A DNA stretch of 64,000 bases. Source: Tridacna crocea (Eukaryota > Mollusca > Bivalvia > Cardiida > Cardiidae). Both the position numbers and the translations under genes were made by a program. The notes under the pieces were generated by a model that saw only the letters and a list, made by a program, of their open reading frames with translations, was not told the origin of the DNA and ran no database searches. Below are positions 1 through 64,000 of the stretch, in pieces. The stretch covers positions 59,570,962 through 59,634,961 of the forward strand of contig OX031062.1 of assembly GCA_943736015.1 (NCBI GenBank). The letters are read 5' to 3'. Within the stretch, counting starts at the first letter, position 1. Each line of letters begins with the position of its first letter.

Positions 1-230
1 TGCTGGTTGTTCACCATTTTTTCCCTGTTTCACAACATTTCCAAAATTATTTCTTGCCATTCTTTGGTTGTACATAGTCAATGTAGTCATGATTATTTGA
101 CATTGGGTGAATCAATGCAATATCAGAGACCTCATAAAATCAAATTTAGTTGTCAGGGGCCTTGGTTCCTGTTACAGAAGAAATATTGATGAAGTTGTTG
201 ATTCTTTTCTGATGAAAAACCTGTTCCCTC
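1..230. other. Unassigned sequence
   Basis: No gene, repeat copy or splice-bounded exon that I can support. Confidence 0.4.
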
Positions 231-459
231 TTAACTCATTACCACACGAGAAAATTTTAGACTGGTCCAAATTGGAAGCATTTGCAGACGACAAAATAAA
301 AGTGACTCAAAAATAGGAATTTGTTCTGGTACGGGTAGAAAACACTGTGGGAAAAGGAGAAAATGCTGGTTACCAGCATTTTCTCCTTTTCCCACAGTGT
401 TTTCAAAAGGATTCTTTCTCAGGGGCGTCAAAAGTAGGGATTGAGTGGTAATGGGTTAA
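231..459 (-). mobile_element. TTAA-MITE A, complete
   Basis: TTAA at both ends. The central arms read CACTGTGGG and CCCACAGTG, the paired C-G variant of the usual CATTGTGGG/CCCACAATG. Confidence 0.9.
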
Positions 460-467
460 CAACTGCT

Positions 468-722
468 TTAACCCTTTACCACACAAAAAATATTATAGCC
501 TGGTTCAAACAACAAAATATTAGACTGGTCCAAATGGAAAGCACTTGCAGACGACATAATAAATGTAACTCAGAAATTGAAATTTGTTTCCAACAGGGTA
601 GAAAACATTGTGGGAAAAGGAGAAAATGCTGGTTACAAGCATTTTCTCCTTTTCCAACAATGTTTTCAATAGGCTTCTTTAACAGGGGTGTTAAAAGTCG
701 TGATTGTGTGGTAATGGGTTAA
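468..722 (-). mobile_element. TTAA-MITE A with duplicated left end
   Basis: The left terminus is followed by a second partial left-end segment (AACAAAATATTAGACTGG), then the normal palindrome and right end GTGTGGTAATGGGTTAA. Confidence 0.8.
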
Positions 723-1590
723 TCCGGAGGTTGTGGGCTTTAATCCAGGCTCAACCTAAATTCACTATGTAGGCTTGATGAATATCTTCATGACTGTTTA
801 CATGGGAAGGGAGCTAGTGACCTAGATTGTTGCGCATTGAAATGGCAACAAAACACCAAATATGCACATGGTCATTTGTGTCCACTTGACATAATTGTAA
901 AAATAAGGTCTATCATTAAAAATGTATAAAAAAAAAAACAACAAATGAACAATACATTCTCAATTTTAGATCTTGAAATGCTGTTTTTATGGGTTCATCC
1001 ATCTCGAATAGAATCAGATTTCAAACATGTCATGATTGCACTAATCACAGAGTTTTTCTGATATTTTCTTAAGTCCTTTGGATGACTCAGAATTTTCTGG
1101 ACATTATTGGCAGTCAAGGTCTACAAGAAGCTTGGTAAACTTAGAAGATTCAAATTGTATGTATGATGTCATGTATTGATCAGAAATATTGATCGCCATG
1201 GCAAACATGGTGGCTGGAATTCAGAGAGATTCCATCAAATCACCAAGACCAATATTTAGCATCAGATGAGTAAAGGTTGCTTTAATAGTATTGGATATTC
1301 TGTGGTTATTTTATAAAATAAGAGGATTTTTTTTGTGAGAGTGTCTATTGTAAATTATATTGGAAGTGTTACAGGTCTTAACCTTCATATAAAACAATAT
1401 GTTTGTTGGATTTTTCATATGATCAGTGCTGAATCAACAGCTGGAACAGATAGATGGTAAAGTTTCTACCTTATAATTACTTTGGCCTCAAATTGGCATC
1501 TCTTGTGCTAAACTAGGTCTTCTGCTCTTACATGGTATTATATGTAATCTTGAGTTTAAATATATTGTAGTTGAGAGAATACAGCTTTTA
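723..1590. other. Unassigned intergenic DNA
   Basis: AT-rich, no coding pattern or recognised element. A short exon-like stretch near 1426-1456 is bounded by AG and GTAAAG but cannot be tied to a gene. Confidence 0.4.
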
Positions 1591-1599
1591 AAAAACATG

Positions 1600-1671
1600 T
1601 AATACATGTATAGGAAGAAAATCCTTATAACTAGCATTTTTTTTTTCCCCACACTGTTTGCTATCCTTTAA
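1600..1671 (+). repeat. Decayed TTAA-MITE half
   Basis: Only CTAGCATTTTTTTTTTCCCC and GTTTGCTATCC remain of the right arm. Confidence 0.5.
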
Positions 1672-2124
1672 TTAACCCATTACCACACAATCCCTACTTT
1701 TGACGACCCTGAGGTAGAAGCCTTTTGAAAATATTGTGGGAAAAGGAGAAAATGCTGGTAACCAGCATTTTCTCCTTTTCCCACAACATTTTCTATCCTT
1801 TCCAAATCAAATTTCAATTTTTTATTTAAATTAATTTCGTCGTCTGCAAAATTAATGCTTTCAATCTGGACTAGTCCAAAATTTTGTCGTTTGGTAAAGA
1901 GTTAACTCATTACCAAACAAAATTGTAGGTTTGTCAAAATTGAAAGCATTTGCTGACAAAATAAAAGTGACTTAAAATTTGAAATTTGTTTTGTGAAGGA
2001 TAGAAAACATTGTGGGAAAAGGAGAAAATGCTGGTTACCAGCATTTTCTCCTTTTCCTACAATGTTTTCTAAAGGCTTCTTTCTCAGGGTCTTCAAAAGT
2101 AGGGATTGTGAGGTAATGGGTTAA
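1672..2124. mobile_element. Two TTAA-MITE A copies, tail to tail, sharing one TTAA
   Basis: A plus copy (1672-1905) and a minus copy (1902-2124) meet at a single TTAA (1902-1905); both outer ends also carry TTAA. Confidence 0.9.
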
Positions 2125-2220
2125 AAGACAAATTTGACAATTTCAGAAATTAATATCCATCCTGTTGGCTACCATTACGTTCAATTTGGACCAGTTTCAA
2201 ATCTTGTTGTTTGGTAATAT

Positions 2221-2449
2221 TTAACTCTTTGCCAAACGACAAAATTTTGAAGTTGTCAAATTGAAAGCATTTGCAGTCGACAAACTAAATGTGAAATCAA
2301 AAATTAAAATTTGATTTTGCAAGGTTAGAAAACATTGAGCGAAAAGGAGAAAATGCTGGTTACCAGCATTTTCTCCTTTTCCCTCAATGTTTTCAAAAGT
2401 CTTATTTCTCAAGGTCGTTAAAAATCGGAATTATGTGGTAAAGAGTTAA
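2221..2449 (-). mobile_element. TTAA-MITE A, complete
   Basis: Ends TTAACTCTTTGCC and GGTAAAGAGTTAA. The arms read CATTGAGCG and CCTCAATG, so the paired positions drifted together. Confidence 0.85.
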
Positions 2450-2479
2450 TGTCTAAATATCATTTTCTAGGGATGGTCA

Positions 2480-2656
2480 TAATTTGACTCTGTAGAGATG
2501 ACAAAATTTTAAACTATCGATAGTCCTTTTGTAACACATGACAAATCCACAAATTAAAAGTGTCTAAAATGAATGGATTTTACTACAAAAGGTAGAACAG
2601 TGTGAAAAAAGAAAAAAATGCAGGTAACAAGACTTTAGTGTTTTCTCCTCAGTTTT
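2480..2656 (-). repeat. Decayed TTAA-MITE
   Basis: Recognisable by GATGACAAAATTTTAAAC and AAAAATGCAGGTAACAAG. The left end of the hAT-like element abuts it. Confidence 0.5.
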
Positions 2657-3958
2657 CAGGGGTGTGGAAATAATCAAATTTTCTACTTAATAAAATCTAA
2701 AAAATCTAGTAAATCTAAAAAATCTACTTGTCCGTCAGAGAAGCTTACTTGTCCAAAACAAAACAATTTTATATAGCATTCAAAGACCTAATTGAATGTA
2801 GTTTGTAGATAATTACGATCTTCTCACCATTTGAATTTGCCTTGTTTGGCTTTTTAATGATAATTATGAAAAATCAGAATGACTTTCAAGGTACATCAAT
2901 TTAACAAAATAATTCACTGTACATAGGTATAGTAAATAGAAAGGTCCAAGAACTTAATAATTGAGAAAGATTCAACAATTACACTATAGCTGCTTAAACC
3001 ATGGCCAAATATCTCAGTGTTTGCACTTACAGCCCCTTATTAACACTACTGTCATACACCCATGGGTGCCAAATGTAATACTTCTGCAGAACTGCATGCT
3101 TACCAGCCGTCATAATGATACATGGGAATAATTATCTGTGGCTTGGTTATCGTGTCTGGAGATGTAGAGTTTGCATGATGCGCAGTGATAATAACGGTCT
3201 AGTTTTCAGACAACGGGAGATCGGCGATGTCCAACATTTCAGATTGAGACTCAGAAAGCGGATAGTTGATTACCGGCAGATCGATCTGCAAAGAATTTCA
3301 TGCCGAAATTTCACGCCGAAAGTAAAACGGCTGTGCTGGCTTTTATCATCTACAGCCCTTTTAACAAACTGTTTGTAATGTTTCCCGGTTTTTGACATGT
3401 TTTACATGGATACAGCTTGTTTGGTTGTCTTTCAAATATTGCGACTGAGTAAGAATGTGTTCCACCGTGTTAAATTGAGACAACTTCTCTTTTGTCAACT
3501 GTAAGTTCTTGCAAACGACAAAAAAGAATTCAATATTGAATGATAGAGACTGAATGAAAACCGCATCCAGTCTATGTGTGGTGTAATCATGCGCAAAAAA
3601 AAATAGGCTAACTCGATTCGGTTATTATTGCCTCCATTAAACAAACCAAATGGAGCCAAGAAACCACAACATTTCGGCATGCGTAGGGGATAAAGTCAGA
3701 GTCAGCCAAATATTCGGGCTTTTTTCTGATTGCAGATACCAGCGAATAGGTTATCATAATTCAATTTAAAAATGTTCTTGTTCTTGTAGAGAGAACATAT
3801 CTGTTTCACAAGGATAATGTTATTTAATAATGATCTTTTCTTCCAAATTACCCCTCGTTTCCTACTTGTCCGCGGACAAGTAGATTGCAAAAAGCCACTT
3901 GTCCGACGTCAAATTTACCCGAGTCGGACGAGTCGGACGTAGGAATTCCACACCCCTG
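2657..3958. mobile_element. Probable non-autonomous hAT-type DNA transposon, 1.3 kb
   Basis: The outer ends are inverted copies of CAGGGGTGTGGAA. Inside each end CTACTTGTCCG motifs recur in opposite orientation (near 2724-2758 and 3862-3900), including the perfect 22-bp palindrome at 3862-3883. CAGGGGTGT ends are typical of hAT elements. GTTTT flanks both ends, but a full 8-bp target duplication is not evident. An 87-codon ORF at 3115-3378 resembles no transposase I know. Confidence 0.55.
3862..3883. repeat. Perfect 22-bp palindrome
   Basis: CTACTTGTCCG followed directly by its reverse complement, subterminal in the 1.3-kb element; a plausible transposase-binding repeat. Confidence 0.8.
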
Positions 3959-3966
3959 GTTTTACA

Positions 3967-4390
3967 AGCTTCTAAAAATTTTCCTAGGACTGTAAAATCT
4001 CAGAAATACAGTATAGCTTCAGTAGTAGTGGATAGGATTTGTAAACACCAAGTCTTTGCCAATTTGGGGGTGTGGTTTTAAACCCCATGGCTGGTCATCT
4101 GAAATTAAAAAATAGTCTCAACAGCGAGAAACATTTGAAGTCATTCAGATGTCAGACATAAAACCTAGTCTTATGTGACATTGTTATGCACAGAGAATGT
4201 TAAAGAACCTGGAACTTGGGATAGAATTCATCTGGTACTATATACATGTAATTGCTAAAAGACTATCTAGTTTATTTCTTTTCAAAATTGCATCTTGTTC
4301 ATGTTAGTTACTAGCTACTTTTGGCAATTTCAACCAGGAGTTGTATCTGGAAAATTTGTTTGTAATAGACTAGTCTCCTTGGCTCAGTAG
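3967..4390. other. Unassigned intergenic DNA
   Basis: No coding or repeat signal that I can name. Confidence 0.4.
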
Positions 4391-4570
4391 TTAACCCTTT
4401 ACCACACAATGACAACTTTTTAACAGCCCCAAGAAAGAAACCTTTGTAAACATTGGGGAAAAAGGTGAAACCCTATCAAGGAAAAATTGCACCTTTTGAT
4501 AGACATTGGAATTGTCATCTGTAAATGGTGTAATTTTGCACAAGGATAAATTTTTTGGGTAAAGTGTTAA
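4391..4570 (+). mobile_element. TTAA-MITE, internally deleted
   Basis: Both ends and TTAA are present, but most of the palindrome is replaced by a short AAGGTGAAACCCTATCAAGG remnant. Confidence 0.75.
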
Positions 4571-5159
4571 AACATTTGGTTTGTCTTTGGATATTTTATA
4601 TGATATGATTCCCATCTATGACTTGTCATTATATACAGTCAGACATTATATACAGTATAGCCCATGTGCTTAGACCAGCATTACTCATGCCCACAATTTG
4701 CCATTTCTGGGCTTTGGAAAGTTTTCTCATAGCCATCCTTTCATTTGGCTTATAAATCAACCTGTTACTTGTCTAGTGGGTTTTAGCTTGCAAAGCTTGA
4801 AAATATACCAAATAAAAGGTTATCCATTAAAAAAATTATGACTGAATTTGTTCTGATGATGCTTAACTTATGTCTGACTGTACATGTATATCATGGGAAT
4901 GTCCAAATTGGCAGAACTTGGCAGAGCTCAAGCCTTGAACTAGTAATGCCCATGAAATACTTGAATAAGTTGACTGATATCATGATCATGTTGTTGTTGT
5001 TGTCTCAGGTTTTTTCCCACACTAGCACTGTGGCATTCCGTCTTTTGTCACGGTTGAGATTTTTTTTTTTTACAGGGTTAATGAGTTAGTAATGTAACAG
5101 TCATCCTTCACCTACAAATTTTTTTTTTATGTACATGTGCTATGTTATTATATATGCAT
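4571..5159. other. Unassigned intergenic DNA
   Basis: AT-rich with T runs near 5057 and 5118; no gene seen. Confidence 0.4.
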
Positions 5160-5440
5160 ATCCGACAGGCGCAGATTGGAGTAGAGAGAAAGAGTTGGAT
5201 ACAAGGATATCTGGGTACCAGACCCTAGCTCTTTTTCGAATGAATTTCCTTGGTTCTTTTACATGCTCAGTGTATAGCAACGATACATGCGAGGCTACCT
5301 CTGGGTTTCTAACCAGTTCACGTCTTGTTGGGTGGGAGACACGATGTGTCTCTGAAAAACATTCTACCAGACCGGGATTCGAACCCCAGAACTTCAGATT
5401 GGTAGTCCAACGTGTTAACCACTAGGCCACAGACCCATCC
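5160..5440 (-). mobile_element. tRNA-derived SINE
   Basis: On the minus strand the head reads GTGGCCTAGTGGTTAACACG (A box, 5411-5430) and GGGGTTCGAATCCCGG (B box, 5372-5388), with a body of about 200 bp beyond. The anticodon arm pairs poorly, so this is a SINE head and not a working tRNA. Confidence 0.75.
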
Positions 5441-5463
5441 ATGACATAAGATCAGTCAACTAA

Positions 5464-5692
5464 TTAACTCTTTACCACACAATCCCAACTTTTAACAACC
5501 CTGAGAAAGAAGCCTTTTGAAAACACTGCTGGAAAAGGAGAAAATGCTGGTAACCAGCATTTTCTCCTTTTCCCACAATGTTTTTCTACCCTTCCCAGAC
5601 CAAATTTCAACATTTCAATCACATTTATTTTGTTGCCTGCAAATGCTTTTGATTTGGATAGGTCTAAATTTTCTTGTGTAGTAAAGAGTTAA
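5464..5692 (+). mobile_element. TTAA-MITE A, complete
   Basis: TTAACTCTTTACC to GTAAAGAGTTAA with an intact palindrome. Confidence 0.9.
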
Positions 5693-6341
5693 GTATTTCA
5701 TGAGCAATATTGTTTGAAACTGTGTCAACCTCATTAAAAACAAAGAGGGTAAAGTTGTAGGCTTAAAAAGCTAACATCAAAGATTCTACACCAAGACTAG
5801 AGTACTGTGGTTGTAACAGAAAGTTTGCAGACATAACTGGCTTTCAAGGTTCTCCCTGTTCCTTGAGTCATCCCACAAAGCCAGAAAGTATAGTATGACA
5901 GGAAGATTTTAACTTTTTTCCTATAGAAAAAAATATGAGATCTGACATGTTTGAAAATGAGATTAGTGTTACTGCATTGGGAAAGTTGAGAAAGTAGACA
6001 TTTTCAACTGTTAATGGCATATTTAGCATTGTTTCACATTTCCATAAAAGTACCAAAATTGCTGTTTTTGGTCTGCACTCTATGATTATCTGTGATTCTC
6101 AAAGCGCAGATTGGTATATATCTCTCAAATTACAGCAATTACATAGAAATATGGCATAATTACTTCATTGAAGTATGTGACAGACTGAAAAACTCATGGG
6201 AATTCATAGCTACATGATGTAACTGCGGCTTACAGTCATCGAAACATAACAGTATACAATCATGCAAGTAACAGAAACCTAATCTTTTGTATAATATTAA
6301 CTCTGTCAGCCAGGCAACAAAAGACTGGGCGACATTGAAAA
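5693..6341. other. Unassigned intergenic DNA
   Basis: No coding pattern or known repeat. Confidence 0.4.
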
Positions 6342-6730
6342 AGAGTTTATTTCATCAGCTTGTGGTTAATATGGGGATATATTTGCTGAAAAAGGGAAAG
6401 GTATGTGAAAATAACGAGTGCTGTAAGGCACAAGTTATTTTTGTGGACCTTTCCCTTTTGGGCAAATATTTCCTCATATTAACCACAAGCTGATGAAATA
6501 AATTACATATTATATTTCCTCAGATTATTTGTCAATGAATGCCACTTTCAAAACTAGTGATCTCAAGTCAATTAACCAGATAACCGATATTTTCAAAAAA
6601 GGTAGTTCCAGATTTTCGGCAGGAGGAAAATATTCACCGTGACGTGGAAATAATTCCCCCAACTTAAATTAAGACATTTCTTTATTCATAACATTTCTAA
6701 AAATAGACACATGAAATATAACATAGCTGC
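6342..6730 (+). mobile_element. Foldback MITE, copy 1
   Basis: TTTATTTCATCAGCTTGTGG and its reverse complement bound a roughly 160-bp hairpin (6345-6503). A shared tail follows, including ATGCCACTTT and TCTCAAGTCAATTAAC. The same hairpin plus tail occurs at 30569-30922. Confidence 0.8.
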
Positions 6731-7335
6731 ATAAATACTTGCAGATGACAAAGCAAACTGCTTATTTCTCTACCCATAATGGGTTCAAATCCCGCCAGAG
6801 GCAGTTTGTATTTCAGCTATGCCTTTCACAACACAGAGATGCATGAAGCCAGTGTAGGGCTCATAAAATATATAGCTTGTGATTGTATAACGGATACTAG
6901 TACTGCCTTGCTATAGAGCTAGCTTCTGTAGCCACATGGTAGGATATTTATTTGGAACTAGTTTTGAGAGGCTATTGTTTGGGAAACAGTAATACGCATA
7001 CATCTCCTGGTGCGAACTGCAAAGAAAGTGGAAAGTTGAAAATCATCAAACATACTCTATTTGTCCATTTTCAGAAGCGTCACAAAATGGTGGTACTTTA
7101 AGAGACAAGTGTTGATGAAAAACTGGGTTGTATTAGCCAATTATTGTAAGCAGTAATTGATTGAGTAACCTTAGTCAGGGCAGTAATCAATTATTTATGA
7201 AATAATGTTACTCAATTTGGTTATTGGATAACTGGGTTTCGTATGGGAAAAATGGCAAAAGGAATTACTTCATAACACTTTGATTTGCTTAGTACTGGCT
7301 ATACTTCAGATCAATTAGTCTTTCAGCACAGTTGA
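6731..7335. other. Unassigned intergenic DNA with a B-box-like motif
   Basis: GGGTTCAAATCCC at 6781-6793 resembles a Pol III B box, but no A box lies at the right distance. Otherwise nothing recognised. Confidence 0.35.
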
Positions 7336-7563
7336 TTAACTCTTTACCACACAATCCTGACTTTTAATGACCTTGAAAAAGAAAGCCTTTGAAAACATTG
7401 TGGGAAAAGGAGAAAATGCTGGTAACCAGCATTTTCTCCTTTTCCCACAATGTTTTTACCCATTCCAGATAAAATTTCAGTTTTTGAATCACATTTATTT
7501 TGTCGTCTGCAAATGCTTTCAATTTGGACTAGACCAAAATGTTGTCGTTTGGTAAAGAGTTAA
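7336..7563 (+). mobile_element. TTAA-MITE A, complete
   Basis: Both TTAA ends, GGTAACC palindrome centre and GTCGTTTGG right end. Confidence 0.9.
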
Positions 7564-8005
7564 CTTGACAAATGACCAAAATTACAGACTTCAGACTTAA
7601 AATTGTTGAAAAAAATTGCAAATGACTTTCTAGACATTGTGAGAAAAGAGCAGTTACTGGTTAGCACCTTTCTGTAAATGGAATTTTGGCATGCTCTCTT
7701 CCCCTCCCCCCGCCCCCGTAGTAACGCGGTATTTTGGTTGTCAAGCCTGTCAAGCTAACCAGAAATGTGTCAGACTTTTTTGTTTACATGATGCCCAATG
7801 CTGCATTTTCATTGGCCGATAAGAACATTGGAACACCTATCAATCAACATCAGCAGAAAGGTCAATTGTTTCTAACAATTGGCTTTATCATGAGGTAGAA
7901 TGGTCCTGTGATATGTTTAAAATTACGAATTACAAAAAGTTTCGACCTTGGTCAGGGTGTGAGGATTGCGTAGGCTGACATGGGTCAGTATTTTTTGCAG
8001 ATGCA
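7564..8005. other. Unassigned intergenic DNA with a GC-rich patch
   Basis: CCCCTCCCCCCGCCCCCG and ACGCGG near 7700-7730 form the most GC-rich spot upstream of Nrg. A decayed TTAA-MITE may cover 7590-7680. A promoter role is speculation. Confidence 0.3.
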
Positions 8006-8233
8006 TTAACTCTTTACCACACAATCCCGACTTTTAACAATTCCGAGAAAGAAACCTTTAGAAAACATCGTGGGAAAAGGAGAAAATGCTGGTAACCAGC
8101 ATTTTCTCCTTTTCCCACAATGTTTTCTACTCTATCAAGGGCAGATTCTGCCATTTGAGCCATCTTTAATTTGTTGTCTGCAAATGCTTTCAATTTGGAC
8201 TAGTCTATAATTTTGTCGTTTGGTAAAGAGTTC
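8006..8233 (+). mobile_element. TTAA-MITE A, right TTAA mutated to TTCA
   Basis: Complete except the final GAGTTCA; the palindrome arms are intact. Confidence 0.85.
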
Positions 8234-8720
8234 AGTCTCCTTTTCTTAGTGCATGGCTCAAGTCTGTTTGTGAAATATGCAAGTATACTACAGTATACTT
8301 CAAAGTTTAGCAATAATAGATAGCAAATGTGTAACAATTTCAGCAGATCTCTCTCTCTCTCTTGCTCTCCTTTCTTCCCCCACTTCCATACCAGAAATAA
8401 GATATTTTTTGTGTGCAGCTAGTTTCCTTTGAATGTCTACAATATCAGATTCTGCTCCATCAAACTAAGCATTCATTTCTTTCAAAGATACCTCATTAGT
8501 ATTCACCCCTATCAATGACTTCAAACAATGGGACAAGGCATGCAGTTTAGTTCCCCTCTCATTATGCTCCTGTAAGCAACAAAACAATTTTTACTGTAGA
8601 TAAATCATCTTGTACGCAGCAAAAGTGATGCCATACTACTCTCCCTTTCAGCTATTTCAACATCTGTTCTATGCCTTTTGACAGTGATTATATATCTGTA
8701 CCCAAATTCATGAATGGGTC
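8234..8720. other. Unassigned intergenic DNA
   Basis: Contains a CT-rich run near 8347-8385. No gene seen. Confidence 0.4.
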
Positions 8721-8949
8721 TCAACCCTTTACCCCATAAGGCATTTCTTTGGTGTCTCTAATTGACCCTAAATAACAGCAAGGATGAAGTCATTTCTTAT
8801 TTGTATATGACACCTTTTGATAGCATAGAAAACATTGTGACAAAAGGTGAAATTGCTTGTCACGAGCAATTTCACCTTTTGCCACAATGTTTTCTAAAGG
8901 CTCCTACAAGCAATGCGTAGAAACGAGTATCTATGGAGTAAAGGGTTAA
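8721..8949 (-). mobile_element. TTAA-MITE subfamily B
   Basis: Ends TCAACCCTTTACCCC and GGAGTAAAGGGTTAA. The palindrome reads GAAATTGCTTGTCACGAGC. The right TTAA is shared with the next copy. Confidence 0.85.
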
Positions 8950-9369
8950 CTCTTTGCCAGACAACTAAATTTCAGACCGTCCAAACTGAAAGTGTTTGCA
9001 GACGGCAAATCAAATTTGGAACAAAGGATGGAATCTGTTCTTAAAACAGTAGAAAGCATTGTAGACCAATGGGAAAGTGCTACTAACCAGCATTTTCTAT
9101 ATTTACAATGTTATCAGATTTCCAGATATGAGGAAGTGATGGTAATCAAAATCCATTATTTCTCTTTGAAACCCTATGTTGTGGGTACTCATTAGAATCA
9201 TCTCGATGAGACGATTCTAATGAGTACCCACAACATAGGGTTTAGTGTAGAATTTTTCATATTTTCAATTTTGAAATCAATATCACTCCCTCTATCAGGA
9301 GCTCTGATGTTTTCATTTGTGATTTTCCTTGGGCTCGTTAAAACTCTGAATCCTTTGGTAAAGGGTTAA
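8946..9369 (-). mobile_element. TTAA-MITE A split by a second element
   Basis: The left part runs to the right palindrome arm (ACAATGTTATCAG, about 9120). The right end resumes at GGGCTCGTTAAAAC (about 9333). A different hairpin element sits between. Confidence 0.75.
9122..9328. mobile_element. Hairpin MITE (ACTCATTAGAATC family), copy 1
   Basis: A long palindrome (9169-9242) has arms starting AAACCCTATGTTGTGGGTAC around GAATCATCTCGATGAGACGATTC. The flanks AGTGATGGTAATC and TTTTGAAATCAATATCACTC recur around the second copy at about 50505-50690. It is nested in a TTAA-MITE. Confidence 0.75.
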
Positions 9370-9427
9370 TTCAGATTCTTAAACTTGTCACTTTATCGAG
9401 TTGGTATCTTAATTTCTATATTTTCAG

Positions 9428-9440
9428 ATGTGAGATGTAG
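9428..9440 (+). promoter_or_regulatory. Two minimal start-stop upstream ORFs in the Nrg 5' UTR
   Basis: At the very start of this exon ATGTGA is followed one base later by ATGTAG, so two start codons are each followed at once by a stop. If the acceptor at 9427 is used, both lie about 80-90 nt ahead of the Nrg start. Start-stop elements stall initiating ribosomes in other systems; an effect here is inference. Confidence 0.45.
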
Positions 9441-9604
9441 CAGTGTGCCAGTGTGTAGCTCTTAGTTTCTAGTGATCTAGTGTACCCAGTCTAGTCCAGG
9501 ACTTGAACCAGTCCTCACCATGTGGCCAACAAGAATAATAGCCTTCCTTATTTTCTACTCCACTTACACGTCTGCTGTGGCGATAGAGGAACAGCCTCCT
9601 AGAA
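9428..9604 (+). CDS. Nrg: Nrg exon 1: 5' UTR end, start codon and signal peptide
   Basis: Acceptor TATATTTTCAG precedes 9428, so an upstream non-coding exon must exist. The ATG at 9520 opens residues 1-28: MWPTRIIAFLIFYSTY, a hydrophobic core, then TSAVA, a likely signal-peptidase site near A19-A21. This ATG was chosen because it is the only one leading into a signal peptide in frame with exon 2. The 92-nt leader contains ATG-TGA (9428-9433) and ATG-TAG (9435-9440). Donor A|GTAAGC, phase 1. Confidence 0.85.
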
Positions 9605-12600
9605 GTAAGCTGTCATTATTTTCCACCCACTTTAATTCTTAACCAAACTGAAAAATACTGGGCTGGTCTATGCTGAAAGTACAGTCTTGTATTTGCAGAT
9701 GAAAAATTTCAACCCATTACCACAAATCCCTACGTTTGATGACCCTGAGAAAGAAGCCTTCTGAAAACATTGTGGGAAAAGGAGAAAATGCTGATAACCA
9801 GCATTTTCTCCTTTTCCCACAATGTTTTCTTCCCTTCCCAAAACAGTTTTCAATTTTCCTGTCACTTTTGTCATCTACAAATGCTTTCAGTTTGGACCAG
9901 CTTAAAATTTTGTCTTTGGTAAAGAGTTAACTCTTTATCACACAATTCAACGACCCTGAGAAAGAAGCCTTTTGAAATCATTGTGGGAAAAGGAGAAAAT
10001 GCTGGTAACCAGCATTTTCTCCTTTTCTCATAATGTTTTATTCCCTCTCTAAAACAAATTACAATTCTTTACTCAGATTTATTTTGTCATGTGCAAACGC
10101 ATTCAATTTGGACCAGTCTAAAATTTTGTTTTTTTTGGTAAAGACTTAAGTACTGCAGCTTACATGACTTTTGCTTAAATGGTAGAACACATTTGGGGTA
10201 AAAGAGGCATTGCTGGCTACCATTATTTTGTTCTTTTTTTGCTTGAAGGTTGTTAAAACTTGGGATTGTGTCAAAAAGGGTCAGTAAGAGAGATGTTTTT
10301 CATGAACTAGTTTAAGTTTAAAGTCTAGTTCCAAGGTTGGTGTCCGTGGCTATGAGGTAGAGCGTTGGCCTTATAACCATGATATCCCGAGTTCAATACC
10401 TGGGATCGGGTGTCAACTTTGGGATTTTTCATTGGCCCACACGTTCAGCGTAAGTACTGGTGTAGTTTCCAGGAAGCAGAATTGAGAAAGATTAGTAGAA
10501 GTTGTTAGAACTTGTTTCTCAATCTATGTAAAATAAATATGTTTAAACTAAGGTTGGTCGTCTGATTGGCAGAGATAAAACGTCTATCATTTTCTCCTTT
10601 GCCTACAATATTTTCAAAACTTCTTCCTCAGGGTCATTAAAACTTGGTATTGTGTGGTAACAGCTTTGATCTATTTTCAGTCACACAGCCTCCGACCATG
10701 ACACGTGATATGCAGCCCAAATCTCTCATCTACTTCGATGTTGAAGGGTCACAAGCTGTAATACTTCATTGTTCAGCCTATGGGTCTCAACCTATAAGGT
10801 ATGCATATAAATTGGTGATTTTGTATGACAGTGTGCTAAAGGTAATTGCACTTGTATGGGAATATATTGTGTTGAACGAGTTCTTTTGGCAGTGTTGCCA
10901 GAGCTTGCAAGGGCAACTACGCCAAAAGAACGAGTTCATCACAGTATATTCCCATACAAGTGCAATAACCTTTTTATTATATACATGTACTTTAATATTG
11001 TTTACATAATTTCCCTGTGATTTAACAGTATTTTTATTGAATTTGTTGATATATCTTTTTAAGAACAGTCTTGTTCATCCAAAAAGTGAGGAGAAATTTG
11101 TTTCGTCACCACACCTTACTTTCGCGGAATTTTGAGTTTTGGTTTTTGAAGACGTCACTGTTGCTAATGATATGTAAACAAAGAAGATGACGACTGAGGA
11201 TCTTTTATCATTGTTCAATAATTTCTTTATGACTAAACTATCAACACAACATCCAAAATGGCAGCATTGATCAAGATTAACATCAAGATGTAGGTTTTAG
11301 CCAGTATTGTTAAGGTTTCAGTGCCCATTGACGTCGGTTTTCATTGAATTGGGGCACTCAGAAGGGAAATTCTACCTCGTCAGCACTCTAAATCTTTTGA
11401 ACCAAAAAAAACAGAAAAAACTCACTTAACAAATGTTGGAATGGTAAAACTATGCACTTTAATACATTCCTTTTATCGGCTGTGGTGAATCATGTTGCCA
11501 CCGTGCTGAGGTGGCGACATGATTGACCACAGCCTTGAACAAGTTTCCAAGTCCCCTGCCATCTGACCATAGAACTGATATTGTACAAGTCTAACAATGA
11601 AATGTTCTGTCTTCGTTTGCATTCTCTTCTCTCATTCTGTATGACCAGCTTTATCTTCCACTACAATCACCTTATGTATCTCTACCCCCTTCTTCACTCC
11701 AGATAAAGTTTTCCAACTGCCCCAACTATTATTCTCCAAGTATACAAGCTTATTAACCCTTTACCATACAATCTTGACATTTAACGACCCTGAGATAAAG
11801 GCCTTTTGAAAACATTGTGGGAAAAGGAGAAAATGCTGGTAACCAGCATTTTCTCCTTATCCCACAATGTTTTCTGCCCTGCTTGAAACAAATTTCAATT
11901 TTTGAATTACGTTTAACTTGTTGTCTGCATGTGTTTTCAATGGACCAGTTTAAAATCTTATCGTTTGGGAAAGGGTTAAGCTACTTTAACCCTTTACCAA
12001 ACGTAAAAACCAGGGAATGTTTGGTAAAGGGTTAAATGATGATTTCAGTCTTTCATTGGATAGAAAACATTGTGGGAAAACGAGAAAATATCAGCAATTT
12101 CTCCTTTCGCATTGTTTTCAAAAATGTCCTGAAAGGTCTTTGAAACTGGAGATTGTATGGTAAAGGGTGAAAAGTTTCAGAAGGAAATGACTATAGCTGA
12201 AGTGAAAATATTTTTCAGCTTCGAGTGGACCAAAAATGGAATGAAACTGAATGTCAATGATGAGATGTATGTTTCCAACAATATCACAGAAGAACCTAGG
12301 ATAGTGTACTCTGATTTAAAATCTGGCACCATACACATATCTGATATGGTAGAAGAAGATGCAGGTTTCTATCAATGTATTGCAAAAAACAGTTATGGAA
12401 CATCCATGTCAAAAATGGTCCGTTTAGAAAAGACTACTAAAAAGATTTTCGAAACCACTGGAAGTCAGCGTTATTCTAAGCTCCCAGGACACAGGCTGGT
12501 CATGAACTGTAATCCGCCCAAAAATAATCCCCCGGGGAAGCTGAAGTGGGTGCTGTATGATGCGAACAGAGATGAGAAAGAATCAGTGGTGCTAGATGAC

Positions 12601-15600
12601 AGGAGAGCAATGGATAGTGAAGGTTGGATTCTTTAACTCTTTACCAAACAATCCCTGGTTTTCACGACCCTGAGGTAGAGGCCTTTTGAAAACATTGTGG
12701 GAAAAGGAGAAAATGCTGGTAACCAGCATTTTCTCCTTTTCCCCCAATGTTGTCTACCCTGCTGGAAACAAATTTAAATCATTGAGTAATGTTTATTTTG
12801 TTGTCTGTATGTGCTTTGAATTTGGACAAGTCTAAAATTTTGTCATTTGGGTAAGGGGTAACTCTTTTCCATACAACAAAATTTCAGCATGTTGAAATTG
12901 AAAGCATTTGCAGACGACAAACTAATGGTGACTCAAATGACAAGAGTAATCCTTGTTAGGTTGGAAAATGATGTGGAAAAGGGAAAAAATGCTGGTTACC
13001 AGCATTTCCTCCTTTTCCAACGTTTTCCTAAACCTTCTTCATCTTCAGTAGAGTCATTAAAATTGTAATCGTTTGGTAAGAGGTTAAAACTTTATGGGAT
13101 GGATTTTAGATTTTTGTATATTAACCCATTACCACACAATCTCTACCTTTGACGACCCTGAGAAAGGAGCCTTAAGAAAACATTGTGCGAAAAGGAGAAA
13201 ATTCTGGTAACCAGTATTTTCTACTTTTCCCACAATGTTTTCTATCCTTCACAAAACAAGTTTCAAATTTTCAGTTACTTTTGTTTTGTCATCTGCAAAT
13301 GTTTTTGATTTGGACAAGGCTAAAATATTGTTGTTTGCTAATAAGATAAAAAAAAAATTAGCAGAAGACAGAATGAGCCAAGCTCTGGCAAAAGGGGACT
13401 TAATGTATCTAGGACTTTGCGGTAAACTTTGTGATTGACTGCTCTGATCCCATGCGTTAACGACCTTGAGGAAGAGACTATTTGATAACATTGTGGGAAA
13501 AAAGGTGAAAATGCTGGTGACCAGCATTTTCTCCTGTTTTTCCAACAGTGTTCTCTACCCTATGAAAGACACAAATCATCATTTGACCTATGTTTATTCT
13601 GTCATCTGTAGATGTTTTCAATTTGGTTGAGTTAACCCATTACCACACAATCCCTACTTTTGACGCCCCTGAGAAAGAAGCCTTTTGAAAACACTGTAGG
13701 AAAAGGAGAAAATGCTGGTAATCAGCATTTTCTCCTTTTCCCACAGTGTTTTCTACCCTTCCCAGATCAAATTTCAATGTTTCAGTCACCTTTATTTTAT
13801 CGTCTGCAAATGCTTTCAATTTGAACCAGTCTAAAATTTTGTTATGTGGTAATGGGTTAAATTTTTTTGTTATTTCCAGGTAACTTGTATTTTGCCAATG
13901 TGAAAGAAAGTGACAAGAGTGTAAATGGCACATATGTTTGTGAACTGTATATCAAGGAACTTGGCATGTCTCTAGAGGGTGCTTACTCTGTGATCGATGT
14001 CAAATCAGGTACGGTTTATCATTTTACTACACAATTCTAAGTTTTAACAACCCCAAAAGAAACGGACTTTTGAAAACATTGTGGTAACCAGCCTTTGCTC
14101 TTTTTTCCCACAATGTTTGCTACCCTTTCCAAATAAAAAAAAAATATTTTGTGTACAATATTAAAAAATTTTGGTTTGTTGTCTGCAAATACTTTCTATT
14201 TTGACCAGTCTAAAATTTTGTTGTGCTGTAAAGAGTTAACTCTTTACCAAATGACAAAATTTTACATTCCACCAAATTGAAAGCACTTGCAGACAAAAAA
14301 TTAAATGTTGCTCAAAATTTATTTCTTTCTCTCAGATGATGGTAAACATTGTGGGTAAAGCAGAAAATGCTAGTTACCAGCAACTAGCTTTTTTAGCTCA
14401 CCTGAGCACAACATGCTCAAGGGGAGCTTTTAGGATCACCTGTCGTCCGTCGTCTGTCGTGCGTCGTCAACAATTCTTTAAACATCAACTCCTCCTAAAC
14501 CGCTGGGCCAATTTGGACCAAACTTGGCTGGAATGTTCCTTGGGAGGTCCTCTTTAATAACTTCACAGAATTTGATCCCGTCAAAAACTCTGGTTGCCAT
14601 AGCAACCAAATGGAATTTCCTAAGAAATTCTTTAAAAATCTTCTTCTCTGAAACCGCTGGCCAGATTTTAAAATAATTTCACAGAGATGTTCCTTGGGTG
14701 ACCCTTTTCAAAAAATTTTAGTAAAATTTTGATCCATCGAGAAACATGGCTCTGGTAAATGGGGGCTTCTTGCACTATACAGAAATGAAGAAATTCTTAA
14801 AAGTTTTTCTTCTCTGAAACCGCTGGTCAGATTTTGAAATAATTTCTCAGGGATGTTCTTTGGGCGACCCTTTGACTAATGACTTAGAGACAGATTTTGA
14901 AAGCATTGTGGAAAAAGGAGAAAATGCTGGTAACAAGCATTTTTCTTCTTTTCCACTCTGTTTCCTACAAATTCCATGTTTTAACTCTTTACCAAACTAT
15001 CCCTGGTGTTTATGACCCTGAGGTAGAAGCCTTTTGAAAATATTGTGAGAAAAGAAGAAAATGTTGGTAACCAGCATTTTCTCCCTTTCCCACAATGTTT
15101 ATTTTGTTATCTGAAACTGCATTCAACTTGGATCAGTCTAAAATTCTGTTGTTTGGTAAAGAATTAACCCATTACCACACAATCCCTGGTGTTTACGATC
15201 CTGAGGTAGAAGCCTTTTGAAAACATTGTGAGAAAAGGAGAAAATGTCGGTAACCTGCATTCTGTCCCTTTCCCACGATGTTTTCTACCCTGCTGGAAAC
15301 AAATTTTAATTTTTGAGTTATGTTTATTTTGTCATCTGCAACTGCTTTCGACTTGGACCAGTCTAAAATTCTGTTGTTTGGTAAAGAATTAAATAACATT
15401 TTATTTGTCATCTGCTACGGCTTTCTATTTGGACATGGCTAAAATTTTGTAATTTTGTAAAACTACCCTTTGTGAACAAATTTAATTTTTGAGGCACATT
15501 TATTTTGTCATCTTCAAATGCTTTGAATTTTAAGTAGGTCTAAAACTTGTGTCAGTTGATTAAGACTTCATGTAGAAAATAAAGTACAGATTTTCCTCTT

Positions 15601-18600
15601 TATGTTTATGGCAGACACACAGATGACCCAGTTTCCATCAGAACTCTGGTATTCCTCCGATGAACGTGTGACAGCCCTAAAAGGAGAAAAAGTGTCCTTC
15701 CAGTGTATCTTTTCTGGAAAGTAAGTGTTTGTTATTTATTTATATCTAATTGAAATTTAAATCCTGACTCTGACAAAAAAAACTTTGGAAAACATTGTGG
15801 GCGAAAGAGAAAATGTTAGTAACTAGTATTTTCTCTGTACTTCACATTGTTTCCAAACGTTTCAAAGACATTTACCATTATTCTCGCTTCTTTCAACTTG
15901 CTGGAAACCAGCATTGTCTCCTTTTTCCACACTGTTTTCTGCCTTTTAACTCATTACCAAACAACAAAATTTTAGGTTTGTCCAAATCAAAAGCATTTGC
16001 AGACGACAAAATAAAAGTGACTGAAAATTTGAAATTTGTTTTGTGAAAGGTAGAACACATTGTGGGAAAAGAAAAAATGCTGGTTACCAGCATTTTCTCC
16101 TTTTCCCACAAGGTTTCCTAAAGGCTTCTTTCTCGGGCTTAAAAGTAAGGATTGTGTGGTAATGGGTTAAAAGACAGATCCTATCATATGAGCCTATGAA
16201 CCAACTTAAGGTTGTAGACCTGTAACACTTCTAGTGCAGCATTGAATTAAAATTTCTTGATAGTTGATGCCTATGGATACATACATATATAATACTTTTG
16301 CACATTTTAACTGGCCAGAAATTCATTTGATGTCTATTTTGAAATTATTTGTTGATACTTTTGTAAGTTTCCAGAAATGGGAGGTAATTATTGTTTCCCT
16401 TTGTAATGAGAATATAGTAGTTTTAGATGTATAAATGATAATTCTAAGAAGGAAAAAAAAATAGGAAAATGTGGCTTGGTTATAGTAGTACAATAATACT
16501 CATTTTTAACCATAGCAGATTTTGTTGGGTAATATTAATGTGGAAATAGCTGTTTTCTATTATGGGTCCACTACCTTAAGTCTTTACCAAACGACAAAAT
16601 TTTAGACTGGTCCAAATTGAATGCATTTGCAGACGACATAATAGACAAGGCTCAAAAATTGAAATTTGTTTTGAGAAGGGTAGAAATCATTGTGGGAAAA
16701 GGAGAAAATGCTGTTTACCAGCATTTTCTCCTTTTCCCCACATTGTTTTCAAAAGGCTTCTTTCCCAGGGGTGTTAAAAGTCGAAATTGTGTGGTAAGGA
16801 GTTAACCCTTTACTCCATAGATACTCATTTCAACGCTTTGCTTGTAGGAGCCTTTGGAAAACAATGTGGAAAAAGGTGAAATTGCTCGTGACGAGCAATT
16901 TCACCTTTTGCCACGATGTTTTCTATGCTATCGAAAGGTGTCATATACACATAAGACACAGCTTCATCCTTGCTGTTATTTATTCTCAATTAGAGATACC
17001 ATAGAAATGCCCTATGGGGTAAAGGGTTAAGGTGTATGTCTTCAAATGCTTTCAATTTGGACTTGTCTGTATTGTTGTCTGGTGAAGAGTTAAGTTGGGC
17101 TGAAATGTTTGGAATTGTGTTTGAAAGGGTGGAAAATATATAATATGGGAAAAGGAGATATTGCTGGCTATCATCATCTCCTCTATTTCTCTCATGGTCC
17201 TCTAAAGCCTTCTTCCACAAAGTCGTAAAAACTTTAAAAAGTGTGATAAAGGGTTAACTTTTTACCACACAACAGTATTTTAAACTTTGCCAAAATAAAA
17301 GTATGGCAGACAAAAAATTAAATGTTGCTTAAATTATTGGAATTGTTACTGAAAGGTTAGAAAACATTGTGGGAAAAGAGAAAATGCTGTTACCAGCATT
17401 TTCTCCTTTTCCAAAAATGTTTTTTAAAGTCCAATATCCAAGGATTGTTGTTACAGGAGACCGCTCCTTCCTGCATGGCATTGTCCCGATTTAAATACAA
17501 TACCGGACTACTGCGTCAGGGAGATATCTCTTTGGCTCAGGTAAGGCCTTTTGTCCAGGAGTTCTGGGGTTCGAATTCTGCCCAGTCCTTTATTTCTGCC
17601 GTGCATTTATTCATTTGTTTCTTTGTTACAGACTTTGTTCATAAGATTGTTAAAACACTGAATTGTGTGGTAAAGGGTTTCAGAACTCAATTTCCAAAAT
17701 CATTTAGTGAGTTGTGAAAAGTTTTCATTGCTAACAGCATTTGATTTACTATAAAATGGTTTCAGACTTTCATATTCCTATTTTTACAAAGCTGTAGAAA
17801 TTTTTCATGGTGAATTTGATTTATAACATAATAGTTTTAACTCTTTACCACACAATCCTAACTTTTGACGACTCTGAGAAAGAAGCTTTTTGAAAACATT
17901 ATGGAAAAAGGAGAAAATGCTGGTAACCAGCATTTTCTTCTTTTTCCACAATGTTTTCTACCCTTCACAAAAGTCGTCTGCAAATGCTTTCAGTTTGGAC
18001 CAATGTAAATTTTTGTCGTTTGGTAAAGAGTTAAATGTTTGTTTTCCCTTTTCAGTCCAACACCACAAATAACTTGGGTCAGAATAAATGGTAAATTAGA
18101 GCAAGAAAGAATGGAGCAAAAATGGCAGAAACTCACCATTTACAATGTACAGTACAAAGACGCAGGCGTGTACGAATGTCGGGGTGAAAATTCTATTGTC
18201 ACCCGTGCCCAGACCAGGAAATTTCGGCTAGAAGTAGAATGTGAGTATCTGAGTTTTGTTGATCTAGATTCTGTCAGCTTATATTCAGATAGAATAGAAT
18301 TTTCTTATAAATGAATAGAAATAGGAGATTTTTTCCAAAACAGTCAAGACTAATCTCTAACATGTGTAGATTATTATGTGATATTCTTCTAAATGAGAAA
18401 TGCTATGGAAGAACACCACTACACATACTGTATCAAATTTACATTGTTCCAATTAACTCATTGCTAAATGACAAAATTTTTGGCTTGTCCAAATCGAAAG
18501 CATTTGCAGACGACAAAATAAAAGTGACTGAAAATTTGAAATTTGTTTTGTAAAGGGTAGAAAACATTGTGGGAAATGGAGAAAATGCTGGTTAACCAGC

Positions 18601-21600
18601 ATTTTCTCCTTTTCCCACTATGTATTCTAAAGGTTTCTTTCTCAGGGTTGTCAAAAGAAGGGATTAAGTGGTAATGGGTTTATGTTATTGTATCTTTTTA
18701 TCTTTTGCAGATGATTTTATAGCCCTAGCAAACGACAATCATTTTTCCATTTCTTTTTTGACCCAGTGTAAAAAGTGATTTTATGAATATTCAAATAACA
18801 ACAATTGTTTATTTCAACATAAAAGTTGCACTTACTACAGTATTTCAAAGTGGCACAAACTTATTCTCATTAACCCCTACCACACAATAACGACTTTTGA
18901 GGACTCTGAGGTAGAAGCCTTTTGAAAGCACTGTGGGAAAAGGAGAAAATGCTGGTTACCTGCATTTTCTCCTTTTCCCACAATGTTTTCTACCCTTTCC
19001 AAATCAAATTTCAATTTTTGATTTAAATTTATTTTGTTGTCTGCAAATGCTTTCAATTTGGACTTGGCCAAAATTTTGAAGGTTGGTAAAAAGTTAAAAA
19101 ACCATCCCATTACTTTAGCTACTTTTAATTTGTGATATGCAAATGTCTTCAGTTATTCAATTACATATTATATGTAAAAAATGATAATTTGTATCCTAGT
19201 TTAGACATTTCTTTCTATTAACTTCTTCAGCTAAACCAAGGTGGATTGCGAAGCCAAAGAAAGTAGACGCTGGTGTGGAAGAGAGTGCCACATTCAAGTG
19301 TGAGGCCGAGGGAAGACCAGAGCCTAAAATACAATGGTTGATAAATGGTCAACCCATTGGAAGTAAACCTATTTTTTAGTCTACTTTTCTTATGATCTAC
19401 TAACTTTTATAACCCATTACCACACAATCCCTACTTTTGATGACCCTGAGAAGGAAGCCTTTTGAAAACATTGTAGGAAATGGAGAAAATGCTGGTAACC
19501 AGCATTTTCTCCTTTTCCTACAATGTTTTCTACCCGTCTCAAAACAAGTTTTATTTTTTGAGTCATTTTTAACTCCTTACCACACGATAAAAATTAGACT
19601 GGTCCAAATTGAAAGCATTTGCAGACGACAAAATAAAGGTGACTAAAAAATAGAAATTTGTTCTGGGAAGGGTGGAAAACACCGTGGGAAAAGGAGAAAA
19701 TGCTGGTTACCAGCATTTTCTCCTTTTCCCATGGTGTTTTCAAAAGGCTTCTTTCTTAGGGGCGTCAAAAGTAGGGATTGTGTGGTAATGGGTTAATTTA
19801 TCGTCTGCAAATGCTTTCAGTTTGGACAAGCCTAAAATATTGTCGTTTGGTAATGAGATAATGTTGAATAAAAGTGATGAATAGGACTTTTTCTTCCTTG
19901 AAAGAAGTTTAACTCTTTACCACACAATCCAGACTTTTAATGACCACCCAAGGAAGTAGCCTTTTGAAAACATTGTGGGAAAAGGAGAAAATGCCGGTAA
20001 CCAGCATTTTCTCCTTTTCCCATAATGTTTTCTACCCTACTATAGACAGAAATCATTTGGGTTACATTCAATTTGTCGTCTGCAAATGTTTTCAATTTGG
20101 ACCAGTCTAAAATTCTGTCATTTGGTAAAGAGTTAACTGAGATGATTGTGTGCCTAGTTATTACAAAAATATTTATCTGACACTGTAGATTTAAAATCTA
20201 ATCTTAATTTATACTTATGGCAAAATATGATTTTTTTACATACAACTTCCTTACCCACAGACCTGGTATGGATACGAACATATGAGAAAAGTAAAGGAGC
20301 AGTTGCTTTAAACAAGTGATGATCAATTCTATATCCCAAGATTATTTCCCTAGTGTTTAAAATCGTGTTTGTCATTTTTCTTTAACCCTTTACAACATAA
20401 TCCTGATCTTTAATGATCTTAGTGAAGAGTGCTTTGAAAACATTGTGAGAAATGGAGAAAGTGCTGTTTACCAACATTTCTTTCTCTTCTCAAAATATTT
20501 TCTACCCTTTTACAGGTAAATCTCACAATTATGGCTAAATGTAGTTTGTCCTCTGCAAATGCTGTTAATTCGGGTTTGTCCAGAATTTTGTTCTTTTGTA
20601 ATAAATGATATTATTGTCTGATTTATAATTTTGAATGCTTTTACTTGTTATCTGGTAAAGTGGTTGGTATAATTATGGATTTTTTGCCCAGAATACTCTA
20701 AGGTGTTGGCAATTATAGATCTTTTCAACGCAGTTCTATGAATGAAGCCTTTTAAAAATATTGTGGAAAAAAAAGGAAATGCTGGTAACCAGCATCTTCT
20801 ACTGTTCCATGAATAGTTTCAATCCTTTTTACCCTTTACCAAACAATGATGACCTTGAGGAAGAAGCCGTTTGAAAACATTGTTGGAAAAGGAGAAAATG
20901 CTGGTAACCAGCATTTTCTTCTTTTCCCGCAATCTTATCTACCCTTCCCATCCCGAATGTCAACTTTTGAGTTACATTATTTTTTTCGATCGCAAATGCT
21001 TCCCATTTGGACCAGTCTAAAGTTTAGTTGTGTGGTAAAAAGCTGAAGACAAACTATTGATAGCAATGTAGTCCTGTTGAAATTACTAGCAAATGTACTC
21101 TGTATGATTATCTTTTACTAGATTTAACTCTGAATAAAAGAAGACAACTGTCAGGGGACAGCAGCAGGTTGCAGTTTTTCAATCTGAGCAGGGACGATGC
21201 ACAAGTTGTCCAGTGTAATGCGTCTAATTCTCATGGATACCTTTGGGCTGATGTGCCTCTGAGTATTCTAGGTACTTTGATTTTTTTTTTCCAGTACTGT
21301 ATACTCTCTATGGAGAAGGTGAAATTACAACATGGCATTTTACCATTTTGTGGTAGATCCTATTTTGCGCTATTCTATTGTCATTTACTACAAAATCTCT
21401 AATCTGGCTGTAAATTTTATTGGGCTAAGTTTATAATCACAGAACATAAGTCATCTTTGTGAGGTTTTTGCAATGATTGTTACAATCTTGTCAAAAAGAA
21501 ATAACCAGGTTCTCTACCTGCTCATGCAAAGATAAGTAAAAAAATGAAAAAAAATTATTAACTCTTTAGCACTCGATTGTGTGGTGTCCTTGGCTGTGAG

Positions 21601-24600
21601 GTAGAGCGTCAGCCTTGTAAGGTCCTGAGTTCGAGACCCAGGAGCGCGTGTCAACTTTGGGATTTTTCATTGGTCCACACATTCGGTGCGAGTACTGGTG
21701 TATTTCCCAGGAACCAGAATCAAGAGAGATTATTGTAAGATGTTAGAACTTGTTTCTGAATCGATGTAAAATAAATAAGTTTAAACTTAAACCACTCAAT
21801 CCTGACTTTTTACAACCCTGAGAAAGAGGCCTTCTGAAAACATTGTGGGAAAAAGAGAAAATGCTGGTAACCAGCATTTTCTTCTTTTCCTACAATGTTT
21901 TCTACCCTTCCCAAAACGAATTTTTATTTAGAGCCACATTTATTTTGTCATCTGAAAATGCTTATAATTTGGACAAGTCTACAATTTTGTCATTTGAGTT
22001 AATCTATGAAGCACAGGTATTAAAGATGTCACATATAGATCTAGGGTGGTCTTTTTTATTCATACACCATTATTTTCTCACTCTTTATCACATAGTGCAA
22101 AGTTTTAACAGCCCTGAACAAAAAGCCTTATGAAAAAATTGTAGGAAAACAAGAAAATGCTGGAAACCAGCATTTTCTCCTTTTTGAACAATGTTTTCTG
22201 CTATATTCACCCTTTCCCAAACAATCCCTGGTTTTTACAGGTCTGGAATAGTAGCCTTTTGAAAACATTAAGGGAAAAGGAGAAAATGCTGATAACCAGC
22301 ATTTTGTCCTTTTCCCACAATGTCTTCTACCCTATCATAGACGGAAATCAGCAAGAGTTGAATTGTCGTCTGCAAATGCTTTCAATTTAGTCTAGTCCAA
22401 AAATTTGTCGTTTGGGAAAGGGTTAACCCTTTCCCAAACAAGCCCTGGTTTTTACGTGTCTGAAGTAAAAGTCTTTTGAAAACGCTGTGGGAAAAGGAGA
22501 AATTGCTCGTAACGAGCAATTTCTCCTTTTCCCACAGTGTTTTCTACCTTTTTTGAGAACTTTCTGCCTCCTTTTCCCACAGTGTTTTCTACCTTTTTTG
22601 AGAACTTTCTGCCATTTTCTTCAAATCTAAAATTGTTGTCTGCAAACTCTTTTGGTTTGGAAGGGTCCAAAATTTGTCGTTTGGGAAAGGGTTAAACAAA
22701 GATATAATCATTTGAGCGATGTTTAATTTTTTGTCTGCAAATGCTTACAGTTTAGTCGAGTCCAAAGTTTTGTTGTTTGGTACTGAGTTAACCTGATTAA
22801 TTTCCTGAGCATAATTTTGTGCTTTACTTTTTCATATAGCCTACAAACCAGAAATTAAAGCCCAGTTTACAGAGGTGAAGGTCGCAGCAGATAAGGATGC
22901 CCTGTTGCCCTGTCATATTGACGGAAAACCAACTCCCACTATCTACTGGAAAAGGGAAGGACTTAAAATGGAGGGACCTAGATATGTTATGGATCCAAAT
23001 GGAAATCTTAAAATAAAGGTATGTTTGTAAAAATAATACGAAAAAAAAATCATCAGCCAAGTTTACGATCACTATGTGGATCTTACCTTGGCTGATTGAG
23101 CCTGATTTCGAGATTCTTGCGATGCGCCCTCTATTGGATGCTGGTTATTACTCCCCTTTGCATCATGTTTCTAAAACCAAATGAACTATCGTTTTACGAA
23201 ACGCTTACGAAAACACATGAAGCGATAAGCAGACATCCACGTGGGTTTCTATGTTTTACCTTTTATTCGAAAGGTAGAGACCTTGTTCTATTTTTATCAA
23301 AGATGAAATGCTAGAGCTAGCTGCATCCAATGAAAAAGCGTATCAGGTGATCGTAAAAATCAAACTCGATCCGCCAAGGGTAGAGTAACGTAGTGAATCG
23401 TCGGCCTTGGCTTGCGAAGATTGTCTACTGGTGACCCAATCATCAAACAATGTTCAGCAATGAGTAAAGATTAAATCCTGTCGAAACAACTGTAATCAGA
23501 CCTTGAAAAGCTTGCCTGAGTTACAGACCAAGCTACACTTGGGTTTAACCTATTACCACACAATCCCTACTTTTGACAACCCTAAGAGAGAAGCCTATAG
23601 AAAACATTGTGGGAAAAGGAGAAAATGCTGGTAACCAGCATTTTCTCCTTTTTCCACAATGTTTTCTACCCTTCACAAAATGAATTTCAAACTTTCAGTC
23701 ACTTTTATTTTGTCGTCTGCAAATGCTTTCAATTTGAACCAGTCTGAAATTTTGTCGTGTGGTAATGGGTTAAGCATTGGCATGTTTACTAAAGGCATAA
23801 ACAAAGATGTTTACAGTTTAACCCTTTACCACACAGCAAAATGTTAGACCTATCCAAATTGAAAGCATTTGCAGACAACAATTTCAAATTGGCTCAAATG
23901 GTGCAATTTTGCCTTGATAGGGTAGAAAACATTGTGGGAAAAGGAGAAAATGCTGGTTACCAGCATTTTCTCCTTTTCCAACAATGTTTCAAAAAGGCTT
24001 CTTTCTCAGGGGCGTCAAAAGTAGGGATTGTGTGGTAATGGGTTAATATTTCTCTTACACAGGAGACAGTGCAGGATGACTCAGGAAGGTGGACATGTTT
24101 TGCTGAGAACAGATATGGTAAACTGAATTCCAGTGGAATACTGACTGTGAGAAGTAAGCTAATATCTAATATTATTTGCTTCAGTACCAGAGAAATGGTG
24201 CTTTTTTATACCCATGTGGGGAACATTTTTTTTAAACCCTTTACTCCATATATACTCATTTCTACGCATTGCTTGTAGGAGCCTTTGGAAAACAATGTGG
24301 CAAAAGGTGAAATTGCTCGTGACGAGCAATTTCACCTTTTGCCACAATGTTTTCTACACTACCAAAAGTGTGATAATACACAGAAGAAACGGCTTTATCC
24401 TTGCTGATATTTAGGGTCAGTTAGAGACACCATAGAAATGCCTTATTGGGTAAAGGGTTAACTCTTCACCACACAATCTGGGGTTTTGCGACCCTTGGAG
24501 AGAAGCCTATTGAAAACAGTGTGGGAAAAGGAGAAAATGCTGGTAACCAGCATTTTCTCCTTTTCATACAATATTTCCTACCCTGTTAAAGATAAATACC

Positions 24601-27600
24601 ATCACTTCAGCTTTGTAAATGCTTTATGTTCGGACAAGTCTAGAGTTTAATCATGTCATAAACAGAACATGGTGAGAAAATCAGGAATTAATTTGTTAGA
24701 ACTTGTTCTATTGCCCACATCATGCAAAAAGATTTTCCCTTGCCTTCATATATTACCTCAAAGTGTTTTAGGAAAAGGAACAGTTGCATGTAACAGTTAT
24801 TCTTTTTGCCCCAGTAATTTTGATATCATCTGAAACAGAAATTATCTATTCCTGTATATATGCTTCTGTCTGGAACTTGTTCTAATAACTGGTTTGTTGA
24901 ATTCTTTACCACACAGTCCCGACTTTCAATGACCCTTAAAAAGAAGCCTTTTGAAAACATTGTGGGAAAAGGAGAAAATGCTGGTAACCAGCATTTTCTC
25001 CTTTTCCCACAATGTTTTCTACCCGTCCCAAAACAAATTTTAATATTTTAGTCACATTTAATTTGTCCTGTGCAAACGCTTTCAATTTAGACTAGTCTAA
25101 AATTTTCTTGTTTGGTAGAGAGTTAATTCTTTACCACTTTACAAAATTACTTGTCCAGATTGAAAGAGTTTGCACAAAATAAAAGTGACTCAGAAATTGA
25201 AATTTATATTTGAGAGGTTAGAAAACATGGTGGGAAAACAAAAAAAATGATGATTACCAGCATTTTCTCATTTCTCCACAATATTTTCAAAGTCCATTTC
25301 TTCTTTAGGGTTGTTTGACTCTTTTACCAAACGACAAATTTTTACACTGGTCTAAATTGAAAGCATTTGCAGACAACAAAATAAATGTAACTGAAAAACT
25401 GAAATTTATTATGGGAAGGTTAGAAAACATTGTGGGAAAAGGAGAAAATGCTGGTTACCAGCATTTTCTACTTTTCGTACAATGTTTTCAGAGGGCTTCT
25501 TTTTCAAGGTTGTTCAAAGTCGGGATTGTGTGGTAAAGAGTTAAAGTTGGGAATGTATGGGAAAGGTTAAAAAATACAGTTTGTTAACTGAATTGACACT
25601 AAGAACTTATATGGTGATAATTATAGGAAAGACAAAGATTGTTCAGCCGCCTTCTCCATCACTAAGATCTATCCAGCAAGGCAACAATACTCATCTTGTG
25701 TGTAATGCTGAAGCAGACCCCAATGAGACACTTGTCATCACCTGGCTTCATAATGGAAAAGAAGTCAACTTTGCAAAAAATCCGCACTGGGAACAGGCAC
25801 CAGATAATGGACTGATCATAAAGAATGCAACTAGTAAAGAAACAGGAAATTATACATGTGTGGCCTCAACAGAATTAGATTCTGATACAGCAAGTGCTCA
25901 GCTTAATGTTTATGGTAAGTGACAGCATCTTTGGATTAACAGTTTTCTCTACTGCCATTTTGAATATCTAGGGCTTTCAATCTCCCAGGAAAATTTTTTC
26001 TCACAAATCAAGTTTTTTTCATCTCATTTGGCATACCAAGGTGATGGGAGCCATCTTATCCCTTTGCTGTATCTGGTGGATTGATATGTGTCAGATTGAT
26101 CCATTCATGGCCCGGAAATATGCCAGTTTACTGTTCTGAAAATTGTAATGCTCCTCTTACAAAAGAAAACTTTCCGATTGAAACTTTCACCGATAAATAG
26201 ACAGATGTGAATAACTTCATTGAGGTTGTTTATATCGTTGCTAAACTACTGTCAGTGGCGCGCTACATGTATAATCATGTGATTCTCATTTTAAAATGGA
26301 AATCTCTATGAAATCGACGAGGTTAGATGTAGGTATGGAATCAGCCAAGTTGTGACGAGTGACACTATCTATCACTCTACCTTGGCAAATCACCAAAACC
26401 TTCTTGAATTGTAAAGTTACGGACACTCACAACCTTATGATAATTTACAATTATTCCTTAACCCTTTACCAAACTATCCTGAATTCTAATGGGCCTGTGA
26501 AAGACATTTTGTAGGAAAAGCAGAAATGTTGATGACAAGCAATATCTACTTTTCCTTACTCGTCCCTAAAAAAGACAAATTCAAACATTTGAGCCACATT
26601 TCCTTTGTTTTCTACAAAATTTCATACTATTAATTGTAGAAAGACAGCAGTTTTTCATCTTCTTAAGAATGAGCTGTTTGTGTGAGGCACAACTGCTTAA
26701 CAATTTTAAAGATTTTCTAGTGTAGACTAATTGAACTTAACAATGGTACACCATGGGCTACATATATCTCAGGATGGAAATGGACAGTAAGCGAGGACAC
26801 TGTAAAAGTACCAAAATAAAATAACAAAATTTCAGAATTGTCCAAATTTAAAAACTTGCAGGTGACACCTTAAATTATCTTTGGAAGGGAAGAATACATT
26901 GATAGAAAAGGGGAAAATGCTTGTTGTGAGCATTTTTTTCTTATGGCCTTTTTCTCAGGATTGTTAAAAGTTAAGATTGTGCGGTAAATGGTTGATAAGC
27001 TGTCATGAAAGACTTTGATTCTAATGTCATTTTTTTTAACATTCTAGCCCCCCCTGAACCTCCCACAGCCATCAGTATTACTAAATGTGGGAATCGAAGT
27101 GCCACCATATCATGGACACCTGGCTTCGACAATTTCCTTTCCATCCGAGAATACAGAGTGGAGTATAACCATTCCTATAACAAACAGTGGAGGGTTGGTG
27201 CTGTGGTTAGTGGCCCGATGAAAACAGAGGCTAGTGTAAAGTTGTCCCCCTTTGCAAATTACACATTCAGGTTAGTAGAGTTGTTATTGTTAGAGGAAAT
27301 CTTTATTGAAGTCTTAACCAAACAACCAAAATTTTAGACTTCTTCAAATTGAAACCATTTGCAGATGACCAAATAAATGTGACTAAAGAATAGAAATTGG
27401 TGCTGGGGAGGTTAGAAAATATTGTAGGAAAAGGAGAAAATGCTGGTAACCAACATTTTCTCCTTTTCCTACAATGTTTTCAAAGGATTTTTTTCATAGG
27501 GTGGTTAAAAGTCGGGATTGTGTGGTAAAGAGTTAAGCCATTACCACACAATCCCTACTTTTGAGGCCCCTGAGGAAGAAGCCTTTAGAAAACATTGTGG

Positions 27601-30600
27601 GAAAAGGAGAAAATGCTGGTAACCAGCATTTTCTCCTTTTCCCACAATGTTTTCTACCCTTCACAAAACAAATTTCAAATTTTCAATCACTTTTATTTTG
27701 TCGTCTGCAAATGCTTTCAATCTGGACCAGTCTAAAATATTGTCTATTGGTAATAAGTTAAGCAAAGATTGTGAAGGAGAACTTATTTTATCACATAACA
27801 TCTCATGTTTCTATTTTTACATACCTACTAGGAATTTTCTTATCTTACATATATTGAGATAAGCTTTATGATATGTCATATGGCCTACAATGAGCAAAAA
27901 GAAGCATTCAGACGTTTGCATAAGTGTTGTCTTAGATCAGCCTGCATGGTATGCGCAAGCTAATCTGAGACATCTCACTATGATTTCATAAGAATTTGTC
28001 CTACTGTAGACTTGCACAAAACAGAAAATTACATAAAAATGGAAATTGCCATTTAGGATTAGTCTGAACTAGCTGCACAGGCTGATCTGGGATGATACTT
28101 TAGGCAAATGTCTGGATGCCTCTTTTTCATGGTGCAGACCATTTATGATTTCTTTCTGAATGGCGAATCTGGCTTTATTCATGGAAATTACTACATAATC
28201 TATTTGGCTTTTCGTATTTTGAAATGTAATTTGTGAGATTTTGTTATGTGATAAGAGGAATCTTGACATTACTTGGCTTTTGAGAAAACATCTGATTCGA
28301 CTGGCCTACAAAGATGCAAGAGGCCTGCTTAACATGTTATGTAGACTTTTTTGATAAAATATATCTAGTCTGCCAAAATATGTTAATTCTTATGTATCTG
28401 TTATTTGCTTGTTACAGTCGCAGGTTTACACTTTCAGTACAAAATTCCCGTTTTGACAACTCTGATGAAACAGACCTATTTGATAACAGTGTGAGAAAAG
28501 GAGAAAATGGTGCTGTTAACCACTATTTTCTCTTTTTTCCACATTTTTTTCAACCCTATGCATGACAATTTCATAGTTAAAGCTTTATTCAGTTTGCTCT
28601 CTGCAGGTGGTTTCAATATAGACAAAAAAGTTTCAAGTTTAATTATCTAGTAAAGAGTGAATGCATGATTACATTTGGAAACATGTGGCAAAAAGAGATC
28701 ATCATTAGTAATTCCTCATTTTAACACAGTGTTTTCTTTAAAAGTCTACATGTGACAATGTGGTGATAAACTGATAATTTCTATACATTATGGTGGCTCC
28801 TGTGCAGTGGTTCCTGTCATGTTTTCTTGTGTTCAAAGTTATCCTGGACTTATTATACTAGTCAGTGTTATTATCTGGTACAGAGTTTGCCATGCTGTTG
28901 TTATAATGTTGGTTTGATCATAGAGAGATAGAGGATAATCAACTGGTTGTTTTTGATATGAAAAATATCTCACGAGGATGCGTTGTTAGGCGTTGAAAAA
29001 ACGAGTGCGCAGCACAGTCTAGAAGTACTGGTGAAACCCAGGACAACCATGAGTGTGCTGTCACTTTGATGTGACTTACGGTAACTCTGTACCAAACAGC
29101 AACATTTTAGACTCGTCCAAATTGAAAGCATTTGCAGAAGACAAAGTGAATGTGACTCAAAAAATGAAACTTGACTTCCAAAGAGTAGAAAACATTGTGG
29201 GAAAAGGAGAAAATGCTGTTACCAGCATTTTCTCCTTTTCCCATAATGTTTTCAGAAGGCCTCTTCCTCTGGGTTGTAAAAAACCAGGGATTGTTGAATT
29301 TGGTAAAGGGCTGAATAATGTTAAAAGTGAAGTTCCAGTAAATTACTACAAATACAAACAAATAAAACTTTTATTACTCTGATTATTCATTGTGTTTCAG
29401 AGTCAGAGCTGTCAACCAGAAAGGTGTGAGTCAACCCAGTGAAGTAAGTGTAGAAACTTGTGTCACTGGTAGTGCACCCCCAGATAGTCATCCTACTGGA
29501 GTAGATGTCACTGATTGGTCAAAACCTGGTGTCCTTATTGTCAAATGGAAGGTAGTGTTTCTTTAAACCCCTTTCCCAAACAATCCCTGGTTTTCACAAC
29601 GCTGAGAAAGAAAGCTATTGAAAACATCGTTGGAAAAAGAAATGCTAGTAACCAGCATTTTCTCCACAATGTTTTCTACTCTCAAAATTTCAATTTTTGA
29701 GTCACATTAATGTTGTTATCTGCAAATGCTTTCAATTTGGACAGGTCGAAAATTTTGTTGTTTGGTAAAGAGTTAATATTGTAAGCCATACTCATTTTCT
29801 GTGACATTTAGATAGTAGATTTATGTTTTTCACTAAAAGGTCGCATTATAAGTTGTACGGTCAGGTGGCAGGGGACTTGGAAACTTGATCATGGCTGTGG
29901 TGAATCATGTTGCCCTGAGCCAAAGGCAGGTGAGTGCTCAGTACAGGTGCATTTCATTGCCATAATTGCCTTTTCTGGGAACTCTTTGTATATTTGAATA
30001 ATACAGATTGCTTGCATAATGGAGGTGGCCACCGTGACAGATTTTTATTATTAAAAATAGGTCATAGTCAGTGTATTTATTGTATATGTTACTAGTAATT
30101 TCTGCTCTTCACTGTGATTATACCCCTGTAAAACAAATGTTTTTGCGGGTATACTGGAATCAGCCTGTCTGTCCTTGTGTCGGTCTGTGTGTCTGTTCGT
30201 GTGTCTGTCTGTGTACAAAATACTGTCAAAGCGCTGGTGGGGTGGTATAAAGTTACAGCTCTAGTTAGAACTTGGGATTGGTCTGTAAATGTTTAAAGTT
30301 TTATTTTTTTTTTTTTCCTTCCACCAGCCTATGCCAAAGATAAATCACAATGGAGATGGGTTCAAGTACATCATTCACATCAAAAAGGATGGGAAGACCA
30401 ACAGTACGACAATATCTGATTGGAGAACCAATAGGAAAGAGTTTAACTTTGGAACTATATTCGAGCCATACGAAGTTTATGTTGAGGCTAAGAATGATGT
30501 TGGTGTGTGTAATCATATTGCGATATTACACACAGGATACACTGGTGAAGCAGGTCTGTATGATAAATAGAGTTTATTTCATCAGCTTGTGGTTAATATG

Positions 30601-33600
30601 GGGAAATATTTGCCGAAAAAGGGAAAGGTATTTGGAAATAACGAGTGCAGTGCCATAAGGCACAAGTTATTTTCACAGACCTTTCCTTTTTAAGGCAAAT
30701 ATTTTCCCATATTAACCACAAGCTGATGAAATAAATGAAACATTATATTTCCTCTGATTATTTTGTCGACGAATGCCACTTTAAAAACTAGTGATCTCAA
30801 GTCAATTAACTAGATTTTTGGCTGGAGGAAAATATTCTCTGTGATGGGGAAATGATCCCCCACCCCCTACCTTAAATGACATAACATTTCTAAAAATAGA
30901 CACATGAAATATAATATATGAGGATAATGAACTGGTTTTGTGTGATGCTAAAAATCTGTCACTAGAATGGGGTGGAAAACGAGTCTGCAGGACCAGTCTT
31001 TTAACCTTCTTAAACCACATTCCAGCAGAAACAGAAATGCTGGAGTTTGAGAGAAATAGTAAAAAGGTAGTTCTGGCAAATGTTCTAAAATAATATCATT
31101 ATTAGTGGTGATACCATATCATCACTAGTGATATTCACTGTGATATCCTGAAACTATGATATTGAAATCCTAGTAATTCACTGATGAGAATATAATGATG
31201 AAAATTAGTGTATAAATCTTGGTTTTCATTATACCCCCGCAAAACAAATGTTTTCGGGGGTATTATGGAATCAGCCTGTCTGTCTGTGTGTCCCTCCGTC
31301 TGTCTGTCCGTCCATCCTTGTGTCTGTCTGTGTACAAAATACTTGTAATTTTGTGTCGCGAACTCCTCCTACAGTTTTCCTTCAATTTTATTGAAACTTT
31401 TCACATATACCGATCATATATAGAAGATTTGCAAGATACAACTTTGAAGTGTCAACTCTTCCTAGTTGAGGAATTATCTGCCCTTGAACTTGACCCTTTT
31501 TTCTGTCAAAGCGCTGGCGGGGGTATTAAGTCACATTCAGTTACAGCTCTAGTTTAGCAAGATACTATTTTGATTTTGTAGAACCACTGGTGGTACCTAC
31601 TAACTTTGAGCTGGTTCCTGACCGTAATGTCACAGCCACCTCTGCCTGGGTCCAGTGGGATAAAGTGGACACCTCCCCTGCAGCAATGAGAGGACAATTT
31701 AGAGGTTACATGGTAAGGTTTCACTTCAGTGCTGTATGAAGTATCAAGTTTACTAAGCTGGGCCATGTATCACAAATAATGAAATTAAGTCTCTTATTAA
31801 CCCATTACCACACAATCCCTACTTTTGACGCCCCTGAGAAAGAAGCCCTTAGAAAACATTGTGGGAAAAGGAGAAAATGCTGGTAACCAACATTTTCTCC
31901 TTTTCCCACAGTGTTTTCTACCCTTCCTAGGACAAATTCCTATTTTTCAGTTACCTTTATTTTGTCGTCTGCAAATGCTTTCAATTTGGACCAGTCTAAA
32001 ATTTTCCCGTGTGGTAAAGGGTTAAATTTTTGCTTTTAAGTCTTTACAAAGCGAAAGTATTTTAGGCTTGTCCAAATTGAAAGCATTTGAGGACAGAAAA
32101 AATAAATGTGACTGAAAAATGGAAATTTGTTTTAGTAAGGGTGGAAATATTGTGGGAAAAGGAGAAAATGCTGGTTACCAGCATTTTCTCCTTTTCCAAC
32201 AATGTTTTCTCTAGGCCTCTTTCTCAGGGTCATTAAAAGTTTGAATGGTTTGTTAAAAGAGTTAACCCTTTACCAAATTTTAGACTGGTCCAAATTGAAA
32301 GCCTTTGCAGACGACAAAACGAATGTGACTAGAATAAAAATTTGGTCAAGGAAGGGAAGAAAACACTTTGGGAAAAAGGAGAAAATCCGGGCACCAGCAT
32401 TTTCTCCTTTTCCCGCAATGTTTTCAAAAGGCTTCTTTCTCCTGGTCGTCAAAAGTAGGGATTGTGTGGTAATAGGTTAATCTGTTCTTTACAGGTGCTT
32501 TCCTAATGGACAAGTATAAAATGTTATCGTCTAGTATAAATGGACCTCTGAATTTTCTGTTGTGCAGATACGATTCTGGCATGAAGGAGAAAAAGACACA
32601 ACTATGAAAGAAGTGTTTATAAAACGTGAGCCTCCTAAAGATCCGAGGCTGAAACGCAGGAAGAGAAACAATAAAGACATGGCCGAGTTGACTGCGCTTC
32701 CCCCATACTCCTCCATTGAACTGGATATGGTGGCCCTAAACATGAATTACGAGTCCAACTCCAGCAACGAGATCAATATAACAACACCAGAAGGAGGTAA
32801 GTGCTTCTTGGGTAATTTTAATTAATTCAATGCTGGGAACATACCCCTAGATTATACCCAGCACTTTCTCCTTTTTCCACAGTGTTTTCTACCCTTTCCA
32901 GAAGAAATTTCAATTTTTCAGTCACCTTTAATTTTTTGTCTGCAAATGCTTTCAATTTGAACCAGTCTAAAATTTTGTTGTTTGATAAGGAGTTAAATGC
33001 TTCGTTTTACAATAGCTTCAAGTGCAGTTCCAAATATCAAACCCTTGAAGTGCCTTTCACTGGTGCTGTGGCCCTTTTGGACAGTGTTTTTAACTCATTA
33101 CCAGATGACAAAATTATAGATATTTCCAAATTGAAAGCATTTGCAGACAACAAAATTGAAGTGGCTCAAAAATTGAAATTTGTTTTGGGAAGGAAAGAAA
33201 ACATTGTGGGAAAAGGAGAAAATGCTGGTTACCAGCATTTTCTCCTTTTCTCACAATGTTTTCAAAAGGGTACTATTCCAGACCTGTAAAAACCAGGGAT
33301 TGTTTGGGAAAGGGTTAATTAATATCAGACTGCTTATCTTTGACCTACAGTATCGCTTTTGCTGTAACACTATAGACAAAAGGGTAGACACTAAATTGCA
33401 TTTATCTGGTTCTTTTTGTAATATGAAACTATCCATCTGAGTTATTGAGGCTGTAAGTGTTAAAAAATCCTTGCCCGAACAATCTCGGCATTTCCTAATA
33501 TTCCTGCAATGTTTTCCGAACTAATTGGAGGTACATTTTATTTGTAGTCTGTCAGTGCTTTCAATTCAGACAAGTCTACAATGGTAAAGAGTTACTGATT

Positions 33601-36600
33601 TGTTATTCCAGTTCCCAGTGCAGTCATCAATATTCGAGTGCTAACCAGAGGGGCTCACCATTTTCTGGTGGAGTGGGAGAAACCAGTAGAGCCAAATGGA
33701 GAACTTCTTGGTTACAGAATCACATATCAGAAAAGTACATATTGCTTTTGGATCTTTTTATTTATACTCCACAGATAATCATACACCTGCAAAACGAATG
33801 AATAAACGGGGTATACTGGACTCAGCCTGTCTGTCCGTGGGCCCGTCCGTGTGTCTGTCTGTGCACAAAATACTAGTAATTGCCTATTTCTGTCAAAGCG
33901 CTGTTGGGGGTATTAACCCATTACCAAACAATCCCTACTTTTAATGACCTTGAGAAAGAAGCCTTTAGAAAACATTGCGGGAAAAGGAGAAAATGCTGGT
34001 AACCAGCATTTCCTCCTTTTCCCACAATGTTTTCTGCTCTTCACAAAGTAAATTTCAAATCTTCAGTCACTTTTATTTTGTCATCTGCAAATGCTTTGGA
34101 TTTGGACAAACCTAAAATTTTGTCCTTTGGTAATGAGTTAAGTCACGTTCAGTGACAGCTCGAGTTTTAGCTTGACTGTTTTCAGAAAGCATTAAGGTGT
34201 TGTCAGAGCCATGCCATCCTCGGTATCATTATTGCGCGGAAACTTTTTTTCTTTTTCTGTTATCTTAACATTACTGAAGATATATCCTTCATTTTTGCAC
34301 TTGTTTTAAAATACTTCACCCTTTACTGCATAGATACTCATTTCTACTCATTGCTTGTAGGAGCCTTTGGAAATCATTGTGGCAAAAGGTGAAATTGCTC
34401 GTGACGAGCAATTTCACCTTTTGCCACAATGTTTTCTACACTATCAAAAGGTGTTATATAAACATAAGAAACGGCATCATCCTTGCTGTTATTTAGGGTC
34501 AATTAGAGATATCATAGAAATGCCTTATGGGGTAAAGGGTTAACCCTTTACCACACAATCACAACATTTAACAACCCAGAGAAAGAAGCCTTTTGAAAAC
34601 CTTGTGGAAAAAGGAGAAAATGCTGGTTACCAGCATTTTCTCCTTTTCTCACATGGTTTTCTATCCTTTCCATGCAGGGATAATGTTTTCTATCCTTTCC
34701 ATGCAGGGATAAAGGAAAACTCATACCATTAAGGCTGCTAGCTCTATAAAATAAAATTTTGATGCAATTATGGCATGTTCTTTTTTCCTTAATAAAATAG
34801 TACTTTTTCTTGGATTCTTCATGCCCTGTATGTTTCTGAAAGCAACAGTAGGTAAGATTTGGCACCTGCATGTAGAGTTTTCTACCTTATCAAAGTAAAT
34901 TGAACCAATCAAGCCTCATTGAAATTGTTTTCTGCAAATGTATCAATTTGGACAAGACTAACATTTTTTCATCTGGTAATTGGTTCAAGATATTTTGTAT
35001 GAGAATAAATAGAAATTAGAACTCACTTTTATTTGCAATAACTGGCAGTGTGTCTTTTAAGATCATAATTACATGTTAATTTCAGTTGATGGATTCTTAT
35101 TGGGCCCAGATCAAGGAGGAGATGTGTTTGATGACCCAGAGAGAAGCCGGGCGTTCCTGGGAAACCTTAGTGCAAACACAGCATACAGAGTGTATGTAGA
35201 AGGAAGGACAAAAGCAGGCTACGGCACCAGAGATTATATTGATACAAAAACAGCAAATCTTGGACGTAAGTTACCATTAGAGAAAGTCTGTCTTTGTTAT
35301 GTGTTATTTATGCCAAGCAATTTTACCCTGTACTTCACAGGCTTTGTGTTACCAACCCAGGGAAATAAAGCTAACTTATTAATCCTTTACCCCACAATGC
35401 TGACTTTATCGATCGTTGGAAAGAATCTTTTTGAAAACATTCTAGGACAAAGAGAAAATGCTGGCAACCAGCATTTTCTCCTTTTCCCACAATGTTTTCT
35501 GCACTGTCAAGGGAAAATTGGACCAATTGAGCCAAATTGAAAGTGTTGTCTGCTAATGCTTTCAATTTTGACATGGATGAAATTTTGTTGTCTGTTAACC
35601 CTTTACGAATCAATGCCTGGTCTTGACGACCCTGAGGTGGAAGCCTTTTGAAAACATTGTGGGAAAAGGAGAAAATGCTGGTAACCAGCATTTTCTCCTT
35701 TTCCCACAATGTTTTCTACCTTGCTGGAAACCAGTATCAATTTTTGAGTTATGTTTATTTAGTCATCTGCAAGCATTTCAATACGGTCCAGTCTTAAATT
35801 TTGTCGTATGGTAAAGGGTTAACCCATTACAACACAATCCCTACTTTTGACAACTCTGAGACAGAAGCCTTTAGAAAACCTTGTGGAACAAAGAGAAAAT
35901 GCTGGTAACCAGCATTTTCTCCTTTTCCCACAATGTTTTCTAACCTTCACTAAAACAAATGTCAAATTTTCAGCCACTCTTATTTTGTCGTCTGCATATG
36001 CTTTCGATTTGGACAAACCTAAAATTTTGTTGTTTGGTAATGAGTTAAAGGGTCAATCAGAGAGGGGATAGTTTTGCAGCCGGTATTATTATTTTTCAGC
36101 TCTGTTGCAGCCTGTTTTGACTATCGCAGACATCGGTGAAGATTATATCAATGTTACATGGAATGTTATGGCAAAAGACGAGAAACCTTCTGGGTCCACA
36201 CACTATGTTCGCTACAGAAAGTTAGGTAGGGTGTCTTGTTATATGATTTGTGGTATATGATTTCAAAAGGTAGGCGAGTCGAATCGGCTCAAACCTGTTT
36301 GTAGGGCTAGTTTTTCCAGAGAAAGCTTGGAATCCAAGCAGATCCAAAACTCTGTTCTCAATTTGATGATAGCTTTAACCCTTTCCCAAACAACAAATTT
36401 TGGACTCTTCTAAACCGAAAGAGTTTGCAGACAACAATTTTAGATTTTGAGAAAATGGCAGAAAGTTCTCAAAAAGGGTAGAAAACACTGTGGGAAAAGG
36501 AGAAATTGCTCGTTATGAGCAATTTCTCCTTTCCCCACAGTGTTTTCAAAAGACTTATACTGCAGACACGTAAAAACCAGGGCTTGTTTGGGAAAGGATT

Positions 36601-39600
36601 AAACAGAAATGATTCCTCTTTTACACCTTAACCCTTTACCCCATGGTATGGTATCTCTAATTCACCCTAAATAACAGCAAGGATGAAGCGGTTTTTTTAT
36701 GGGTATATGACACCTTTTGATAGCATAGAAAACATTGTGACAAATGGTGAAATTTACCCCACAATGTTTTCCAAAGGCTCCTACAAGCAATGCGTAGAAA
36801 TGAGTATCTATGGAGTAAAGGGTTAACTCTTTACCAAACAACAAAACTGAAGACTAGTTCATATTGAAAGCAATTTGTAGAAGACAAAATTAATGCGAGT
36901 CAAAAATTGGAATTTGTGCTGGGAAGGCTGGGAAACATTGTGGGTAAAGGAGAAAATTCTGGTTACAAGCTTTTTTCTACTTTTTCAATAATGTTCTCAA
37001 AAGGCTTCTATCTCAGACTCGTAAAAACCATGGATTGTTTGGTAAAGAGTTAATTTGTTTGACTCTATATGAGAAAGCAGCCAGTGGCTTAACATACATC
37101 ATATTGACTGTTATCTCTTGACATAATTACAAGATTTGGGACTTTTCCAAATTAGATTGTGCAGATGACAAATTTTATGTAGCTCAGAAGATTGTTTCTT
37201 TGAAAGGTATAAAAACATTGTAGGCAAAGAAAAAATGTTGGTTACCAGCATTTTCTCATTTGCCCACAATGTTATCAAAAGGCTTTCTCCACAGGGTCAT
37301 TGATGGACTGGAAGGTAACCAGTGAGGAACGGCTGAACAACTGGAAGAACATCTCAGACCTCCAGCCTAGTACTACGTATGAAGTTATGGTTGTGGCCAA
37401 AGCCAAACAATATGAACAGGCTAGTGAATTGAAACAAGTTACAACATTTGGAAATAGTAAGTATGATTAAATCTGTGCCACCATCACAATTTTTCAGACT
37501 TATCCAAAGTATTTGCAGACAAAAAAATCAAAGATGGTGGAAATGACGGTGGATGTCCTGTTATAGAGTACAAAACAGTGTTGGGAAAGGGAAAAAAAAT
37601 GTTAGTTACTAGCATTTTCTCTTTTTCCCTCAAATGAAAGTAAACAAACAAGGTTCTCATAGTTTTTCTTTTTCTGCCAAGTTAGTAGTCACTTGTGTTT
37701 GGGTAAAATCAGTGGATTGAACTGGATTGGGATTGAACTTAATAACTGGAATGAGCTGGCAGAACTGGAATGGACTCAAACCTGAATTTTACAATTTTTC
37801 TTCAACCTTGTATAAACCAACCAAGCTTTATCTTAACTGTAGCTATTTATTTCAAATTTGCTAATCTGTCAGTGCTTTCAGTACTTTGATTATTAGTTTT
37901 GGTGCATTTCTTAACTCATTACCACACGAGAAAATTTTAGACTGGTCCAAATTGAAAGCATTTGCAGATGACAAAATAAAGGTGCCTGAAAAATAGAAAT
38001 TTGTTCTGAAAAGGATATAAAACACTGTGGGAAAAGGAGAAAATGCTGGTTACCAGCATTTTCTCCTTTTCCCACAGTGTTTTCAAAAGGTTTCTTTCTC
38101 AGGGGCGTCAAAAGTAGGGATTGAGTGGTAATGGGTTAATTAACCATACAATCCTGAGTTTAAATGACCATGTGGAAAAAAGACTTGAAAACATTGCAAA
38201 AAAAGGAAAAAAATGCTAGTAACCAACATTTTTACTTTTCCCACAGTGTTTGCTAACCTTTGGGTTCAGGCCCAATGTTTTTGGGGGTTTTTTGGTCTTT
38301 TTTTCCTTTTTTTGCATCATGAATTTTTAATATATGCTAGCCAAAAAGTAAAATCACAACCATTAGAGTGATTCCAGGCCCTCAAGGTCCTCAAGTTTTT
38401 CATATCTTTTCAGTTGCTCCATCGGTCAATAAAGATGTAGGGATTGCATCATCCACATGGTTTATTCTGATGATGGTTGCCATAGCAATTTTAATAGTGT
38501 TCCTAATTGTTGTCTGCTTTATCAAGAGAAGCAGGGGAGAAAAATATAATGGTAAGACTCTAAAAATATCTGGAATATATTATTTTCAACTCCTTTTTTT
38601 TTCCACCAGATTTAGAGATTATTTCCTGAGAACAGGAGGGGCATTCAATAAATAATGCCCCTGACATACTTCCAGTTGTCTGATCTAGCTGAAATTTTGC
38701 ATGTGTAATGATTTATATCTCTATGGTTAATGTGGCAAATTACAGCTCTGAACTAATTGTGGTTTCTGATTTTTTTAGGTGTTTGAATGAGTCAGGTATG
38801 TGACTGACATCTAATAGAAAAATGAGTAAAAATTACTTTTTGTAACCCAATGGTCATTCAAATTCTAGCACAGACTTCCGGCCATGTTTGAATTTACGAT
38901 GCCAGCATTTTACAAGATCATATGATGGGGCATTATCACCATAAGTGACTTTAATTTCATCAAAAGTCTCCTGTGGTGTGCGACACTCAACAGGCTCCCA
39001 TTTAACAACTGACTCAGTTCAAACACTTGTGAATCAGAAACCACAATTAGTATGTATGAACAAAGAAAAAAATGATGTAAAAACATGCATATGTAATTGA
39101 TTTTTACTCTTAAACGGGCAACAAAATTTAAGACTTGTCCAAAATGAATGCATTTGCAGACGACAAAATAAATGATACTGAAAAATTAGAAATGGTTTTG
39201 CACAGGGCAGAAAACATTATGGGAAAAGGAGAAAATATTTTCTCATTTTCCCAGGATGTTTTCTGAAGCTTTAATCCTCGGGGTTGTTAAAAAATCAGAT
39301 GGTTTAGTAATGGGTTTCACTCATTACCAAAGGGCAATATTTTAGGCTTGTCCAAATCGAAAGCATTTGCAGACGACAAAATAAAAGTGACTGAAAATTT
39401 GAAATTTATTTTGTGAAAGGTAGAAAACATTGTGGGAAAAGGACAAAATGCTGGTTACCAGCATTTTCTCCTCTTCCCACAGTGGTTTCTAAAGGCTTCC
39501 TTCTCAGGGTTGTCAAAAGTAGGGATTGTGTGGTAATTGGTTTAAAAAGGAAATAGTGTTAAATTATATTACCTAACATTTCAACAACTCTCGTAGATAT

Positions 39601-42600
39601 TACAATATGTTTGTTAGGTATTTGGTGCATTCTTCATATCTGTTGTCTTAATTTCATTATGACTTGTACATTTTCAGTACAAGAGCGTGAAAAACTTGGA
39701 GGGACGGATCCTGAAGTCCCAGAAAAAGATCTCTTCAATGAGTATCCAAAAAGGTAGGCAGAAACAAAGACATTTTTAATTCTCAGCTATACAAATGAGC
39801 TGTACTCTGTGAAAAAGGGGGTTGTTTATCCCTTTAACAGACGACAAATTTTGGACTCTTCCAAACCGAAAGAGTTTGCAGACGACAATTTTAGATTTGG
39901 AGAAAATGACAGAATGTTCTCAAAAAAGGGTGAAAAACACTGGGAAAAGGAGAAATTGCTCGTAACAAGCAATTTCTCCTTTTCCCACAGTGTTTTCAAA
40001 AGACTTTTACTGCAGACATGTAAAACCAGGGCTAATCTGGGAAGGGATTATCCCTTTACTAGACTGCAAAGGTGTAAACAGAATTTTCCTCTTTTGAAAG
40101 AAACAATTACATGAACAGCTTACTTGTAATAAGAAAAAGATTAATTACCTTAAACTCTATACAAAACTACAAAATTTTCGACTGGTCCAAATTGAAAGCA
40201 TTTGCAGATGCTATTCTAGCATGACTTAACCCTTTACTCCATAGATACTCATTTCTACGCATTGCTTGTAGGAGCCTTTGAAAAACATTGTAGCAAAAGG
40301 TGAAATTGCTCGTCACGAGCAATTTCACCTTTTGCCACAATGTTTTCTACACTATCAAGAGGTGTCGTTTACACGTAAGAAATGGCTTCATCCTTGCTGT
40401 TATTTAGGGTCAATTATAGGTACCATAGAAATGCCTTGTGGGGTAAAGGGTTAAGAATTGAAGTATATTTCCAGTAGGGAAGAAAACATTGTGGGAAAAG
40501 GAGAAAATGCTGGTTACCAGTTTTCTCCTTTTCCCACAAAGTTTTCAAAAGGCTTCTATGTCAGGGTCATAAAAACCAGGGATTGTTTGGTAAAGGGTAA
40601 ATGGTTATCATAATCATAAACACTTGTACTTTTGTAAGAATTTTCCTTCTTCATACATCATGTAGGGTTTTTCCTGTGTGCTCATCTTCAATAATTCTGT
40701 ATTCATCTTTTTTAATTTTTTTTTCCAGTCATGAATCAGTAGCAAAACATAACAGGATCTATCTATAATTATGGCTTGCAACACACGAAAAGTGGCAATC
40801 AGACATTTGTGTAAACTGTCGTCTCTGATCAACCTGCACAGTCTTCGCAGGTTAATCCGATACAGCTGTATACATTTTTGCGTAATTTTCTGTTTGCACA
40901 AGTCTACTGAACAACAAGATCCAATGCAGACATAAAGTGCCATCTCGGATTATCCTGTGCGGACTGCGCAGGCTAATCCTAGACAATACCTTATGCAAAT
41001 GTTCGAATGCCCCATTCGGCATGTTTACAAGCCATATCATAGTTTGTGTTCATTTTACTGCCACCTTAATATGAGTTAGTAGAATTTTCTGTGTTACATT
41101 TGTGATTTTATTCTTATTTTTAGATTTGACCATCCATATTTTTATGAGTAAGTGTTGTATAAAGTTTATAGTAGCTTTGCCCTATTTCACTACACAACCG
41201 CTTGTTGCGGCTCTCTTTCACCCCTTTACCAGACAGCCTTTTTTTTTTGATGACCCTAGGCGTGAAAACTGTGGAAAACTTTGTGGAAAAAGCAGAAAAT
41301 GCTGGGAATGAGATTTATCTCTTTTTCTTACAATATTGTCTACCCATTTAGAGACAAATCTCGTTATTTTCACCTTTTTTCAATTTTTCCAACAATAGCC
41401 TTTTAAAGGCATATAACTTAATCTGAGACACATTTAATTTGTTTTCTGCTTAGTCATTCAAAATGGACAGGTCTAAAATTTTATCGTCTGGTAAAGAGTT
41501 TATCAACCTTTGAACCTTTACCAGACGACAAAATTTTAGACTGGTCCAAAATGAAAGCACTTGCAGACAACAAAATAAACATAACTCAAAAATCAAAATT
41601 CATTTTCAACCAGATAGAAATCATTGTGGGGAAAAGGAGAAAATGCTGATTACCAGCATTTTCTCCTTTTCCTAACAATGTTTTCTAAATGCTTCTATCT
41701 CAGGATGGTAAAAACCAAGGATTGTTTGGTAAAGGGTGAAAACTGTTGTGATTCCTTTGTCACGAGAGTGGAAAAGGGCACTGCTTGTTACATAGATGAA
41801 CCATCCTCTTTGAAAAGGTGTATGATACACCTACAAAAGTATTGACTTGTATCAGCCTGTGTAATGCAGACACACACACACCCTCCCCTTTTCCCACAAT
41901 GTTTTCTGCACTATCAAGGGAAAATTGGACCAATTGAGCCAAATTGAAATTGTTGTCTGCTAATGCTTTCAATTTTGACAAGGCTGAAATTTTGTTGTCT
42001 GTCAACCCTTTACCAATCAATGCCTGGTTTTTATGACCCTGAGGAGGAGGCCTTTTGAAAAAATTGTGGGAAAAGGAGAAAATGCTGGAAACCAGCATTT
42101 TCTCCTTTTCCCACAATTTTTTCTACCTACCCTCCCCCCCCTTTTTCACTACAAAATGAACCATGGGTCATTTCTCTACGTAGAGGAATGACCTGGGTCT
42201 TTCCTCTACATAGAATAATGACCCGGGTCATTTCACTACGTAGAATAATGACCCAGGTCATTTTTCTACGTAGTGAAATGACTTTTGGGGTCATTTCTCT
42301 ACGTAGAATAGTGACCCAGGTCATTTTGTAGGTGAGGGTCATTTCTCTGCATTACACCTGCACGGACTGGGTAGGCTGACCTTGATCAAAACTATTTGCT
42401 ATTTGTGAATGTTCTGTATGTCCAGGGACCATTCTACCTCATGGTTCAGTTGGCTGTTGGACAAAATGGATTAACTCATTACCAAACGACAAAATTTTAG
42501 ACTGGTTCAAATTGAAAGGATTTGCAGACGACAAAATAAACATAACTCAAAAATTGAAATTTGTTTCCAGCTGGCTAGAAAACATCGTGGGAAAAGGAGA

Positions 42601-45600
42601 AAATGCTGGTTACCAGCATTTTCTCCTTTTCCCACAATGTTTTCAAAAGCTTTCCTTCTCAGGGTCGTTAAAAGTCGGGATTGTGTGGTAAAGAGTTAAA
42701 TGGATGCACTGCTTGGCATAATACATCACAGAGATGTACTTAACCCTTTACCACACAATCCCAACTTTTAACGACCCTTAGGAAGAAGCCTGTAGAAAAC
42801 ATTGTGGGAAAAGGAGAAAATGCTAGTAACCAGAATTTTCTCCTTTTCCCACAGTATTTTCTACCCTATCAGAAATCAGAAATCATCATATTAACAAGAA
42901 ATAATTTGTTGTCTGCAGATGCTTTGAATTTGGTCCAGTCCAAAAATGTGTCATTTGGTAAAGAGTTAACTCATTACCACATATTCCAGACTTTTAACGA
43001 CCCTGAGAAAGAAAGCCTTTGAAAACAGAGTAGGAAAAAGAGAAAATGCTGGTAACCAGCATTTTCTCCTTTTCCCACAGTGTTTTCTACCCATTCGAAA
43101 TCAAATTCACATTCGCCTTTGATTCACATTTATTTTGTCGTCTGCAAATGCTTTCAATTTGGATTGGCTCTAAATTTCGTCATTTGGTAAAGAGTTAAGC
43201 ACCGTTCAAAGAATTTGGCTCATTTATTTTAGCTTTTCATTTCTTTTTTGCTGCAAGATATATCACTGCTTTAAGTCATCATTATGGAGAAAGTTTGTTT
43301 ATTGGCTTGAAATTTGAATTGAAGGATAATACTGTGGCCTTCTGGAAAATGGCGTCCAGAAAACTAAGATGTTTAACACATTACTGTACAGGTTGCATAG
43401 AATTGCCCAAAACTGTTATCTACTTCATTTAACCTGACCCAGGGCAAGATTATTTACATGAATTAATATTCTATTTTTACCAGTGGTATTGCTCAGTTCA
43501 GAATAGTATCAGGAATATTTTGTGTGGTTTACGCGAATCAACTCCTAACTTACTGGATACGTAATTGAGACTTTCTGGTCAATAGTGAAAAAAGCCAATA
43601 TTGCACTTTCAAAGTTATTTTTTGGGAGAAATATATTCTCTCCAGTCAGTGAAGATCCAAGATCAGACTGCACATTTTGTACAGTCTGATCTAGATCTTA
43701 ACTGACTGCAAATGCGCCTTAACTCATTACCAAACGACAAAATTTTCTCCTCTTCCCACAATGTTTTCTACCCTTCACAAAACAAATTTCAAATTTTGAG
43801 TCACTTTTATTTTGTCGTCTGCAAACCCTTTCGATTTGGACAAGCCTAACATTTTGTCGTTTGGTAATGAGTTAAACAACCTTGAAATTAGCATAAAGTA
43901 TTAGGGGGGTCAATTTAACTAATTTAACCCATTACCACCACAATCCCTACTTTGGACGCCCCTGAGAGAAAAGCCATTTGAAGACATTATGGGATAAGGA
44001 GAAAATGCTGGTAACCAGCATTTTCTCCTTTTCCCACAATGTTTTCTACCCTTCACAAAACAAATTTCAAATTTTCAGTCACTTTTATTTTGTTGTCTGC
44101 AAACGCTTTCAATTTGGACCAGTCTAAAATGTTGTTGTCTAGAAATGGGGTAAATGTTCATTTCTTTCTCTCTGTTCACAGGGTGATGGGTAATTCTTCT
44201 GTTTCATATTAGCACCTGATACTCATTTAGAGCAGTTTGCTTGTTATTACAGCATTTCTTTTTATGAGCTTTTGTATGTATAGAACATTTTGATCAAATT
44301 TATAAATTTCTTTAAAGGTTGTGACTGAACTTCCTCTTTTGAAAGATAGGAAACATTGTGGAACACGGAGAAAATGCTGATTACTATTATTTTCCCCTTT
44401 TCCCGCAATACAAGTATTTTTGTCCCCGATCAAAGACAAGTACCATTACTATAGCAACATGTAACTGGTCTGTAAATACTTTCTAGTCTAACTTCATTGT
44501 AATTTTTTCCATTTTTGAATATTTTCCATTTTTTTTCATGTTATGACTCATTAATTTTACATGTACACATATTTATTGCATTTTGGTGATGGGATAGCTT
44601 AGATATTAGGCTGTTTTACTAATTGTATGTAGTTGCTTTAACATTCACACATACAGTACAACCTGTATTCAGAGACCACTCAAGGGAAGTACTAAAAGTG
44701 GTCTCTTACAGCAGGTGGTCTTTAAATACAGGTTATTAGGTTAATGTAAGAAGGGTTGTTGTGTCACAACAGTGGTCTCTTAAACCAAGTGGTCTCTTAA
44801 CACAGGTGGTCTCTTAATACAGGTTTAACTGTATATACATGTACAGCTTTACTGGTTTCTTTAGCCCTGTACTACGCAATCCACAGTTTGAACAACTTGA
44901 GGAATTAAATGTTTGAAAACATTGTGTGTCGTGCCCATTTATCTCAGTCGGTAGTGTGTAGGACTTGAAAACAGGGGGTCAAGGGTTCGATTCCTGGCTA
45001 TGACTTTCATGAGTGGTCAAGTGCAATAGAAGCTTCACTCTTTACCACACAATTGTGTCTTTTAAGCCTTTACCACACAATGATGACTTTTGACGACCCA
45101 TAGGAAGAGGCCTTTTGAAAACTTTGTGGGAAAAGGAGAAAATGCTGGTAACCAGCATTTTCTCCTTTTCCCACAAAGTTTTCTCCTCTATCAAAGAAAA
45201 ATTGCATCATTTGAGCCACTATGAAATTATCCTCTGCATACACTTTTGAGTTGGATAGGTTTAAAATTCTGCTGTGTGGTAAAGGTTAATCACCTTGGGG
45301 AAAAAAGAGTTTTTGAATAGGAAAACAGGAGAAAAAGCAGGTATCATCATTTTCTCTTTTTTCCCCCAATGTTTTGTTTTTCAACCCTATCATAGGTAAA
45401 TCTGACCATTTGAATGAAGTTTAATTCGTCATCTGTAAATGTTTTGAATTTACACCAGTCTAAAATTTTGTTGTTTGCTTGAGTTGACTCATGCCCACAA
45501 GACAAAATTAAACTTATATTAAGTATAGAAATTATATCCCAAAAGATATCTTTGAAGTACCGATATTTTTGTTTATACTATTGAAGTGAAAATTTCATTT

Positions 45601-47450: not shown

Positions 47451-47602
47451 CAATGAATGAAAGGAGTGCTGCATAACAGAACTTTGAGACAGAACTGCCT
47501 TGTTAAACCATCTACTTTTCAATGCATTTAGACTGCTACACAACAACTTCCAATCTACCTGCATAGATTGGAATTCTTAAATAGGATTTTACATTTGGTT
47601 AC

Positions 47603-47831
47603 TTAACCCTTTCCCAAACGACAAACTTTTGGACTAGACCAAATTGAAAGCATTTGCAGACGACAATTCAACTCTTGCTGAAAAAATGATTTCTGTCTTT
47701 GATAGGGTAGAAAACATTGTAGGAAAAGGAGAAAATGCTGGTTACCAGCATTTTCTCCTTTTCCCACAATGTTTTCAAAAGGCTACTATTCCAGACCCGT
47801 AAAAACCAGGGATTGTTTGGGAAAGGGATAA
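47603..47831 (-). mobile_element. TTAA-MITE subfamily D
   Basis: TTAACCCTTTCCCAAACG to GTTTGGGAAAGGG. Near-identical to 53315-53543. Confidence 0.9.
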
Positions 47832-48152
47832 GTCTTGTAGTTCTTGATGAACAATGCAGAGTTTTAACAATCCTTTTGAAAAAGTGTTTGAAAACACAGT
47901 GAAAACTGGTAAAGGATTGACTCACACCTCCAGAAGGCAATTATCTTCTTCCTTGCAACAGATTGCATTTGTAAACATCATGGCAAAAAGAGAAATTTCC
48001 CATGAAAAACTTTTTCTCCTGTTTTACCACTATGTTTCCATTCATATTATTGCCATGTTTCCATTTGCATCAATGTATTTGCAGTATTTTTCATTTTTAT
48101 TAATCATTTCTTAAAATATTGCTTTGTCTCAGGAGGTTAAAGTTTAATATTT

Positions 48153-48527
48153 TACCCTTTACCAAACATTCATGTACTTTAACAACTCTGGTTGAAGAGG
48201 GCCTTTGAAAACGTTATGGTAATCACCAATTAAACTCAACTAAATTTGTCGCCTGCATTCAGTTTCATCGCATCCAAAATTCTGTCGTTTGGTATAGAGA
48301 GTGCTCCTTACTGGATGACAAAATTTCAAACTTGTCCAAACTGAAAGCAGTTGCATACAACAGAATTAATACAGTATGCCTCGAATGATTGGTACTGGCT
48401 TTGGCTTTGGAGGGTTAGATACATTGACAGAAAAGAAGAAAATACCAGTACTTTCTTCTTTGCCTCCTATGTTTTCAAAGGCTTTCTTAGGGTTGTTAAT
48501 TCTAGGGATTGCATAGTAAAGGAATAA
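48153..48527. repeat. Decayed TTAA-MITE plus fragment and minus copy
   Basis: 48153-48302 lacks the palindrome. 48303-48527 keeps TGGATGACAAAATTTC and GCATAGTAAAGG. Confidence 0.6.
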
Positions 48528-48954
48528 AGATTGAAGGGTACATTATATCCAGAATTACTAGAAGACTGTTTTTGTGTGTAAAAATTAGTCATCAAAAGAA
48601 TTTCATTCTGTGCAGAGGGAAAATAGGAAGTTTAGTAGAACTTTCCCCAGAATACAAGACATGTTTTTGTTGCCTGGCAACTGTGTAAAATTATGTAACA
48701 GTTCTATACAAATACAGTGTAGATATAGACAAGCCACATGGAATAAAACTTTGTATTTACCATGAACAAAATCAGCATCAGAAAACCAGGAATATTTCAC
48801 TTTCTGTGAAAACTCATTAGTTTTTGTGTGCTTTTGAATGGACAGACAAGGACTGCAGTGCAGTGTGGTGGCAAGGAATTTATCTATAAAAAAGGAGAAA
48901 AAGGATATATACATTTAAATGGATTGAATGTATCTAATACTTGACTTATTGTGT
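48528..48954. other. Unassigned downstream DNA, possibly distal Nrg 3' UTR
   Basis: AATAAA occurs at 48742-48747 and just upstream at 48523-48528. No coding pattern. Confidence 0.35.
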
Positions 48955-49183
48955 TTAACCCATTACCACACAATCCCTACTTTTGACGCCTCTGAGAAAG
49001 AAGCCTTTTGAAAACACTGTGGGAAAAGGAGAAAATGCTGGTAACCAGCATTTTCTCCTTTTCCCACAGTGTTTTCTACCCTTCCCAGAACAAATTACAA
49101 TTTTTCAGTCACCATTATTTTGTCATCTGCAAATGCTTTCAATTTGGACCAGTCTAAAATTTTCTTGTGTGGTAAAGAGTTAA
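48955..49183 (+). mobile_element. TTAA-MITE A, complete
   Basis: Arms CACTGTGGG/CCCACAGTG; TTAACCCATTACC to GGTAAAGAGTTAA. Confidence 0.92.
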
Positions 49184-49252
49184 GTAGTGTTTAACCACAA
49201 AGGCAACTTGACTTATTGTGTTTAAGTAGTGTTTAACCACAAAGGCAATGAG
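49180..49252 (+). repeat. Short tandem duplication beside a TTAA-MITE
   Basis: AAGTAGTGTTTAACCACAAA occurs twice, about 42 bp apart. Confidence 0.75.
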
Positions 49253-49460
49253 AGAGCTCATCTCTTTAATACAGATTCAGTGAAAGGACACTGTAAAATT
49301 TGACTGGAATAGTTGTGTACTTTTAAGTCTGCTTCAAAGTATAAAATGCCGCATTCCTTGTTGTTGTTGTAACAATGTTGTTGTAACACGTAAAGCATTC
49401 CACCCAAGTTTTTGGGACAGTGCTTTTTCAGACTAGATGATAGATCTGGATCTAAGATGT

Positions 49461-49898
49461 TAACCTTTTTACCAGATAACAAAATTTTAGCCTTGTCCAA
49501 ATTGAAAGCTTTTGCAGACAACAAACTGGGTATGGCTGAAATGGTGCAATTTCTCTTTCACCCATTACCACACAATCCCTACTTTTGCGGCCATTGAGAA
49601 AGAAACCTTTTGAAAACACTGCAGGAAAAGGAGAAAATGCTGGTAACCAGCATTTTCTCCTTTTCCCAAAGTGTTTTCTACCCTTCCCGGAACAAATTTC
49701 AATTTTTCAATCACCTTTATTTTGTCATCTGCAATTGCTTTCAATTTGAACCTGTCTAAAATTTTGTTGTGTGGTAAAGAGTTAAAAGGGTAGAAGACGT
49801 GTGAAAAGGAGAGAATGTTGGTTACTAGCATTTTCTTTTTCTCCCACTGTGTTTTCAAAAGGCTTTTCCCAGGGTCGTTAAAAGTTGTCACTGAGTTA
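49461..49898 (-). mobile_element. TTAA-MITE A split by a nested copy
   Basis: The left part runs TTAACCTTTTTACC to GGTGCAATTTCTC. After the insert, AAAGGGTAGAAGACG to CTGAGTTAA completes it. Confidence 0.82.
49557..49785 (+). mobile_element. Nested TTAA-MITE A
   Basis: TTCACCCATTACC to GGTAAAGAGTTAA inside the preceding copy. Confidence 0.87.
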
Positions 49899-49916
49899 AA
49901 ACTGTTTTGCTTTCAG

Positions 49917-49978
49917 TGAAAGACTTGAATCTTCTCTATCCGGAAAACAGACCAAAGCATCGTAATTTCAAGACCTGA
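49917..49978 (+). CDS. Possible alternative last exon of Nrg
   Basis: Acceptor TTTTGCTTTCAG is followed by 62 nt that, joined to the phase-1 donor of exon 24, read VKDLNLLYPENRPKHRNFKT then TGA. Using it would change FIGQY to FIVKD and remove the PDZ-type end. The pyrimidine tract follows the end of a minus-strand TTAA-MITE. It may instead be chance within 3' flanking DNA; no transcript evidence is available. Confidence 0.3.
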
Positions 49979-50024
49979 AAGGATGTGCATGTGACATCAA
50001 ATATTACTCTAAAGATGTTGTCTT

Positions 50025-50150
50025 TTAATGGGTAAAAAACACTGTTGAAAAAAGGGGAAATCTTTTTCTTCTTTTCTCTCGTCCTTTTCAAAGTTGTTCT
50101 TCATTTGGAACATTAGAACATCACATCATTTTTTAAAGAGTCAGACTCAA
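50025..50150 (-). repeat. Decayed TTAA-MITE
   Basis: GGGTAAAAAACACTGTTG to CACATCATTTTTTAAAGAG. Confidence 0.5.
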
Positions 50151-50296
50151 TGTTGCATATTTCTGTTTCTTGAGGATACTTTTTCAAGTTCTCAAGCCAC
50201 AAATGTTTTGTTTCCAAGTGGTAATGAGATTTTTGGAGCTTGGTTCTGAACAATCATGCTTTTAAACCTTAGGCTGCATGACAAACTAACCTTATG

Positions 50297-50361
50297 CGGA
50301 CAGTGAAGTTCAAGAACAGACTGCACACAACGTGCAGTCTGTTCTTGAACTACACTGTCCG
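50297..50361. repeat. Hairpin with about 30-bp arms
   Basis: CGGACAGTGAAGTTCAAGAA through ACTGCAC, a short loop ACAACGT, then the complement with one mismatch. A half-site relative is at 53170-53216. Confidence 0.78.
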
Positions 50362-50504
50362 ATATAGTGATATTTTCCCCCCAAAAATTTTGATATAGCA
50401 AAAAATTTGGGTTTTAAGATCAACCTGAAAGTTTTATGTCATAGTTATATTGCAGGATGAGGTTTAAATTTTGTGTAAATGAACATAGGCATAGCTTCAG
50501 ATAA

Positions 50505-50690
50505 GAGGGAGTGATGGCATTCTAAATTTGTTATTTCTCTTCCAAACCTTATGTTTTGAGTACTCATTAGAATCGTCTCGATAAGACAATTCTAATGAGT
50601 ACCCATAACATAAGGTTTAACGGAGAATAATTAATATTTTTAATTTTGAAATCAAAATCACTCTGTCTATCTGGGGCTCTGATATTAGGT
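50505..50690. mobile_element. Hairpin MITE (ACTCATTAGAATC family), copy 2
   Basis: Palindrome 50544-50618 with the same flanks as the copy nested at 9122. Confidence 0.78.
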
Positions 50691-50899
50691 TTAACCAATT
50701 GTAGTATAGCCTGTAAATAGTTGCTTTCATGTAAATTTACATGTGTGTGGTTGTGTTTGCGTATAAATCTGTACTGAAATCTGTATTTTTGCCCAGCGGA
50801 CTATGTGCAATATATAATATGTGTTTACTGGTCATGTTAAAGTGTTACCCTGCCTGGAATACAGCATGAACTCATCCTGATAAATCAGAGAGCCAGTAC

Positions 50900-50996
50900 A
50901 ATCTGGAAAAAAAAGCTTTTGAAATTAATGTGGAAAAAACAGAAAATGATGGTAACCAGCATGTTCTCTTTTACCCACAATTTTTTACAAAACTTG
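50900..50996 (+). repeat. Decayed TTAA-MITE palindrome
   Basis: GCTTTTGAAATTAATGTGG to TTTACCCACAATTTTTTAC. Confidence 0.55.
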
Positions 50997-51068
50997 TTAA
51001 ATCAAGGCCAATAAAAACAGAACACTGTTTTAGAATGGGTTCACTTTGTATTCTGAGGGGTAAAACTT

Positions 51069-51286
51069 TTAACCCTTTACCAAACAATCCCTGGTTTTCA
51101 CGACCCTGAAATAGAATGCTTTTGAAAACATTGTGGGCAAAAGAGAAAATGCTGGTAACCTTTTTCCCACAATGTTTTCTACCCTGCTGGAAACAAAGTT
51201 CAATTTTTGAGTCACATTTATTTTGGCATCTGCAAGTGCTTTCAGTTTGGACCAGTCTAAACTTTAGTTGTTTGGTAAAGAGTTCA
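51069..51286 (+). mobile_element. TTAA-MITE A with right palindrome arm mostly deleted
   Basis: GCTGGTAACC is followed directly by TTTTTCCCACAATG. Confidence 0.82.
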
Positions 51287-51365
51287 CAGAATATTGTGGC
51301 TTTAATTGTCATTTTAAAGTATTCTAAGTGCTCCATCATTTATCTAATCAGATCCTTATACAATT

Positions 51366-51595
51366 TTTTACCCGTTTACCACACATTCCTGTGTTGGTAC
51401 AACCCTCAGGAAAACAGTTTTTGAAACCTTTTTTGGAAAATGAGAAAATGCTGGTAAGCTGCTTTTTTTCTTTTACCACACTCTTTTCCATCCTTTCAAT
51501 GACAAATTTAAACTTGCACCAGATTTATTTTGTTGCCATTAAATGCTCTCACTTTGGACAAGTCTCCACTTTTATCCTGTGCTTAAGAGTTACTG
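51366..51595 (+). mobile_element. TTAA-MITE A, degenerate
   Basis: TTTACCCGTTTACC to TGCTTAAGAGTTAC. Confidence 0.65.
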
Positions 51596-51632
51596 CAGCC
51601 TTTTGTTTCCTGTACTACTTCATTACCATCTT

Positions 51633-52046
51633 CGCGATCCAAGGTTACAATCACTACGTGGATCTTACCTTGGCTGATTGAGCCCAATTTCGAGATTCCT
51701 GCGATGCACCCTCTATTGAATACTGGTTATTACCCCCCTTTAGATCATATTTCTAAAAGCCAATGAAATACCATTTTACAAACCGCTTACGAATACACAT
51801 GAAGCGATAAGCAGACATCCACGTGGGTTGCCATGCTCACCTTCTATTCGAAAGGTAGCAATCTTGTTCTGAATAGAAGGTAGCGATCTTGTTCTATTTT
51901 TATCAAAGATGAAATGCTACGACCGATTTCATTCGTTGCAGCTAGAGCTGGCTGCATCCAATGAAAAAGCATATCGGGGGAATGTAAAAATCAAGCTTGA
52001 TCTGCCAAGGGTAGATTAGCGTAGTGAATCGTCAGCCTTGGCTTGT
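51633..52046. mobile_element. AGCCAAG/CTTGGCT element, copy 2
   Basis: Shares ACGTGGATCTTACCTTGGC and GCGATAAGCAGACATCCACG with 23054-23412; it has a local duplication of GGTAGC(A/G)ATCTTGTTCT. Confidence 0.75.
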
Positions 52047-52183
52047 GAAGATGCTTCATTTCCTATCATGCATACCATATGACTACAGCTGTAGATGCAC
52101 CATAAAACATCATTCATATTGTTCAGTCAGTCATTGATTCATTCATTGTGTTAGATTTATTTATTAATGTACAACTCTATTGA

Positions 52184-52411
52184 TCAACCCTTTCCCAAAC
52201 AACAAATTTTGGACTCTTCTAAACTGAAAGAGCTTGCAGACGACAATTTTAGATCTTGAGAAAATGGCAGAAAGTTCTCAAAAAGAGTAAAAAACACTGT
52301 GGGAAAAGGAGAAATTGCTCGTTATGAGCAATTTCTCCTTTTCCCACAGTGTTTTCAAAAGACTTTTACTGCAGACACGTAAAACCCAGGGCTTGTCTGG
52401 GAAAGGGTTAA
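52184..52411 (-). mobile_element. TTAA-MITE subfamily C
   Basis: TCAACCCTTTCCC to GGGAAAGGGTTAA. Confidence 0.88.
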
Positions 52412-52517
52412 TGTAAGTATTTCAAACCAAAAGCATCAAAACAAAACAGATATAATTACATGTATCTTTCATTTCCTTGCTCTTTCGATGCAACCACTCC
52501 TTAATTTTCTCCATTTA

Positions 52518-52671
52518 GGGCCCGCATTCACCAACTATTCAAGAAAATATTTTTAGTCTTGTTCTCCAAGGTTTTCTAAATTTGTAAGTAATACAGCTTC
52601 TGATTGGCTAAACTGAATTGTTTTAGACAATAAGAAGTTGTGTTACTTACAAAGTAGTTGAATATGGGCCC
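52518..52671. mobile_element. MITE with GGGCCC ends
   Basis: GGGCCCGCATTCACCAAC and its near complement GTTGAATATGGGCCC; about 150 bp with TACTTACAA inner repeats. Confidence 0.7.
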
Positions 52672-52774
52672 TGCAGAACTTGCTGAACTATGTATAGTTT
52701 TTGAAAATTACATATTGTGTTTCCATTGTATATATCATTTGAGCCATTGTTGAAAAAAAAAAATGGCTGCAGGA

Positions 52775-53140
52775 GCATGAAACGCTAGGAAAAACATGGG
52801 AAAAGGCGAACTCTGTATGACACAATTGCTTCTTTTCCCACAATGTTTTCTGTTCTTTTGAAGATGCAATATATACAGTGGGCAGTTCACTTTGGTAGGC
52901 TTAGAAATACCATGAATATGTACATATTATACCTGAAATAAACTAATTGGTTAACTTGCAGCAAAAACTGTTCTAACTGTGTCCAAAATGACAAATTTTA
53001 GACTCTCCCTAATTGATAGCATCTGCAAATGACAAATGTGAAGGTGGTAGAACTGAGCCAAGGTTGACAAGGTTGGAAAGATGGTGAGGAAAGGGGAAGT
53101 GCTGGTAATGGCACCTTTTTGCACCCTGTGTCACATTAAC
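52775..53140. repeat. Two decayed TTAA-MITE remnants
   Basis: 52775-52870 holds CATGGGAAAAGGCG and CCCACAATGTTTTCTG. 52985-53140 holds CCAAAATGACAAATTTTAGAC. Confidence 0.5.
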
Positions 53141-53314
53141 ACCAAAGCTGCTAAGCGCAACTTACTGACCTTTTGCGGACAGAACATGCAGTCTGATCTT
53201 GATCTACGCTGTCTGGAGAGATATTATTCCCAAAAATATACATTTGAAATAGCAATTTTTGGGTGTTTACTGTCAAATTGGAAATTCCATTTTAGTTATT
53301 TAGCAGGATAATTC

Positions 53315-53543
53315 TTAACCGTTTCCCAAACGACAAACTTTTGGACAAGACCAAATTGAAAGCATTTGCAGACGACAATTCAACTCTTGCTGAAAAGATT
53401 ATTTTTGTCTATGATAGGGTAGAAAACATTGTGGGAAAAGGAGAAAATGCTGGTTACCAGCATTTTCTCCTTTTCCCACAATGTTTTCAAAAGGCTACTA
53501 TTCCAGACCCGTAAAAGCCAGGGATTGTTTGGGAAAGGGTTAA
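53315..53543 (-). mobile_element. TTAA-MITE subfamily D
   Basis: TTAACCGTTTCCC to GGGAAAGGGTTAA. Confidence 0.9.
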
Positions 53544-53663
53544 ATTTTTCATCAGCAAAAGCTTCTGAAATGGACTTTGTGAATCCAAGATTGAACTGCA
53601 CAGATTGTACAGTCGGATCTAAACAAAACCTATCTTCAGCTTATCAACTGAAGATGTTCCTAG

Positions 53664-53745
53664 CCTGCAAAGGGTTTAACTCATTACCACCCAGCCTGCA
53701 AAGGGTTTAACTCATTACCACCCAGCCTGCAAAGGGTTTAACTCA
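53664..53745 (+). repeat. 31-bp triplication that includes a TTAA-MITE left tip
   Basis: AGCCTGCAAAGGGTTTAACT with CATTACCACCC repeats; the third unit runs into the MITE at 53738. Confidence 0.88.
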
Positions 53746-53929
53746 TTACCAAATGACAAAATTTTATGCTTGTCCAAATTGAAAGCATTTGCAGATGAAG
53801 GAACTGTAAATTTGAATTTTGTTTTGTGAAGGGTAGAAATGGTTACCAGCATTTTCTCCTTTTCCCACAATGTTTTCAAAAGGCTTTCTCTGGGTTGTTA
53901 AAAATCTGGATTGTGTGTTAAAGGGTTAA
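53738..53929 (-). mobile_element. TTAA-MITE A, left palindrome arm deleted
   Basis: GGGTAGAAATGGTTACCAGC shows the deletion; ends GTTAAAGGGTTAA. Confidence 0.85.
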
Positions 53930-54090
53930 GTAGTTCACACAGAGCCAAATCAATTCATCTCGCAAATCATGTGTTTCTGCTCCCCGAAAAGATTTGTTGG
54001 AGCATAGAGCCAACATGTCCATCAGTCTGTCCATAATTATATGCATCCTCAGTTTAGTTTATGGGCTATTTCGAAGCAACCACCAAATGA

Positions 54091-54319
54091 TTAACCCTTT
54101 ACCAAACAATCCCGACTTTTAACGACCCTAAGATAGAAGCCTCTTGAAAACATTGTGGGAAAAGGTGAAAATGCTAGTAACCAGCATTTTCTCCTTTTCC
54201 AACAATGTTTTCTACCCTTCCCAAACCAAATTTCAACTTTTCAACCACATTCATTTTGTCGTCTGCAAATGCTTTCAATTTGGACCAGTCTATTATTTTG
54301 TTGTTTAGTAAAAACTTAA
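54091..54319 (+). mobile_element. TTAA-MITE A, complete
   Basis: TTAACCCTTTACC to GTAAAAACTTAA. Confidence 0.9.
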
Positions 54320-54434
54320 ACAAAATCCATACTAAGCTTATGCATTTTTCGTCCACATGTTCTGCTTGATAAGTTTCCGGAGTTATAGCCCTGTGAAATT
54401 GTTGCTTGCTGTTATTGACATACCAACATTTAAA

Positions 54435-54702
54435 TTAACCCTTTACCACACAATGCTGACTTTATACAACCCTGGGAAAGATGCTTTTTGAAAACATTGT
54501 GGGAAAAGGAGAAAATGCTGGTTACCAGCATTTTCTCCTTTCCCACAATGTTTTCTTCCGTAACCAGCATTTTGTACTTTTCCCACAACGTTTTCTTCCC
54601 CGTCAAAGAAAAACTGCATCATTTTAGCCACAAAGAAATTGTCGTCTGCAAATGCTTTCAATTTGGACATGGCTCAAATTTTGTTGTCTGGTAGAGGGTT
54701 AA
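54435..54702 (+). mobile_element. TTAA-MITE A with duplicated right palindrome arm
   Basis: TTTCCCACAATGTTTTCTTCC is followed by a second ACCAGCATTTTGTACTTTTC and CCCACAACG. Confidence 0.85.
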
Positions 54703-55099
54703 ATAATAAGTCCTACTCTAACAGCAGATTTGAGGAGCATCACCTGTCTCCAACGCCTCTTGTTGTCATTTGCCTTAAATATAATGTAGAATTGTGTGGC
54801 ATCTGTTGGTAATTTTGTGTAATTGTGTGTACATGTTTGTAATTTTTTGGATCTTTTTTCCTATTTGTGCATTGATTTCACAGCATTTTGCTTTTGATAG
54901 CTTTTATTTTTAATTTTTACATTCCAAGTTCTTTTTTTGTTTTTCCGCTTTAAATCAATTTTGCTTTGTTTTAACTTTGAAATTGTAAATATACTGGTAG
55001 TGTAGATTTGTTTTCTGTCAGACTTATTTATTCTTCTCATGGCTGAGCCCATTGTACATTTTGTTTGCTCCATACCATAAAGCTTTGATGATCCTCTAC

Positions 55100-55328
55100 T
55101 TAACTCTTTACCAAATGACAAAATTTTAGACTGGTCCAAATTCAAAGCACTTGCAGACGACAAAATAAACATAACTCAAAAATTTAAATTTGTTTACAGC
55201 AGGGTAGAAAACATTGTGGGAAAAGGAGAAAATGCTGGTTACCAGCATTTTCTCCTTTTCCCACAATGTTTTCAAAAGGCTTTTATCTCAGGATCGTAAA
55301 AACCAGGGATTATTTGGTAAAGGGTTAA
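55100..55328 (-). mobile_element. TTAA-MITE A, complete
   Basis: TTAACTCTTTACC to GGTAAAGGGTTAA. Confidence 0.9.
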
Positions 55329-55344
55329 GGATTACATATTTCTA

Positions 55345-55513
55345 TAACCCAGAGTAAGAAGTTTTCAAAGACATTGTGGAAATAGTAGAAAATGCTGGTA
55401 GCCAGCGTTTTCTTTTTTTTTCCCAGAACATGTACTTGTCTTTGAAAAGACAAATCCAACCATGTAGTTCACTGACTGCCAATGTCTAAAATTATTTGAT
55501 TGGCAAAGAGTTA
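55345..55513 (+). repeat. Decayed TTAA-MITE
   Basis: ACATTGTGGAAATAGTAG to GGCAAAGAGTTAA. Confidence 0.6.
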
Positions 55514-55865
55514 AGGTATTATCACTCTGCCTTCTGGTCTGCAAGTGTGATGGAGAAATACTTGAAGGAAAGGATAGTACCTTTTTTTTTTGTGGGAAAT
55601 GGAGGTATACATGGATCCATGGCTATAAGATAAACTGACTTCCTTGGTTACTGTTGCGATAGGCTCCCAAACAAATGCGGTTTACACATATACAGTATAG
55701 CAGATACACTACTTGAAATTTGCTCTTAATACTGTTCCTATAAGTAAAATAATGAAAAAAATATATCCACTACATTTGTTCAGAGTGGTGATTGAACTGA
55801 TTTGCCCAAAAATTGCACACAAATACAAATTTTAGGGGCTACGGACAGTGACTATTTAATTGTTT
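55514..55865. other. Unassigned intergenic DNA
   Basis: Nothing recognised. Confidence 0.4.
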
Positions 55866-55952
55866 TAACTCTATACCACACAATCCCGACTTTTAACGAC
55901 CCTGAAAAAGAAAGCTTTTAAAATATTGTGGGAAAAGGAGAAAATGCTGGTA
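55866..55952 (+). repeat. TTAA-MITE truncated exactly at the palindrome centre
   Basis: The left half ends at GAAAATGCTGGTAA; unrelated DNA follows. Confidence 0.75.
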
Positions 55953-56331
55953 AATGAGTGAGTTGCTCATGTGAAAATAGACCGTGTTTCGTGTTGGTGT
56001 TGACCTGGGCTGTGTTAAATCTCTAATTTCTCTCATTGTCTGATGGTTTTAGACTACTAGGTTTTTATGAATGAAAATCACAAGAGCTTTGGGAGTAAAA
56101 AGATGATTTTTTTTGTATTTTCGTTAAATTTTTGTCCCAAAATCTGAAAGGCCACCTTTGATTGTCATTATCATCATGGGTAGACAGTGACAGTTGATTG
56201 TTTCATCTTATGATAAACCGCAAGATGGTCAGCTGGATTAGTGCCACTGTTTGATTTGCAACAACAGTATACCAACACTCTCTTAGATGTGCTTATTCAT
56301 TTCAATATGGCATAGTCAAGTTTTGATTTAA
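55953..56331. other. Unassigned intergenic DNA
   Basis: Nothing recognised. Confidence 0.4.
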
Positions 56332-56720
56332 TTAAATCTTTACCAAACAACAAAATTGTAGACTTGTCCAAATTGAAAGCACTTGCAAATGAAGAAAATG
56401 TTGGTTACCAGCATTTTCTTCTTTTCCCACAATATTTTCAAAAGGCTTCTTTCTCAGGGTCGTTAAAGTCGGGATTGTGTAGTAAAGAGTTAAACTTATA
56501 CCAAACAACAAAATTTTGCATTCAAGCAAATTGAAAGCATTTGCAGACAACAAAATAAATGTAGCTCAAAAGATGATTTTTGTCTTTTTGATAGGGTAGA
56601 AAACATTATGGGTAAAGGAGAAAATGCTGGTTACTAGCATTTTCTCTTTTTTCCATAATGTTTTCAAAAGGCTTCTTCCTCAAGGTTGTTAAAATTCAGC
56701 ATTGTGTGATAAAGAGTTAA
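56332..56720 (-). mobile_element. Two minus TTAA-MITE A copies sharing TTAA
   Basis: 56332-56493 has an internal deletion of about 70 bp. 56490-56720 is complete, with arms CATTATGGG/CCATAATG. Confidence 0.85.
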
Positions 56721-56935
56721 TTAAGCTGAACCTACCCAGTTTAAAACTTAGATGTTGCATAATTTAAATCTACTTTCAATAAGGAATTCAAGCAGGTGTC
56801 CTCAAAAGATTTATTAAACACTGCATTGGTCAGAATTTCAATTTAAGTCACAGACAGTTTAAATCCAAGATTAATGTCTGCTATTCGCAATATGGTCTAT
56901 AAATACACCTTCAGCATATTTTTCAAGCACCAAGC

Positions 56936-57165
56936 TTAGCCCTTTCCCAAACGGCAAATTTTGGATCAGACCAAATCAAAAGCATTTTGCAGATGACAAA
57001 TTTACAGTTGCTAAAAAATATACTTTTTCTATATGATAGGGTAAAAAACATTGTGGGAAAAGGAGAAAATGCTGGTAACCAGCATTTTCTCCTTTTCCCA
57101 CAATGTTTTCAAAAGGCTTCTATTTCTGAGCCGTTAAAACCAGGGATTGTTTGGTAAAGGGTTAA
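56936..57165 (-). mobile_element. TTAA-MITE A/D hybrid
   Basis: CCCTTTCCCAAACGGC left (D type); GTTTGGTAAAGGGTTAA right (A type). Confidence 0.85.
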
Positions 57166-58221
57166 AGGATAATGACAAAATGAAATTAATGACAGTTATC
57201 ATTATGATAAGTTGTGCAGATATTAGTTAACACAGATGTTTTTTACATTTTAATCCACTGTAGCATACAGCATTTTACATATCGTTCCAAGTTATACCTA
57301 GCACTGATTATTCCATAATGTAGCATTGATCAAAACTCTTTCCACAGATGCCATTGTCAATTTTAATGCTAACTTTTTAGCTCTACATATATCTCACATC
57401 ACAGGCATACATTGGCAAATTACAACTTTTAGCCTTTTTCCGTTATTTATGAACTTTTTAAACACAAAATAAACAGTAATGATTGCATATCTCCAACATA
57501 AACAGTCATTAAATTGGGAGCCAAAATAGGGGCCAGCACCAATCCTTTTCAGGCAAAAAAATTTGATGACCTGATTGGTCAAATATCGATTTCCAAGGAT
57601 CCATGTATTGACTGTAACAAGCAACAACTCCTTTTCCCACAAAACTTTTAAAAGCTGACATCTGCAGGGATAAACTTCTTTCAGTTCATAACTTGTTTAT
57701 AATTCTTTTTTGTCTTGCCCCTCAATTGTTGTATGTTACATACTCATACTCTTTTTTGTTGTCATAATTCTAATTTGAAGTTGTGTTTTACTCTCATTTA
57801 TATTATAATTATTAGAATATTATTAGAACATTAATTATATTTCAAGACTAAATGAATTAAAAATGATTTCAAAGAAGGAAAGTGTTGTTTTTTTGTTTGA
57901 AAGAATGGCCATATTTACCCATTGTCTTGCTTACTGCAAAATTTAAACTTTCCCATCTTGCAAGCAATCATTTTGCAGATGCAATCAATAGTGCGTTTAA
58001 CATGGGCTGTTTGATAAATTCAAGAAATATTTTTTATTTAAACCATGTTTCTTGATATTTTAGGCAAAGAATTTGCCTGTGATAGCATGAACATGTTGTA
58101 AACTTCTATGTAGTGGCCAGGCTCAAACTTTCTCACAATTCTAAACATGTCATTTTGTGTAAAACAACATTCACAAATGTGTAAAGTGCTGCTAACTGTA
58201 CAATCAGTCAAATAGCAACAT
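57166..58221. other. Unassigned intergenic DNA, about 1 kb without TTAA-MITE
   Basis: The longest TTAA-MITE-free stretch in the second half. AT-rich; only a short CTCCTTTTCCCACAA scrap at 57629. No gene seen. Confidence 0.4.
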
Positions 58222-58439
58222 AACAGCAACAGAATTTTACGTTTGTCCAAATCGAAAGCATTTTACAGACGAATAAATAAGAGTGACTAAAAATTTGAAA
58301 TATGTTGTGTATAGAGTAGAAAACACTGTGGGAAAAGGAGAAATGCTGGTTACCAGCATTTTCTCCTTTTCCCACAATGTTTTCTAAAGGCTTCTTTCTC
58401 AAGGTCGTCAAAAGTAGGGATTGTGTGGTAATAGGTTAA
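58222..58439 (-). mobile_element. TTAA-MITE A, left tip lost
   Basis: Begins AACAGAATTTTACG and ends GGTAATAGGTTAA. Confidence 0.83.
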
Positions 58440-58702
58440 GTGTAATCCCTGTGGCACCCCCTGTTACTGTAATAGCAATCTCCATAGTGCAAGGTATTTT
58501 GTGTTGGACTGGGAAAAATACCAAAATAGACCACAGAACTGAGTAAGAACTGAGTAGGGTTTTCAAGTTCCTGTAGTATTTTATTTGTCTATAATTGGCT
58601 GCATGATCGATTTAAGACAGATTCAGAACACCACAGAATTTATAGTGCAATAAAGTTGGGATAGTGTGGTAAAGATCAAGTTAAATGCAAAATAAAAATG
58701 CA
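58440..58702. other. Unassigned intergenic DNA
   Basis: A scrap AGTTGGGATAGTGTGGTAAAG near 58653 is a MITE right tip. Confidence 0.4.
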
Positions 58703-58931
58703 TTAACCCTTTACCCCATAAGGCATTTCTATGGTATCTCTAATTGACCCTAAATAACAGCAAGGGTGAAGTCCTTTCTTATGTGTATATGGCACCTTTT
58801 GATATCATAGAAAACATTGTGACAAAAGGTGAAATTGCTCTTGACGAGCAATTTCACCTTTTTCCACAATGTTTTCCAAAGGCTCCTACAAGCAATGCGT
58901 AGAAATGAGTATCTATGGAGTAAAGGGTTAA
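58703..58931 (-). mobile_element. TTAA-MITE subfamily B, complete
   Basis: TTAACCCTTTACCCC to GGAGTAAAGGGTTAA. Confidence 0.9.
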
Positions 58932-59291
58932 GAGGAATGCTGGTCTCAAGTATTTACAACTTTATCTGTTTTAAACTTCGAGTGCTAAAAATCTAGACAA
59001 AAACTTAATTTCAATGTCATGACTGCCTGTTTCAACCTATATAATTTAGGTAAGGGGGAAAACTCCTACAAACTGCATATATTTAATGTCCTCAAGTGAC
59101 TTCCGTTAATTTACTGACTGTCTATAACTTAAACGGAAAACATGAAAATTGGCAAACTATAGAAAGAGTTAATAATTATTATGTCATACATAAAATCAAG
59201 AACTAACTAAATCTTGCATATTGATATGTAAGCTCATTAACTCTTTACTTGTGTGCAAATTTGGACCACTCTATCTAGATAAACTGGGTTA
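58932..59291. other. Unassigned intergenic DNA
   Basis: Nothing recognised. Confidence 0.4.
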
Positions 59292-59525
59292 TTAACCCTT
59301 TACCACACAATTCAGAGCTTCGACAATCCTGTGGGAGAAGACTTTTGAAAACATTTAAGGAATAAGAAAAGGGCTGGTTATCAGCATTTTCTTCTTTTCC
59401 ATTTTTTTTAATGGAAAAAATTGTGAGAAAAAGGACAAATCCAATCATTCCAGCTACATCTCCTGATTTGTCATCTGCAAATGCTTTCGGCTTGAACGAG
59501 TCTAAATTTGTATAATAAAGAGCTA
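59292..59525 (+). mobile_element. TTAA-MITE A, degenerate
   Basis: TTAACCCTTTACC to AATAAAGAGCTAAA. Confidence 0.75.
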
Positions 59526-59689
59526 AAGAAAGATTTTTTTCTAAGATTTTAACGACACTGAAGTTAAAAACTTGTCCATTTTGGGGTATTTATCCATTTA
59601 AGACGGGGCTAAATGAATCAAATAATAAAGAGTTCTAACTAAGGAAGCCTACTCTTACTCGTTTATGATTCTGGACTGTATGGGTTCTT

Positions 59690-59940
59690 TCCCTTGTGTA
59701 ATTAAAAGGCGGGAAAAAATTTGCGCCAAAATCTCAAACCATCTGAGATTCTTAAGTCTAATGAAAACCCAGACGGGGAAATTGAAATTCAAGACAGAAT
59801 TAAATTTATGTGATTCTACCTACCTCTCAGCATATTTTGAACTCTTCATTGGGAGTAGCAGTTATCATCTGAGAGAGAGACTTTTCGTCTGGATAATGAG
59901 ATTGTCATGTAAATTCGCGTTTTGATTGAAATCCCCAGAC
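59690..59940 (+). promoter_or_regulatory. Promoter-like region with two E2F-type sites
   Basis: AAAGGCGGGAAAA (about 59705-59717) and TTTGCGCCAAAATC (about 59720-59733) are two E2F/DP-like sites 10 bp apart, one per strand, in otherwise AT-rich unique DNA. E2F pairs mark promoters of replication and cell-cycle genes. The position, about 900 bp ahead of the first coding exon of the next gene, suggests its promoter with a 5' UTR intron between. Confidence 0.45.
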
Positions 59941-60065
59941 TTGCTACAATTTATCTAATCGAACTGTCACGTTCTTGGATTTCATTAAATTCCTATATTT
60001 TAATTAAAAGTTGTAATGGGCAGAAATTGTTATTGGCCTACATGTCCTAGGTTCAGAATTAGGGT

Positions 60066-60148
60066 TCCGGGCTTGTTCGTCCCCAAACCAATTCATCCCT
60101 GGGCTTGTTCGTCCCTTGGCTTATTCGCCCAGACTTGTTCGTCCCACA
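60066..60148 (+). repeat. GGCTTGTTCGTCCC tandem repeat
   Basis: Four imperfect 15-20-bp units (GGCTTGTTCGTCCC, CAATTCATCCC, GGCTTATTCGCCC, ACTTGTTCGTCCC). Confidence 0.75.
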
Positions 60149-60262
60149 CCACCTTTTCGATCTTATTGGAACATGATCGACATGTGCCCTCTGTGCTAGA
60201 AACCATATTTTTACTATGATCATTCTCACAAAAAATAGGCATAATGTTTGTCATTATATCTT

Positions 60263-60475
60263 TTAACCCTTTTACCACACAATCCCTACTTTTGACGCCC
60301 CTGAGAAAGAAGCCGGTAGAAAACATTGTGGGAAAAGGAGAAAATTTCTCCTTTTCCCACAATGTTTTCTACCCTTCACAAAACAAATTTCATATTTTCA
60401 GTCATTTTTATTTTGTCGTCTGCAAATGCTTTGGATTTGTACAAGCCTAAAATATTGTCGTTTGGTAATGAGTTT
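60263..60475 (+). mobile_element. TTAA-MITE A lacking the palindrome tip
   Basis: Centre shortened symmetrically to GGAGAAAATTTCTCC; the arms still pair. Confidence 0.88.
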
Positions 60476-60629
60476 AGTTTGAAAATAGGTTATGTTGGTT
60501 TAAAAGTAGGTCGCTGGGACATGTTTTTGGCATTGTTACATCAGAATCTCTTCAGCTTTATCAATCTTAGATAATTTTACTCAGGTGAGTGCCTCAGGGC
60601 CAGTATCCTCTTGTTTTTTTTCTGTTCAG

Positions 60630-60749
60630 ATTCAAAATGAGTGCAGAGGAGGTTTCACAAGAAATTTCAGCTCTTGAGAAAGATATCAATGAACTTGAAG
60701 ACACAATCAAGGGAAAGTTGAGAGAAAAGCAGCTTGTCAAAGCATGGAG
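60630..60749 (+). CDS. First coding exon of an unrecognised small coiled-coil protein
   Basis: Acceptor TTTTTTTTCTGTTCAG, ATG at 60637, donor GGAG|GTATAC, phase 2. The 37 codons begin MSAEEVSQEISALEKDI and continue with heptad-like LEDTIKGKLREKQL to KAW, a strongly charged predicted coiled coil. A (TCTG)n microsatellite follows the donor. I do not recognise the family. The E2F-like sites upstream hint at a cell-cycle or DNA-repair role, which is only inference. Confidence 0.7.
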
Positions 60750-60759
60750 GTATACATGT

Positions 60760-60785
60760 ATGTCTGTCTGTCTGTCTGTATGTGT
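60760..60785. repeat. (TCTG)n microsatellite
   Basis: Directly follows the donor at 60749. Confidence 0.85.
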
Positions 60786-60879
60786 GCAAGGTTCTGTAAA
60801 AGAAGCACTTTCATTATGTAGTTATTACTTTTTTGGCCAGATTCTATCTAACTCTTTATATTACTCATTTCCATAACTT

Positions 60880-61071
60880 TTTATCAGATGACATATATTT
60901 CAAACTTGCCCAAATTCGAAAAGCAGTTGCAGGCTACAAGTTCAATGTGTTACTGATGATTGAATTTCTGATGAAAGGGTAGAAAATGTAAGAAAAGGAG
61001 AAAAGGCTGGATACCAGCATTTTGTTCTTTTCCTACAATATTTGTAAAAGTCTCTTGTATAGAGTCATTAA
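60880..61071 (-). mobile_element. TTAA-MITE A, cut at an internal TTAA by the next copy
   Basis: Ends AGAGTCATTAA, the same internal site used at 45806. Confidence 0.7.
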
Positions 61072-61295
61072 CCCATTACCACACAATCCCTACTTTTGAT
61101 GATCCTGAGAAAGAAGTCTTTAGAAAACATTGTAGGAAAAGGAGAAAATGCTGATAACCAGCATTTTCTCCTTTTCCCACAATGTTTTCTACCCTTCATA
61201 AAACAGATTTCAAATTTTCAGTAGCTTTTATTTTGTTGTCTGCAAATGCTTTCTATTTAGACAAGCCTAAAATATTGTCGTTTGATTATGAGTTA
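61068..61295 (+). mobile_element. TTAA-MITE A, complete
   Basis: TTAACCCATTACC to GATTATGAGTTAA. Confidence 0.88.
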
Positions 61296-61404
61296 AAACC
61301 CAGTTTAAGACTGGTGAATATCAAAAGCACAAGACCACAACTTGCCTCTGACTCCCATGATCAGATTTGTGTTGGAAAGGGTTAAAAGATATTGTCTCAA
61401 GTTA

Positions 61405-61723
61405 TCAACCCTTTACTCCATAAGGCATTTCTATGGTATCTCTAATTGACCCAGAACAACAGCAAGAATGAAGCCGTTTCTTTTGGGTATATGACACCTT
61501 TTTGCTTTTGATAGCATAGAAAACATTGTGGCAAAAGGTGAAATTGCTCGCCACAATGTTTTCCAAAGCCTCCCTCAAGCAATGTGTAGAAATAGGTATC
61601 TATGGAGTAAAGGGTAAAAGGAGAAATGCTGGTTATAAACATCTTCAGCTTTTACAATTTGTATAATGTTTTAAAAAGCTCTTCATAAAACATATGAGTG
61701 ATGGAATGAAATGAAGGGTTAAC
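61405..61723 (-). mobile_element. Subfamily B copy with half palindrome, then decayed A copy
   Basis: 61405-61617 goes from GAAATTGCTCG straight to CCACAATG. 61618-61723 is a decayed right half ending GGGTTAA. Confidence 0.72.
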
Positions 61724-62165
61724 CTTTACCACACAATCTTAACATTAAGAACTCGGACGGAGAAGGCATTTGAAAATATTGTGGGAAAAGGAGAATATGC
61801 TGGTAACCAGCATTTTTCCCTTTTTCCACAACATTTTCTACCTTTTATTTTAACCCTTTACCACACAGCAACATTTTTGACTGGTCTAATTTGAAAGCAT
61901 TTGAAGACAACAAAATAAATGTGACTAAAGAATCAAAATTTGATTTGGGAAGGGTAGAAAACATTGTGCCGGTTACCAGCATTTTCTCCTTTTCCCACAA
62001 TGTCTTAAAAAGGCTTCTACCTCAGGTTCGTCAAAAGTCGTCATTGTGTGGTAAAGGGTTAAAGAAGGGAATCATCGTAATTTGAAGACTTCAGCTACAT
62101 TCAATTTGTCATATCCAATTGCTTTTAGTTTGGTGAATACAAAAATCTGTTATGTGATAAACAGT
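61720..62165 (+). mobile_element. TTAA-MITE A split by a nested minus copy
   Basis: The outer copy runs to TTCTACCTTTTATTTTAA and resumes AGAAGGGAATCATC to TATGTGATAAACAG. Confidence 0.72.
61849..62062 (-). mobile_element. Nested TTAA-MITE A
   Basis: TTAACCCTTTACC to GGTAAAGGGTTAA with TTAA on both sides; left palindrome arm shortened. Confidence 0.85.
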
Positions 62166-62195
62166 GAAGACAGTATTCATGGTATTACAAAGACC

Positions 62196-62576
62196 TTAAC
62201 CCCTTTACCACACAATCCAGAGTTTTGACAACCTTGCAGAAGGGGGCTTTTGAAAATAATATGGAGAAAATACTAGTAACCAGCATTTTCTCCTTCACCC
62301 AGATCATTTACCTATAATTTGTGACTTTTTCAGTAACATCAATTCGCTGAACTCTTTACCAAACGACAATATTTTAGGCTTGTCCAAATCAAAAGCATTT
62401 GCAGACAACAAATTAAAGTGACTGAGAATTTGAAATTTGTTTTGTGAAGGGTAGAAAACATTGTGGGAAAAGGAGAAAATGCTGGTAACCAGCATTTTCT
62501 CCTTTTCCGGCAATGTTTTCTAAAGGCTTCTTTTTCAGGGTCTTAAAAAGTAGGGATTGTGTGGGGTAAAGGGTTA
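62196..62576. mobile_element. Decayed plus copy followed by a complete minus TTAA-MITE A
   Basis: 62196-62350 is degraded. 62348-62576 runs ACTCTTTACC to GGTAAAGGGTTAA. Confidence 0.8.
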
Positions 62577-62604
62577 AGTTAGCTGTTATTATTGCAAACA
62601 TTTT

Positions 62605-62755
62605 CTCTGTACCAGGCGACTTTTTTGCAGACATGTAGATAAAGGTTGTTCAGTGGACAGGATTTGTCTTTGAAAAGAGAGAAAACATCATGGGAAAAGA
62701 AGAAAATAATGGTGAACAGCACTTCTTCCTTTTCCCACCATGTTTATTGATATAT
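62605..62755 (-). repeat. Decayed TTAA-MITE just before the second exon of the coiled-coil gene
   Basis: ACCAGGCGACTTTTTTGCAG to TTTTCCCACCATG. Confidence 0.55.
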
Positions 62756-62772
62756 TTCTTTTTTCACTTCAG

Positions 62773-62824
62773 AGAGTTTCAAGATGGAAAGCATACTCCA
62801 AATATTGGAAGTTTAAAACAGCAG
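62773..62824 (+). CDS. Second exon of the unrecognised coiled-coil gene
   Basis: Acceptor TTTTTTCACTTCAG, donor CAGCAG|GTAATA. With the phase-2 donor at 60749 it continues the frame as REFQDGKHTPNIGSLKQQ, phase 0 at its end. Phase match, codon content and borders support it. The gene must continue beyond the window, since no further exon is clear in 62825-64000. Confidence 0.65.
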
Positions 62825-62848
62825 GTAATACAATAGTTGTAGTGAATC

Positions 62849-63515
62849 AACTCATTACCAAGGGCGTATTCCTTTCCTCTGTTCTGGCACAATGTTCTGT
62901 GTTCTGGAATACAGTTCTGGAATGTGCTAAAGGAATATTTGAGAACACAATACACTGTTCTGGAAGTATGTTCTGAATGAAGCACATTCGGGGCATTATT
63001 CTAAACCATATGGAAATGAAAGTACATTGGCATGATGGCTGTTGCAACAGCTACTGTCTTAGCTGTGTCAGTTGGTGATATGATTAGCTGCAGAGAGAGA
63101 GTAGAGATGAGTCTACTATACCCCTTTTTATGGCATTTATATTGTGAAAAAGGACACTTTCAAATTTTGCCACGAAAACTTGTCCATCTTTCAGCCATCT
63201 TTAATCACCTAGCAACCACTCAGCAGGTGAGCTACACCTCGATTGGATTAGAACAGTCAGAACATGTTCTGACGAACACGGCACTGTGTTCCGAAATACT
63301 CTATTGCCCTAGTACATGTTCGGAGTAGCGAAAGGAATACATCCCAAATGACAAAAGTTTAGTCTGGTCTACATTGAAAGTATTTGCAGATTTAGCTAAA
63401 AATAATGGTAGATAAAATGCCTATGAACATACAGGGAACCTAGTGGAAAAAGAGAAAATGTTGGTTGCCAGCATTTCCTCCTTTCTTCACAAGGTTTTAA
63501 AAATCAGGTCTTTTA
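62849..63515 (-). mobile_element. TTAA-MITE A split by a roughly 480-bp element
   Basis: CAACTCATTACCAA before the insert; AAATGACAAAAGTTTAGTC to CACAAGGTTTTAAAAATC after it. Confidence 0.7.
62862..63338. mobile_element. DNA element with GGGCGTATTCCTTTC ends, nested in a TTAA-MITE
   Basis: Left GGGCGTATTCCTTTCCTC; right GCGAAAGGAATACATCCC, its imperfect complement. GTTCTG-rich subterminal repeats. AA flanks each side. Confidence 0.65.
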
Positions 63516-63552
63516 ACCCCTGACCAAACAGTCCCAGGTTTTTATGATATTT

Positions 63553-63683
63553 ATAGGATCTGACATGAGTTACACCCATTAAGGAAAAATCTTATTAAGC
63601 TCGTCAAAGGCTCGCTTTATAACATTTTCCCTAGACTCGTTTAATAAATTTTTATCTCAACGCCAACTCATATCAGATCCTAT
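63553..63683. mobile_element. Small foldback MITE with AGGATCTGA ends
   Basis: TATAGGATCTGACATGAGTT and AACTCATATCAGATCCTATA bound about 130 bp. Confidence 0.75.
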
Positions 63684-63684
63684 A

Positions 63685-64000
63685 TATCTATGTATGATGG
63701 TAGATATTATTTTTTTTCCCGGTCACTGAAATAAATTGCATTTTTTTCTATATTCGGTACCACTTCTGCAAAAAGGTCATAAATGTTGCTAATTCCATAA
63801 ATAGGATATCAGGGGTTTTCCAGGGGCTTTATTGTGAGAGAGTCATTTGACCCCCTTTAAAGATATGAAAGTAGGCAAACATTTAAATTGTGGGAGACAT
63901 TTGGAAATTTTAGGCTTTCAAGGTCAAAGAAACAGTCAGGGAGAACCCTTGGTATATTGCAGTCTTGCATGCAAACTTACTTTTATCTTCCATATAAATT
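63685..64000. other. Unassigned DNA to the window end
   Basis: No exon or repeat that I can support. Confidence 0.4.

Follow-up and report, generated by a model that had tools for sequence, protein, structure and literature searches.

Matched base changes in the arms of a central palindrome in a TTAA-ended, putatively piggyBac-like MITE of Tridacna crocea

Why do the two arms of a palindrome at the centre of a repeated element carry matched base changes in different copies? The question arises in a stretch of 64,000 nt (positions 59,570,962–59,634,961; the whole of it is called the window here) from a genome of 1.05 Gb in 31 contigs. A 229-position model of the element gives 158 non-overlapping matches covering 43% of the window, and the same model covers 15.1% of 240 kb of sampled genome (222 matches in 24 stretches of 10 kb, with coordinates fixed beforehand). 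The element is about 229 bp long, and model positions 56–122 form a 67-bp palindrome of 33 pairs around a single centre base. Compensatory change in a hairpin is commonly taken as a sign of selection on RNA. The window also contains exons of an Ig/fibronectin adhesion protein; no tRNA was found.

Elements of the piggyBac superfamily are defined by short terminal inverted repeats (TIRs) that start with CCY after TTAA. The repeats at both ends of the present element (TTAACYCWTTACCA in family A, TTAACCCTTTAC in B and TTAACCCTTTCCCA in C) correspond to the short TIRs of piggyBac MITEs, with one or two mismatches between the left and right forms of the commonest A ends. TTAA lies within 2 bp of both ends in 46 of the 73 full-length window copies, at one end in 20 and at neither in 7, while random positions have TTAA at 4.2% per end. 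The TTAA target-site duplication of piggyBac superfamily MITEs is likewise found. In particular, a candidate uninterrupted relative exists for 25 of the 97 sampled copies with TTAA at both ends, and of 14 empty-site candidates inspected, those for 33913–34141 and 45806–46033 align cleanly, with a single TTAA; the remaining 12 are weaker, several being abutting element ends. The TTAA ends, the short TIRs and the single TTAA at two clean empty sites are features shared with non-autonomous elements of the piggyBac superfamily, and a length of about 229 bp, too small for a transposase gene, is shared with their TTAA MITEs. Unlike those MITEs, the element has a 67-bp palindrome common to families with unrelated arms, and it makes up 15% of the sampled genome. 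By sequence, it is classed as a TTAA-ended, piggyBac-like MITE with a 33-pair central palindrome. Exact palindrome cores were found in neither viral_contigs nor genome_contigs. In the open PMC texts searched, there was no report of a MITE with an internal palindrome or of a quasipalindrome together with a transposon, and nothing related to covariation or compensatory mutation in MITEs.

A first-pass annotation of the window had listed the paired variants CACTG/CAGTG, CTTTG/CAAAG, AAATTG/CAATTT and GTAGG/CCTAC, and all of them are present at, or near, the positions it gave. The reference form is the perfect consensus palindrome of A copy 46948..47176 (+), which folds into a 33-bp hairpin. Relative to it, CACTG/CAGTG changes pair k26 from T-A to C-G in A copies 231..459 (−; perfect palindrome at about 338–404), 37911..38139 (−; about 38019–38083) and 48955..49183 (+; about 49010–49076). 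CTTTG/CAAAG is a paired transversion at k27 in A copy 45062..45286 (+; palindrome at about 45117–45183), and AAATTG/CAATTT changes k28 from C-G to A-T in A copy 42004..42127 (+), which is matched over model positions 3–126. GTAGG/CCTAC is paired at k22 in A copies 19410..19572 (+), beside a one-sided change, and 27309..27536 (−), beside several; the flanks of these two copies are not close (27 differences in 88 columns). Another A copy, 1672..1905 (+), has a paired change of k28 from C-G to T-A that adjoins a one-sided change.

The annotation listed such changes from separate copies. The three with CACTG/CAGTG, 231, 37911 and 48955, belong to one node of the flank tree (support 0.945) and are not independent. 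The same node holds 13632..13860 (+; CACTG/CAGTG plus one-sided changes, absent from the annotation's list), 49560..49785 (+; the k26 C-G pair plus one-sided changes), 19569..19796 (−; k25 also changed as a pair, from T-A to C-G, and k24 on one side only), 31797..32025 (+; k26 changed on one side only, CATTG/CAGTG) and 32262. The k26 pair (CAC..GTG) stands beside other changes in 13632, 49560 and 19569, and it is also found in C copies 36375, 46474 and 52186.

Families B and C had been said to replace both arms of the palindrome wholesale. Their consensus palindromes instead differ from that of A at only 4 and 3 of the 33 pairs, and every difference is paired: k3, k8, k13 and k20 for B, with no unpaired difference, and k3, k8 and k26 for C (from 6, 6 and 5 chosen copies of A, B and C). 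Copy 8720..8949 (−) is typical of B in having A-like TIR tips and the palindrome in the same place, unrelated arms, and the four paired consensus differences; outside the TIR tips, the palindrome and some 11 bp next to the latter, A and B show no similarity. Further B copies are 16802..17031, 24232..24462 and 34314..34543 (all +), together with 40225..40454 (+) and 58703..58932 (−), in which the centre base is complemented (C for G). The C copies are 36375..36602 (−; with the three paired differences from A), 46474..46699 (−), 52186..52411 (−), 39827..40050 (−; centre base T for A) and 22423..22650 (+), where a 45-bp tandem duplication extends into the right palindrome arm.

The claim that the arms change in step holds in that pairs exist and exceed chance, but only matched cases had been listed, and most changes are unmatched. 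Across 115 A-type copies with at least 50 of the 67 palindrome columns, there are 485 one-sided, 35 concordant double and 28 discordant double changes (126 of the 158 matches qualified; the 32 without enough columns and 11 B/C-type copies were left out). Permutation predicts 26.2 concordant doubles over all ages (P 0.03), and without k26 the count is 28 against 23.6 (P 0.17). On a tree of 83 copies inferred from their flanks alone, a double-substitution rate lifts the log-likelihood (lnL) from −1498.3 to −1476.0, a gain of 22.3, while controls with pairings slid by 1–3 columns either way gain 0.0–5.0; when the centre is shifted off register by one base, the gain is 0.02 and covariation is absent. 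The gain is 17.8 on a tree without TIR columns, 9.5 without B and C, and 6.6 when the CACTG clade is dropped too, with pairings slid by 1–2 columns then at 0.54 or less. Covariation of the TIRs is weak (gain 3.2; slid, 0–0.13).

When internal and terminal branches are given separate rates, the lnL is −1485.3 for independent substitution and −1452.4 for paired substitution, and the best fit (−1424.9) is a model in which a pair broken on an internal branch is soon restored or compensated. Reconstruction with the paired model places 5 paired and 2 one-sided changes on internal branches, and with the independent model 4 and 6, these counts being dependent on the reconstruction. Under the paired model, 225 of the changes on terminal branches are one-sided, 15 are paired and 6 are discordant; 4 of the 15 paired changes are B-family differences within one copy.

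Genome-wide, exact 57-mers over k1–k28 were counted on both strands, with repeat counts that are possibly lower bounds. The consensus 57-mer has 34,027 copies. The k26 pair CACTG/CAGTG occurs in 9,352 otherwise perfect copies, where about 92 are expected under independence, so k26 is a large founder subfamily. Its one-sided forms (1,940 left only; 1,615 right only) appear to exceed the yield of about 1% per-site mutation, and it may be that unpaired k26 elements also spread or that k26 mutates fast. At k27, the pair has 207 copies and the left-only form 527. The k5 pair, which was picked beforehand and had not previously been seen paired, has 13 copies beside 272 that are left only; about 2.2 pairs are expected if right-only equals left-only, a product estimate that mixed ages would about double. 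One mismatched-double control (k5 left with k12 right) has 6 copies, so the k5 pair stands at about twice this single control, which is weak by itself. The k10 pair, an arbitrary choice counted without its one-sided forms, has 2.

These numbers bear on the simplest account, which is shared descent plus chance double hits, with neither constraint nor copying. It would accommodate the joint clade of 231, 37911 and 48955, the chance-level pairing of older copies described below and the lack of a significant all-age excess once k26 is removed, but it has to face a hundredfold surplus of k26 pairs, consensus differences among A, B and C that are all paired, and a likelihood gain that slid controls do not approach. 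It is already disfavoured, and we regard it as very improbable. The annotation's view that independent mutation fails, and that constraint or arm copying is needed, was borne out.

That annotation had also said what would overturn it, namely a single founder behind each paired variant and no recent excess of paired changes. The lineages largely, but not fully, show this picture. The k26 C-G pair, in 26 copies, takes 6 parsimony changes against 24.4 when shuffled, in congruence with the flanks and indicating a few origins rather than one. For the k27 pair, 20 of the 207 copies were retrieved: 13 fall in the flank-tree block of 45062, another 4 group with 23818 in a block next to it, and the other 3 lie elsewhere. 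With 7 parsimony changes in all, the founder pattern mostly holds for this variant. Overall, CACTG/CAGTG, most CTTTG/CAAAG and the B and C consensus variants are shown to be inherited from founders. The k5 pair departs from the pattern, as the 11 of its 13 copies that could be placed need 10 changes and are scattered over lineages; two of the 13, at a distance of 0.006, represent a local duplication. An excess of pairs in young copies and one copy with the anatomy of arm copying depart from it as well.

The age of the copies was considered in a combined sample of 400 matches, with 236 A-type copies having at least 60 palindrome columns and 29 B/C-type copies set aside; right arms were permuted within bins of similar decay, and k26 was excluded. 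Copies with 0–3 changes have 9 paired changes against 2.9 expected (P 0.002) and 4 discordant against 3.7, and those with 0–4 changes have 14 against 4.4 and 8 against 5.6. At 7–9 changes, the paired count is 9 against 7.4, and in the oldest copies (at least 10 changes) it is 33 against 32.3. In the window alone, the figures are 6 paired against 1.3 and 0 discordant against 1.9 for 0–3 changes, and 11 paired against 15.3 for 7 or more. The 4–6 and 0–6 rows were not used, being inflated by the tandem array L015, whose units contribute 5 of the 16 and 5 of the 25 paired changes, respectively; the 0–3 and 0–4 rows are unaffected. The excess of paired changes sits in young copies. The oldest copies are at chance, and therefore paired change is not accumulating in old copies.

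This age distribution weighs against the idea that the covariation is mainly due to hairpin-templated copying from arm to arm, going on continuously in every copy. The young-copy excess would fit it, as would the scattered k5 and k10 pairs and, from evidence given below, locus L014 and the bias of the centre base; however, the k26 and most k27 pairs track flank lineages. With pairing at the chance level in the oldest copies and only a roughly twofold excess of the k5 pair over its single mismatched-double control, there is no support for arm copying as a frequent event in all copies, and we think it unlikely as the main cause. Moreover, if copying acted alone, the palindrome sequence would be expected to drift neutrally, but between lineages it is conserved. 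As the flank distance between copies rises from 0.050 to 0.218, the palindrome distance is only 0.057–0.078 (with 3 pairs in the closest bin), and from the second distance bin onward it is also below that of both TIRs. Close relatives have decayed alike in palindrome and flanks, whereas distant ones differ in their flanks and hardly in the palindrome.

With a confidence only somewhat above even, we favour the account that source elements keep the symmetry, that inserted copies decay neutrally, and that rare strand switching supplies some of the paired changes. The palindrome would be the conserved core of a TTAA-targeting, piggyBac-like MITE, and in source-capable copies neither its sequence nor its two-fold symmetry would be lost; variants that found lineages would therefore be mostly paired and passed to offspring. 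Inserted copies, presumably dead, would mutate each arm alone; such one-arm decay is evident, since one-sided changes dominate and paired ones are at chance in the oldest copies. The symmetry would most likely be kept either because the arms are two inverted transposase-binding half-sites or because the hairpin is needed for mobilisation. According to PMC11707139, the piggyBac transposase dimer binds short palindromic repeats through two cysteine-rich domains, which makes paired half-sites plausible here. As with the piggyBac and piggyBat end repeats described there, the putative site is two-fold symmetric, internal and asymmetrically placed from the two tips; the repeats described are 19-bp or imperfect short palindromes, while the present one has 33-bp arms and a single central copy (PMC11707139).

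Selection could alternatively act on an RNA hairpin transcribed from the element. The fold of copy 46948 is very stable as RNA (−84.7 kcal/mol, z −10.6), but the DNA folds too (z −9.5), and there is no Rfam match at gathering thresholds. Further, at pairs with G on the left, right-arm C-to-T changes that keep a G-U pair number 98 and left-arm G-to-A changes that break the pair number 106, in a hand sum for sense RNA over copies most of which are probably dead. Selection on RNA appears improbable.

The favoured account also includes strand switching. At a low rate, and in single copies, replication would switch strands at the hairpin, so that one arm is copied from the other and a paired change arises in one step; this probably supplies some of the founders. 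Template-switch footprints, as set out for hairpins in PMC8794818, include several compensatory changes at once, stem extension and an inverted loop. Locus L014 (C10, 7814–7937) has a left arm, then a right arm that matches the mutated left one, then an ordinary right arm. Its left arm changes CAT to AAA, the matching right arm is exact and extends to TTTCTAA, and the second right arm has the ordinary ATG and an extra C-to-T change. Thus k26 and k28 are paired in one copy and the stem is extended, as in the first two of these footprints, in one copy only; the centre base, moreover, is biased towards its complement (PMC8794818). The hairpins described in that source lie in RNA genes, whereas here they belong to a transposon family in which paired change mostly looks founder-inherited (PMC8794818). 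The order left-right-right is unique among 149 arm clusters in the window and loci L001–L028 (72 left-right, 38 left, 38 right and 1 left-right-right). Self-templated copying, with a subsequent return at the TAA of the centre, would be expected to leave such an arrangement.

That reading of L014 is weakened by the presence of its 57-mer in nine other copies that lack the second arm and have flanks 0.31–0.49 apart. In all, AAATGTGGG/CCCACATTT is found in 10 copies whose flanks are unrelated. Eight of the nine lie 0.22–0.37 from any reference copy, and the ninth, L071, is 0.097 from 47603. Founder inheritance does not explain these copies. Ectopic gene conversion, or template switching between copies, would move whole palindromes, with a symmetric donor changing both arms. 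The identical AAATG/CATTT in 10 copies, the 3 of 20 k27-pair copies far from the main lineage, and the sharing of the palindrome, but not the flanks, by A and B all point that way; k26, however, follows the flanks, and the consensus palindromes of A and B remain distinct at four pairs. We consider transfer between copies an unlikely explanation.

Of 180 A copies, 16 have the complement at the centre base, against 3.1 expected from the other A:T sites of the palindrome (P 2e-7); compared with A:T sites of the flanks (16 against 12.0, P 0.16), it does not change faster. Its changes are biased to the complement (16 of 24, P 0.0015), and nothing else about it is remarkable beyond this bias and the excess over palindrome sites. 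The complement is also present in two of the six B copies and one of the five C copies. Complemented centres are random on the tree (18 copies, B/C-type included; 17 changes against 17.3 shuffled), and among young copies a centre T was not associated with paired changes (3 of 15 against 9 of 126, P 0.12). In 7 of 113 copies, 5 bp or more are deleted across the centre. The A copy 60264..60474 (+) lacks about 16 bp of the palindrome centre and retains a shorter perfect palindrome. Genome-wide, there are 3,034 places where the outer arms enclose a middle that is shortened by 9 bp or more.

A more far-reaching possibility, which we put forward tentatively, is that a single hairpin-templated strand switch introduces both matched changes together and that its products found subfamilies, because only symmetric copies go on transposing. 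If this is true, the tens of thousands of perfect palindromes in the genome would document template-switch mutation in nature, including the passage of one and the same symmetric variant into copies that are old and unrelated. With at least 34,000 identical hairpins in one genome, mutation in inserted copies can be separated from retention in source elements, and such a hairpin family could yield a direct rate of template switching in an animal. The results also suggest that this extremely successful MITE requires its central palindrome in cis.

A single MITE family, whose members are ~229-bp TTAA-ended piggyBac-like elements, makes up 15.1% of the 240 kb sampled at fixed coordinates (L005-L028, 24 stretches of 10 kb), with coverage of individual stretches ranging from 0 to 48%. 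Across the genome, there are at least 34,027 identical 57-bp palindromes of this element, counted on both strands as exact 57-mers spanning pairs k1-k28.

One of the sampled stretches (L015:1-10000) is a tandem array of near-identical units of ~1,852 bp, and in five of these units a MITE palindrome copy was scored. Further, the symmetric variant AAATGTGGG/CCCACATTT is common to ten copies with unrelated flanks (L069-L077 and L014:7814-7937), where the palindrome arms are mostly adjoined by runs of A and T.

The window also contains other repeats. In particular, a second palindromic repeat is present at 9123-9311 and 50498-50686, with a 75-bp near-perfect palindrome; its two copies are 84% identical, and an outer pair differs in both arms (AAACCC/GGGTTT to AAACCT/AGGTTT). 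A foldback element of ~200 bp has two copies with 88% identity (30565-30764 and 6338-6530), and a tandem repeat at 42155-42326 has a 30-bp unit with internal dyads (AATGACCTGGGTCATT). Several ORFs, at 12133-12636 and elsewhere between 10641 and 38655, resemble exons of an Ig/fibronectin-domain adhesion protein; for the one ORF tested, the best PDB matches were contactins.

Within the window, nine pairs of full-length MITE copies abut one another (for example, 35595-35822 and 35819-36048), and many of these pairs overlap by about one TTAA, which suggests that insertion occurs at the ends of existing elements.
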